Positions 1-64,000 of a stretch of 64,000 nt of DNA are shown one piece after another. Source of the DNA: Cornus controversa (lineage: Eukaryota; Streptophyta; Magnoliopsida; Cornales; Cornaceae); the NCBI GenBank assembly GCA_026545225.1, contig CM048845.1, positions 30,197,001-30,261,000 of the forward strand, in the 5' to 3' direction. How positions within the stretch are numbered: the stretch's first letter is position 1; each line of letters starts with the position of its first letter. The translations under genes and the position numbers were made by a program. The notes beneath the pieces are model-generated. The model had not been told where the DNA came from. It made no database searches and saw only the letters and a program-made list of their open reading frames with translations.

Positions 1-691
1 CTCTGATTCTGAGAGAGTTGATCCTTCATTATATAGGAGTGTGATTAGCAGCCTATTGTATTTGATAGCAAGTAGGCCTGACATTCCATTTAGTGTAGGA
101 GTATGTGCTAGGTATCAAGCTGACCCTAGAGAACAACATCTCATTGCAGTCAAGCATATTATTCGATATGTCAATAGCTCTTTGAATTATGGATTGTGTT
201 TTCCTATAGAGTCTAATTCTAAGATTGCAGGTTATACTGATGCTGATTGGGCTAGTAACAAGAATGATAGGAAAAGTACTTCAGGTAGTTGTTTCTATGT
301 TGGTACTAATCTTGTTTCATGGTACAACAAGAAGCAAAATTGTGTTTCCTTATCATCATGTGAAGCTGAGTATATTGCTGCTGGAAGTTATTGCACACAA
401 CTACTTTGGATAAAGCAGATGCTACTGGATTATAGAAATCAACAAGGTACAATGTCTATTTTTTGTGATAACAATAGTACAATTAATATTTCAAAGAATC
501 CAGTTTTGCATTCTAAGACAAAACACATTGACATTCGACATCATTTTATTCGGGAATTAGTTGAATAAAATGTCATGTCTTTGGAGAAAGTGCATACTAA
601 TAATAATTTGTCTGACATTCTCACAAAGCCTTTAGATGCTTCTAGGTTTCATCGCCTTAGAAAATCTATAGGCATTTGTTGTCTTGATTAG
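1..691 (+). pseudogene. Ty1/copia pol remnant: end of reverse transcriptase and RNase H
   Basis: This is the C-terminal part of a copia polyprotein whose upstream part lies outside the window. The reading frame shows the copia signature LLYLIASRPDI, then RNase H motifs DADWASNKNDRKSTSG, SCEAEYIAA and SKTKHIDIRHHF. An in-frame TAA at 566-568 breaks the frame. The same frame continues beyond it with the usual copia ending (LSDILTKPLDASRF) to a TAG at 689-691. The stop makes it a dead copy unless it is read through. It belongs with the polypurine tracts and the LTR downstream on the same strand. RNase H would remove RNA from the RNA/DNA hybrid during reverse transcription. The family assignment is firm; the lineage within copia is not. 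Confidence 0.93.
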
Positions 692-2019
692 ATTGCATAG
701 CATTGACATAATCTAGAAAGGAACTTTATATTCATCTTATGAGTCTAGATTATGCATTGAACCTTGTAATTTTAGGTTTATTTTTATTTTTATTTTTTTT
801 GAGAAGTTAAACAAACCATGTTAGAATGAGTATGTTGGAACATAAGGAAATTAGTGACATATAGATTACATGTGTATAACATACTATGGCTAAGAGTTGA
901 AATTTTGGTTTTGCTTACTTATTTCATTTAGTAGATGAATCATGATAAATACATTTACTGAATTATTTTTATATCATTGTTTTGGTCAAAGATAGTATTG
1001 ATGTGAGAGAGCATTATATTAGGAATTGAATGTTTATTATTGTGCTAAAGACCAAAAAGAGTGATGAGTGAAGAAAAAAAAATATCAACAGTTAGAAAAG
1101 AAAAGAATATAAAAAAAATGAAAAATTGTTGTTGAGCATATTCTTATGGAAAAGGCTACCTTCGGGATTTGTTTGAAGCTACTACTACAACATAAATCTC
1201 AAATGAGATATCTTTTGAAAAGAGTTGTTTTGAGGAAATAGCTGGCTACCCGTAAGAGTGAAAGTCATCGAATATGTATGTGCGAGGAATAATAAAAGAA
1301 AATTTGAAAGTCTGTGCAAATGTTGATTGTTTGATTTCTGAGTAAGTGTAATGTCATTGAAATATTGTCTAGAAATCTGAACAATTGGCTAAAGAAATCT
1401 TTTGGCTTATGGAAATTTATGGTGATTTTACTACATTTACTAAGTATGTGAAACTAATTGATTAAGCTTTGATTTTAGTTTATTGTGTTCATATAGTCTT
1501 GTAGAGTCAATATTTTCTGTTGTCTACATATACAAGTTCTATATGCTTGCTTGATTCCTCCTTTTTATTTTTTTTTTGGTTCTCTTTAAGTTTCTTGCCA
1601 ATTTATGACAAAAAGGGGGAGAGATTTTAGAAATTTTATTAGAGAGACTTTGTGACTTTTAGGGGAGAGTTGTCTAGTCATTTATCATTAAGGGGGAGAT
1701 GAGTTATTTGAGAGAGAGCATTACATAGCATTGGCATTACATGTTTAGTTTTATTCTTGCTAATGTTTATGTTTATTTATCTTTATTAAGCTTTTACGAA
1801 GGTATCTTTGAGTGTTGCTTTGCAGAATATCGAGGTTCATCATATTTGCTGAATATAAGTGTTCTTCTTATTTGTCACAAGCTCAAGATCAACGTGACTG
1901 CTCATTGTGGTTCAGTTGTGTTATTATTTTTGACAATATTGTAATTTATCTTTTCTGCTGCGGGGTAGATTGCATATTGTCTAGGTTGGTTTTGTCATGA
2001 AATTGCCAAAGGAGGAGAT
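692..2019 (+). other. Non-coding 3' region of the copia element with polypurine tracts
   Basis: No open frame worth calling lies between the end of pol and the LTR. Three G-rich polypurine tracts are visible: AAAAAGGGGGAGAGA near 1611, AAGGGGGAGA near 1689, and AAAGGAGGAGATT at about 2007-2019, directly against the LTR. The last one is in the position of the plus-strand primer. Several spaced tracts before the 3' LTR are typical of Sirevirus-like copia elements. Confidence 0.7.
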
Positions 2020-3321
2020 TGTGAGAAATATAATTGTAATTGACAAATATCGGTGTCAAAACTTGTTGATCGAGTTGCAATTTTTGTTTGATCTTATGTC
2101 TCGATCTTCGGAGTTGAACGAAAAGTGTCTCGATATCGTGGGTTTGATGAGGACATCACTTAGAATAGGTATGTGAGTGAGGACACTATGTTTTGAAGTT
2201 TGGTGGGCTTAGTACTTGGAAAATACTTTAAATATAAAAATTAAATTTTTGCTAAGTCCCACCGGTCCCCAAATATGAGGACCGGTCCAACTTCTCACGG
2301 GACTTTCAAAATTCAACATGTCTGAAAAGTCCCACCGATCCCCAAATATTAGGACCAGTTCGACTTTTCTCAGGACTTTGAAATTTTCATGTATCTGCAA
2401 AAGTCCCAACGGTCCCCAATTTTTAGGACCGGTTCAACTTAGCAGATGCGTGCGAAAATTTCCTTTTTGATCCGAATTGATTTCTTAGTCAACCAAAACT
2501 TATCTAAAACTTTCCTTAGGTGTTTTAAACTTGTTTTTCAAGTAGACTAAGGATTCTAAACCTTATAAATACCTCTTTATGCTTCAATCAAAGTAGGAGA
2601 AAATAAGAGACTCAATGATTTACTGTTAGAGACAGGAATATATTTTTGTGAGCTAAAAGAGGAATTTATGAGAGAAAATCTTCATTGATCTTTATTCTTA
2701 AGAGCGCACACACACGGAGTGTTTAAGTTGTGATGTTTTTCTTCATCTGATCAACGGAATCTTCAAGATAACATCAGTCTAGAAAGTTTGATCAATAGCA
2801 GTAGAGGTGGTTCCTTGAAATTACAAGATTTTATCTAAAGAGGAAGAGAAACGATCACTACGAAGAGAATAAAATAGTTGCTGAGTATTTGTGTTCTTTC
2901 AGCTACTCTTCTGGAAGAATTGTGACGTTAGCCGGGAGTCTGCAACAGTTGGACGTGTTGTCGTAATTGTAAGCCTGAGGTGTTCCGCATCAAGTTCTTA
3001 TCAGAGTGGAGTGAGTGTGAGTCTGGGAGAGTCTGATATACTTTGCTTCGAGATAGTGGATTGGTTTCTCTGGGGTTTCTGCCTCACCCCCGTGATTTTT
3101 CCCAACTTGGGTTTTCACGTAAAATTCTTGGTGTCGTCTCTAACTTTTCCTTACTTGCTTTATTTATTTTGTGATTGGTTTGGATGCTTAATTGATAATA
3201 ATTGTGGGTAATTAATCAATCATAAAAATTGGGCAAGAAGACCTATTCACCCCCCTCTAGGTCTAAAGATTAGCATCTCACTCTAAATTAACTAAACTAT
3301 TTTCGCACCACGTAACTCACA
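2020..3321 (+). repeat. 3' LTR of the copia element
   Basis: The LTR starts TGTGAG at 2020, right after a polypurine tract, and ends CTCACA at 3321. These are perfect 6-bp inverted termini, which fixes a length of 1302 bp. A TATA box (TTATAAATA) lies near 2563-2571. Late in the LTR, near 3103-3135, is the copia-type stretch ending in TTTTCACGTAAAATTCTTG. The C-rich ATTCACCCCCCTCTAGG motif near 3246 recurs, inverted, in the two LTRs at 53792 and 58946. The matching 5' LTR is outside the window, so insertion age and target duplication cannot be read. Confidence 0.85.
2254..2440 (+). repeat. Tandem repeat with palindromic arms inside the LTR
   Basis: Units start at 2254, 2327 and 2401 (73 and 74 bp; the third is partial). 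Each carries ACCGGTCC, a short AT-rich loop, then GGACCGGT or a one- to two-base variant, so each can fold into a hairpin with an 8-bp stem. The array lies upstream of the TATA box, in the presumed U3 promoter part. Sirevirus LTRs are known to carry such palindrome arrays. Confidence 0.85.
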
Positions 3322-4993
3322 TCTTCTGCTCATCTCTTTCTTTTATATAAAGGTCATCTAGGGTGTTCTTTAAGTAAAAGAAAATAGGAAAGTGTTGAGA
3401 AGAATATCTGTCAAAATATTTTTTCTGACTTAAAATCTAATTTTGACTTTGAATAAGTGTGATTCACGAAATGTTCATGAAATACAAATATCTTGTGCTT
3501 CAAGTTAGCTTTCTACAGCCACTAAGTGTGTTCCATTTTGATAACTAAGTCAATAGATATGGTCAAATTACCATAACTGGTGTAATATTCGCGCAAAATA
3601 TTATGACTACTTTGACACGTGATTTTCACCCCTTAAAAGTTAGAATTAGGATTTCTTTGTGAAATACAAATCTGTTCCTTATGAACAAGATTTCTAAAAA
3701 CTCTAGGTTTGCATTAATCTGATACTCTAGCTGAAAGTTATGGCCCAAATAGTAAAGCTGCGCAGAGAAGTTGTGGACTTTATATTTGTTGAATTTGGGT
3801 CTTTTTCACAAACATCACCATAAACCTAAAAAGACACCAAACCATATTTATTAAATAAAATAATAGAAAATAAATTACTAACAAATCTAATTTTGAAGGT
3901 TTATTGTGTAAGAATTATGCACTTATCAGTGTCCTCATCATACTTACCTGTATTATATGATGTTGTCACCGATTTAACTACTTCCATGCACTTATGTGTC
4001 AGCTCGAATATGTTGATGATCGATACATAAGTTAAAGAAAATATTACAACTCAATCAATCCAATTTTGAACACCAAAATTCATCAATTACAAATTTATAT
4101 CTCACAAACCTCAAGGATCTCTTAGTAATTTACCCTAAAACTCAAATTATTTTCTGTATTTTTCATGCTTTAGTTATAAATGAATATTATATAATGAAAA
4201 TATAGTTAATATTGCTTTTACACTTTAGTGAATTTATATTATGAGTTGAAAATGCCCTAATTTGAATTATCTCATGCCAATCATCTTTTAATTATCTTCT
4301 TCAGGTTTTTATTAGGGTCTTGAACTGAAATACCCCTACAAAATTCGTGCATGAGGTGGCCAGTCTCATACACAAAACTTGAGGGGTATTAACAATTGAT
4401 AGCAACAAGCATAGAAGACAAAAGACAGAATAAAATAAATTCTAAAAGCTGAACAAAAAATCTCACTGAATCAAAATAACCGATAAATAAATAAATATGT
4501 GTCTTGTAATACAATTTGGAAGTCCCGTAACCCAATGACCCCTTTACCAGAATGAACAAGAATTTAAACTCTAATTTAAAATCAATAACCAAAATCTCAA
4601 AAGAGTTCATAGTTTAACTCTTGAATAAGAGGATAGGTTCCTACCCTGTAACCGATGAGAGGAGATATTTGCCATAACCAATCCTAGTACTCTATCCTCG
4701 CGGTGGAACCTGCCTAGGACCTGAAATATCAACAAGTGGGTTAAACCCATGAACAAGTTCTATCTACTACATCACAATCAGAGAACCAATATACACACCT
4801 TCAGTGTGAGGGACACAAGAGATAAATATAAATGTAAACATACAGGTCATTCATTGTTTAGTTCATGTTTCCAAACACAACAGTCATTCTTTATAATGTT
4901 CTATCAAAACCCTTATTATACAAAAGTGAACCATTCTTTAAGTTTAGCAAAAATAAACATAACATGTATAATATCAAGTTTAAGCAATCTTAA
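3322..4993. other. AT-rich repetitive sequence, no gene seen
   Basis: No coding frame of substance on either strand. The text near 4640-4760 resembles minus-strand gypsy LTR sequence, so this is probably the left part of an old LTR that continues past the solo LTR at 4994-7816. Its left end could not be found. Confidence 0.5.
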
Positions 4994-7816
4994 TGTAACG
5001 CCCCGATCCCCCGACTCCGGGAGACCGGAGGTTAACTCGTTCATTAGTCCCAATGGACCCTTTTTACCCTCTATAAAGTACCATGCTCTGATACCATTCT
5101 ATCATGCCCCAGAATCTAGACCATCGGGACTCCCCCTGGATTGACTCGAATCTCGAGTGTGAACCCGTTCTCTCACCCCGTGAACGACCTTAACCACACT
5201 GACATCACATTTAGGTACCATGATGTCGCGCCCCGATTCTTGAGAACCGAGGTGGGCCTGTCCATTAATCCCTAATGAACATATTAACCTCTATTTATCC
5301 CAGAAGCTTAACCACATACATACACATGTATATATACATATACAACTCAACATCAACTACTCCTAACGGGCCTTAACCATACAACCCTTCAAATTGGTTC
5401 TATCCCACACTACGGATATGAAACTCCTGGTAAGTTTTTGATCATGGCCTAAAAATAGAACCATTAAAAAGAGGGTTAAAAAAACTCAATTTCAAAAAAA
5501 AAAATCATCTAATTTCGATTTGAAACAAAGAAGATATGCCCGTTAGAAGTTGGTTAGAATTTTGTCAAATGCCTACTGTAAAAGAGCTCAAGCGCTTTAA
5601 ATAAAGGGATCAAGCGCTTTCACTCTCGAGACTAAGCCTCCAGATCTTTTACAAGGGTGATTGAGCACCGTAAAAAGAGATCGAGCACTGTTAATACAGA
5701 AGCTAAAATTCTGCAACCTGTACTTGACTAATTTTTAACCTAACTTCAAATTCAAATATCTCACAAACCATAAGTCCATTTGACTTAAAATTTGGCATGG
5801 ATCATCCTCAACATGTCTACTTTCCAACCTAATTAGAATCACCTAAAATTCAACTCTTGACCCAGATTACACACAAATCAACGGGCTTAGGTCAGATTAC
5901 CAACTCTTGCGCTAAAACATGCATATCTTACTCAATTTAAATCCAAACAAGGTCCATGACCCATCAAATTGAAGCTAATACAATTATCTTTCTATACATA
6001 AAATTCCATTCATACCTTAAACTCAAAAATGGACACTTATGGGCATGTGTCCCCCCAATGGCTACACAAATGCCTTAATGGCCATCAAGTATATCCACAT
6101 AACATACATCTCACAATTGAAATGTAATTCCATCATATTTTTTTTTACCATATTCATTCAACAACTCATGCATACATACATCTCATACTCCATTAACTCA
6201 TAATTATCAACACAAGAAGTCATAACTTAAGAGAAAAATGATCCTATGGTGCTATATATCTCCAACACATCCACATTTCTCAAAAGGTACATGTAATCCA
6301 TATGTTTTTCCAAGTTTATAGTCATTACAAGAATTCATGCATAAGGTTCAAAATGTAACAAATTCTACTATGACTACAGTTAGATAATTACCGTGCCACA
6401 AGCCAGCACAGATAGCCACAAGGTACACAATATCCAAAAGATTATCATACTCCAATTGAGTTCCCAAAATGCCCATAAAAGTTATGAAGTCCCTGTCATC
6501 ATCCTTGACGAATAACTTGAAAAATGTTGGGGGGGAGCGGGGTGAGCACCACGACGGCTCAGTAGAGATACCCCAACCCCACGTAAGTGCCAACTCGACG
6601 CCGACCTACATGAATACAAGTCATAGTATCGCTATCAGCTACATGGCATATGCTAGAGCATTTAGACATACATAGCATATTCAACACGCGAGCAACATTA
6701 TCAAATGAATGTTTTTAAGCAATGCATGTTTAACTCGATAACCTAGACCACACACACACCAGTGGTTCATGATTTATCAAAACTCTAACAAAAAGAGACT
6801 TGGGCGGGCATACTTCGAAGCCCCATGTTACATTTTCAATGAAAACCCCTCTTTGGGACATTTTATCAAACACCATGTATGCAACATGTTCATGGATAAT
6901 GTCAACACCACAAGCATCACCAAATAATGAAATTTAGCATACATTTACAAGGCTCTACACATTGGCATCAAATTACATGCTCAAGAAACACCAAATCATG
7001 CTTTTCACATAGCATTTACCACAAAGCTTCATACATGTCATACGTATATCAACCCTATAACATGTAATACACATAAATCACCTCTTTAACATGCAATCAT
7101 ATAACAAATGCAACAAGGAGAGGGAAACCCAACCTCCTAACTTTACCTAGCATGTTAACCCCCCAAGAAACCCATAATTCAACCTATAGAATTGACACTT
7201 AGGGAGGAAGAGATACCCCTACCTCAAATCCAAGCTTGGTTGTTGAAGACCCAATTTCTACTAAGCTTCAAACTCCTCCAATGACAACTTTTCGTGGATC
7301 AAATCGAAGAGGAGAGTGAGGGGAGCAACTTTAATTCTTAGCTCCACCCTCAAATCCCACTTCTAGACCCTCAAATTGAAGAAAGAATGAGAGAAGAGAA
7401 ATTTTGTAGAGAGAGAGAGATCCAGCTAAGAGAGAGAGAGAGCCCCAAAAATCTAACATTTTTCTTTCTTTTTTCATATATATATATATAATTCATATAT
7501 TCCACTTTGCAACTAAACCCTCAGTCTCTCCTCTTTTTGCTCATTGTTATGGTCACTTTGCATCTAATTGCAAACCATCATTTCCTCTCTTTTCAAAACT
7601 TTACTTATGCCCTTAAACTTACATTCACACCCCTATGCCACTCTCTAGTGTCCGTAGTTACCTCTCGAGGTACCCAGGTCCACTCTGGTCCCACACCCGT
7701 AATTGAAAACATAACAAGGATTATTTAAATCCACTATGCATGTCATTAAGCGACTAATCATGATTAAAAGTCACTGATCCGTAATTATAATTCAAAAAAA
7801 AATTTGGGTCGTCACA
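4994..7816 (-). repeat. Gypsy-type solo LTR
   Basis: On the plus strand the sequence starts TGTAACGCCCCG and ends GGGTCGTCACA, the usual form of an inverted gypsy LTR. Flanking 5-mers are CTTAA (4989-4993) and CCTAA (7817-7821), one mismatch, consistent with a target duplication. No internal region or second LTR follows, so it is read as a solo LTR. Its left end is unusual: related tails start at 4994, 5102 and 5224, and a perfect complement of the initiator-Met primer site (GCTCTGATACCA, 5084-5095) lies between the first two. GA and TA microsatellites lie at 7411-7495. Confidence 0.75.
5588..5700. repeat. Palindromic motif array in gypsy solo LTR
   Basis: TCAAGCGCTTT occurs exactly at 5588-5598 and 5610-5620; its core AAGCGCTT is a palindrome. 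Degenerate versions (TTGAGCACCGTAAA, TCGAGCACTGTTAA) follow up to about 5700. The array occupies the same kind of place as the palindrome arrays of the other LTR families in this window. Confidence 0.6.
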
Positions 7817-8035
7817 CCTAACATGCCACTATTTTTATCCTTTGATACCTTAATAGATATTGGCAATCCTGACATGCCTATGGCAATCCTTACATGCCTC
7901 CTTCAACTTCAGATTCCTTAATAGGTATTGGCAATCCTAACATGCTCTGGCAATCCTTACATGCCTCCTTTAACTTCAAATACCTTAATAGGTATTGGCA
8001 ATCCTAACATGCCATGACAATCCTTACATGCCTCC
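7817..8035. repeat. 67-68 bp tandem repeat array
   Basis: Three units start with CCTTAATAG at 7848, 7915 and 7983. Each contains GGCAATCCTnACATGCC twice in variant form. The solo LTR at 4994-7816 sits inside this array: the sequence left of the LTR (GCAATCTTAA) is a decayed match to GGCAATCCTAA of the units. The array is probably a part of an older LTR. Confidence 0.75.
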
Positions 8036-9224
8036 CAACCCAACTTACAACATAAAATAAGAACAAGGTGCATCATGATTTAATTTGCACAGAACAAAAT
8101 GATTTAAATTATCCGACATGCAATCATCACAATAAGACAACTCGTTTACAAATAAATTAAAATCAAGTATTTCATGAAAATTTATAACATCAAAGGAAAA
8201 TACATTCAAAGATATAAAATAACACAATTATCTATTTTAGAAGCAAACACCCAATCAATCCTCCAATTTATCTAAACCTTCGAGGGAGTCAAAGCCTAAC
8301 TCGAATTTAGGTTCTTGGGCCTATTTTGTTACTAAAACCATGCTAAAACATTCTGGAAATTTTCTGAAATTTGCAAGAATTTTTAAAATATTTTTTTTGT
8401 AAAAAGAAAATAAAACGTAATTTGAGGCATACTTTTACAACAGATACAACCACAAGGGAAACTCATTTTCACTTGAAATTTAAAAATCAGGTGTATTTCA
8501 TCCCTATAAAGTTACCTGAATTTTTTTTTAGAATTTTCTAGAATTTTAAAATATTTTCTAAAATAAAAGAAGGTGAAAAAATTCAATTTTAGACACTTTA
8601 AAAATCAATTTATTCACAAAGGGAGTTCATTCAAGCATGAAATTGAAAACCCAACTTCAATTAACCCCCAAGAAGTTACAATAAAAATTTGGGAATTTTT
8701 GGAATTATAAAAGTATTTTTAAAAAATGAATTTTCTAAATTTTCAAATTTTCAAAAATTTTAAAAAAAGAAGGATAATTCAGAATGGGCCCATATTGGAC
8801 CCGAAGGTGGGCCCCTGCGAGTGGGGCCCAAAAAATTTCTTTCCCGGCACCAGTGCCACGTGCTGGCCAGGCGCGTGGGAAAAGGCCTGCGTTGGGGTTC
8901 TTCCCCAACGCGCTGCTGGGGGTGTTCCGACGATGGTCCGGCCACCGTTCGCCTCCATTTTTGTGTCGTTCTCCTCCTCTCGACGTCGACTACCTATTAG
9001 TGTAAAAAGCCCCATCCAAAATGGCCCGAATCAAAAACCCCCAATTCACAAGTTCTAGGATTTTTTGCAAAATTTTCAAAAATTAACATCAAAATTTCCA
9101 ATGATCTAATTTTCAAAGGGTCAGGGTTGTTTACCTGTGCAATCCACAACATAAAAGATACAAATTAACATCCTTCACCCTCCTTGTATCATGCTATTAT
9201 GATTTCCATACGTATTACACACAT

Positions 9225-9226
<2 letters not shown>

Positions 9227-9266
<40 letters not shown>
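9227..9266. repeat. (TA)n microsatellite
   Basis: About twenty TA units in a row, inside the decayed LTR sequence. Confidence 0.9.
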
Positions 9267-9272
<6 letters not shown>

Positions 9273-9859
9273 TATGCATAAACCTGTTCATATATAAATT
9301 CTTCACACATATTCAGTTGGCATAGAAGATCTCACGAATTTAATTTAACAAAAAACAACATTAATTACCATATAATGAGATACACAAAATTTTCAAGAAC
9401 AATCATAGACAAAAAAAATCTAAACTATACATACGATTTCAAAGGGGAAGAGAAAAATTGAACTTGTCTCTTTGACGATTCAAAAATCCGTTCACCCGAT
9501 CGCTCCTTCACTCCCTTCTCTCTTTCATTTGCTCTATTGGTTTCTGTGTGTAAAGCAAAAGGCTGAAACCCTAGTCTCCTATTTTCTTTTGTCTTAATTA
9601 TTATTATTCTATTTTTTTCTTCTAAAAACTAAATTAACTAAAAATAAAAGAAAATAAAATAACATAACCATAACCCTGGCCCATCAACTTAAGTATACCT
9701 CTAGCCCAACCATTCCAGCCCAGATTCCTCCCTAACCCAATCTAAAGCAATTAAAAGATTTAAATCAAATAATAGACAATCAATAAAAACAATTCACATA
9801 AAATGATAAAAAAAATATAAAGGCAATGCAATTTACATGAATTAATAAAATGTATAAAG

Positions 9860-10333
9860 TGTTAGAATATTTAAATAAATAAATATTTTTATTTGTGGTC
9901 CTATACACTATTTCTAAAATAGGATTGCAATGTAATTATTGTTAATTGATGGGTTGGGGTTATAATTGTCAATTGTGGTCTAATTGACAGTATAATATTT
10001 ACACCGTTGGATTGTGATTTTCCAACTTTATTTGGTGAGATTTAATCCTAACAATTGATATCTAGGTCTCCATGATAGGAAGGGAGACTTAGGTATTTTA
10101 TTTGTAGAGAAGCCGCCCCCTGTTGTTGTTATAAATAAGGGTTTCATAGCCTTTATTCAGTCCTATCAAAGAACAACTCTCAGAAAGAGGGTAGAGTTCT
10201 CTAAGGATCTCTTGCAGAAACTCAAAGGTATTATACAGTTTAATCTTCATCAGATATGTCAATTAAGATCTTTTTTATAATTAATTGTTATATTCTTGAT
10301 TTCTACAAGTTGAGTATGGATTAAATTCCAACA
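9860..10333 (+). repeat. Copia-type solo LTR, 474 bp
   Basis: Starts TGTTAGAAT and ends ATTCCAACA, inverted termini with one mismatch. Flanks are TAAAG (9855-9859) and CAAAG (10334-10338), a target duplication with one change. A TATA box (TTATAAATA) lies near 10128-10137, about 340 bp before the end, giving plus orientation. It splits a tandem repeat that continues on both sides. No internal region remains. Confidence 0.82.
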
Positions 10334-10741
10334 CAAAGACCAAACAATTCACATGAAGTGATAAAATATCAAACTTAACAATTCACATTAAATGATAAAA
10401 ATATAAAGGAAAAGCAATTTACATAAAATGATAAAAATATAAAGGCAAAGCATTTCACATGAAGTAATAAAAGTAATGTAAAGCAATTCAAATTTAAAAA
10501 TGATTGACATCCAAATTCCGGGTATTACATCAACAACCCCATGGTAAGGTGCTGAGTTTTGGTTCAATATTTAGGATTTTTGGTATATGATAGCTCGACT
10601 ATTTTATACCCACCAATAGTGTTACGCCCCCATTGAAAAATGACCATGGAGAGTTTAAGCAACAGAGTTTGTTTGACTATGTATGAATTTTGTTGGCATA
10701 GATATAACAATAATAATATTCTAAACATACTCAGTACAGTT

Positions 10742-11203
10742 CTAGAAATCACAGACACTTCACCGAGGGTGCCGTAGCTGTGTCAGACACTTAAACATTT
10801 GTTCGATACTTCCTGATATTTTTCTTTTTAAGACACTTCCTGGACATTCATTAGACACTTCTCAAATACGTGTTAGACACTTGGTAGGAGTGATAGATAT
10901 GCAAGTATTTTGAAAGAAAATTATATGTGACTAATTTATGATTAAAAATCTAAGCTAAATATATATAGATGAGTAAATAAGTTTGGTTCTTTAATCTATT
11001 TGTCTATTTTTGTTTATAAGTTTGTTTGGTTCTTAATTGCTTGATGATAAATTGAAGTATTTCTGAAATGTAGTTTTTTTTTTTGTTAAATAATTAATAT
11101 ATTATATTATTATTTTATAGTCATATCCTAGCCGTGTCCTTGTCCTGCTTTTTTTTTAAAATTTCTCGTATTACAGTGTCATACCCGTGTCCGTGCTTCC
11201 TAG
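10742..11203. mobile_element. hAT-type non-autonomous element, 462 bp
   Basis: The left end CTAGAAATCACAGACAC and the right end GTGTCCGTGCTTCCTAG are imperfect inverted repeats. Flanking 8-mers are GTACAGTT (10734-10741) and GTATAGTT (11204-11211), 7 of 8 matching. The interior repeats GACACTT-type words and codes for nothing. The right end is the same as that of the element at 13903-14757, so both belong to one family. An 8-bp duplication is the mark of hAT transposases; no transposase is present here. Confidence 0.8.
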
Positions 11204-11533
11204 GTATAGTTAGACTCCATGATCAACCAAAAATATATAATTATTATGATCTCCATGGCCAATATTTGCCCATTCATGTAAGCAATGACAGACATAGAAA
11301 ATTATGTAAGTGAGAGCAAAGTTGAGTATATTTACAATTGTAGGGTTAGTTTAGATAAAAAAATATATATGGGGGGACAAAGTTATATATAGTGAATTCT
11401 TTTTGTAATTTTAGTAGGGGCAAAGTGTAATTTTAATGAGATATTTTCATAATTTCATAAAACTATAGACTTATAATACAAAAGAAATAAATATTTTAGT
11501 GGAGGCATCTACCCCCACTGACTTGCACGTAAG

Positions 11534-12451
11534 TAGGGATAGCAAAATTGGGCACGACACGACATGACAACGGACAACATGACATAAGTTAAGCGGATTT
11601 GAGTTTGAGGTAAACCGACATGTTTAATAAATGGATCAATATAAACACGACATGCAAAAATTGTGTTGGGTTTGGATCTAAGCTGTCTAACTCGCGACAC
11701 GATTACAACATGAGTTATTCATATATTTTAGTTTTATTCAAACTTATATATACGTAGTTATATATATTGTAATTGTTTGTAATCTATTTGTTTGTTTAAA
11801 AGGCTGATGTGTAGGCATAAAATGCAAGGATGAGATTGTTATGTGTCTTCTCCATTGTTGAATGACATTAGTATGTTTTTGGGGTTGATATATAGATACA
11901 AAATTTGTAATATAGTTTGATTTTAGGGTTTATGTATAAATATGTACTTTATTTTTATACGAATCTTCATATAAGAAATTTTTAGGAGTGGAAAAACTCA
12001 TATCATATAAGTTAAAACAAATTAAAAAGGTTATTAAATGAGTCGTGCCTGATAGAGATACAAATATTCAAGTTACACTCTCTTTAATAGCTTAAGCTTT
12101 TAGAGTAGATGGTGTTTAACATGACATCAGAGTCTCAGGCAACTTGGGTTCCACCTCGCTGTCACCTTATCCTGATAATTAAATCACACATTGGGCCCAC
12201 ACAAGTGTTCAATTAAGTCGCACTTGAGGGGGCATGTTAGAGATACAAATATTCAAGTTGCGCTCTCTTTAATAGCTTAACGTTTTAGAGTAGATGGTGT
12301 TTAACAGTGCTATTATAAGACATGTTTATTAAACAAGTTTACAACGGTCGACACGTGTAACACGTTTAATATATAGGTCAGGTTAGAATTGAACTATTTG
12401 ACAGAATACTCATAGATCGATATAACAGAAGCACACAAATTGCCACCGCTA
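11534..12451. mobile_element. hAT-type non-autonomous element, 918 bp, containing a TRIM
   Basis: The left end TAGGGATAGCAAAATTGG pairs with the right end CAAATTGCCACCGCTA as imperfect inverted repeats. Flanks are CACGTAAG (11526-11533) and CACATAAG (12452-12459), 7 of 8 matching. The interior is rich in ACACGACA/ACATG words. About 257 bp of its length is the inserted TRIM at 12050-12306. The ends and word content resemble those of the element at 25952-26584, so the two may belong to one family. Confidence 0.72.
12050..12306 (+). mobile_element. Complete TRIM (miniature LTR retrotransposon), 257 bp
   Basis: Two 72-bp LTRs at 12050-12121 and 12235-12306 differ at 5 positions; both end GTGTTTAACA. 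Directly after the first LTR is TGACATCAGAGTC, a near match to the initiator-Met primer site, and just before the second is a polypurine tract, TTGAGGGGGCA. Flanking 5-mers are GTGCC (12045-12049) and GTGCT (12307-12311). The internal part is only 113 bp and non-coding, so it depends on proteins of other elements. It was inserted into the hAT-type element around it. Confidence 0.88.
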
Positions 12452-12459
12452 CACATAAG

Positions 12460-13544
12460 TCTGTGCCCTAAGGACAACAAACTACTTTAACAAGAAAGGT
12501 TACCCTGTCATGGAGGTTAGGTTGTCCAAGGCATTTACAAAAGCGTTTTGGGTTCATGAAAAATAGTGAAATTCTATGTTATTGAAGAAAGTTAACATAT
12601 GATATACATTTTGATGGCATGGGATGAGTAAGATTTTGGTCCGCGAGTCTTGATTGGTGATCAAGATTGAGTCTCCAAAATCACTGGACAAAAGAGTAAC
12701 TAGTGAAACCCCTCCTCTTTCAAAAGAAAAGTGAGGAGTTCAAAGTTTCACAGTGGACATTTGTGAGTGTGCAAGTATTTACATGACAAAAAATAGATTG
12801 CCTTACTCTTTTTGTCCTCTTAAACACATCTTGTCACGAGCAGCACAAAAAATAAGAACTTCAATGCAAATGAAATACAATGACAAGGTACAAATGAAAA
12901 CCTACTAGGAAGGAAGTATAAACAATAAACCATATACTAGAGGTGATGTGAGAAGTGTGGAAGGTGATAGAGAGAGGGAGGGTGTCAAGAGCCTGCCCGG
13001 GGAATGCTCCCAGAGGATGGAGGTGTTTGGGAAATTCCGAGACACTGCGTGTGAAAGTGATCCAGATCTAGATTCTTGTAAAACCAACTCCAAATTTCAG
13101 TTCACAACTACTTCTAATTATTAGGAACAACCAATGCCCTCAATTTCATACAGTGATTTCATAGTCCACAGTTCAGATAATGTGCTTTCATCTCAAATGC
13201 AGAGGATCATATCACAAAAAAAAGAGGTTAAATAATCTATAAGCTAATATTTTGGCTTGTATATAATAGAAGTTAAAATAAAACTGAAAGCCAAATAGGA
13301 CTTGTATCATGAAGAGAATATTCTTTTCCTCTCTAGCCCCAACTCTCCTTTGCAAACTTAGAAGAAAAGGAAAGGAAAATTAAGCAGCACTTTACTCATA
13401 GAAGTACCAATATTTTTAGAATCCAATCCACCAGCATCCTACATTACAGTAAATGTTGAGAGTTCAACAACAGAAGATGTATTGCATGGGACTTCTTCCC
13501 AACGAACAACATATTCAACCCAAAGACGCAAGTCCATCATGAAT
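12460..13544. other. 3' flank and untranslated region of the rhomboid gene
   Basis: No recognisable second gene. The part next to 13545 should be transcribed as the 3' untranslated region of the minus-strand rhomboid gene; I could not place its polyadenylation site. A slightly GC-richer patch at 12930-13080 has a short open minus frame that I do not recognise. Confidence 0.5.
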
Positions 13545-16500
13545 TCAGAAATGCCCCCTCCTAATTCTTGCCCATGCTATTGCAGCAACAACAGCACCAC
13601 CCAAGTGTGCGGATCCTGAGATTTGACTATCTCCCTGAAACAACAAAATTGTACGTAGTTACAATCACACACATCGAGGACCAAGACAACACATTAGTTC
13701 ATGATTATTGAGACAATCACATTTGACACCCCTTTTATCGATTGAATGCCATATATGCAGACCACAAGGTTTCTAAATTCAGAAAGAAAAGGTTAGCCAG
13801 GGTTAATATGTATGTCTTCAAACTAATGAAATGTGATACCAACAAAACCCAATCTCAATGTTTAGGGCTTGACTATATGAATGTACACGAGGCTTGAACA
13901 AACTAAGAAGCACGAAAACGGATAAGGGACACGGATACGACACGACACGGCGACACGGCAAATCCTAAAAAATTAGGACACGGCAGGGACACGACAAATA
14001 ATAAATATTTATTTTTATATAATATTGGATGTCACACTTTAAATAATTAAGAGTCATATTATTTTTCATCAACCTAACAAAGAAAAAATTCACAAATCAT
14101 AAGTCACTAGTACACAATTGAATCTACTCCATAACAACAATAATTATAAGAGAACGATATTACAAAGTCATAAAACCAAATCAAAACGAGACATTAGAAT
14201 AAAAACTAGTCTTATCATTTAAATATCATTCTAGCTTACTGCAAATACAAAAGTATCATTAGAAAGTCACATGTAAAAGATAGCAGTTGTACAGTAAGAG
14301 AAAGAAGAGTAAAAAAGAACAAAGATGAAGAGATGAGATGGGCTGTAGTTGAATTGTTAAAGCAACCTTTCTAGAACTTGTATTTTGCTGGGAAAAAAAG
14401 ATAGAAAGAGGCTAAAAAAGAGAAAAAAGTAAAAAAAAAATTAGGATTTTGTTAGAAAAAGAATTAGGGATTAGTGAAAAATAAAGAATCCATGGAAGAG
14501 AAAAGATTCATGAAAATAAGAGGAAAAAGAGAGAAAAAAAAATTGGGCACGTCCAACATGTGTCCGCGCCATGTCTGTGTCGTGTTCGAAAATTCATGGC
14601 ATGTCGAACACGTGTTCGTGCTGTGTCCGAAAATTCTAAAAAATAAAAAAATTTAGACACGCTTTTTGGCGTGTCCGACACATGTTGGGGCGTGTCTGAC
14701 GTGTATCCGTGTCCGACATGAATTCTTTGCCTTTTTAGGCGTGTCCGTGCTTCCTAGTGAACAAACATATATTTCAAAACAGAACTTAAGGCTACAGGCG
14801 GAGATAAAGCTTTCTTTATGCTGGGTTTCATCACATCGTAAGATTGATCATAATGATCATTAAGATCGAGTTGTTCCAAGGGAGATTATATGAAAGAAGA
14901 GACAGAAATATCATACCTTCATTATTCGCAATATGTCTTGTCCAATGAGAAAGATTCCCTAGAATGACATTCACCAAAACTACTTTGTAAATAATTGCCA
15001 TATTAGCCATAGACAATCATTATTTATTCTTAAAAGATAACTTGGAAGTGAACCTACCACTAACATAGCAGGAACTGGTATAATAAACTCCAGATAGATC
15101 TTGGATTTTGGGTAGAGGAATATATAGAGTAACATGATAGCATCCACTGCCCCACTTGCTCCCTATACACCACAAGAAAAATCAGGAGTTAAGATGAATT
15201 AGGAGTTTCAAATAATGTGTAGCATTCTCTAACCGGCTTAATTTGATTGGTAGGAAAATAAGAGCATGTCAGCATACCATTCCTGGAATCCTTGAAGGGT
15301 CCATCATCCACATGCGTTGGCTCTGTAGATCACAGCGAGTAATTCACTAAAAAGTCAATGGAATTGTAATATGACTTCTCATACACAAATTAATATGACC
15401 ATTAATGCTCAAAATTCCAGTGTGCAAAGCACATGCATTTCTTTCTTAACATTTTTGTGCAATGAAATTGTCATAAATAAATTGAGGCAGAACCATTTAT
15501 GAAGAACAGAAATATAAAACCTACCAAAAAAATCATGCACAAACTTTTTTGCATGTAAGAAAATGAAATTATTCGTCCAGTAAATTTCAATCTCTGAAGA
15601 TCGTTCATGATAAATTTTAAACTGTTCAGCATTGTCTGATTTGTTGTTATTATCAAAAGTTCTAGATGTTAACTAAATGCACCTAAAGACATTTACTCAT
15701 CTACTCCTTTCTTGTTTCTGTACTTTTTAAAGGCACGAAAGCAAAAGTGAATGTCCCTCAGATTCACTGTCTCTCTACCGCTTAATAAATTTCCATACAA
15801 TTTGAGATTATCTTTGTACCTTTGATGATGAGGCCATAAAGGCATGGTGCACCAAGTAGAAAACTGAGCCAGCAACTGCCCCAGATAGATACAATTGCAG
15901 CAAATATACAGGTCCAAAAACTGATCCAATCTGGCCAATAAAATGAAATTAGCAAAGAGTGCGGCCTGTATATGAACCAAAAATAAGGAAACATTGTGAA
16001 TATCACTTAAGTTTAATACTTGAGTTTCTTCTTTTTCTTTCATAGCATAGTGTTCAAATATTATAAATATAGAGACATAAACCTCCCAAACCCCCAGTAC
16101 TAATAATGACAATAAACAACAATAACAACAATGATGATGATAATTATAGCGAAAGACCTATCTCCACAGCCTTTCTGGTTCTTTAGAGCCTATTTAAACT
16201 TGCTTCCTCTTTTATGAGACTTCAGATTCAGCCAAAAAGATTGTAAAAACCAGCCCCTTCGATGTTAATAACATCATTATTATATAAAGTGCCTTTTTTA
16301 GCATAAGCCCTTTGCATTATTCCAGCGTATATCTTCCCACAGGCGCCTGCAATCATCATTGGTCCCCTTCTCACTCAATCTTCCAAAATGCTAATTTATC
16401 TTGCCTTTAATCATATGGTAGTGATCATTCAGTGTGTAAGTAGGTGATTGGACTACCATTTAAAATTGAACTAGTCAGTTGCAATTTAGATGGTATTTGA

Positions 16501-19500
16501 AAATTGAACTGCTTAGAGAAATATATGACAACATTACCATATAAACCCGCCTTTTGTTTATATTCTAAAATCCCTTATGAAGTCTTAATTATTATTATTC
16601 TTTAACAGAAAAGATTTTTTAGATGCCTGCAAAAGCACATCAGACCAAAGACTTCATTCTGTCTCAAATTATGTCTTTTCAATCCCATTATAAAGATAAT
16701 TCTATCTAAGAGAAAGGAATTAAATAACTGACTAAGAACGTCTAAATCAAACAAAAGTTACTGAATGATCATAAACACCTAAATCTTCAGTAACTCATAA
16801 GGTCTTCTGTCAGTTTTCATCATCATCGTCCTTAACTTTATACTGTACCAACGGGGTCATTTTCTGTCAGTTTTAAGAAGCCAAAAGTACTTGAGAATGA
16901 AATTAACTCAATGTATTATTTAGTATTTAGTTAAAAGCACTTGTATAAAAGAAATCTACTGATGAAATGCATTGTAAATTTAAAGTAGGACAGATAATAA
17001 ATTGTTGCACATTTGTATACAAGAGCATAAATGAAAGGTCATGACAAAACCTATAACCATCACCAAGAACTTTCTATGTGATCAAGCAACTGCCTCATGT
17101 ATTATTTATGTCAATCTATTCAGAGAATGAACCTTCTGTGACATAAATTACATAAAAATATTCAGGCATGTCACCAGAACCTACAGAGTGCTAGTATCCA
17201 ACACAATTCTGTTTTTTTTTACAAGACTGGATGGAAATGTGATTGATGTTGTTCTCTTTCCAACTATCATTTGTAAAGAGTATTGATTCCATAAATTATA
17301 AGTGAGTATAAGTTAAACAATAAAGAAGAAAGAAAACTAATCAACTTCCTGGTAAGTCTAGGACCGTAACCCAAGGCTCTGATGTAGAGTCAGAGCAAGG
17401 TCCATGATCTAGTCCTAGAGGGAGGGTCAGTAGGTCATAATTGTTTGATTAACTGAATTAACTAAATTTTAAACTTGAACTAAATTACTACTAGTTTAAT
17501 GCATAATTAAAACGATAATCACAAATCTGCTCAATCCATCATGCTATAATCATATAACCATCAGATATATAATATGAAAGGAATCAAAATAAAGAGCACT
17601 AGTTTAATGCATAAATTAAGACGAAAATCATAAATCTACTCAATCCACCATGCTATAATCATATAACCATCAGATATATAATATGAAAGGAATCAAAATA
17701 AAGAGCACAACGGACACAGATTTTTTATGTGGAAACCCCATAGGGAGATGGTACCTAGTCCAGACAAATCAAATCCACTATAACAAAGAGTTATTACACT
17801 AGGATAAACAGTTCAATACCCCAGAACCCCGAACCCCCAGTTAACTTTTGACAGAAACTGATCCACCAAACTCATACTCAGTCTTCAGGCACAGTCTGCT
17901 TTGTCAACAAATTCCGCAATCTGCTCAAGGACTTTGATCTCTAGGCTAGTCCTCCAAGCCTATCTCTGAAGTGCAGGTTGATTGTGTTGAACTCCAATTT
18001 AGCTCAACAACAGTAGATCATCAACACATGCATGATCACTCACCAATCTATATACAAAACGATTGACAATTAAAAAATAAAAGTTATATGCACTGAAAAT
18101 AGCCTCACAATATACTTCTCCCTATTGTATTCTCTGTGTATAGGTTTTTTGAAGTGAGAATTTATAAACAAAATAGAGAAGAAGAAGAAGAATTAGGGTT
18201 GTGGAGTTCTAAATTAAAAAAAGAGACTGCTTTCCGGATGTCAATCGATTGAGATCACACGACGATCAATTGACATGTTCTAGTAGCCCTCAATTGATTT
18301 GTCGGTCAACCAAAATGCCATGTACAATATATAATTAGAATATTTTAAAACCAAAAGTTCTCAAAAACTCTCAATGCGTATAAAAAAGGTTTTACAAAAT
18401 TAAAACAAGAAATAATTAAACCCTAATTGATAAAAGCATGAACCTTAATTTGGTGAGCGCATGTGTGTTAAATTACCTTTGTATCCTTGGCTTTAAGATT
18501 ACCATTCTGCATTTGGTTGTAACTTTACTTCTGACTCAGATAAGAAGTAACTAACTTGACACTAACGAACTTCCAAAAATCTAACTAGAAACAGAAAGTA
18601 AAAGACAAACTCTTGTTTTGATCATGAATTTGCTAATTGAAGTCCTATTAACCTAAGAATCTCCCCCTTCGGCAATTTGGTGTCAAAAACTGAACAATAC
18701 AGCATAAAAAAATAAAAATACTCAAACTTCAAACTTTTGCTTGAATGCTTGAACTTCCTATTCAAACATTGAAATAGGCTACAAAACAAACACAAGCTAT
18801 ACCAAGTGCATTATATCAATGTGTGAGAAAATTATAAACCAAGCATAAAAATAATATGAGATAATAATAAAAAAAATACCCTTGCTCTCCCTTAATGTAT
18901 GTATAACAAATTAATCATAAGACAATCAAAGCATGTTAAGCATTTAATCAATCAATTAAAGGATGTTAAGCATAATCAAATGTTAAGTTGTGGCCCAAAT
19001 TTTCTCGGCATGGGTCACGTTGTGACCCGGTTTTGACCCAAAAAATGAAAAAAAAATTATGATTTGTTTTTTGCTTGCGGGTGGACCCGGATTAGGACTC
19101 TCTTGTAGCCCGATATATAAGGGCATCTAAGGGTTTGGAGTGAGGGACGAGAGAAAACACTGAAAATGCAGAAAGAGAGCGAGAGCTAGGGTATGGGGTT
19201 GAAACTTGTAATCTCCTAATTTTCGCATAGTAAAATCTTTACGCAGATCTTTGTCGTGGACGTAGGCACATCGCCAAACCATGTAAATTCTTGTGTTTTG
19301 TGCGTTGTGCTGATTTGTTTTGTGTCGTGTTTCGTGATTGTGCTTGGTTCGCGACTGTTTTCCACATCAAACAATAAAACAAATAAAATATTTAACTAAA
19401 AACTCATATCCATTCTCATTCCATTTTCCCCCTTTTGTCACTAAATTAACAAAATAAGCATACAATAAAGGAAACACAGTTAATTAAACTTAATATTTCA

Positions 19501-22500
19501 TTACTTAAAGGGAAAATACACCAATCTGGGAAATGTAGTAAAGTTCCAACTAGGTACTATTGACTTAGACAAAATTTGGAGCATGTCATAAATATGTGGA
19601 CTTAAACTCAAAACATAGATCATAACCTAAAGAACCAAGAAGTACTATATAGATATAGAGAAAATGGAGGCACTAGGGATTGCCTTCACCTCCACCACCA
19701 CCATTGCTACCACTTGCTCCAGCACCACCTGAATTCCTAATCAAATCTTCAATACAACCGATGTTGTAATGAATGGCATGCAAGTATTGGAGGAGCTCTT
19801 GGTAAGATGCAACATTACTTGCTTCAATGAATCAATCTAGTTGTATGTTGAGCATACATATTAAGCCAAAAGTTGGTCATCAATTACTCATGGAGTGGCA
19901 TAAGGAAATCGTTAAGTCCGGGGATAAAGAGGTGTTTCTTCTTCCTTTTCTTGTCTTTGTTGGGAAAGTCTTCTTCTTTGGAGTCACTCGGAAGACTAGG
20001 TTGACATTGTTGGAAAAACGTTTTAATAGCGGAAGCAAAAATTTAATTCTCAATTGTTTCTGCGAATCACTATAAGAAGAAGAAGAAGAAAATTACGACC
20101 TTAGGAAGAACTATTGATCGTTGTTACGAGAACACTTCTTTTCTTCAAGTTATAATCTGATTTGTATGGCTTCAAAAACACCCCCAAATCTTCACTCCTA
20201 TGACCTTAATGAAATTCACAAGCTATGGAAGAGTGGTCTTCAAAAGAGCAGTGTAGAAACCCTAGGTACTTAGAGAGAGAGTTGTCTTATGTAAGATGTC
20301 TAGCACATACATATTACATGTGTACATATAGGAGAGGGGTGGGCCACCCACCCTAGGGAATCCTAGGGTGGCCACCCCTCTCTTCTCTCTCTCTCTATCC
20401 TTTTCCTATACTAACTCCTTGCTTGCTTTCCAAGTAAGGTTAGGAGTGGGATCTAGATGGGCCTACCCAAGACTTGGCTCCAATAGGTCCATTAAATGAC
20501 TTGTCAACTCTTGACCCATTTAATAAGCCCATTAATTATTTTCAACTCCACTATATAAAAATAATTGCCCTCCAAGTCCAGAATAGAAAACCATTTTGTG
20601 CTATAATTGCAAATTAACCCCTCCATGCAAATTAGAGTTTGGATAACATAATGCCATCAATTCAATCACTAATTAATCTATATTTTGACTTCTTGATTTA
20701 TTATGTCTGATCACATAAAATTTATTTTGAGAACATAATATATATTTAATAATTAAATATAAATATATACTAAAACAGTTTTATCAAAATCACTGGATCT
20801 AGAATTATGTGATCAAACAAATCAAGTTAAAATAAATGTTCTGCATAGATTCCATCTTGAGAATGCATGTTCCAATGCCCATATTCAATAACTACCCAAA
20901 ACACTGAGTTTATTGACCCCTTAGGCCACTTAAGTAATTCAAAGTAATTATGAATGAGGACAAAACTCCACCATTCTCTTAGGATTGAGAGTTATTGCTA
21001 TAGCACTATTAAGTGAAAATTACTATGACAACTATAGTAATTTTCCCTTATCGGCGATCCAATTCAATGTATAATTTAAGTCTTCCACTCAGATGACTGA
21101 GATAAGCCATCCATCTCATAGAAACCAACGTGTTACATTCTACTAAATAGAATGCCCAATTCTATCACTGAATGTGAACAATATTTCTAATTATGTAGAC
21201 TGATGATTTATATATCATATGCATGAGACTCTCTCTATGCATCTAAATCAACCTTACATAGTTAGTAGACTCTTAATTCATCTCATGAATTAACCAATAC
21301 AAGCATTCAACAAAAATGTATATAATGCACCAAATAAATCAGATTTATTAAAATAAATGTCAATGACAATTGAGAATTGGCAAAAAAGAGATGATATGTG
21401 CTTTGGTTGACAAAAGTGCAATTGAGGATGCTCTTGGACTTAGCCATCCTCTCTTGTGGATCAAATTTGACACCACAACGGATCTCAATGATCCAGATGA
21501 GTTTTGGTTCCTTTTGTTACTATCCGTTCCAAAAAGCATCATCGACTTCACCACGGTTGTCGGAAGATCTAAGGCTTCACCCTTCACCATGTAATAAGAA
21601 ATTCCAAATGTTATACCGAAAGCTCAGAGTGATCTTTTGGGTCTATGTTGTGCTCCACAATTTTATTAAGGACTTCATGTTGTGGCTTGAGGTTTGTCGA
21701 CTTAAGACGAGCAAAATTTCGGACTTGACGTGCCACAAAGTACAAAATTGATGTTTTCACCGTGATTGTGGCATTATCACTCCCAGTTAGAACCAAACAA
21801 CCCTTAGGTCATGCTATATCCATTATAGAGCTAATCACTTTTTTTTTTATAAGTATATCCATCATGGAGCTAATCAAGGTCGGATTAACGATCATCTTTA
21901 CACAATCTGATGAAGTTTTGAATGACAAGGTAGTCTAATTGAGACCATGCTTTATTAGCATAGAGAACTCTCATCGGGGTGTATTAGGGAATGCCATAAT
22001 GTGTGCACAATTGTTGTCACCTCGTGAATTGATCATCCTATTAACACCACATGAGCCAAACTCACCAAAACTAACATCGCGAGTTATTATCATATACCTC
22101 TTCTTATTTTTTTGTAAGTAAGATTTCATTAGAAAGCATTCAAACGGGGAACACAACCCACAAAAACTACACAAAGACCGAATGGGGCTCCTAAACCCTC
22201 AATATATCCTAAATGCGAATGCATCTGCCATCTCGAACCTTAAATCTGATGCGTTTAGAGAATTCATCCCACCCTTTCCTGATAAATTTTCAAACACCAA
22301 CACCTCCTGGACTCCTCACCACTAAAGAGCACCATCTGCCTCCTATCCCTCCCAAATCTGCAAGAGATAACCCTCCTCCAAAGCCTCTGCCTCTCCACTC
22401 TAAATCTCCACAACCACTTTCCCAGAAGAGCCTTATTAAAAGGCTCCAATCTCCTAATCCCTAGGCTGCCTATCTAAATCGGCCTTTTCAAGTTCTTGTT

Positions 22501-23741
22501 ACTGAGGTGGTCATATAGATTGATTGAGGAATAACTCAGTCTTTCCAACAAAGCTTGGGGTTGTGCCAATGTTCCTTCACTATTGTTGCGAGATCGTTTC
22601 AGGTTTTTGTGAGTTCCACTCCCAGAGACAACCATTAGAATGAGAAGTGCAAGAACAAACACCATGATCATTGTTATGCTAGAGAGCCAAAGAGAGTAGA
22701 AGAGGATTTATGGAGGGTTTTAGAGAGAGAGAGAGAGAGAGTAAAAGACTAGATACTAGTGTGACAAAAGAGTTGGTAGGGCAAGATATTTATTGCTGTA
22801 TTTGAGGTCTTTTCCTCAAATATAAATAAGGGAGGTAGACTGTAAAAAGGTTGGTGGAAAAAGGATCCTCCAAAGTTGTGCAAAATAAATATGGAAACAA
22901 ATTTTCGTCCGATTGATCGATCGAGCAATTAATCGAAGCATACTTGAGTAGTTTCAATTAGGAGGGTGCACACGGTTCAGTTCCTGGCAGAACTAGAACA
23001 GTTCCTAACGGTTCCTTTGTTCGGTTCCGAACCGCGGTTCTTTGCTTTTTTTTTTCTTTGAAAGGATTGAACTGAACCAAAATCTAGTCTTACCAAAGCA
23101 AAACAACAGTATACACAACCACCACCATAATTCATTTCCTTACAACACAGCAACCAAACAAAGGATATGGACACTCATAGTCGTGAGGACTTGAAGATCT
23201 CAGACTCCAAAGAAGAGATCAAAGAAGAGAAGTGCCAATACTGTGATTAACACACGAATTTGTGTATCTGTATATACAAAATGATATTTATACAGCTTCC
23301 TCTCTATGTTCCTTTTTTTTTTTGGAAATTTACTCTGTTCCAACTACTATAAAATTTCCAAAAAAAACATAGGTTTCAAAATTTCATTTACATATTATTG
23401 AGTTATTTTACCTGTAAATCAGAGAGTGAGAGATCAGTGCTCTCCATTGCCTTCCCTAGATTATTTCTAGAATTGATGGAACTTGATAATACCTAAGTGA
23501 TGGAAATTGATAACACCCAAAATTGATGGAACATGATAAATCTCGAGGTTGAAGGACCAATTAAAGGTATACCCAGTTGAGTAACTCATTCAACTAGAGG
23601 ATAGGAACGTTGAGACGACGAACTTCACGGTGGTTCTGGACGGTGAGCTTCACAGATTGGGGCTGGGAGTGGGAGCTGTCAGAGAGGAATGAGAGATGAT
23701 TGCCTTAGGTTAGGGTTGTATAGAAAAGTGGTATAATAATA

Positions 23742-23781
<40 letters not shown>

Positions 23782-26700
23782 GTAACAATAATGGTTTCGG
23801 TTTAGTTTGGTTCTAATGGACTTGGAATCGAAACTGTAGTGAAGGTTCCTAAAACTTGTAACCGGAACCGTAGCGAACAGTTCGGTTCAGATACGATCAT
23901 AGTTGTTAAAGGCTCAAGGCGCACTAAGGCGCTAAGGCTTCCTGGAGCCTGAGGCGCGGGCCTGACTGAAGTGAGGCGCAAGTTGATTTTTTTTATAAAA
24001 AATATAACATTTGTAGTGAGTGAGTGAAACAATATAGAACAACTACAATTGAGAGCAAATAAAAAGCATATTCATGGCAATTAACAACAAATGAAACAAG
24101 AAAACAGATTCCGGAGAGTGAAACAGGTTAATGCAGGTTGCGCCTCGCGCCTCAGTGCTTGAGGAGTGCGCCTCTTTCAAAGCGCCTCGCTTGGGCATAC
24201 ACTAGGCGCAGAGGCTGCGCCTCACGCCTCAGGCGCGCGCCTCGCGTGCCTTTGACAACTATGGATACGATTCTAGTTCAGTTTCATCGATTCTTTGTGC
24301 ACCCCTAGTTTCAATTGATCAAGACATACTGGATTTTTACTCTAATGCCTCTCTATTCAATCGATCAATTGAGCATTCGATCAACACACGTTTTGAAATA
24401 TATATATATATATATATCCTATATCATGCCAAAAATTCCTCCAATCAAATCTTAGTGAGACTTATATCATCCTAAATCCAATTTAAAACTCCATGAATTT
24501 TGCAATCTTCAAACTAAACAAAAATTCAAAACCAACAACTTTTGTTAAAAGTTTTGTGGGCAGCTAACTCTAATGAAGAGCACTTTGTCGAGTTTGCCTA
24601 CTTATTTTTTATCCCTCTTTCACATTCCGGTCTCGGTGGTGAGGAGGATTGAGGGGCTCCAATGAAATTTTCAATGGGGTGGTATGGGAGAGGAAGCCAA
24701 GTATCACCTTGTGAATTGGGAGCAAGTGCAAGAGTGTCGTCCTATCCAAGTCGAGGGATTGGGGATTAGGACTCTCGAAGATTTCAATAAGGCTTTGTTT
24801 GGCAAATGGTTGTGGCATTTTGGTGTGGAGAGGCACGTGCTTTGGAGGAGAGTCATTTGTGCGAGGTTTGGGGAGGATAGAGGCGGATGGTGATCTCTCG
24901 AGGTGAGGACTCCGGTCGGGGTGGGGGTTTGGAAATTCATTCATAAGGGGTGGGATGAATTTTCAAAGCATATTTAATTTAGGGTGCGGCGTGGCAGGGA
25001 TATCCATTTTTGGAACAATCAGAAAGGTTAGGATGAGTTCTCCAAGCATATACGCTTCAAGGTGAGAGAGCTTATGGTGTGGCGAGAGACCTTTGGAGAG
25101 TTTGTTTCCCAAACTCGCTAGGATTGCGAGAGATAGGTATGCGATGGTCACTTATTGCTACTTTCTTGATGGCGAGAAATTGACTTGGGACATGCAGTTT
25201 GAGAGGCTATTACACGATTGGGAGGTTGAGGATATGGTGGAGTTCTTGGCCTTGATTTATAGCCAGACAGTTGTTGGCGAGGGCACGGATGAGTGGCTTT
25301 GGATGGGTTCAAGTCACAGGAGGTTTGAGGTACGGTCTTTCAACTGCTGTCTGTTGGAGGTTCAGGGGGCTTCCTTTTTGTGGAAAGGAATTTGCCACTC
25401 CAAGGCTCCTCTGAAGGTGGCCTTTTTTGGGTGGACAGTTGTCCTAGGAGGATCCTAATGATTGACAATCTAAGGAGGAGGCATCAAATTATAGTCCGCT
25501 GGTGTTGTATGTGTAAGAGGGATGAGGAGTTAGTGGATCATCTCCTCTTACATTGCCTGAGAGGTACGGATGGATGGGACATGTTTGATATCTTAGGGAT
25601 CCAGTGAATCATGCCAAAGTCCTCTTTGAGCTTGATTAAGGCTTAGTGAGGATGTCCAGTGAGACCCCATATTAGAAATATTTGGAGGACTGCCCCTCTT
25701 TGTCTTTGGTGGGCCCTTTGGAGAGAAAGGAATAGGAGGTCTTTAGATGGGGTGGAATCTCCTTGGGGGGCATTTAGATTCTTTGTTCTTAGTTTTTTGG
25801 GTTCAGGGGTCAAATTTTAAATCTTTGAAGACTCTTTTGTCTTTTGTAGATAACTTAAGGCTATAGTTTCCTTTGTTGTATAGTTGTTCTGGGTTGCATC
25901 CCCCGTTTAGACACTCTTCAGTGAAATCTTAGTCTTAGTTGCCAACTATTAATAGGGGTGGCAAAATTCGACACGATCTGCCAACACGAAACGAAATTAG
26001 CGGGTTTGGATTAACCTTAATCGTGTTAGTGTCATAATAATGTCAACCCGTTAAATTAATCGTGCAGTGTTCGTATTTTAAAGCTCTAACCCGTTTAACC
26101 CAATTATACCCATTTAATTAATCATGTCAGGTCAACCCGATTAACCTGTAATTTATTTTAACCCAACTATATACAATGGATTTTTTATTATTTCAATATA
26201 AACCCAATATGTATATTGTGGCCTTTTTATGATTATATTGTTCTAATTATCCTATTTTCATGAATTTAGTCATCCATTATCTCAATATTTTCATTATATT
26301 TGTCTTTTATACTTAAGTTAATAAACTGGTTATATGATACATTTAATTTAAATAGGTAAAATAAGTTATTAAACAGGTCACATCTTGTTGTGAGTTACAT
26401 GGCCCATTTATTAAATAGGTTACACAGGTCAAGTTGTGTTACTTATTTAATAAATAAGTTGTGTTCGTGTCAAGGGTTCTTGACACGATTATTAAATGAG
26501 TCGTGTTTGGGTTGACCTATAAAATATAATACTATAAGGTTGACACAACACGAATATGACCCTCCGACATGAATTGCCACCCATAACTATCAAGAACTTG
26601 ATAATGGTAGATCAACGTGGGACGTGCAGTTTATAAGGCCCTTCTAGGACTGGGAGTTGGAGGATATCTTTGAGCTTCTGACGCTTTTATGTGGTCAGAA

Positions 26701-29700
26701 GGTGGATAGGGAGGGTACTGATGAGTGGGTTTGGCTGGCTTACTCTTTTTGTAAGAGTTTGTTGGGAGCTTTGGGGCCTCTTTTATGTGGAAGGTAGTAT
26801 AGAGCACCAAAGCTCCTTTAAAGGTGGTGTTTTTTAGTTGGACGACAGATTTGGGACATATCCTGACAATTGAGCTAAAAAGGAGGAGGTAGGTTATTGT
26901 GAATTAGTGTTACATGTCCAAAAGGGATGAGGAGTCTGTGAATCATCTCCTTCTGCATTGTTCAGTGGCTCGGGATTCCTGGGCCTTGCCGTTGAGTATT
27001 TTTGGTGTCTAGTGGGTTATGCCTTTTTCCATGATGTTTGTGCTTGAGGCTTCACATGGTTGTATAGTGGGGTTGGGGGCGGGGGTAGGGGTTAAGGTCG
27101 AGATGATTGGAGGGTGGCTCCTCTTTGCGTGTGGAGGGAGAGAAATAGGAGATCTTTCTATGGCAAGGAAGCTCCTATTGGAATGCTAAAGTTCTCTATA
27201 CTTCGTTTTCTGTTCTTTTGGGTTTCAGGAATTGTAAATCTCTTGGGGAATTTTGTGGACATTTTGAGAGATTAGGGGGCTCCATTTGGCCGTTGTGTAG
27301 TTGTTTTGTGGAGTGCGCTCCCCGTTTGAGTGCTCTTTAATGATACTTTACTCATCAAAACTGTTAAAATAAGAGGAAAAGAGACTGAATTATCTCTAAA
27401 TTATATTAATGAATGATATATGAAATAATATACAGTGAAAGCATATATATAGAAGGAAAAGAGGTAGGTGAGTGGGGAGTAAGTTATCCTATGCATGGTA
27501 AGTCCCTAATCATAGGAATCCTAATTTGATATGAAAAAGGTTAAATATAAATTATACTAATATATTTCAACATTCCCCCTCAAACTCAAGGTGGGTTATA
27601 CGACGCCATCTGGAGTTTGGAAACAAGCTCTCGAAAGTGCCCTGGTGGAAGAGGTTCGGTGAAGATATCTACTATCTGATCATGTGAAGTGACTGACTGT
27701 AACTACAAGATATTCTGAAGTAGATGATGACGAACAAAATGACAATCTATCTCAATGTGTATGGTCCACTCATGAAAAACATCATTGTATGCAATCTGAA
27801 TAGCACTCTTGTTATCACAATGCCACAAGTCTTGTGTGAACCCCCTTGCCACAAGTCGAGCTTTATAGCGCTCAATAGACCCATCTGAACGAGTCTTGAT
27901 TTTGTAAACCCATTTACTTCCAATGGCAAACTTCCCTGGAGGCATTCAACTAGATCCTATGTATGAGTCTGGGCAAGTGCATTTAACTCTTCTTTCATTG
28001 CTTGCTGCCATAAAGGGTTAGATAAGGTCTCGCAAAGAGTGAGGTTCATGAAGGATTACAAGAACAACAATGATAGTCATGAAGATGTGCATAGGAGGTT
28101 CTTATCCGAGTGGATCGACGAGGATCCAAAACAGTGGCAGCATCAAGAGCCTCACGCGGGACAGATGATTGGAACTCAACTGCAAGAGGGTCAACCACAT
28201 GTGATGACCTAGAAGGGTCATCTGTATCTGATGAGCTAGCAGGAGGAGAATTTGGAAAAAGATCTACAGATGAATCTAAAGGAAGAATAGGAAATTGGTG
28301 ATCAGAAATACCAGTGAATTTGGATAAGGTATGAAATATTTTATGTTCCCAAAAAATAACATAACGAGAGACTCTAAGGCGTCTCACAACTGAATCATAA
28401 CACCTATATCCCTTTTATTCAAGTCCATACCCAAGAAAACAACAGAGCTGGACACGAGGTTGTAATTTTGTTCGCTCACGAGGATGAAAAAGAACAAAAC
28501 AAACACACCCAAAAACTCTAAGATTACTATAGTCAAAAACTGCCAGTAGAGACGCTGATAGGGTATTTGATTTTGTAAAAGTGGTGTGGGTACACGATTC
28601 ATGGTATAGACAGTGAGAGATGCTTCACCCCAAAAAGATGATGGCATAGAAGAAGAAATGATAAGTGATCGAGCCAAATCTAAAATATGTTGAAGTTTTA
28701 GTTCAGATCGACCATTTTGTTGTGATGTATTAGGGAAAGAAGAGTGAAAAATAGTGTTATAGTGTTTGAGGATATTTTAAAATTCATTTTGCCTGAATTC
28801 TGTAGCATTATCAGAACGAAAAGTTTTGATATTTGTGACAAATTGAGTTGAAACCATTTTTGGTAAAATCACAAAAGATGTTGAGTAATTCAAAACGATT
28901 TTTCATTAAAAATATCCAAGTGAATCGTGAAAAATCATCCAGAAATATAACAAAATATTGTGCCCATGGTGGCTACAGGAGAAGGTCCCCAAACATTAGA
29001 ATGAACAAGATCAAAAGGAGAGAAGAAAATGACTCACTGTTATTAAATGGTAAAGTAGGCTGCATAGTTGTTAAAGGCTCAAGGCGCACTAAGGCGCTAA
29101 GGCTTCCTGGAGCCTAAGGCGCGCGGCGCGGCGCGGGCCTGATTGACGTGAGGCGCAAGTTGAATTTTTTTTAAAAAAATATTACATTTTGTAGTGAGTG
29201 AGTGAAATAATGTACAACAACTACAATTGAGAGCAAATAAAAAGTATATTCATGGCAATTAACAACAAATGACATAGAAAAATAGATTTCGGAGTGAGTG
29301 AAACAGCATTTGCAGGTGCGCCTCGCGCCTCAATGCCTGAGGCGCGCGCCTCTTTGAAGGGGCCTCGCCTGGGCATACCCTAGGCACAAAGGCTGCGCCT
29401 CGCTGCGCCCCACACCTTAAGCGCGCGCCTCGCGCGCCTTTGACAACTATGGTAGACTGTTTGCCTAATTGACAAGAAATACAATCGAAAGACTCGATTT
29501 TAACTGATCCTAACAAATCCTTAGATGCTAAACTTTTGACTCGAGATACTGATGCATGACCCAAACGAGAATACTACAACTCAAGAGTAGGTATACTACT
29601 TTGTGTAGATGCAGCTATAATAGATGAAGTAAGTAGATGTAAGGAAGAAAGCTCAAATAGTCGCCATGTCTTACGGCTTGTCCCAATGATCTGACCTGTT

Positions 29701-32700
29701 TGAGGGTCCTGTACAACACAACCATTAGAGGAAAATGTTATATTCAAACCTAGCTTAGTCAACTAACCAACAGACAAAAGATTAAGAGAAAGATTGGAAA
29801 GAAGATAAACATTGGGAACAAACAAATTTGACTGAGAGACAGTGTCTATGTGACTAATGGCCATAGTGGAGCCATTAGTTGTGTGAATAATAGGTGCATG
29901 AAATGTAGGAGTCTAAGTAGTGAGCAAAGTATGGGCAGGTGTCATATGATTGCAACAAGCAAAGTCCAAAAATCATGAATTAAGTGTACCTGGTGCGGTT
30001 GAGAAAGCAGAGTTAGATGAGCTTGAACTTGATTGCTTGGATAGAACCTGGTTGAGAATTGTCTCCAGATCAGCAACAGAAAATGTAAATGGGGACTCTG
30101 CAGAAGGAGTAGTAACTGGTGCAGAAGGAGAAGGATGAGATAACACTATCTTCGTGGTAGCTATAGTTGCAGCATTGCGAGGTCTAGTAAGTTTGAAACA
30201 CTCCTTAATTGTATGTCCTGATTTCGACAATATTTGTAGGAACGTTCACTAGTTTTGGGTTAAAATGACTGTACTCGTTGTTTGTTACCACCATTGCGAC
30301 GAAAAGAAGAAGAATATTTGTTAAGTGAAGGCCGAAAAGAAAAAGAATATCTGTTGAGTGAAGGCCCAGACTGAAATCTCATTTTGAGCCATTTAGAAAT
30401 TCTAAATGACAAAACCAATTGGAAAATTGGAATCAACATGAAATTTTAAGCGGGGTAGGCCTAGGAAAAATTTTCAGGTGCTATTGTTGACGTGGTAGGA
30501 AAAGGGCTGACGTGACAGAAAAAGATGACCGGCATGGTAGACACATGTCAGGAAAAAGTTGACGTGTCAGACGGCAGAAGACATGGATGCTGACGTGGCA
30601 GTCAACGCGGCAGAAAAAGATGACGTGGCAGTCAACGCGGCAGAAAAAGATGACCTGTCAGATGATGCGTCGCTGACGTGGCAAAAAATAGATGACGTGG
30701 CAAATGATGTGTCACTGACGTGGCAGAAAAAAGATGACGTGGCAAAGATTATGCACTGTTGGTGCTAACATGGTAGATGGCATAGCATTGGATGCTGAGT
30801 CAACAATGACTTGGCGCACGTGGAGAAGCGTGCAGGTGCATGATGATGTCGGAAAAAAAAGGACTTTTGCGGCGCGTGGGGGCTTCGTTCGGGCTGAATT
30901 TTGCAACGTCTTGATCGTCTGGTCGAGGGCTTCGTTGTGATATATTCAGAAAATCAAAAAGAGTTCCAGAAGATGGATTTTCGATACCAAATAAAAAAGA
31001 ATTCTCTTTGTATGATGAGAACAATTAAGCGGAAGAAGAAAAATGAGGGTTTTAAAACCCTAGCTCTGATACCATGTTAAAATAAGAGGAAAAGAGACTG
31101 AATTATCTCTAAATTATATTAATGAATGGAATATGAAATAATATACAGTGAGCATTTATATAGGAGAAGGAAAAGAGGTAGGTGAGTGGGGAGCAAGTTA
31201 TCCTATGCATTGTAAGTCCTCAATCATAGGAATCCTAATTTGATATGGAAAAAGGTTAAATACATAATAAACTAATATATTTCAACAAAAACATAAAATA
31301 ATATTTTAGTAATAAATTCAACAAGTCATACTACATTTAAAGAAAGACCTAACACACATATGAATATAGTCTAATTTGTGTACCAAAACATAAATGAATC
31401 TGACCTAAAAGTTAAGAAGATTCATGAATATACTAACTCAATATATTTTCTATTCTTCTTTTCAGGGCAGCTTTCACATTAATGGACAGCCATCTATTTC
31501 ATAAGATAATTCTTATTTTTATTGATTTTTCATTCTACACTATTGTCTTAGTAGCTTCGGAGTTCGGGCACATCCCATAGCCCCTTTCCATGACCATAAC
31601 AATCACTTTCATATTTACTATTCTTTTTTTTTTCACATGACTTTTTTTTTTTGTATCATTTTTTTATATAATAAACTCATAAACTCTCAACTTAATGAGC
31701 TGGTCTTCACACATATTTCAATTCATATTTCAGACCCGTATGCATAAAAACATAGCTTAATGTGTGTCTGTGTGTTTGTGAGCCTCATTGAATCTACCAC
31801 TAACTGAAAATAACTAAACTTTTACTAAAACTTTGTTGACCTCATATAAATGTCTAGAATCCAATCTAAAAATTGTGTCCATCATGGATTACAAAGTCTG
31901 CTCCATTAACAGATTTCGCAATCTGCTTCTTATCAAGTACTTTGATCTCTAATCTTAAACCAATCTTTGAAGAGTAAATTGATTATGTTGAACTCCAATT
32001 TAGCTCAGCAGCAATAGATCATCAAGAGATGCGAGATCACTCACCAATCTGTATGTAGAATGATTGATCAATGAAAAATAAAAATTATATGCACTCAAAA
32101 TAGTCTCACAATATATTGCTCTCTATTATATTCTCTATGTATATAGATTTTCTGAAGTAGGTGAGTATTTATAAACAAAATAGAGAAGCAAAAGGATTAG
32201 GGTTGTAGGGTTTTTAATAGAAAAGAATTTGCTTTTCCAGATCGGTCGATCAATTGAGATCACATGTCGATCGATTAACATGTGTCCAGTAGCCCTTGAT
32301 TGATCTACCGTTTGATTGAAGTGCCCTGTACTATTTATAGTCGGAATATTTTAAAACCAGAATTTTCCAGAAGCTCTCATTGCATATCAAGAAGGTTTGT
32401 ACCAAATTAAAACATGAATTAATGAAACCCTAATTGATGAATGCATCGAGCCTTATTTGGTGAATACATATATGTCAAATTACCTTTTTCTTTTGGCTTC
32501 AAAGATTACCATTCTGCCCTTAGTTGTAACTTTACTTCCAACTCTGCCCTTAGACAAGATGTAACTAACTTGACACTAATGAACTTTTGAAAATCTAACT
32601 AGAACAGAACCAAAATTACAGATTCTTGCTTTGATTACAAAAACCAACTTAAATCCTATTGATCTAACACTTCCTAATGCAAATCTACAACCTGATTATC

Positions 32701-35700
32701 CAACTGAATGAAATTTCATTGACAAGCACCAGCACGTAAGATGCATACAACAAATCAAAACTGAAATAGAAATTTTAAGGCATGTAGACATACACTCTTC
32801 CCGAAAAAATAAAGTCCAATCATGTTAGAGAAAATATGCCCGACGTTCATGTGGCTGAATGCAGAAGTTATCATCGTGTGCACACGTCCGCTTTTAAAAT
32901 TTTCTACCGAAATCTGCTCAGAGCACAACATAAATAAGTAAACACTGGAACAAAAGAAAGGAAAATAGTATTAGATTAAAGAATTTCATCTGATGGTATC
33001 ATTAACGCCGAACGAGATTTTATGAACGACTCACTGTAAAGTTTTTCATCATAAATTTAGGATCTGCAATTTGCCATAACATGAAAACTGCTACATTAGT
33101 TAAAATTAAACCCAACACCACACCATCAGTTGTTAGCCTTTGGAGCCATGATTGCCTACAAATGGGAGAAGGGGTGTTATCATATGAACACAGTTAAACA
33201 GTCTTTAGCTCAAACTTGTGGAAAAACAGAAGTATGCAAGTTCTTTGAATAACATGGAGTCATCTATTGCTTATGCATTTGGCATAGAAGGATGAAAATT
33301 TTAAACATAAGATAACAACATATAGGACTGATAAGATAAGCACATAGCAGATAGCCATATAATAGAGTTGCTCAATCATATAAAAGAGTTGCTCATAAAA
33401 GAAAAATTGTTAAACATTTTAAAAGTACTTCTTGAAAGTAAAAGTTCAGATTGTACTTCTAAAATTGGGTGGTTAGATTCAGGAAGAAGCAGAGAATATT
33501 TGGTGAAGAGCAGTTCCTCCTTCACTACCAAAAGATTTAACAACAAAAGAAGATGATCCTGTTGTTACCTTGTAAAAACTGATCCAATCAGCATCAACAA
33601 ATCCATGACTAATGTTAATGGTTTAAGATCCCAGTAGGAAAAAGATTAATAAGCCAATGAATTTATTTAAAAAACATTCCATAGAATCAATTACTCATAG
33701 AATTGAAAAAAGTTTGAGCAAGACCATGAAACATGCTCGAAACAATATACGCCTTCCAAGTTCAAATCGGAATTTGATAATGTACTAAATCATATTCATA
33801 CTCACTAGCGAAATCTTATAATCCTTCAAGTTCAGACTGAAGATCCAGATTACCAATTGAACTATATACTTAAGCTAGAAAACCCATGTTTGATAAATCA
33901 AAAGATTTAATGATAATTCCTTCTCCTTGTATCTTTAACTGAAAATGAGTAAGAAGACGTATAAAATGCATTTGATACTACAAAAAAAATAAATTGAAGT
34001 GATTCAATGTAACTCCCATTATGATGTTATAACAAATGATGCAAACCAAGAACAAATCAAGAAACTGACAGAACAAGAGCATGCACCACACACAAAACAC
34101 AGATATTTATCTGGTTCAACACAAGGAAGTTGAAACATAAGACCCATCAAGGGATGGAACCTAGTGGTACTTCCTCACCTTCCAAAGTAGAAGACCAAGG
34201 GTTCAAGTGCTCGTAGGGGCAAAGTGGGAGAGTTTCAAAAAAAAAAAAAGTTAAAACACAAGAAGTTGATGCTTGTTTGCAACACATTCTATTATGATAA
34301 TTGCTTTACTCTTCATAGAGAGTCACGTTTTAGAAGTTAAACAGTATGCACCTCATCCATCTCCTGTTTTGCATTGCTTTAACAAAAAAAAATGTTGATG
34401 GTGGAACAACTAGATTCCCCTAGCAATGACCCTTCCAGTAAACCAAGCATTTTTCTCAATTAAGTTTTTTACATATGTGTGTTATTATCATTGACAATGT
34501 AAAAGAAACGACCACCTATATAACTTCTCTTCGCTAATATTGCAATCACAATGAAGGATTTTTTTTCCTTTTTGAAGACACTTTTATGTTGAGCTTTTAG
34601 CAATGAAAGAGTCTCCGAATAAACCAATATTGAACCATGAGCCATTCAATTAAATGGAGTTGTTCATTATCATACCAACTCACAACAAATGAGTATTCAC
34701 AACATTATTTATTTAAAAAATCAGAAATAATAAAACACTAAAATTGTTTTTGTTACATATCCCTAAAATAGTTGGGAAAAGCCTTTGTTGAGTTGACACG
34801 CGTGAATAAGGGGAAAAGCTAGACTGTTAACATTAGAGAATCCAACTTCACCACTGTTGCATGCCCCCACTATCCACACTTCCGAGTCCACAATAGACCT
34901 GATCATATATACATCCATCCGATCCAATGGCCAAAAACTAGGACCTCCTTTTAAATGCCATTTCATGTATAGCTTTTTCCCTTTACACCCGAAATATTCT
35001 TCTTCTTTTGGGTAGGTAAGCAACACACGCACACACCCACAAATATCACACTGCCCCAGATGGGGCTCAAACCTCTCACCACCCCTTTGTGGAGGAAAGC
35101 TAATACCACCTGGCCCGGTATTCCTGCTATAAGTGCTTTTCATTTGTTTATGAATATCTTTCCCATAACAACTCTAAAAATGCCCCACCAATGTCACAGC
35201 AAAACCATTACCATGACATTGTCCACATGCATTACTTTTCTCCAGTCCTCTATGAACACACAATGTACATGCATGTATGTATGTGCCCATGCTTATAGGT
35301 AGAGAGAGTATACTCTCCTTAAGGATACGTCAAGGGTTTTACTATTGTTCCTTAATTCATGCTCTTATTTATACTGAGGTTTTTTTTTATTTTTTTATAA
35401 GTCTACTGAGGTTTTATTTGATTGCCAAGATGTGAGCATTTCACTAATGGGAACTAATCCAATCATCTTCTTTCTTTCTTTTTTTTCCTAGTTCCATCTT
35501 CTTTCTTTTCCTTTTCGTCCCCTTTCTAATAGTGAACAATAATGTAGGCTTCCATTCTAATTTATCTTTAATAAGTCCCACACGAATGTAGTTTGTGTTC
35601 TTCAGCCACCATTGAAATGCCTAATGTAGAAAGCATTATGTAAGTAGGAGAAGTCCAATAGCCTTTCATGATTTTAGAAGCTTCTTGAGCCCCTGACTTT

Positions 35701-36530
35701 CTTGTATTTTTTTTTTTTTTTTGGTTTACTTTTTTGGTGATATTTAATTTTCCTTTGGCCTTCATATTATTTATACCTTTCTTAAGACTTCAGGTGCATC
35801 AAATGCTTTCCTGACATCTAAATTTACTTTAGAAATAAAAGAAAAACAGGTCATAAAACGTGCATCTAGACTCAGTCCTTAGCTGCTGAATTGCTTGATA
35901 CAAAAACAGCCAAGCATGGGGCAAAAATAAGAGATTTAAGAAATTCTTTTAGGCTTTGTTCAACTAGTCATGATCAATGTTCTCCATTGGAACTTGCACC
36001 TAATATCAAATTAATTCCTCCATGGCTAGCAACTGAAATTTGCAAGCATGTGAATTTGGTTACTAATTCCAAAAAAAAATGCTATCCCTACTTCACTGAT
36101 CCTCAGAAATTCAAGCAAATGCACCACAAGAAACAATTACTAGAAAAAAAATAATTAATAATCCTTTTATAAAATTTGCCCTTTTTTATGTTATTTATGT
36201 TATCTTATTTTTTGGCTAATAACAATGAGAAAGAGAGAGTATTGGCGCTTTTAATACCAAATGAAACAACAATGGCATGAACAAACTGAAGGAAATTTTT
36301 TGTACGGTCAGCCAAATCATCATACAACACGTACACATTAATAATTCTTCTAAAAATAAACAAATGACAGACCCATGTACACATTAATACAAGAAACACA
36401 AAAGATAGAGCCAACTATGTTGTAACTTTTTGGAATTCAAAACATGTTATATAAGCTATTAACAAAAATACTATGATAAAATTTACTATTTTTTGTTAAT
36501 TTATGTTATTTTATTTTTTGACTAATAACA

Positions 36531-36565
<35 letters not shown>

Positions 36566-37328
36566 TTGGCCGAGGTGCTTCTGGAACCAAATAAAAATAT
36601 CAATGGCATGAAGAACTTGAAGGGAAATTTTTTTGTACGGTCAAACAAATCACCAAATTATACGAATAGTACTGTTCTGCTCTAGCTATAATCCATTCTT
36701 TTTACTGTCATCAGTCAATCAACCCAAAAAATCTAAACAAGAAGAACCCTAATTAGATTACAACAATGCTTCAAATTCTACTAATAACACCAAACATAGA
36801 AATAATAAACCACAACAAATTCAGAAAAGATGAAATTTCCCATTTGCTCAACGATTCATTTGATCATTTACTCAATATGATTATTATTTCAAATTTTCTG
36901 GCCAACCAAACAGACACCTTAATTTGAAAGAAAATACATTACCAGCCACGGCGATTAGACCAGTTGAAATCGAAATTTTGTCTGGGGAATTGAGCCCTGA
37001 GAAACCCAACTCTGCAATCCACCAGGTTTTTAGTTGGAGCTTTCAAAAGGATATTTGATAACGATTGCTTTACCAGTATTGGGTTTGAGAGAAACCCATA
37101 AATCTTCTGCGAAACTCTGTTTGGTGACCGCCATAAGTGTGAAGAAGTAATGAAGTCAGAGAAGAAATGCTGCGGTTGGTTGAGAGAAGTATAGCTATGA
37201 ATATGATTTGGGTTTGTTTTAGAGAGAGAAAGTACGTCTTTTGAGCAAATTGTTTGGAAAGATGAAGTGCCGTTAGAAACATTTCTAGGAATTTTTGAGA
37301 TTTGTTTGAAGGACAGTAGCTTCTGCAT
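13545..37328 (-). CDS. RBL12: Rhomboid intramembrane serine protease, mitochondrial RBL12/PARL type, 8 exons
   Basis: Exons, in transcript order: 36943-37328, 33035-33155, 32794-32913, 15820-15930, 15278-15322, 15058-15162, 14917-14958, 13545-13634. All seven introns begin GT and end AG, and the total is 1,020 bp, giving 339 residues and a TGA. An in-frame TAA four codons upstream of the start ATG supports that start. The first ~130 residues are basic and Ser-rich with no fold I recognise, as expected of a mitochondrial transit region. The rhomboid core follows: [18 protein letters not shown] (first membrane segment), [19 protein letters not shown] with the conserved HxxxN (about residues 195-199), [17 protein letters not shown], the nucleophile motif GASGA (Ser about 264) and the catalytic His in SAHLGG (about 320). 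Both catalytic residues are intact. Rhomboids cut membrane helices; PARL relatives act in the mitochondrial inner membrane. The RBL12 assignment rests on recalled family motifs and matching length, not a search. Length and frame look functional. Confidence 0.93.
13635..14916 (-). other. Rhomboid intron 7, with hAT-type element
   Basis: Donor GTATGA follows the codon for Lys in exon 7; acceptor TTTCAG precedes exon 8. Of the 1,282 bp, 855 are the inserted hAT-type element at 13903-14757. Without it the intron would be about 420 bp. Confidence 0.9.
13903..14757. mobile_element. hAT-type non-autonomous element, 855 bp, in a rhomboid intron
   Basis: Starts CTAAGAAGCACG and ends CGTGCTTCCTAG; the inverted repeats differ at one base over 12. 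It is flanked by perfect 8-bp direct repeats TGAACAAA (13895-13902 and 14758-14765). The interior consists largely of repeated GACACG / CGTGTC words near both ends, so the ends can pair over a long imperfect stem. Short open frames in it (for example 14474-14656) are chance. It is the same family as 10742-11203. Confidence 0.9.
17340..18658 (-). repeat. Copia (Sirevirus-like) 3' LTR, minus strand
   Basis: On the minus strand a polypurine tract (GAAGGGGGAGATTC) ends at about 18659 and the LTR follows, starting TTAGGTTAATAGG, a decayed TGTTAG start. The sequence from about 17880 to 18658 matches that at 31880-32673 closely, which shows a second copy of the family. Inside is a 108-bp tandem duplication (17491-17706) and the palindromic motif TCAATCGATTGA with a variant at 18240-18290. 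The end distal to the tract is not fixed; 17340 is an estimate. Confidence 0.65.
17491..17706. repeat. 108-bp tandem duplication
   Basis: Two nearly identical units begin with CTAGTTTAATGCAT at 17491 and 17599 and end with GGAATCAAAATAAAGAGCAC. They lie within the copia LTR. Confidence 0.85.
18659..20007 (-). pseudogene. 3' internal part of a Sirevirus-like copia element, with envelope-like ORF scraps
   Basis: Reading on the minus strand, polypurine tracts occur at 18660-18672 and again near 19428-19438, as in the better preserved element at 55234-55860. Between about 19660 and 19830 a minus frame ends in Gly-, Ser- and Ala-rich residues, followed upstream by Lys-rich sequence; this fits the tail of a Sirevirus envelope-like ORF, but too little is left for certainty. 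The copy is broken by the solo LTR at 18981-19366 and the LTR at 20008. Open frame 19827-20075 on the plus strand is a shadow. Confidence 0.45.
18981..19366 (+). repeat. Solo LTR, 386 bp
   Basis: Flanked by perfect 5-bp repeats TCAAA (18976-18980 and 19367-19371). It begins TGTTAAGTTGTGGCCC and ends TTTTCCACA. A TATA box (GATATATAAGGG) lies near 19110, and GTGGACGTAGGCACATC and CCATGTAAATTCTTGTG near 19260-19295 are typical of the R/U5 end of a copia LTR. Orientation is therefore plus, opposite to the host element. An alternative start eight bases later (TGTGG, inverted to the CCACA end) would lose the target duplication. Confidence 0.78.
20008..21362 (-). repeat. Copia-type LTR, probably solo, minus strand
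   Basis: On the plus strand it begins TGTTGGAAAAACG, the inverted form of a common copia LTR end, and ends near ATAAATGTCA. Length about 1.36 kb. It contains a strong imperfect hairpin at 20332-20382. No target duplication could be matched (GACAT on the left, ATGAC on the right), so the right end is uncertain by several bases. No second LTR or internal region adjoins it. Confidence 0.6.
21363..22104. other. Unassigned sequence in rhomboid intron 3
   Basis: Open frames of 60-117 codons run on both strands between 21360 and 21796, with a more even composition than the surroundings. I recognise no domain in any of them. They could be a remnant of the interrupted copia element to the left or of a DNA transposon. 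Confidence 0.35.
22105..22490 (-). pseudogene. LINE fragment (3' end), minus strand
   Basis: On the minus strand, 22490-22228 encodes [16 protein letters not shown] followed by LWRRVI, the typical plant L1 ORF2 sequence after the RT domain. After a deletion, 22210-22105 matches the 3' untranslated end of the LINE copy at 27230-27361 in inverted form (AAACGGGG, then ACAAAAACTACACAA). The intervening part of ORF2, including the zinc-binding domain, is missing. It is the same family as the two plus-strand copies at 24556 and 26593. Confidence 0.82.
22474..22671 (-). CDS. Small ORF with signal-peptide-like start; possible truncated host exon
   Basis: The frame begins [19 protein letters not shown], a strong hydrophobic segment ending in small residues as before a signal-peptidase cut, followed by a hydrophilic Asn/Ser/Arg-rich part of about 45 residues. 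Upstream on the minus strand are a CT-rich leader (22722-22741) and a TATA-like TTATTTATA near 22820, so the region looks like a plant promoter plus first exon. The last residues run into the LINE fragment, which seems to have cut the gene off. I do not recognise the protein. It may also be chance sequence. Confidence 0.3.
   Translation of the reverse strand: MIMVFVLALLILMVVSGSGTHKNLKRSRNNSEGTLAQPQALLERLSYSSINLYDHLSNKNLKRPI
22959..24307. mobile_element. hAT-type non-autonomous element with another inside it
   Basis: It starts TAGGAGGGTGCACACGG and ends TTGTGCACCCCTA, and is flanked by perfect 8-bp repeats GTTTCAAT (22951-22958, 24308-24315). Sub-terminal words of the GGTTCGGTTC type occur in both halves in inverted order. 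It has no transposase. A (TA)n run lies at about 23745-23778. The smaller element at 23898-24263 was inserted later. A short frame at 22977-23174 is chance. Confidence 0.88.
23898..24263. mobile_element. GC-rich hAT-type MITE, 366 bp (copy 1)
   Basis: Starts CATAGTTGTTAAAGG and ends CCTTTGACAACTATG; the 15-bp inverted repeats differ at one base. Flanked by perfect 8-bp repeats GATACGAT (23890-23897, 24264-24271). The sub-terminal regions are dominated by GCGC/AGGCGC words, making it a GC island in AT-rich DNA and able to form a long stem. The same element recurs at 29063-29451. Confidence 0.92.
24556..25943 (+). pseudogene. LINE ORF2 fragment (L1 type), plus strand, copy 1
   Basis: Translation starts in the region after the RT catalytic core ([20 protein letters not shown]), continues with [20 protein letters not shown], then the zinc-binding domain of plant LINEs near 25380-25560 ([29 protein letters not shown]). 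In-frame stops and shifts occur, for example after MGEEAKYHL at its upstream edge and near 24892. The 3' untranslated tail runs to 25943. The 5' two-thirds of the LINE, including endonuclease and RT core, is absent, as is usual for 5'-truncated insertions. Confidence 0.9.
25952..26584. mobile_element. hAT-type non-autonomous element, 633 bp
   Basis: Starts ATAGGGGTGGCAAAATTCG and ends CATGAATTGCCACCCAT, imperfect inverted repeats. Flanking 8-mers AACTATTA (25944-25951) and AACTATCA (26585-26592) match at 7 positions. The interior carries many ACACGA / TCGTGT and AACCCG / CGGGTT words, and codes for nothing. It sits exactly between the two plus-strand LINE fragments. Confidence 0.85.
26593..27361 (+). 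pseudogene. LINE ORF2 fragment, plus strand, copy 2
   Basis: It begins further 3' than copy 1, at sequence matching 25164 of that copy (ACTTGGGACATGCAGTTT in copy 1, CGTGGGACGTGCAGTTT here), and again runs through the zinc-binding domain (near 26780-26970) to the 3' untranslated tail at about 27361. Stops are frequent. The AT-rich tail was the target of the copia insertion at 27362. Confidence 0.85.
27362..27572 (-). repeat. 3' LTR of short copia element (211 bp)
   Basis: Starts TGTTAAAATAAGAGG and ends ATATTTCAACA. It is nearly the same as the LTR at 31075-31287, with a handful of substitutions and short indels. The left target duplication AAAAC is at 27357-27361. Confidence 0.95.
27573..27583 (-). 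promoter_or_regulatory. Polypurine tract of the short copia element
   Basis: On the minus strand TTGAGGGGGAA lies directly before the TGTTGAAATAT start of the 3' LTR, the normal place of the plus-strand primer. Confidence 0.85.
27600..30300 (-). pseudogene. Broken gag-pol of the short copia element
   Basis: On the minus strand, from high to low coordinates: a zinc-knuckle piece near 30230 ([11 protein letters not shown], its first cysteines out of frame), a protease-to-integrase linker at 29762-29574, the GAG-pre-integrase motif at 29564-29452 ([26 protein letters not shown]), the MITE at 29451-29063, integrase core scraps to 28678, and an integrase end at 28677-28540 ([19 protein letters not shown]). 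At 27945-27703 the RT start ([20 protein letters not shown]) runs in one frame straight into RNase H ([16 protein letters not shown]). The whole RT catalytic core with its YVDD motif is therefore deleted in frame. Stops and shifts separate the other pieces. Confidence 0.88.
29063..29451. mobile_element. GC-rich hAT-type MITE, 389 bp (copy 2)
   Basis: It has the same ends as copy 1 (CATAGTTGTTAAAGG and CCTTTGACAACTATG). Flanking 8-mers GTAGGCTG (29055-29062) and GTAGACTG (29452-29459) match at 7 positions. It interrupts the copia integrase region, so it came after that element. Its body is closely similar to copy 1 over its whole length. Confidence 0.92.
30480..30746. repeat. Array of TGACGTGGCA motifs in the copia leader
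   Basis: TGACGTGGCA occurs exactly six times (30591, 30621, 30674, 30693, 30716, 30735), with several one-base variants from 30489 on, separated by AAAAAGA- or GTCAACGCGG-type spacers. The core ACGTGGC is the plant ABA-response element and G-box family bound by bZIP factors. The array lies between the primer site and gag, downstream of the 5' LTR in transcription order. Confidence 0.85.
31063..31074 (-). promoter_or_regulatory. Primer-binding site of the short copia element
   Basis: The plus strand reads GCTCTGATACCA, so the minus strand reads TGGTATCAGAGC directly after the 5' LTR. This is the perfect initiator-Met tRNA complement usual in plant copia elements. Confidence 0.93.
31075..31287 (-). 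repeat. 5' LTR of short copia element (213 bp)
   Basis: Starts TGTTAAAATAAGAGG, ends ATATTTCAACA, with the right-hand target duplication AAAAC at 31288-31292. Transcription would start in it and run leftwards. Confidence 0.95.
31293..31799. other. AT-rich intron sequence, nothing recognised
   Basis: The tail of the LINE target continues for a short way after the copia insertion. Beyond it I see only AT-rich sequence with T runs near 31626-31665. Confidence 0.5.
31800..32673 (-). repeat. Sirevirus-like copia LTR fragment, minus strand
   Basis: From about 31890 to 32673 the sequence matches 17890-18658 almost base for base in long blocks. On the minus strand it starts TGTTAGATCAATAGG at 32673, an intact form of the decayed start at 18658. 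It holds its own TCGATCGATTAACA / TCAATTGAGATCAC palindrome array at 32225-32335. No internal region adjoins, and the far end is not clear, so it is a solo LTR or a truncated one. Confidence 0.7.
34143..34249 (+). mobile_element. tRNA-derived SINE with target duplication
   Basis: About 107 bp with an A-box-like CCTAGTGGTACTTCC, a B box GGTTCAAGTGC at 34200-34210, and a poly(A) tail ending at 34249. It is flanked by GTTGAAACATAAGA (34129-34142) and GTTAAAACACAAGA (34250-34263), a 14-bp target duplication with 2 differences. These are the marks of a Pol III SINE moved by LINE machinery. Confidence 0.82.
34995..35125 (-). mobile_element. Probable tRNA-derived SINE, minus strand
   Basis: On the minus strand GCCAGGTGGTATTAGC resembles an A box and GGTTTGAGCCC (plus strand 35063-35073) a B box about 40 bp later, the right spacing for a tRNA-like promoter. 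The tail and target duplication are not clear. A partial or decayed copy is likely. Confidence 0.5.
36179..36662. repeat. Direct duplication of about 150-180 bp inside intron 1
   Basis: Copy 1 runs from about 36179 to 36328 and copy 2 from about 36482 to 36662. Shared landmarks are TTATTTTTTGnCTAATAACA, a GA-rich run, CAATGGCATGAA and TTTTTTGTACGGTCA. Copy 2 has an expanded (GT)n(GA)n microsatellite at about 36531-36565. Confidence 0.78.
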
Positions 37329-37560
37329 TGTGATTGTTTAAAACAATGAAAATGCTTCAGTGTTCTTTGTAGAATATTTCTTGCTTGTATTTAGGTGAAG
37401 CTCATTTTTATTTGTATCAAACTCATCCAAACCGAGGGATTTGGGATCATCTGTTGTACAAACGCATCCACACCGAGGGATTGGGATCATCTGCTGTACA
37501 AACACGGTACTGTAGTAACTGTACCATATTTTAATAAATGATTTTAACATGACTATTTCT
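37329..37560 (-). promoter_or_regulatory. Rhomboid upstream region with a 41-bp tandem duplication
   Basis: Directly upstream of the start codon, two units of 41 and 40 bp (37424-37464, 37465-37504) share CATCCAnACCGAGGGATT and GGGATCATCTGnTGTACAAAC. They lie 95-180 bp before the ATG, in the 5' untranslated region or core promoter. No clear TATA box was found. Open frame 37338-37550 on the minus strand is stopped before the gene and not supported. Confidence 0.55.
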
Positions 37561-38104
37561 GGTTTGTTTTTTTGAAATGTGGCAAAAGTATCCCGCCAAA
37601 TTAACCCAGTTAGTTCTTCTTGCCGTATCTCAAAATCTTTTCATTATCCGTTTGGCCTGTTTCCATTTCTTGACCTCGATTTCCACCGATTTCAGCACGT
37701 GTTTCGCTCTAGGGTTCAAAAAAATTACTATCAAGAAAGTAAAAAACTGTGAAATTTTATTTTGCCCTGTGATCGTGCAAGTCTGTGTTCTTTTAAATTC
37801 ACACCCTGCAATAATACGGGTCATTGTGGTATAAGGTTATTAGAGTGAGTTATCATCTTTAAGGTTTGAAAATTTGAACAATTCAAGTGCTATACAAAAA
37901 TCGGTTCAAAATTGATTCAAGTGAGAAAGTTTGTTGTTGATTATAACTAAGAATTGAACAAACGAAGTAATAATTAAACTAAGTAGAGATAATTCGATGG
38001 ATGAGAGAATTTAGAGAAATTATTTCACCACTAACTCCTACTTTTGGATAATTATATCAACATTGGGGAAAACACATATGCATACTATAATGGTGTGGCT
38101 ACAA
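37561..38104. other. Intergenic sequence, nothing recognised
   Basis: Lies between the rhomboid upstream region and the gypsy element. A frame of 85 codons at 37577-37834 has no similarity that I recognise. Confidence 0.5.
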
Positions 38105-40531
38105 TGTCACACCCCGATTCTCGACTCCCGAGAATCGAAGGTGATTAAGTTAAACACCCACAATCCAAATCACAATTACTCCGGTATCATGCTCTGATAC
38201 CAAGTTGTCACACCCTGATTTCCGTTTTTAAGAACCGGAGGTGACGTCGTCCATTAATCCCTAATGGAACGTCTAACCATCTACATTAATGTGGAAGCTT
38301 AAATTATATGCACGTACATATACACGTACATTGCAGACTCAACTAATCCCAATGGATCTGATGATTGATGTCCCTTACCCATCCAAACACATCTCAATGT
38401 CTCACCCAGCTGCACATTACGATGGATCGTAATGTGGTTATGATGCATTGCCGAAGTTGCGAAACATGTTGCGAAAAGTTCTGGAATTTCAACTCACATT
38501 CCTCATGGAATTACGATACATCATCCTCTCAGTTATGATGCATCGCACGTGTTGCGAAACATGTTCCGAAAAGGTCTAGAATTTCAATCCACACCCTCAC
38601 CTCCTTACAATGCATCGCTAATGAATTTACGATGCATCGCCAGATCACAATTCATCGTAATAGAGATTACAATGCATTGTAATCACTCAACTGCCACTAT
38701 AACCAAATCATCAAGTGATTACAAGCTATGTTATCCTCATCCAATTCTCAACCTACAACATGCATACATTTTCTATGGACCACTAAACATTCTAAATAAT
38801 CCATAACACATGTCCCACGTCCAAAACACATAATTTGAGTCTCATGCATATTGCAATTTCAAAAAAAGTCATCATACATTCATTCTTCAAATCTCAAGAG
38901 TCAACACATGCCACATATAGCAATTACATTGAAATTAAAAACGTAAGCTTATCTAAATGTAAAACAATATTTATAACTTAGTCAACATGCCACAAGCCAG
39001 TATGGACATCTATATACATATCCAAAATGAGCATCAAAATTCACTCTAGCACTCTAAATCTCGTCATTTATCGAAGTTTTATCTGAAAAAGAGTTTGGGG
39101 GAAGGGGGTGAGAATACAAATACGCCCATTAGGAATGATCCACCCGACTTTATCTTAACTCAGCAGCTATGCATGAATGCATATGAAGTTTCTACATGAC
39201 ATATATCCATGTTTTTCATACTTAAAGCATACATGTTTTATAAATCATGAATGATGCTTTACATTTCAACACAAAAATAATTTATAAGGATTCACATATC
39301 ACAAATGAACTCAACACCACGTTTATCCTAAAATCAATTCAACTGAGGACTTCTGCTTGTCACAATCCATAGTAAAAGTTACTTTTGGACCACATACTCT
39401 GCTTACACTCTACGGGTTGCTAACCCGACGGAAGCGACATCTGCTTGACCAAGTTTTGAGTCTTGCACCCTAGGATTTGAAACCCTTGTTAATTCTCACA
39501 CATGCCCCAAAAATCACAATTCTCACAAAAGTGCACATCATCACACATATGCACAACCATGATTTTCACCAATTTCATCTATTACAAAACATTTATCAAT
39601 GAATGCATTTTGAATTTAAATTCGTAATTGTCACAATGCAATCCACTCATCACATGAAAAATAACACTTATGCATTTTCAAGAAAATTCTTCTTTTATGT
39701 ATTTACTCAACACATGGAATCAAATCTCACAAAACTTCTCAAATGAATACAAATTCAAAATATGCATTCATGAGCATCACAAACACATTTACAACATATA
39801 AATCCTATCTAGAGCATGTTAGACAATTTATACATACAAGAGAATCAAACTTTCACACATGTACTTTTGAGAAGTTTCATATCACAACTATGTGACCTAT
39901 AGAATCAAAATAGGGAAGAGATTCAAACCCCTACCTCAAGTCTCAAGCCTTAAAGTTAATGTTCCAAAATCTCAGCTCGTTCAAATTTGCAAAAAGTGAA
40001 CTTTGTTCAGTTCAATGCGTAGCCCTCGCTGAGTAGAGCAATCTACTTACTTTTGGCGTTCACCAAATCCTAGCCCAACACTTCTAAAATGTAGAGAGAA
40101 GGGAGAGAGATGAAGTGGGACAATTAGAGAGAGATAAGAGCTATGTATAATGGCTTTATCTCAGCCCCTCCTAAATATTTATAATATCTTTGGATGTGAA
40201 ATGATCGAAACGCCACTAGGTCACTTAACGTACCCTCCTGACCTCCGTTTTCAATTTCGAAAGCGACTATGGCTCCGAAATTACTTTCTTAACTCATTAA
40301 ATATTTTATTTGATCCAAAACTAAAAATAATATTTTTTCAAAAAAATTTCAGATTCTCGGACCTATTGGACCGCATCCCGGGGCCCCGTTGCCAAATATT
40401 TCCAAAACCTTAAAACAACTTTCCAAACATGTTTCTCACAATTAAAACATGTTAAACATCATTTAAAATGCAATTACAGCAAAAATGATGATAAAAATGA
40501 AAATGGGTCAAAATTGGACCCGATCTCTACA
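38105..40531 (-). repeat. 3' LTR of the large gypsy element, 2.4 kb
   Basis: The plus strand starts TGTCACACCCCGATT and ends CCGATCTCTACA. A polypurine tract on the minus strand (TTAAAGGTTGGGAGGT, 40532-40547) directly precedes it. From about 38990 to 40531 it matches 51880-53478 in long blocks, marking both as one family. Its distal part differs from that copy and holds a palindrome array. At its end, a 9-bp-stem hairpin (CGATTCTCG, 5-bp loop, CGAGAATCG) lies at 38115-38137, and a primer-site complement GCTCTGATACCA lies inside the LTR near 38192-38203. Confidence 0.82.
38411..38690. repeat. ATGCAT-centred palindrome array in the gypsy LTR
   Basis: About eight degenerate copies of the palindrome TTACGATGCATCGTAA, for example ATTACGATGGATCGTAAT near 38418, TTATGATGCATCGC near 38532, TTTACGATGCATCGC near 38626 and ATTACAATGCATTGTAAT near 38666. 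Spacing varies from about 20 to 60 bp. Confidence 0.75.
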
Positions 40532-40547
40532 ACCTCCCAACCTTTAA
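40532..40547 (-). promoter_or_regulatory. Polypurine tract of the gypsy element
   Basis: The minus strand reads TTAAAGGTTGGGAGGT immediately before the TGTAGAGATCGG start of the 3' LTR. Confidence 0.8.
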
Positions 40548-40559
40548 GAAATTTCGTCC

Positions 40560-41872
40560 TCGAAATTAAAACGTACCTCAAGTGGTACACAACTTGGGAT
40601 ACTTGGAATGCATTTCTTGGTCTCGCTCACACGTTACTTCTTCAACTCCGAGTGTCTCCAAAGTACCTTGACTAAAGCAATGGTCTTACCCCGAAGTACT
40701 TGGTCTCTAGTATCCAGAATCTGAATCAGTCTCTCCTCGTATGACACGTCCTCCTCCACCTCAAAGTCTGACCAATCTAGTACATGTGAAGGATCTGGTT
40801 CATACTTTCTCAACATGGAAACGTGAAAAGTGTTGTGCACACTTGACATTTGCGGTAACAATGCCAAATGATAAGTAACCTCCCCAACCCAATCCAAAAT
40901 CTCGAATGGTCTGATAAATCATGGCGCTAGCTTGCCACTACGATCGAACCTCATCAAACCTCTCCGTGTGAGACCTTTAGGAAAACATGATCCCCCACCT
41001 CAAATGTCAAAGGTCACCTCCTCCTATTAGCATAATTTTTTTGACGAATCTGAGCTATAAGCAACTGTTGCCTTATTATCTTGATCTTTTTCGTAGTCTC
41101 TCGAACTATATTTGGTCCCAAGGAAACTGTCTCTCCGACCTCGGTCCAATAGACAGGTGACTTACATAGCCTACCATACAGAGCCTCAAATGGAGCTATC
41201 TCAATGCTAGCTTGATAGCTATTATTGTATACAAACTCCACCAATGGAAAATGATCCTCCCCTCTATCTTGAAGATCAAGTACACATGCCTATAACATAT
41301 ACTCCAAGATCTGTATAGTACGTTTCGACTGACCATCCGTCTGAGTATGAAAAATCATACTAAAGTGAAGGTTTGTATCAATTGCTGCTTGGAAACTCTG
41401 TCAGAATTGTGATGTAAATCGTGGGTCTCTATCTGACACAATAAAAATTGGCACGCCATGAAGTCTAAGGATCTGCTCAATGTACAATCTACTGAGAGTA
41501 TCCATGTCATTGGTCACTTGAATAGGAAGAAAATGAGCCACTTTGGTTAGAGTCTGTCAATGACGACCCAAACTGCATCGTGAATCTTCCTCAACCTTAG
41601 AAGCCCCGTCACAAAGTCCATAATGACATGCTCCTACTTGCACATTGCCACAAGCAATGGCTATAATAACCCTGCTGGCCTCTCATGCTCGGCCTTCACT
41701 TGTTGACAAGTGAGGCACCACGCTACGAACTGAACTACATCCTTCTTCATACCCTTCCACCAATACTATCGACGTAGGTTATGATACATTTTGGTACCAC
41801 CCAGATGTATAGCAAGCCTCGAGTTGTGAAACTCTCTAAGAACCTCTTATCTACAATTTAAGGGAACAAACA
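40560..41872 (-). pseudogene. Gypsy integrase and C-terminal (chromodomain-position) remnant
   Basis: On the minus strand, from 41860 down: the integrase zinc-finger region (GGTKMYHNLR, CLTCQQVKAEHERP), core scraps broken by stops, then an open piece at 41244-41014 with FVYNNSYQASIEIAPFEALY and YWTEVGE, typical of chromovirus integrase. A further open piece at 40897-40634 holds SSVHNTFHVSMLRKYEPDPS, the standard join to the C-terminal domain. The chromodomain-like tail after it is out of frame by one base. In life the integrase inserts the cDNA; this copy cannot. Confidence 0.88.
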
Positions 41873-41877
41873 TCTTC

Positions 41878-44800
41878 TGTCACGCCTCGATTTCTGACTC
41901 GAGGAAATTGAGGGTGATTAAGTCATAACCCACGCTCCTAATCACAATTACACTTTCTGATATCTTGCTTGACACCAATCTGTCACGCCCCAATTTTCTT
42001 TCCCCAAAAATGGGGGTGATTGAATCACACGTTATCACCTCATTACATTACCATCGCCAATTCCTTATCTCATTCATCATTTTCATAACACAGCGGAAGT
42101 CTTATAATTTCACCATAGGCCCTTAAGTAGAATACATGAACTCTCAACACTAAACAAAAAATTTTTAAGCTCACATTCAGGTTTCAGTCGGCTGATAAAT
42201 GTCCCACCAGCCGGCCGAAACCTGGGCAATCCATCGGCTGGCTACCCTTCAGTTTTGGTCAGCTGAAGAGGCCCTTTCGGTTGGCTGAAGGGCTGTTTCG
42301 GCTGACCAAAATAGGTACTTGCAGCGTCTGTAGATGCAAATGTTCAGCATCTCATCATTTCAGTCGACTGATGGAAGTTTCAGTCAGCTAAAACTCTCTA
42401 GAAGCTGTTTTCCCCTATTTTCAATTCTCAATTCATCCTCCACAAAGTTCATAACTCAAAGGAACCATTCTAATCACGCATGCACCTCATTTTACCATTT
42501 TATCGACACAACTATTCTCACAAGTTTATACATGTGAAAATTAATCATAAATGAAGGATCATCATTTAACATGTAACATTATACCATGCTCGAAACCATA
42601 ATCATAATGTATGAAATCATAAGGCATAGATAACTTAAAAACGTATTTAAATGTATACAACCAAAAAGCATAAACAATACATGTTCTCGAAACACAAATG
42701 GTCTTTACATGTTTTTCACATGCATATAGTCCACAATCTGGACATGTATTCAAATAAAGGAAAATAAATTTTAAATGAAACAAAAATTCACTCCATTCCA
42801 ACTTTACCGTTGGGGAGACTCAGCCACTTCTTTTTCATTTCCAGAAAAGAGTTAATCCTTATGGGATGAGCAACCACACTCTTAGTAGAAAAGTCTAAAA
42901 CATAATTTTGCAAATTCTGTGAATGCCACATAAACATACAATTGCATTTAATCATGTTAAACAATATCCACATATCACAACCATATCATAAGTAACATGT
43001 CAATGCAACATGATATGTACAACTCCCTCATCCTCTCCACTTATCCATTGGTCTCCAATTGCCCTTGGACAAACCAATTCCACCTATCCAAGGCTCTTAT
43101 ACCAGTCCACCTCGTAGAAGGACTCTATTTTGGAGAGTATTCTCTTCCATTCTAATTAGGGCTCCTTTACTGGTCTACCCGTGAGGGTTTCATATACCGA
43201 ATTACCTCACCACTCGACAAGAGGGCTTACTACCCAATTGAGCTCACCACCCTCACTGTACTAATGAAGATGCATCCCACATGTTCAATCCAATTTACAT
43301 TCATAATTTAAAGATCAATGAGGCATTCCACATATATACTTGTACAAATTCTCATTTAATCATCACATGCATTTACATTGAACATGTCTCACATTTTTTA
43401 TATTTCACATAATGTCATATCTTTCACATTTCATATAATTCATATATTGACAATCAAATCATGATTTTCATTCAACATTCTTTCAAGACAATTTATCAAA
43501 CACATAAGCATCACCTTCACAAATATACATGAATTTGCACAATTCTTTCACAATTCAATCCCAACATGCTTCATAATTAACTATGGCAATTATAAACATG
43601 TAATTATCAAATCTAATATAATGAATTCATCAATTGGTATAATTAAGCTTGCTTTACTATTAAAAGAACATCTAATTATCCCATATAACCAATTAGTTGC
43701 CTTAATAACCAATATACTCATAAAAATCCTAGATTCTATGAGTTATATAACCACGTATGTGTCATTTTCCTCCCATATATGCAATATGGATGCACATATA
43801 CATAGCATAATATTTTCATGCATCTACCCATGCTTATGAATACTAAAAAGAAGTATTTAGCATGCTTCTCATCACATTCTAACACATATAGCGCATACAT
43901 GTTCCAAGACTTGCATAACACCTCATATATGCAAAACACTTCAACTTTAGCACATTTTTATCATGTTATAACCAATGCATACTTTCGATATATAGATAAA
44001 GTTAGCATGCATCTCATATTCACATTCTCGCATATAAACACATATATGTCACATCCTGCATATAGTCACATATGCATGTATACTAGCATAAATATAATCA
44101 TGCTTCCACTCAAGACATGCATTTACTACAAGTAACTAGTATGCTTTTCATTCACAATATATAACCACGTATATATTTTCCGTCACCATATATGTATTAA
44201 GAATATATAAAATATTTAGCACATCATAATCATGCTTTTCAAATGCTCGCCAATATCATATTCAAATATAAAGCATGCATTTCTACTACTACACCAATGT
44301 ATAATCGCATATACATTTCACCTATGCATAAATTCCACCTATGCATATAGAACAACACATAGCTAAATATATATGTAATTTAGCATACTTTTTACATGAT
44401 TTCAATCAATACCATACATGCATATCACGATGCAAATAAGCGATTAAATTTAACATGTCATCGCTCCCCAAACCCACACACATATATATATATGCATACA
44501 CACATATATATATTCTCACATCCCACGTATATACAATATCCACCTGTGCACACATATATATAAGCACCTATATATAGATATACACATACCACATATGATC
44601 AAATTAAGAACATATGCAAATTACCCAACGTAAGTAAAATATACGTAGGAGATAGAGGCAAAAATCAACTTGCCTTAAGTCTCGCTCTCCAATGAATCGG
44701 CGTCTGCAAAGTGGTCCATACCGAGCCCGGTCCAATCTCGTGTCCAAGTCACATGTGAACCCGCTCTCTTTCCTTATAATTTTTATGATTGGTCCAACTC

Positions 44801-46397
44801 ACTTTGTGAACCTAAACCATAACCTGAGTTCGGTCTAATTGCATCTAATTGGAAACCAACCCAATTCCTTAAGCCCAGTTCAATGACCCAACTCAAGCAA
44901 TCACAGTGAATCAATTTCAAGCTAAATTGTAGCCCATGTCCAATTCAACTCCAATTCACTATTTCAGCCGATTTCCATTAGACTATCAAATTCCTAAGAC
45001 AATATAAGGTCCAACCAAACAAACATCATACCACATCAACTGTACCATAATTCACAAACTACCAACACCATGGTAGCCACCATATCTCCACAACTGAAAC
45101 TAGCAAATGAAGGCCCAATTATACACAATCCAACCCAAAACACAAGCCATAACATCCTGTTATGCAAAACCCTCAAGTCAACACCAAGGCCAGCATCACC
45201 AAACCATCCAATTGAAGCTCCAAGCTTCGGCATTATTGTCGACCCCAAAGCCGAACCCATGAAATCAGAACCATGGCTGCTACTCCAAGCAACCCCTATG
45301 AAATGCCCAACTGAGACCAACTGAGACCTTTTGACATTCAACCCCCGTGGTTACTTCCTCACGGCCCAACCGTGAAACCATCCCTTCAGCAGCTAGCCTC
45401 TAACCGACCACCAACAGAAATTAATCACAACCCAGCCAATCATCAAACCCGAACAGCCCACGCCACCATGAGCCGCCTCACAGACGACCACCATTGCAAC
45501 CTCACGGATGCACACCTAAACTAGCCAAAGCCCAACAAACTCTCACCGGAATCATTCACTGCCGTCGTGAACCAAGACCATCACCAACAGACCCAGAAAC
45601 CCCTGCCAAGCAAACCCCACAACTCAGCCACCCCTCAACCGAAACCAAACACTATGAACCACCGTGGACCACCTCTGTCACAAGCCCAAACAGCCTCGTA
45701 CCGTCGTCCGAACCCACTGCCGGAAACACTTCCACCGTCGCTGCTAGAGTCGCCGGAACCAACCAAAAACCCATAACCAATGACCACCGAAACCCACCAA
45801 AACGGGCCCGACGCGGTCAAAGCACCAACCGAACCCCCATGGTCGAACCACCCAAAACGGTCGTCCCTTGTCGTGAACCAGCCATGCGCACCATCATCAG
45901 ACCATCATCATCCAGCTCTCAAGCCACCGTCGGCGCCAAAATCGGCTCCTCCTCTTCTCTCATTCAGACTCTCTCTCTCTTTCTCCCGATTTCTCTTTTC
46001 TTTTCTCTTCTTTTCTTTTCTTTTTCCTTTTCTTTTCCCTTCTTTTCTTTTTTTTCTTTTAAATGAGGTCCACTCATTTGTCAACTATCCTCCTCCACTC
46101 AACTATGTACATGTACAAGTGTTTAGAATACAACATGTATATACTCGTACACCATACAATATAATACTCCCCCACATATACATACAATTATGTATATGTA
46201 TCTATATATATATATATATACTTATAATTTAATATAAATATATATATCCACACTATATATATATATATAATTTAATATAAATATATATATATATATATAT
46301 ATCTTTCTGTACCTTTTCGAAATCAATTAATCGAAAAAAAATTTAATCCAGTTCAAAAACCATCCCGGAACTGGTCAAAATTATTCCGGTCCTTACA
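41878..46397 (-). repeat. Very long gypsy-type LTR, 4.5 kb
   Basis: The plus strand starts TGTCACGCCTCG and ends TTCCGGTCCTTACA, so the minus strand starts TGTAAGGACCGG. A second tail start lies at 41981 (TGTCACGCCCC), 103 bp on. No paired LTR or target duplication was found. The GC-rich, CCG/CGG-rich part at 45070-46060 gives long chance frames. A polypyrimidine run lies at 45955-46062, and TA microsatellites at 44480-44600 and 46200-46310. Its palindrome-rich part is at 42170-42410. Confidence 0.65.
42170..42410. repeat. CAGCTGA / CAGTCGACTGA motif cassette in the 4.5-kb LTR
   Basis: About ten copies of TTTCAGTCGGCTGA-like words in both orientations, including the perfect palindrome CAGTCGACTG near 42361. 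The distal end reads AGGTACTTGCAGCGTCTGT, then GATGCAAATGTTCAGCATCTC, which has a clear counterpart in the LTR at 50814-53478. Confidence 0.72.
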
Positions 46398-46604
46398 AGA
46401 CCGAACAATTTGTTCAAGTTTGAATAGATCCCTAATCCCACCTCTCCCTTAAACAAGTCATTTTATCTCATGTCTAACACATTTACCACTATATAAGTTA
46501 CAACAGTTTTCGCTTCAACATCAAGAGCAGTCAACACACAAATGACATATATAAAAATGCTATATAATCATACATACCAACAAACAAATACATGTTATAA
46601 GAAA

Positions 46605-46710
46605 CAAAGGTTGTGTAGTCTAGTGATACTTTTTCACATTCCATAATAGAATGTTGAGGGTTCAAGTCCCCGTAAAAGCAAGTGGGAGTATGTGAGTGTG
46701 TTTCTTGCCA
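46605..46710 (+). mobile_element. SINE-like sequence with Pol III promoter boxes
   Basis: TAGTCTAGTGATACTTTTTCAC resembles the A box and following sequence of the SINE at 34143; GGTTCAAGTCC (46659-46669) is a B box. The match to 34143-34230 runs through both boxes and the sequence after them (AAGTGGGAG). No clean poly(A) tail or target duplication was found. Confidence 0.55.
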
Positions 46711-47339
46711 AAGTAAAAAGATAGATCATATAATATTGTAATCAAAAGTTTAAAATTGCTCATTTTAAATGATGGGTGATAATTAACCCAAAACCACCAA
46801 GTTATAACATTGATCAAAAAACCAGATACATCAAGTTCACATATATAACAAAAGAAAGAAGTAATTTTGAGTAAATCCTTTAATAAAGTATCTCTCTCTA
46901 TATTTATCTCACAATCACAAATTGCTCCAAGTCTCTGTGCTGCAAGAATTTCTAGCGAGCATCGTCAATGGAGATTATGGTTTCTCATGAGTGGTGAGAG
47001 AGTAGAGAGAGATAATCGGGAGATGACAATGACAGGCTTTTGGTCATTTTGTAAATTTAATATTTTTATATAATAAATTAATTAAATAATAATGGGTAAG
47101 CTAGACATTTCACACATTTCTTAAAAGGAAAAGCTAACAGGAAAATCTTCAACTGATTGTTGGGTACGTTTTGTGTATTCCCTTTAAAGCAAATTTGATT
47201 GTATTTGACATTTAGATATAATAAATTTTGTTTTATTCATCTTCATATATACTAATGAATGCATGTATTGATTATATATGGCATAATAACATAAGCTTTC
47301 TATGGGAACAAACACTTTCTTTTTAAATTTCAAACTCTT

Positions 47340-49330
47340 ATCTGAATAAATCGTCCATTCATCCACCACCTCGCCAGTCGTAAGCCAAGTACGAATGGTC
47401 TTTTTCTCCCCATCCTTCTTTTGCTCTTCAATCACTATACTCACAAGAGTTGGTTGTGCGATAAGAGTAAACGGTCCATCATCCTCACTAAAATATAATC
47501 ACATTTCTAAGATATCCTCCATCATCTTCCACTCCCGTATGGCTATGCTTGCCAAGCTACCATATGACTTCCTACTTAATGCATCTGCCACCACATTGGC
47601 CTTTCCCGGATGATATTGTAAGTCGAAGTCATAGTCTTCCATGTATTCCATCCACCTCCATTGCCTCATATTCAAATCCTTGTGAGAAAAGGTATTTGAG
47701 ACTTTTGTGATCGAAAAACACTTCAAACTTTTCTCCATATAAGTAATACCTTCAAACTTTGAGTGCGAAAATTACCACCACCAATTCCAAGTCGTGTGTT
47801 GGGTAATTTTGTTCATGTGTTTTCAATTACCTTGAACCATACACCATTACTCTCTTAGTTTGCATCAACGCACAGTCCAAACCAATTCGTGAGACGTCAC
47901 AATAGATCGTGTACCCCAACTCACGTTCTGGAATAATCATTCCACACAAATTTCACTCCTTTTTAGGTAAGCTTGATCATTGGTGCCGCTAACCTTGAAA
48001 AGTCTTTCACAAACCTCTGATAATATTCAACTAATCCCAAAAAGCTTCGTATTTCAAATACGCTCTTAGGTCTTTCCTAACTCATCACCGCCTCTATCTT
48101 GGATGGACCTATGAAAACCCCTCCTTCAGACACAACATGCCCAAGGAACTTCACCTTCGCTAGCCAAAACTCACGCTTCTCGTATTTGGCATACAATTGG
48201 TTCTCTCTTAAAAGTTGTAATACTATCCTCAAGTGTCCCTCGTGCTCCTCTTTCGAGGACGAGTACACTAGGATGTCATCAACGAACACAATTACTAACT
48301 TATCCAAACACACATTGAACACTCTGTTCATCAAATCCATGAATGCTGCCAGAGTATTTGTCAAACCAAATGGCATCACCAAAAACTCATAGTGTCCGTA
48401 TCATGTGCGAAAGGTAGTTTTCTAAATGTCTGCCTCTCTAACCCCCAACTAGTAATATTCGGATCTCAAGTCTATCTTTGAGAAACATTTGGAACCATTT
48501 AATTGATCGAACAAGTTATCTATCATTGGCAAATGATACTTATTCTTGATCGTTGCCCGATTCAACTTCCGATAGTTAATGTAAAGTCGCAAAGACCCGT
48601 CCTTCTTCTCAGCAAAGAGAATCGAAGCTCCCCAATGCGAAGTACTAGGATATACAATCCCTTGTCTAGTAGCTCTTGTAATTGGTCTTTTAATTCAATT
48701 CAGCCGGTGCCATAAAAATGGGCGGTATCTGGAGCAAGTTCTATCACAAACTCCACTTCTCATTTCAGAGGCAACTCCATCAAGTCCCCCAGAAATACAT
48801 CAAAAAACTCACATACAACATGAGGAAACTCCCCATGTGTTCCATCCTCACCATCAACTAGCAAGCTTGCTAAGAAATACCCAAGTCCTTTCCGATCACT
48901 AGGAGTATGCAAAGACGATAAGTAGAAGTCATCTTAGTCTCCCACAAAACAAATACTAACACCCTTCGATGTACACAAGGTCACTCTCCCCCGATAATAA
49001 TATATATTGGCTTTGAAGGTAGATAGCCAATCCATACTCAATATCACATCAAACTTAGACATGTCAAGGAGGATGAAGTCAAACACTAATAGATGTCCCA
49101 AAATCTCGATCTCGCAAGGCTAACAAACATTACCCAAAGTCACCCTACCACCAACTAACGTATCAATGGATAAAATTGAGTCCAAAGATGACACCTCCAA
49201 CCCCAAAGCACAAGAAAATGCAAATAAAATGATGAATGTGATGCACCTGAGTCCACTAAAACCTTATCCCACAAGCTAGATACAAGAAATATACCTCGAA
49301 CAACTGACAGTCCTGCCAAGGTCTCTACTG
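47340..49330 (-). pseudogene. Gypsy protease, reverse transcriptase and RNase H remnant
   Basis: On the minus strand, RT is seen at 48382-48077 with VMPFGLTN, the active-site motif FVDDILVYS and [11 protein letters not shown]. RNase H ends at 47738-47499 with [33 protein letters not shown]. Upstream, 48720-48400 holds the finger and palm scraps (DKFVI-type sequence) and 49330-48900 weak protease sequence, all interrupted by stops and frameshifts. RT motifs themselves are preserved, but no frame spans the domain. Confidence 0.9.
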
Positions 49331-49389
49331 GAACAAGAGTGAAGGCATGACCTTATGCTCTCTGGCCCTATTATCCTATACCCTGATAT

Positions 49390-50526
49390 CCTGACTGCTG
49401 ACTAGGAGCGTTAGACGCGACTCCTCTATTCAGTGCCTACGAACTCTGAACAAATGGCACTATCTGTGGTGGTGGCAATGCCCTAAAGCCCGACTGTGGA
49501 GTAGTAGGCTACGTAGGATGCTGCTGTGAACCAACCCCACTCTGAGTACCCTTCTTCTGAGGATAATTCCAACTGATGTGCCCCATCTGCTGACAATGGT
49601 AACACTTCTTGTTTGCCAATGTAGTAGTCTGCCCTTTAGCCTATAGTGTTCGGACTTCTAATAGTTAAAGCACACCACTCTAGATCGTAAAGATCTAGTG
49701 GGTATAGTCATAGATGGTGTCAATTGGGCTTGTTGTTGCCCTTGTGAAAATGACCCACCATCTCTTTGCTTCTTCCTAGCACGATTACCGGAAGGGACCC
49801 CGTGCTCCTCAATTAGTTCTTTGCCTCCCTTATCCTCTGATTATCATTATCGCGCTCCTTAACTATCAATGCTCTTTCCACTACCACAACGTAGCTCATC
49901 AAACCCAAGACTGCCACTTAATCCCGTATGAATCTTCAGAGACCTCTCATGAACTGCTTGATCTTAAGCTCTTCAATTGGGATCATCTCTCGTGCAAAAT
50001 GAGCTAAAGATGTGAAATTGGTCTTGTATTCCATTACTGCCATCGAACCTTGAACCAACTCATAAAATTTCTGCCTCAGATTGTCCTTTACCATCACCGA
50101 AATGTACTTCTCAAAGAAAAGCACTTGAAACATATCCCAATCCATCATCTCAATGTCATGGTAGTTTCCTATAAACTTCCACCAATTGCTGGCCTCGCCC
50201 TTAAGGTAATGGGCGGCCACTTTCACCTTTAGGTCCTCCTCTATCTCAAGTACAGTAAGAAGTGTCATAATTTTGTCCAACCAATTTTCTGCCACCATAG
50301 GATCGGATCCTCCTGAGTATGTTGGTGGACTGTGCTTCTTGACATGTCCTAATGCCGTTACCATTCGACTAGGAGGCGCTGCTCTTGGCGGAGCTTATGT
50401 TGCTTGTGTTTTCTCTTGCATCTCCCTAGCTATTTGTTGTATAGTCGCAACCATGTCGTGCATAAATTGTTCTCCATCTATAGGAGCTGTTGTCCGTACT
50501 TCTCCACAAGCTCTACGGGGTGGCAT
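49390..50526 (-). pseudogene. Gypsy gag remnant
   Basis: The minus-strand ATG at 50526 starts MPPRRA, a usual gypsy gag start. The capsid-like piece at 50364-49936 reads HSPPTYSGGSDPMVAENWL and LKGEASNWWKF. The zinc knuckle near 49600 reads CYHCQQMGHISWNY: the last cysteine of the CCHC set is replaced by tyrosine. Several shifts occur between the pieces. Gag would package RNA in the particle. Confidence 0.88.
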
Positions 50527-50798
50527 CTTTCTATATAGATGAAAAAATGACACTTTAAAATCCAAAGCACAAGTATCATTGTCCAATTCTATTTATGCAC
50601 ACTCACAACATGCTAAGTTACTTCATAAATAGCATGTTATATGAACAAGTAAGCATATAAGTATTTCCATGTAATATGTACTTATCCCTCAATCTATAAT
50701 TATATCCTCAAGTTCAAAATTTTGGAATTCATTAAATCTTTTCAAGTCAAAACGTGGTTCGACCTTTTCCCATCGTCCCTAGGTATTCAAACCCGGTA

Positions 50799-50813
50799 GC
50801 TCTAATATCAAGT
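50799..50813 (-). promoter_or_regulatory. Degenerate primer-binding site of the gypsy element
   Basis: The minus strand reads ACTTGATATTAGAGC directly after the LTR, two changes from the initiator-Met complement TGGTATCAGAGC. A better copy of the site (TTGGTATCAGAG on the minus strand, near 50904-50916) lies one tail module further into the LTR. Confidence 0.75.
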
Positions 50814-53478
50814 TGTCACGCCCTGATTTTCATCTTTCAAAAACCAAAAGTGATTAAGCTACTCATCCATTCTCCTAATCATAATTACTCTTGATATCAT
50901 ACTCTGATACCAAGTTGTCACACCCCGATTTTTGACACCCAATTAAGAGCAAGGGAAATAAGGGTGAACCGTGCTTATCAACCATCAATCATACAAATTG
51001 TGGAAGCTATCTATACATTCAAAATTATACATTGGTCTATACATCGTATACATACTCATTCTTGATCCAACTTGTCAATATGTAGTTCAGTCGAGTTTTG
51101 GTTGGTTGAAACCCCCTTTCGGTTAGCTAAACATTGGGCTCAACTAAACTTCAGGTTCCCAGATCTGTTGGTCGGTTGGAGGGTAATTATGATCAATCGA
51201 AAGGGAGCTTTCGGCCAGCTGAAACCCTCATTCAGTCGTTCGAAACAGGTACCTCATTTGCAAATGTTCGAGATCTCACACTTTCGGGTGACTGCTGCAA
51301 AGCCTAAGCGACTGAAAGTTCAAAAATGCCTCAAACCTAATTTTCATAAGTCTATATGCAATCTCTATTATCATACACTCATTTGCAATCTTAAATATGA
51401 TCAAAAACTACACAAATCCATACATTTGAGGCTCATAGGTGCAAAGTCCATAATTTTCACAATTTCACTCCAAACCTACATTATCCTTGAAACCATAACA
51501 TCCACAAATGATCTATAATGTACATAGCATGATAAAAGAATACAATCTAGTCTCCAACATTCATTCTCACAATTTCATACATAAGGAAGCTTAAAAACCC
51601 ATCATACATTTGATTCCCACAAGGTCATATATAATGGAATTCATAATACATGGAAGGTTGAGAAAATACATAATCCTCATTTCAAATATCAATCCTACAT
51701 TTCCATACATAAAAAGACTAAAAGGGTCCATTATGCATACATATCCCAAAAGTCATTCATCTATGAGTTCATTGTACATATATCTCTCAAAAGTTCAACA
51801 TGAGTCAAGTGTAGCAATTACATTTGAAATTCGTAAACTTGAGGTGAACCAAATGTAAATGCAACACTTTTAGTTATAGTCGACATTCTACAAGCCGACA
51901 TGGACTCAATATACACATATCCAAAAAGGAATTTAAAAAAAGCCCAAAAATCCACTCTAGAGCTCTATGCCTCGTCCTCCATGGGAGCTTTATCTAAAAA
52001 GAGTTTGGGGAAAGGGAGTGAGCATACGATTATGCCCAATAGGAATGATCCGCCCGACTCTACCTAACTCAGGCAACCATGCATGAATGCATATGAAGTC
52101 TCTACATGACTATATGACAAGTATTCATGCTTTTCACACTTAAAACATACAAGTTTTAGAAATCATACGTGATGCTTCACATTTTAATACATGACAATTT
52201 ATATGAGGTCATAACTCACAAGTAAACTCACACCACGTATAATCGAAAATCAATTCAACTGAAGGCTTCTGCTTGTCACAATTCCATAATAAGATCGAAA
52301 CCACAAACTCTGTTTATGCTCTACGAGTTGCTAACCCGACAGAAGCAACATCCGCTTGGCCAAGTTTTGGGTTTTGCACCCTAGGGCTCCAACCCCTTCT
52401 TAATTCTCACACATGCCCCAAAAACTGCATTTTTCACATAATGTACACTTATCATATAAATGCACAAAATTCACAATTTTCACAATTCTCACCAAATGCA
52501 TAACCTATGTCAAGTTTGTGCACACACTTTCACCTCAAGCTTGTCATAATGAAAATCACTCATTTCATAGAAATCACACCCAATACATTTTCAAGAAAAT
52601 ATTCTTCATGCATAAATTCAACATTTGAAATCAAATTTCACAAAACTCCTCAAATGAACCCAAAGTAGCAATATTGCATTCATTGACATCAACTACACAT
52701 ATACAATACATAAATTTCAACCAAAACATGATAGACATTTCATATATATGCAATAAGTTCATGTTTCCACAAAATTCTCAAAATAACGTTTCATGTCACA
52801 AGTATGTGACCTATAGAATCTAAATAGGGAAGAGATTCACACCCCTAGCTCAAACCTCAAGCTTGGAAGCCAAGTTCCAAAAATTCCAGCCTTTTCTACC
52901 TTGCCAAACATAGACTTTGTTCGGTCCAAAGTGTAGCCCGCGCCGAGATGAGCAATCCACTTGCCTTCAGCATTTCCCGATTCCTAGCTTAACACATCCA
53001 AAATGTAGAGAGAATGGAAAGAGATGAAGTGGGAGAGTTAGATAGAGAGAGAGAGAGCGCTGTAAAAATGAAATATCTTAGCCCCTTCCAGATATTTATG
53101 TCTCCTTGGGGTGCAAAATGACCGAAATGTCCCAAAGCCACTTAACGTACCCTTCTGACCTCCGATTTTAATTTCGAAAGCGGTTATGACTCCGAAATCG
53201 CTTCCTTAACTCTCTAAATATTTCGTTTGGTTTATAACCAAAAATTATATTTTTCCAAAAAAAATTTGAATTCTCAAGCCCATCAAACCACGTCCTAGGG
53301 CCTCGTTGACCCAAAAAGTCAAACTTCTCCAAATATTTTCAAAACTTTTCAAAACCTTAAAACAACTCACAAAACATGTTTCTCATCATTAAAACGTGCT
53401 AAACATCATTTAAAATGCAATTAGGGCAAAAATGATTCTTAAAATGGATACCAGTCAAAATTGGACCCAGTCTCTACA
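50814..53478 (-). repeat. 5' LTR of the large gypsy element, 2.7 kb
   Basis: The plus strand starts TGTCACGCCCTG and ends GACCCAGTCTCTACA. A second tail start lies at 50917 (TGTCACACCCCG), about 103 bp on, with a primer-site complement between. The inner 1.6 kb match the 3' LTR; the part at about 51086-51330 does not, and instead resembles 42170-42410. It is 238 bp longer than the 3' LTR. Confidence 0.82.
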
Positions 53479-53791
53479 TATCATTTGTGTATCTATCCAT
53501 TGAGGGATATTCTCTACTGTACCAAAACTCTTATTCAACTTATTCGAGAGGAAGACCAAGTGATGCACTTGGCAAAGAAGCCCAACTCGTGAGCTTAGCA
53601 AAGAAGTCTTGGTGAGGTTTTCATTGAGCAAGGAAGTCCAAGTTATAAGCTTAGCAATTGTAAAGGTTTGCTTTCCACCTTTAAGGGAAGCTTGATAGTG
53701 GAAATCTCAAGATGTGCTCTTAAGTCATGGACGTAGGCAAGAGGGGTCGAACCATGTAAAAATTATGGTGTCATTTGTGTTACCCAAGAAT
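53479..53791 (+). repeat. Copia LTR fragment, plus strand
   Basis: GGACGTAGGCAAGAGGGGTC and CCATGTAAAAATTATGGTGTC near 53726-53774 are typical of a copia LTR's U5 part in plus orientation. TTGTAAAGGTTTGCTTTCCACC at about 53666 matches the minus strand of the next LTR (near 54044-54065), so the fragment is a relative of that LTR in opposite orientation. It is cut on the left by the gypsy LTR and on the right by the Sirevirus-like LTR. Confidence 0.65.
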
Positions 53792-55233
53792 TGACCCTAG
53801 AGGGGGGTGAATAGGGGTCAAGGGCAAACTATGATGTTTTCTCCACAAATTTAAATTGCAATAAGCAAATAAAATTATGCAAATAATAGATCAAGACAAT
53901 AAATAAATTGCACAATGATAAGGAGCTAGAGATAGAGAAAATCAAACGCAAGTGACTCAAGATGTAGCGTGGTTCGGAATCTCCTACTCCACGACTCAAG
54001 ATCCCTCTTGAGATTTCTCAAATCCACTACAACTTCTCCTTTCGGGTGGAAAGCAAACCTTTACAATGAAGCTAACAAGCTCCTCCTTTCTCTTGCTAAG
54101 TGAAGTCCTCCACTTAGTCTTCTAGGGTTCAACCAACCCTTTACAATGAATGATAAGAGAATTTGAAGTACAAATGTTGTATCTCTCAAAGATAAAATTC
54201 TCAAATAAAAGCTCACAACTATAGCTGTATCTGATTCTCAAGTTTGAAGCTCAAGACTTAATTGAATGGGAGTGAGAAGAGTGAATCATATATTGAATGC
54301 TTGTATCTCTGGTAGTTATATATTTAAATGCAGAACAAGAGATATATATATAGTCACTCTCACGAAAATAGCTGTTGGAAGGTGGGTGAAGACATTAAAT
54401 GCACCAACTAGCCGTTTAATTTTGAATCTGGGAAAAAGCAGTCGACTTTATTTGAGCCTTCAAAGAGTCAGATTCACGCTGCCTAAAAGAGTCGACTTTC
54501 ACTAATGCATAAGGCGACTATTTTATCAAATCTCATAAACTAAAATAGAAAGAAAGTCTTCTATATGTTTTGAGATAGTCTTCTATCTTAGTGCTCTAGA
54601 AATGACATTTTCATAAAAGCACAAACTAAAATAGAAAGATAGTCTTCTATATGATTTGAGATAGTCTTCTATCTTACTACTCCAGAAAAGCCATTTTCAC
54701 AAAAAGTTCATAAACTAAAATAGAAAGATAGTCTTCTATATGATTTGATATAATCTTCTATCTTGCTACTCTAGAAATATCATTTTTGCACTGCTTAAAA
54801 GAGTCGACTTTATAATTCTACTAAGTCGACTGATTTTGGAATTCATTTGAAAGGCAACTTAGTCAAGGCATTCATGAGCTCAAAAATTAATCTCAAAAGC
54901 TAAGAGCCACTCATGAAAATTTAGAAATATGATGCATGTGATTTAAGATTCAATTTTAGACACTGAGCTTCAAACAGGTAAATCAAATTTAGCTTTACAA
55001 AAATACCTAAGCTCTCACCATATCCTATATACCCCAATGCTTCTTTGTTTTGCATAATTCTTCAAGCTTGAGGTGCAAATTCCTTCTTCATTGACATTCA
55101 CATGAGATGAAAGCTCCTTTGAATATATATGATCATTCTAGTCAATCACTCAAAAAGATGTTAGTAATTAACACCATTAATGGTTTGTATCATCAAAATT
55201 ACGAGATTACCCTTAGGTTAAATCTTTGGGTCA
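53792..55233 (-). repeat. 3' LTR of the Sirevirus-like copia element, 1442 bp
   Basis: The plus strand starts TGACCC and ends GGGTCA, perfect 6-bp inverted termini. On the minus strand a polypurine tract (AAAAAGGGGGAGATTG) directly precedes it. It contains four GTCGAC palindromes (54441, 54491, 54803, 54825) and an 86-89 bp tandem repeat. The paired 5' LTR lies beyond 64000. Confidence 0.9.
54536..54790. repeat. 86-89 bp tandem repeat, three units, in the LTR
   Basis: CTAAAATAGAAAG starts units at 54540, 54626 and 54715; each has GTCTTCTATATG followed by AGTCTTCTATCTT-type words and a CTCnAGAAA end. Confidence 0.85.
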
Positions 55234-56047
55234 ACAATCTCCCCCTTTTTGATGATGACAAAACATTGATGTATTCAAATAAAATATAGAGTGCATTATA
55301 AAATGCTCCCCCTATCGATATGCACAAGATGAACAATATGATCAATAAATTGATAAACATAACATCTTTCCATATGATCATGCTTCAAAAAATTGACTTA
55401 AATAAAATGAATGAGCATAATGAGTCTCCCCCTATCAATATCCTTTCATACCACACTTATAAGAAGATTTAGCATGCTTAAAATATCACATGGAAGCAAA
55501 TTTTAGGCATAAACATTTAGAGACATTCACCACATCCAATAAGCCAATATCAAAATCCCATCATCCTTAACACAATGAAACAATATTTTATAAATGAGTT
55601 CTCATAGTATTCATAATGCATTATATGCATTAATCATTATACATTCATCATTGAATTCATTGGATAACAATAACAAACATATAAGCAGGATACTTTGGAG
55701 GAAAAGACAATTTTTGAAGAAGCATGCATATAGACATCATTCATTAAAAAAGCTTAAAGTAAAGTGAGCAGTCATATAATTTGTCCATAAAGCATATGCA
55801 TAACATAATGAGACAAAGGACATATCAAACATCACATCAAAAATTTATCCCCCTTTGTCGTCATCAAAAAGGAGTAACTTATCTGCTAAGGAGCTGGTGG
55901 TGGTGGAGAAATGCCAAAATGCCTTTTGATTTCCTCAAGTGCATTCAGCTGAGCTTGATAGGCATTGAAATCGATGCTCATCTTTTCAAATCCTTCATGT
56001 ATTTCCTTTTCAAGGTGAGTAACTTGTCCCTCAATCCTGTCAACCCT
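55234..56047 (-). other. Multiple polypurine tracts before the 3' LTR
   Basis: Plus-strand CT-rich words TCTCCCCCTTTTT (55238), GCTCCCCCTATC (55305), GTCTCCCCCTATC (55424) and TCCCCCTTTGTC (55848) are G-rich polypurine tracts on the element's coding strand. Only the first touches the LTR. Repeated tracts of this type are a known feature of Sireviruses. No ORF lies here. Confidence 0.82.
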
Positions 56048-57130
56048 TCATTCAAGTCTTTCCATATTGCCCAAATGAGTATCAATGCTTTCTAGTCTAG
56101 AAAGAACTTGATGAAGCACAGAAGGATCAGTGGGAGGTAATAGAAGAGGTGTCTCATCATCTGGTAGTTCATCCTCATTCATAGGATCATTATCACTGCC
56201 TTCTTCTGCATCTGCATCGTCATCAACTTGGCCAGCCGGCTTGTACCAAAAACCTTGATCATTTTGCTTAAATTTCATTCTTTTGAGTGTAGAGTCATTA
56301 AGCCGATCAATTTTAGCCACAGGACGCATTATGGTTTCGGTGGCGATAGAAACTCCAAAAAACTCAAAAAGCTTGGTGAAGGGAAGAGCATAGACAAGAT
56401 GGGATCTGCCTCTCTTTATACACTCTTTCATGTGGAAGAATATGAGATGGGCAAGGTCCAACTTCTTTTCATTCAGTAAACACCAGATAATGAAAGCTTC
56501 CATATAGGTAACATCTGTTCGGCTGCCAGATTTAGGTAAAATATTGTACCCTATAATGGTATGAAGCAACCTAGCTTCAAGAGTGAGCTGATTGGCTTTA
56601 ATCTTAGCTTTTGTAGAGATAGAGGAGTCACCACACATCTGTCTTAGGGCATATATAGGTTCAAAGTCAGGATACAATGCCCAATCATTTGTAGAGTAGT
56701 ACTGAAAATCACCTTTAGGAATGTCAAAAATTTCTCTCAGTGTAGACTTGGTGAACTCAATTTCTTTGCCTTTGACATATGAGTACATAACATTTTTCTC
56801 CCTTTCATCTTGCTCCAAATGAGCATAGAAAAGCTTAATAAGTCTTGGATAATGGAATGTATCAAGTGCAACAAATTGTCCCCAACCAATTTTGTCAAAG
56901 AAAGCATATGTATTTAAATGATTTTCAGCACAGATACTGGGTGAGACAACTTTACCTCGTTCAACAGCAAAGTGAAGAAATTTGCGTTTGTACCATGTTT
57001 GAAATGAATGATCACGAAAAAGAGAGAGAGAAGATGATGCGGGTGAAGTCGCTATAAATGGTGGTGGAGCCGATGCTGGAATGAGCTGTTCATGACGGCG
57101 CTTGGTTCGCCGATCACGGGATTCTGCCAC
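56048..57130 (-). CDS. Envelope-like ORF of the Sirevirus-like element, intact, 360 codons
   Basis: One uninterrupted minus-strand frame downstream of pol, where Sireviruses carry an extra ORF often called envelope-like. Residues 1-35 are basic then Ser/Ala/Pro-rich. The middle (about 50-270) is a compact domain with VKGKEIEFTKSTLREIF and LEARLLHTIIGYNILPK, which I recognise as the plant-transposon-associated domain often seen in such ORFs. The end has an acidic run (DDDADAEEGSDNDP, near 305-325) and a short heptad-like tail (LSRLESIDTHLGNMERLE). I see no signal peptide and no clear membrane anchor, so an envelope function is doubtful. Its openness contrasts with the decayed pol of the same element. 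Confidence 0.85.
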   Translation of the reverse strand: MAESRDRRTKRRHEQLIPASAPPPFIATSPASSSLSLFRDHSFQTWYKRKFLHFAVERGKVVSPSICAENHLNTYAFFDKIGWGQFVALDTFHYPRLIKLFYAHLEQDEREKNVMYSYVKGKEIEFTKSTLREIFDIPKGDFQYYSTNDWALYPDFEPIYALRQMCGDSSISTKAKIKANQLTLEARLLHTIIGYNILPKSGSRTDVTYMEAFIIWCLLNEKKLDLAHLIFFHMKECIKRGRSHLVYALPFTKLFEFFGVSIATETIMRPVAKIDRLNDSTLKRMKFKQNDQGFWYKPAGQVDDDADAEEGSDNDPMNEDELPDDETPLLLPPTDPSVLHQVLSRLESIDTHLGNMERLE

Positions 57131-58021
57131 GGTGAGGTTCTATTTTCCGGCAGTGGATCATCCTCCCATAGTTCGTGGAGGCATGATGCATCGGGCAAGA
57201 GAGAAAATGCAAGATGATAAATTGTACCCCAAAGAAAAATGCAGAATGGTTGGTGAAGAAGAAAAAAATGAATTCCCAAGCTGATGATTAAAGAGAGAGA
57301 AAGAATTTTGAAAAGATTACCATCAGTGGGTCACTGGCTCAGATTCGGCAATTTAGACTAGGTAATTTCATAGAGGCGTGAGGAAGAGAGCAAGCCCTAA
57401 GTCGACTGAGCAATAAAAGGAGATGGGAAAAGAAATAAAAAAAATGACTTAAACAAGCAACAGAGAAAGGAGACTAAAAGAAGTAGGAAAGTCTGCTTTT
57501 CGAAAAGGGAAAGTCGACTTTCTCTTTTGAGAGAGTCGACTGTGTGTTATATGCTATATCAACACACTTTTGCACCTTTTTGATCATTTTCTTTTAGAGT
57601 ATATTTCAAAAATGAAAGAGAATAAGACCTACCCATCTGATCTTGATAAGATAAAGTTGACAGCCATAAGAGAATTATAAAGAAGACTTTGAAAAATGTT
57701 AAAATCGACTTAAAAAAAATTTACTTTGTAATAAAAGAAAGTCGTCTGTTAAGGAAGTGTAAAGTCGACTTTGGAATCAGATAAGGTTGACTGCCCCAAG
57801 GAATTAAAAAAGTTGACTTTGCTATTACATAGAGTCGACTTCCCCAAAAAAAATAAAAGAAGGGAAAGAAAGAAAAAGAAAAAAAATTAAAACGAAGGAG
57901 CTTAAGGAGTCGACTTTTTCAGCACTGAAAGTCGACTGATTATCCTTGCTTGAAGTCCAAAAAGGCTCTGTCAAAAATAGTCGACTTTAAATAAAGGAAG
58001 AGTCGACTTTTTCCTGAAAAC
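57131..58021 (-). promoter_or_regulatory. Spacer between pol and the envelope-like ORF with nine GTCGAC palindromes
   Basis: GTCGAC occurs at 57401, 57513, 57535, 57764, 57834, 57909, 57931, 57980 and 58002, mostly as AAGTCGACTT or GAGTCGACTT, plus one-base variants between. The same motif occurs in the LTR of this element. The spacer codes for nothing I recognise; its purine-rich filler at 57840-57900 is low-complexity. It might act as an internal promoter for the ORF below; that is inference. Confidence 0.6.
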
Positions 58022-58940
58022 TCAAATAAATTCAATCTCACTTGCTCTGGTCATGCCTATTTCTCTTCTAATAGAACAAAACCTATCTTCTTGGAGGGGC
58101 TTGGTAAAAATATCAGCTAATTGGTTAATAGTATTGACGAAAATAAGCTCGATATCTCCTTTGGACACATGATCTCTCAAGAAATGATGTCTAATTTCAA
58201 TGTGCTTTGTTCTTGAGTGTTGTATAGGATTTTTGGAAATACAAATAGCACTTGTATTATCACATCTAATAGGTATGTGATCAAATGTAAGTCCAAAATC
58301 TTCTAAGTTGTTGTTTAATATAAAGAGTTTAAGCACAACAACTTTCGGCTGCCACATATTCGGCTTCCGCTGTTGACAAAGCTACAGAATTTTGTTTCTT
58401 CCTAGACCAAGATACAAGGGAGTGTCCAAGAAAATGACAGGTACCACTAGTGCTTTTTCTATCTATTTTGCATCCGGCAAAGTCGGCATCCGAATAACTT
58501 ATGAGATCAAATGATATATTCCTAGGAAACCAAAGTCCCAAATCAATAGTGCCACTTAAATATTTAAAAATTCGTTTAACGACACTTAAATGGGATTCTT
58601 TGGGACATGATTGGAATCTTGCACATAGGCAAACACTAAACATGATGTCCGGTCTACTTGCCGTTAAGTACAAAAGACTTCCAATCATACCTCTATATTT
58701 TTTGATATCAACATCTTTCCCTTTTTCATCCTTTTCAAGTTTAGAGGCATTACTCATAGGAGTTTTTGCATGTTTGGCGTCCTCCAAGCAAAATTTCTTT
58801 AGCAAATCTTTAACATATTTAGATTGGCAAATAAATATACCATCCAATGATTGTTTGATTTGCAATCCTAGAAAAAAGTTAAGTTCACCCATCATGCTCA
58901 TTTCAAATTCGTTTTGCATGCTTGAGGCAAATTCTTTGCA
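58022..58940 (-). pseudogene. Sirevirus-like RT end and RNase H, downstream of the solo LTR
   Basis: Minus strand: 58919-58329 reads MSMMGELNFFLGLQIKQS, YRGMIGSLLYLTASRPDI, then RNase H with DADFAGCKIDRKSTSG and STAEAEYVAAESCC. A stop followed by a one-base shift near 58310-58345 leads into 58357-58022, which contains RCDNTSAICISKNP, RTKHIEIRHHFLRDHV and LADIFTKPL, the normal end. The RT frame upstream is continuous with 61559 if the solo LTR and one target repeat are removed. Confidence 0.92.
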
Positions 58941-58945
58941 TAACT

Positions 58946-60905
58946 TGATGAACCTAGAGGGGGAGGGGGTGAATAGGTTCTTTAAATTTTCTTCCTAATA
59001 TTGCAAGTTTAGCTGGAACATGCAATCACGCAATTTGATGGACACACAGATTTATAGAGGAAACCCCAAGGTGTGGAAAAACCTCTTCGAACTGAGCTCC
59101 ACTATGTCTGAAAGGGTAGTACAGTAATTCTCTCAATTACTCTCTCACTCACCCAACTCACAACATAGTTCGCTCCAGCACTCACCCAGTTCATAGCCTC
59201 CCTAGGCCTGAACCACTCTCACCAAGTCTCACAACAGCTTTTCCGCTCTCAATCCCAACTTGGACTTCCCAAAGCCCAAGTTATCTCACCTCAATCTCAC
59301 CACAATCACTCACACTCCCCCTGTCCAAAGTATCCCTATACTTGGACTATACATAGTGATAGTGGAGTCAGTTAGATGTCTTGAGCAGCGGCACTTCAAG
59401 CTTTGTAACTTGGTCTTCAAAGTTAATCTTTAACTCTGATATGGTCTTCAAATAATAGTCTTCAAATCTTCAACCTCTGATAGGTAGTCTTCAAGGTCTG
59501 GTACGACAATGACACGGTCACTTGTCTTCTCGGCAGATCATGACACTTGAACTTCTTCAATGATTTGGCTTCAATAAGTACACCTTTGAGTGTAGCTGCT
59601 GCGGACTTGTAGTAGTTTCTCCCTTTCAAAGAATCCCGTCCTCAGCTTCTTGAACAGTCATTCAGCTTGGAGTTCTCTTCTAGTACTCGTCTTGGAATTT
59701 CTTTAACTTTGAACCTGTTCTTGAAAAACTAAACACAACTGCACTAGGGTAGGAATTAGTAGCATAGGCAGTTTAAAAGATAGATATGAAATCTAGCATT
59801 TAGAACAGTAATTGATCAGAATTCTAGACAGCAATAAATCAGGATTTTGGACAGCAATTAAATCGCAATTTTAAGTCAACAATATATAATTCCAAGTTAG
59901 CATTGTGAATTCCAAATCAGCACAGTATAGTCTTAACCATCAGCATAGTGTAATGTCACAAATCAGCATAGATATATTTTCAGCACATAAGAATTCAGCA
60001 ATTACAGCCCAAAAAGACAGCATAAATTCAGCATTTTTGAACAGCAACAATTATAAATTTCGGACAGCAAAAATCAGCAACATGTGGACAGCAATATCAG
60101 CAATATAGGACAGTTAAAATCAGCAACATGTGGACAGCAATATCAGCAATTTTGGACAGCTAAAATCAGCAATTTTCAGCATTCTATGGCAGCAACACTT
60201 CAGTAATTTCAAGCATAATATGACAGCTACAATTCAGCATTTTCTAGCATTCTATGACAGCTACAATTCAGCATTTTCAGCATTTTAAAACAAGCAAATA
60301 CAACATTAAAAATCAGCAACAACAACATGAATTTTCAGCAAATTTTGAGCTTAAAATCAGCAACAATAATTCAGATTTTCAACAAGGAAAATTTCAGCTA
60401 CTTGAAATTTCTGAAAGTAAGCTTAAAAATTCAACACCATGAAATTTCCGACATCAAACTAATCAATCAGCAATATGAGATTTTCGACAGCAAATTCAAC
60501 ACAAAATGCATAATGAAATGGTGCGCCTGTGATTGTGAGTGTCAACATGTAAGCCTCAAACGTGCGCCTGTGAGAGTGTAGTGATGGTGCGCCTGTGATA
60601 GTGTAATAGAAAGAGATTATACGTATTTTACCCAAGCAAAGATTCTATGATTCAATTAAGTTGAGCCGAAGATGCTAATTGAAATTGATGAAGGTGAGCA
60701 ATCATGCAGTACTGATTTTTCAGCGAAGAATTGTTGAAGAAGATGACCCAGTTACTGCCGGCGATGAAGATTCCAATATTCAGGTCGTAGCCGCTGCTTT
60801 CTCGTGGTCTCCTCTGAATTTCCTTCACGACTAGATGAGCTCAAGATTCCTACACAGCTAGAAGATCTCATCCAGCGCCAATCTCATCAACTCTCGCAAC
60901 CACCA

Positions 60906-60948
<43 letters not shown>

Positions 60949-61553
60949 CATCCAGCCGCTGCTCCCTTCCTCTCTCTATCTCATCCTTCTACTTCTCTCT
61001 AACGGCTGCCCCCAAAACCACTTTCAATCTATATATATATCAGCCCACATGTCTATTTTTTCAAACCCTAGGCATAAAATAATATATATATGTATAAACT
61101 ATCAGCTGAAGCCACACACTACCCCTTTATGCGCCACATCATCATTTTTTTAATACAAAACTAACATCCTCTTTTTTTGTTTTTCTTTCACCAATTTTTT
61201 TAATCGCTTATATCTCTCTTTGTGGGCCACTTATCCAAAACACATATCATCACCTCATATATATCTATATCAATCAACCAAAAAAAAATGGGTCTTCTTT
61301 TTCTTTTAAATCCCAAGTCGGCCCTGCACTTTGTTGCTCTAGAATTAATTTTCAAAAAAGTCCTTTCAAATTAAATACCCAGCATGTCCCTGCAATTAGG
61401 TTAGTGCACATAAAACAATAATAGGATAATTAAATAAATCATGAATAGCAATCCTGAAAATTATTATTCAAAGTAAAATGACACTAATGCCCTCATACAT
61501 CCTTTTGACATTAAAACTTGGGCAAACATGCTCATGGGCTTCTTGGACCATCA
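58946..61553 (-). repeat. 2.6-kb solo LTR inserted in RT
   Basis: The plus strand starts TGATG and ends CATCA, perfect inverted termini, flanked by perfect 5-bp repeats TAACT (58941-58945, 61554-61558). It splits the RT codons for Lys-Leu-Cys. The C-rich word that ends many copia LTRs is present inverted at 58956-58975 (AGAGGGGGAGGGGGTGAATAGG in part), giving minus orientation. A CAGCAAT-type array lies at 59765-60500 and (CT)n at about 60909-60940. No internal region remains. Confidence 0.93.
59765..60500. repeat. Irregular CAGCA-rich array in the solo LTR
   Basis: AATCAGCAA, GGACAGCAAT, TTTCAGCA and related words recur more than 40 times at 10-25 bp spacing, for example GCAACATGTGGACAGCAATA near 60077 and 60123. 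The order is irregular, so slippage and point change have both acted. Frames through it are chance. Confidence 0.8.
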
Positions 61554-61558
61554 TAACT

Positions 61559-63760
61559 TCTCATTTGTTGATCCAAAAATGATATCATCAACGTAAACTT
61601 GAATGATCAACAAATTCTCATCAACGATTTTTGTAAAAAGAGTGATGTCAATTTTTCCTCTAACAAAATCATTTTCTAGAAGAAAACCACTCAATCTTTC
61701 ATACCAAGCTCTAGGAGCTTGTTTCAAACCATATAAGGCTTTAGATAATTTAAAAACTTGGTTTGGAAGATCATGACTCTCAAAGCCCGGTGGTTGTTCT
61801 ACATAGACTTCTTCTTCTATGAAGCCATTCAAGAATGCACTTTTTACATCCATTTGATATAGCTTGAAGTTCTTATGAGATGCATATGCAAGTAACATCC
61901 TAATTGCTTCTAGTCTAGCAACGGGTGCAAAGGTTTTCTCATAGTCAATTCCTTCTTCTTGGTTGAAACCTTGAGCAACTAATCTAGCCTTATTTCTAAT
62001 TATAACACCCGACTCATCCTTCTTATTTCTATAAACCCATTTGGTTCCTATGACGGTTTGATCTTTGGGTCTAGGAACTAAATTCCAAACTTGATTCCTC
62101 TCAAATTGGTTTAGTTCTTCTTGCATAGCTAAAATCCATGACTCATCATTTTCGGCCTCATGGATGTTCTTTGGCTCTATTTGAGACACAAAGGCTAAAT
62201 GATCACACATATCTCTAAGAGATGATCTAGTACTCACTCCTTTAGAAGGATCACCTATAACTTGGTCAAGTGGATGATAGGGAGTGACTCTTTGATCTTT
62301 TGGAAGAGAGCCATGTATGTCATTTTGGATGATTTCCTCCTTAGAAGCATTTTCTTGTGACTCATCAATGGTGGACTCTTTTAGTTTTTCAACTAACGTA
62401 AATCCATCAACATTCTTTTCAAGTTCAATCACTTCATCATCCAAATTTTGTCTAGGGGTAGGGATAGGAGATTCATCAAATACTACATGTATTGATTCTT
62501 CTACTACTAATGTTCTTTTGTTGAAAACTCTATAGGCTTTGCTTTTGGATGAATATCCTAGGAAAACCCCTTCATCGGATTTAGCATCAAATTTTTCTAA
62601 ATTATCCTTGTCATTCAACACAAAACATTTGCACCCAAAAACTTTGAAATAACCTATATTTGGCTTATGACCATTCCAAAGCTCATATGGAGTCATATCA
62701 AGCTTCTTTCTAATGATGACTCTATTTATAACATAGCAAGAAGTACTAACGGCCTCAGCCCAAAAATATCTAGGCAACTTATGTTCATTGAGCATTGTTC
62801 TAGCCATCTCTTGGAGGGATCTATTTTTTCTCTCAACAACCCCGTTTTGTTGAGGAGTTCTAGGAGCGGAAAAGTTGTGATCGTAACCATTATCATCACA
62901 AAATTTCTCAATGTCTCGGTTATCAAATTCTCTACTGTACCTCTATCACTTCTAATGCTCTTAATCTTACATTCTTTCTCGTTTTGGACTTTTCTACAAA
63001 ACTTAGAGAAAATGACGTGTGTTTCATTCTTATGAACAAGAAAGAATACCCAAGTAAGCCTAGTGAAGTCATCTACAATCACAAATGCATAAAACTTTCC
63101 TCCTAAGCTAGCAATTCTATCCGGACCGAAGAGATCCATATGAAGCAATTCTAATGGTCTTGTTGTAGTGATATCCTTTTTCCTCTTGAAGGAAGACTTG
63201 ATTTGTTTGCCTAATTGGCAAGAACTACAAGTTTTGTCCTTAACAAACTTAGTCTTTGGGAGGCCTTTGACTAAGTCATTTTTGGACAATCTTGAGATCA
63301 AGTCCATGCTTGCATGTCCTAGTCTTCTATGCCATAACCAACTATTATCACTAGAGGAAATAAAGCATTTAACATTTTGATCAAGCAAGTCACAAAGAAG
63401 GATGGTGTACAAATTACCATTTCTATATGCAACAAAAATTTGACGGCCATCTTTTTCAACTATGCAATGATCCGATTTAAATGCAACATTAAAACCCTTA
63501 TCACATAGTTGGCTAATGCTAAACAAGTTATGCTTAAGACCATTAATAAGAAGCACATTGTCAATAGATAAGGAAGAAGATATATCTATGGTCCCAACAC
63601 CAACAATTTTACCTTTAGAGTTGTCTCCAAAAGTGACGTTTCCTCCATTATAAGGCTTGAGAGAAGAGAATTTGGAGCGATCTCCCGTCATGTGTCTTGA
63701 ACAACCGCTATCAAGAAACCATTTGTCCTTGGAACTAGAAGAGGATTTCAAGCATACCTA
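61559..63760 (-). pseudogene. Sirevirus-like protease, integrase and RT (first part)
   Basis: Minus strand: protease at about 63730-63400 with FLDSGCSRHMTGD (active-site Asp) ; integrase zinc finger near 63335-63185 (HRRLGHASMDL, CSSCQLGK) and core LLHMDLFGPDR, VIVDDFTRLTWVFFL; one frameshift near 62935 in the core. From 62807 a single frame runs to the solo LTR: integrase C-terminal end, [13 protein letters not shown], then RT with [49 protein letters not shown] and the active-site motif YVDDIIFGS. The catalytic aspartates of RT are preserved. The copy is disabled by the shift and by the solo LTR. Confidence 0.93.
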
Positions 63761-63779
63761 CAAGGCAAGCTTAAGTGAC

Positions 63780-64000
63780 TCATTTTGGTACCCAAACCAT
63801 TTTGGGTCCAATTGGGTTAGCAATCATAGGAAATGTTCCTTTTGGAACCCAAATCATTTTTGTCAACTTTCTTTTTCTAAAAGGGCAAGAAAAGATTTTA
63901 TGTCCATCTCTTCTACAAAGATTGCATATAGAACCAAAAAAGTTAAGTTGAGAGCTTTTGACAAAGAAGTGCCTCAAAGGTTTTAGCTTATCATTCTTAA
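63780..64000 (-). pseudogene. Sirevirus-like gag, C-terminal end
   Basis: The minus frame contains a zinc knuckle CNLCRRDGHKIFSC (CX2CX4HX4C intact), followed by WVPK repeats, as before the protease in this lineage. It ends in TGA at 63780. Further stops lie between it and the protease frame, so gag and pol are separate here. The rest of gag and the 5' LTR lie beyond the window. Confidence 0.82.

What the first reader, a model, noticed from the sequence alone, without database searches (positions are those of the whole stretch)
2020..58021. Different LTR families each carry their own array of short palindromes
Seen directly: ACCGGTCC/GGACCGGT in the copia LTR at 2254-2440; AAGCGCTT at 5588-5620; TCAATCGATTGA types at 18240-18290 and 32225-32335; TTACGATGCATCGTAA types at 38411-38690; CAGTCGACTG/CAGCTG at 42170-42410 and 51086-51330; AGTCGACT at 54441-54830. 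Known: Sirevirus LTRs have palindrome arrays. New here is that gypsy LTRs in the same DNA do the same with other words. Inference: these arrays may be modular binding sites for host factors that dimerise, or sites kept by the replication cycle.
Basis: partly seen in the sequence, partly recalled or inferred. Interest (0 to 1): 0.75.

Follow-up and report, generated by a model that had tools for sequence, protein, structure and literature searches.

The report
Paired palindrome sites in plant retrotransposon LTRs
Several families of plant jumping genes carry, in or beside their control regions, short mirror-image DNA words that contain CG, and copies of a word often sit 20 to 22 base pairs apart (for one shared core also 16 apart), which looks like a common way of docking pairs of protein dimers.

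Summary
The palindromic words are real, but the regular feature is spacing. In the window, same-word near-palindromes peak at 22 bp; 252,400 other bases of the same genome repeat this (15 of 47 pairs at 20-23 bp; 20 shuffles give 0 or 1). Genome-wide, CGATNNATCG pairs occur 36,208 times against 7 for the reversed palindrome; of the first 100 listed, 24 are 16 bp, 52 are 21-22 bp and 13 are 37-38 bp apart. AGTCGACT: 1,685 against 59, 37 of the first 50 at 21-22 bp. GACCGGTC: 1,439 against 10, 49 of the first 50 at 20-21 bp. A same-composition CG palindrome gives 26 pairs, one at 22 bp. The 2.2 and 54 kb arrays (probably also 18/32 kb) are Sirevirus-type copia, where palindrome arrays are known; 38, 42 and 51 kb are gypsy. 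AAGCGCTT (5.6 kb) is not a widespread word. Copies within a family protect words little or no better than spacers. Best explanation: docking sites for cooperating dimers of CG-reading DNA-binding factors. No factor was identified.

The parts
2254..2440 (+). Sirevirus-type copia LTR, word GGACCGGTCC-like (core ACCGGT), three pairs each 20 bp apart, repeated every 73-74 bp
   Evidence: same word in random locus L064 at 20 bp; 1,439 GACCGGTC pairs genome-wide
2010..3262 (+). Sirevirus-type LTR: PPT-like AGGAGGAGATTG at 2010 (1 mismatch), LTR start about 2022, polyC integrase signal at 3246, TATA-like 124 bp after the array
   Evidence: copia RNaseH relative (53-54% to the element at 58 kb) at 17-676 +
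5588..5620 (-). single AAGCGCTT pair 22 bp apart in a possible gypsy LTR; not a widespread word
   Evidence: 4 such pairs in the genome, control 3
17890..18656 (-). probable Sirevirus 3' LTR with TCAATCGATTGA word (18241; second, 3-mismatch site 21 bp on at 18262), Sirevirus PPT at 18657
31892..32635 (-). second copy of the same LTR (77.6% identical to 17890-18622), words decayed, spacings 25, 25 and 12 in the scan
38411..38690 (-). gypsy LTR, word TTACGATGCATCGTAA, 8 sites in 4 pairs 21-22 bp apart
   Evidence: LTR related to the 51-53 kb LTR on both sides of the array
42183..42392 (-). gypsy LTR, word TTTCRGYCGRCYGAAA, 7 sites: pair, triple, pair, spacings 20-23 bp
   Evidence: 29 further genomic copies used of 40 scored among 466 candidates
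51097..51297 (-). gypsy LTR, same word class, decayed sites 21-22 bp apart
   Evidence: 29 further genomic copies used of 40 scored among 700 candidates
48080..50394 (-). gypsy gag (49939-50394) and RVT_1 (48080-48400) of the element whose 5' LTR carries the 51 kb array
   Evidence: Pfam PF03732, PF00078; gag relatives in 10 fetched loci besides the window's own L031
54439..54860 (-). Sirevirus 3' LTR array: AGTCGACT pairs 22 bp apart, plus three tandem units each holding a GATAGTCTTCTATC-like pair 22 bp apart
   Evidence: TATA-like 78 bp after the array
57399..58009 (-). second AGTCGACT array of the same Sirevirus, between pol and the PF20167 gene; eight pairs at 22 bp and one at 23 bp in the pair list, with differing spacers
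   Evidence: sites allowed up to 3 mismatches of 10
56048..57136 (-). PF20167 gene in the env-like position, downstream of the second array
   Evidence: E 1.2e-26
53780..55246 (-). Sirevirus 3' LTR with terminal PPT AGGGGGAGATTG (55235) and polyC integrase signal (53797); further AGGGGGAG copies at 55306 and 55426
58022..63757 (-). copia pol pieces (protease side, integrase, RT, RNaseH) of that Sirevirus

Best explanation
The arrays are modular double-strand DNA binding sites. Each 10-18 bp palindrome holding CG binds a homodimer of a DNA-binding protein. Palindromes of the same word lie 20-22 bp apart, about two turns of B-DNA, so that two dimers sit on the same face and hold each other. The sites drive transcription: in the three Sirevirus-type LTRs they lie 74-124 bp before a TATA-like box, and in one element a second array lies in front of the PF20167 gene. 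Words differ between families because the factors (or members of one factor family) differ; several families share a CGAT-NN-ATCG core with family-specific outer bases. Shown: the dyads, the CG content, the spacing, the positions. Inferred: that a protein reads them, that it is a host factor, that its effect is activation.
For: Spacing peak in the window and in 252,400 other bases (15 of 47 pairs at 20-23 bp, in 11 loci, 4 of the 15 in three of nine random 10-kb stretches; 20 shuffles give 0 or 1). Genome-wide counts with word-specific spacing: CGATNNATCG 36,208 v 7 (16, 21, 22, 37-38 bp), AGTCGACT 1,685 v 59 (22 bp), GACCGGTC 1,439 v 10 (20 bp); control ACTCGAGT, same composition as AGTCGACT with CG at the dyad, 26 pairs of which one at 22 bp. 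Twenty distinct spacers, some close relatives of each other, among 29 of the 30 AGTCGACT pairs listed at 22 bp. With strict settings, 18 of 43 pairs with CG and 0 of 15 without CG lie at 20-23 bp, in DNA with CG obs/exp 0.51. Outer bases of 35 CGATNNATCG sites are complementary more often than in other cores (0.62 v mean 0.30 over 92 cores; fully paired triplets TCT, TTA, CTT, GGG, TTT). In most families complementarity between paired words does not run past the words (outer mean 0.31, inner 0.30, background 0.26). Positions relative to TATA-like boxes. A second, weak PF20167-like stretch (L069, E 3e-5) lies beside an array of another word.
Against: No binding protein is known, and no binding, expression, methylation or chromatin data were available. 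Non-palindromic 10-mers in the window also peak at 22 bp. In the looser scan of locus flanks 58 bp came first (21 cases, 22 bp had 18), not followed up; in the strict scan 58 bp has 1. Looser settings also show pairs without CG at 20-23 bp. In the gypsy LTRs the arrays sit 175-206 bp before the assumed LTR 3' end, and a TATA-like box follows within 300 bp in one of three, so they may lie downstream of the start site. 16-bp spacing is about 1.5 turns, not the same face. Words are hardly better conserved than spacers within families. Arms of a pair are as complementary to each other (0.74) as each is to itself (0.71), so pairing itself does not separate dimer sites from hairpins; the ACCGGT units (0.61, 0.50) and the L008 word (0.50) do continue past the word. 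Arrays grow partly by tandem duplication. Genome-wide counts include many copies of few families; the reversed controls lack CG; and spacing was tallied only for the first 50-100 places, all on contig C1.
Confidence: 0.52

Rival explanations
1. RNA hairpins: two copies of a self-complementary word make a stem-loop in the transcript, and the structure is what matters, either as a target for small-RNA silencing or as a regulatory RNA element, as proposed for maize Sireviruses.
For: Folded as RNA, the four arrays tried (of seven) are more stable than all shuffles: z -6.2 (38 kb), -6.5 (42 kb), -6.2 (2.2 kb), -2.6 (57.7-58.0 kb). Maize Copia LTR structures were linked to more smRNAs (PMC10760457, passages). 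ACCGGT units and the L008 word extend as hairpins.
Against: A hairpin needs arms complementary to each other, not arms that are each a palindrome; any palindrome pair folds, so the z-scores are expected under both readings. Complementarity stops at the word edge in most families. A loop does not need 22 or 16 bp exactly.
Confidence: 0.16
2. RNA dimerisation codes: self-complementary words let two transcripts of the same family pair by kissing and be packaged together; different words keep families apart.
For: Words are self-complementary and differ between families; retroviral dimer signals are palindromes (recalled). The gypsy arrays lie 175-206 bp before the assumed LTR end. 22 bp is two turns of an A-form helix (recalled).
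Against: In the Sirevirus-type LTRs the arrays lie before the TATA-like box, and in one element before an internal gene, not in the 5' leader. CG in the strictly paired words has no reason in RNA. Many pairs share the CGAT core, a poor code.
Confidence: 0.1
3. By-product: arrays spread by tandem duplication and by copying of a few successful families; spacing is inherited and has no function.
For: Tandem units at 2254-2440 and 54533-54786; copies of one family keep the whole array; most GACCGGTC pairs listed at 20 bp share related spacers; non-palindromic words also repeat at 22 bp in the window.
Against: The same spacing recurs with different words and with about 20 different spacers for one word, in copia and gypsy LTRs; random duplication does not by itself keep dyads or CG.
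Confidence: 0.14
4. Silencing landmarks: the words are read by the host, for example by a methyl-CG reader, to mark the LTR for repression.
For: CG-containing words and more transition-type change in words than in spacers.
Against: An element would gain by losing such marks, yet they are multiplied. CG decay is expected in any methylated repeat (methylation was not measured).
Confidence: 0.08

Closest known systems
Sirevirus repeated motifs (RM boxes), Bousios et al. 2010, PMC2829016 (abstract and passages seen)
   Same: Clusters of a family-specific palindrome in the LTR upstream of TATA, and extra copies beside the env-like gene in some elements. Published words include ACAATCGATTGT (Tnd-1), close to TCAATCGATTGA here, and CACCGGACTGTCCGGTG (OPIE-2).
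   Different: The passages seen do not describe a fixed distance between copies or pairs, and treat RMs as a Sirevirus feature with a CGG-CCG core (Tnd-1 excepted). Here AGTCGACT and CGATNNATCG lack that core, gypsy LTRs have arrays too, and spacing is regular.
Palindromic structures in maize Sirevirus LTRs (Bousios et al. 2016, not held; known here through passages of PMC10760457)
   Same: Palindrome clusters in copia LTRs that fold strongly.
   Different: [quoted passage not shown] in this genome gypsy LTRs have arrays. Spacing not treated in the passages seen.
Retrosat2, a long-LTR rice element (PMC3485330, passages seen; the likeness to the 38-53 kb LTRs is recalled)
   Same: Long LTRs with putative cis motifs.
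   Different: The string palindrom does not occur in that paper's text; a CTTTTT tandem repeat is reported.
CGG-N-CCG dyads of zinc-cluster factors and plant LBD factors (recalled, not tested)
   Same: Inverted CG-containing half-sites read by dimers.
   Different: No factor identified here; the commonest core counted is CGAT.

Membership tests
Sirevirus (element 53.8-63.8 kb) | PPT AGGGGGAG followed by AT/TG at the 3' LTR | tested here: met
   AGGGGGAGATTG at 55235, 0 mismatches
Sirevirus (element 53.8-63.8 kb) | several PPT copies clustered before the 3' LTR | tested here: met
   further AGGGGGAG at 55306 and 55426 on the same strand
Sirevirus (element 53.8-63.8 kb) | polyC-rich integrase signal at the LTR end | tested here: met
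   TTCACCCCCCTCTAG at 53797, 0 mismatches; the letters were read off this window, the feature's name is from PMC2829016
Sirevirus (element 53.8-63.8 kb) | PBS TATCAGAGC after the 5' LTR | not tested
   5' LTR lies beyond the window; not fetched
Sirevirus RM box (54 and 57 kb) | palindromic repeated motif, at least eight copies, in the LTR upstream of TATA, with extra copies near env in some elements | tested here: met
   7 sites in the LTR and 19 before PF20167, allowing 3 mismatches of 10 to AAGTCGACTT; TATA-like 78 bp after the LTR array
Sirevirus RM box (54 and 57 kb) | CGG-CCG core signature | tested here: not met
   word is AGTCGACT; Tnd-1 is also an exception in PMC2829016
Sirevirus (2.0-3.3 kb) | PPT, integrase signal, copia pol upstream | tested here: met
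   PPT with 1 mismatch at 2010, signal exact at 3246, RNaseH relative at 17-676
Sirevirus (18/32 kb) | PPT plus AT/TG | tested here: inconclusive
   AGGGGGAGAT followed by TC instead of TG (1 mismatch); no pol could be assigned to this LTR pair
Ty3/gypsy (51 kb element) | gag and RVT_1 of the Ty3 type | tested here: met
   PF03732, PF19259, PF00078
Ty3/gypsy (38 and 42 kb LTRs) | homology to a gypsy LTR; gypsy gag beside it | tested here: met
   38 kb: 74-78% to the 51 kb LTR; 42 kb: 74-77% over 86-121 bp at the LTR end and gag relatives in 5 of its genomic loci (L006, L009, L011, L019, L028)
Tekay/Del chromovirus (38, 42, 51 kb) | RT phylogeny and chromodomain | not tested
   lineage name recalled from LTR ends and the PBS only
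Ty3/gypsy (5.6 kb LTR) | LTR end plus PBS, homology to a proven gypsy LTR | tested here: inconclusive
   LTR end and PBS motifs present but about 130 bp apart; 69% over 136 bp to the 38 kb LTR

The most novel reading that the evidence does not exclude
Two superfamilies of plant LTR retrotransposons share one cis-regulatory grammar: a CG-containing dyad (often CGAT-NN-ATCG, with outer bases acting as a family address) repeated on a fixed 16 / 20-22 bp lattice, read by a diversifying family of cooperating dimeric factors, and word identity turns over while the lattice stays.
Probability: 0.3. Interest if true: 0.85.

Novelty: new variant of a known kind. Interest (0 to 1): 0.72.

Why it matters
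It turns a loose remark (LTRs contain palindromes) into a quantitative rule with a built-in test: CG-containing sites about two helical turns apart, with covarying outer bases. With 36,208 close CGATNNATCG pairs counted in one genome, a host factor that reads them would face a very large pool of competing sites.

Tried and rejected
Counting perfect palindromes alone: weak signal. Conservation of words against spacers within a family: little or no support. An earlier version gave a false p of 9e-8 because loci matched on the minus strand had not been turned; searches are discarded, orientation was fixed. Relatives in viral contigs: pattern matches (4 and 6) but none confirmed. Rfam at gathering thresholds: no match. 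AAGCGCTT as a family word: rejected. The 30501-30750 array came top of the palindrome scan as TGACGCGTCA but is a tandem repeat of TGACGTGGCA, not a palindrome. Never answered: CAATCGATTG pairs genome-wide and genomic copies of the 38 kb, 57 kb and 5.6 kb arrays as DNA queries. The 58-bp distance that led in the looser flank scan was not followed up.
Full report
What was checked. The words are there, several of them degenerate. The window lies at C1:30197001-30261000 of a 772-Mb genome held as G000. Its content (nested LTR elements with PF20167, RVT_2, RVT_1 and Retrotrans_gag) is that of a plant genome; the species is not known to me.

Which elements. The 53.8-63.8 kb element is a Sirevirus-type copia on the minus strand: pol pieces and a PF20167 gene, terminal PPT AGGGGGAGATTG, extra PPT copies and the polyC signal. 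The 2.2 kb array lies in another Sirevirus-type LTR. The 18/32 kb LTR pair follows a Sirevirus PPT with TC where TG is expected, so it is only probable. The 38, 42 and 51 kb arrays lie in gypsy LTRs: related LTR ends like ATCGGGGYGTGACA, followed at 38 and 51 kb by a tRNA-iMet primer site (at 42 kb none within 2 mismatches), and, for 51 kb, gag and RVT_1. That gag has relatives in 10 fetched loci besides the window's own. The name Tekay for this group is recalled and was not tested.

Pairs in the window. In one motif scan the AAGTCGACTT sites (up to 3 mismatches) at 57.4-58.0 kb have neighbour spacings 42, 26, 22, 22, 22, 121, 26, 22, 15, 22, 23, 22, 26, 22, 75, 22, 49, 22; the 38 kb sites 21, 73, 22, 72, 22, 18, 22; the 42 kb sites 23, 48, 22, 21, 62, 20; the 2.2 kb sites 20, 53, 20, 54, 20. 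A scan blind to words (near-palindromic 10-mers alike to each other) finds 7 pairs at 22 bp and at most 3 at any other distance from 10 to 80; non-palindromic 10-mers, however, also repeat most often at 22 bp (122, next 107). Over four settings 22 bp has 7, 9, 5 and 8 pairs and background maxima are 3, 3, 2 and 4; 60 local shuffles of one setting give at most 2 at 22 bp and at most 5 at any distance.

Outside the window. In 252,400 bases (nine random 10-kb stretches plus two 1.4-kb flanks of 58 loci; the two loci that are the window itself were dropped), 15 of 47 strict pairs lie at 20-23 bp, 4 at 16 and 6 at 37-38; 20 shuffles give 0 or 1 at 20-23. The 15 come from 11 loci; the flanks lie beside LTRs and share families, so they are not fully independent of each other; 4 of the 15 are in the random stretches. 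A looser scan of the flanks (all 60 loci) put 58 bp first (21) and 22 bp second (18). New words seen: CTTCGATGCATCGAAG, TCTCGATTGATCGAGA, CTTCGATTAATCGAAA and GGGCGATCGATCGCCC types.

Genome-wide. CGATNNATCGN{4,34}CGATNNATCG: 36,208 matches against 7 for the pattern read backwards, which is also a palindrome but has no CG; of the first 100 places, in 32 clusters, 24 at 16 bp, 23 at 21, 29 at 22, 3 at 37, 10 at 38, 11 elsewhere. AGTCGACT: 1,685 against 59; of the first 50, 30 at 22 and 7 at 21, 13 elsewhere; 20 distinct spacers among 29 of the 30, some differing by one or two bases. GACCGGTC: 1,439 against 10; of the first 50, 42 at 20, 7 at 21, 1 at 17, most of the 20-bp ones with related spacers. 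Counts are of copies, not of independent origins, and the listed places are all on C1 for the three positive words.

Anatomy of the word. Over 350,393 bases held, CGAT is the only half-site among 92 with at least 8 sites that combines an excess of 20-23 bp neighbours (8) with outer bases complementary well above the mean (0.62 against 0.30); ATAT and TATA repeats have 0.67-0.68 but only 3 and 2 such neighbours among about 270 close ones; GCAT and GAAG reach 0.58 with none. Strict same-word pairs with CG: 18 of 43 at 20-23 bp; without CG: 0 of 15; looser settings do show some pairs without CG at these distances. The 42 and 51 kb words, read over 29 copies each with a C/T and G/A rule, are 4-8 of 8 paired against a background of about 1.8; against the window copy the score rises in 10 of 13 words, stays in 1 and falls in 2.

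Words change, flanks stay. The 38 kb and 51 kb LTRs align on both sides of the array (38105-38221 with 50814-50931, 78%; 38892-40531 with 51785-53478, 74%), but the array region gave no alignment and the words differ (TTACGATGCATCGTAA against TTTCRGYCGRCYGAAA). This is one pair of LTRs, a hint only.

Mechanism. A homodimer explains the dyad, and cooperation of two dimers explains 20-22 bp. An RNA hairpin explains neither well: each arm need not be a palindrome, and complementarity ends at the word edge in most families, though not in the ACCGGT units or the L008 word. The four arrays folded are more stable than shuffles, but that follows from paired palindromes in any case. Position favours transcription in the Sirevirus-type LTRs (74-124 bp before a TATA-like box) and before the PF20167 gene. 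In gypsy LTRs the arrays lie 175-206 bp before the assumed LTR end, with a TATA-like box in one of three, so the start site is undecided. The 16-bp spacing of the CGATNNATCG class is not explained by same-face binding.

Literature. Nine library searches showed, among the papers listed (25 of 114, 15 of 27, all in the others), no title or abstract start on fixed spacing of LTR palindromes or on palindrome arrays in gypsy LTRs. I saw listings, and passages of PMC2829016, PMC10760457, PMC11963269 (reference list only), PMC6911290 and PMC3485330. Bousios 2016 is not held. Most subscription papers are not covered, so novelty is provisional.

Noticed in passing
38105-38221, 41878-41996, 50799-50931 (minus strand): The LTR end ATCGGGGYGTGACA occurs twice about 102 bp apart in three related gypsy elements, and in the 51 kb element each is followed by a primer-site-like sequence.
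   Followed up: partly
L069:8026-8250 and 8871-9071: A weak PF20167-like coding stretch (E 3e-5) lies beside an array of another word, GGGCGATCGATCGCCC, as in the window's Sirevirus.
   Followed up: no
30501-30750: Dense tandem repeat of TGACGTGGCA (ACGTGGC, G-box-like by recall), 11 near-matches in 300 bp.
   Followed up: no
L065:7006-7930: Tandem array of AAACGATCGATCGCTT words spaced 32 and 56 bp (88-bp unit), so the CGAT core also occurs outside the 22-bp lattice.
   Followed up: no
27362-27572 and 31075-31287: 92% identical short repeats with a primer site beside the right one, probably the LTRs of a young, small copia element nested in the area.
   Followed up: no
L057:1276-1403 next to the 51-kb-type array: TTACGATGCATCGTAA-like sites lie about 100 bp from CRGYCGRCYG-type sites in one locus, possibly a mixed array.
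   Followed up: no
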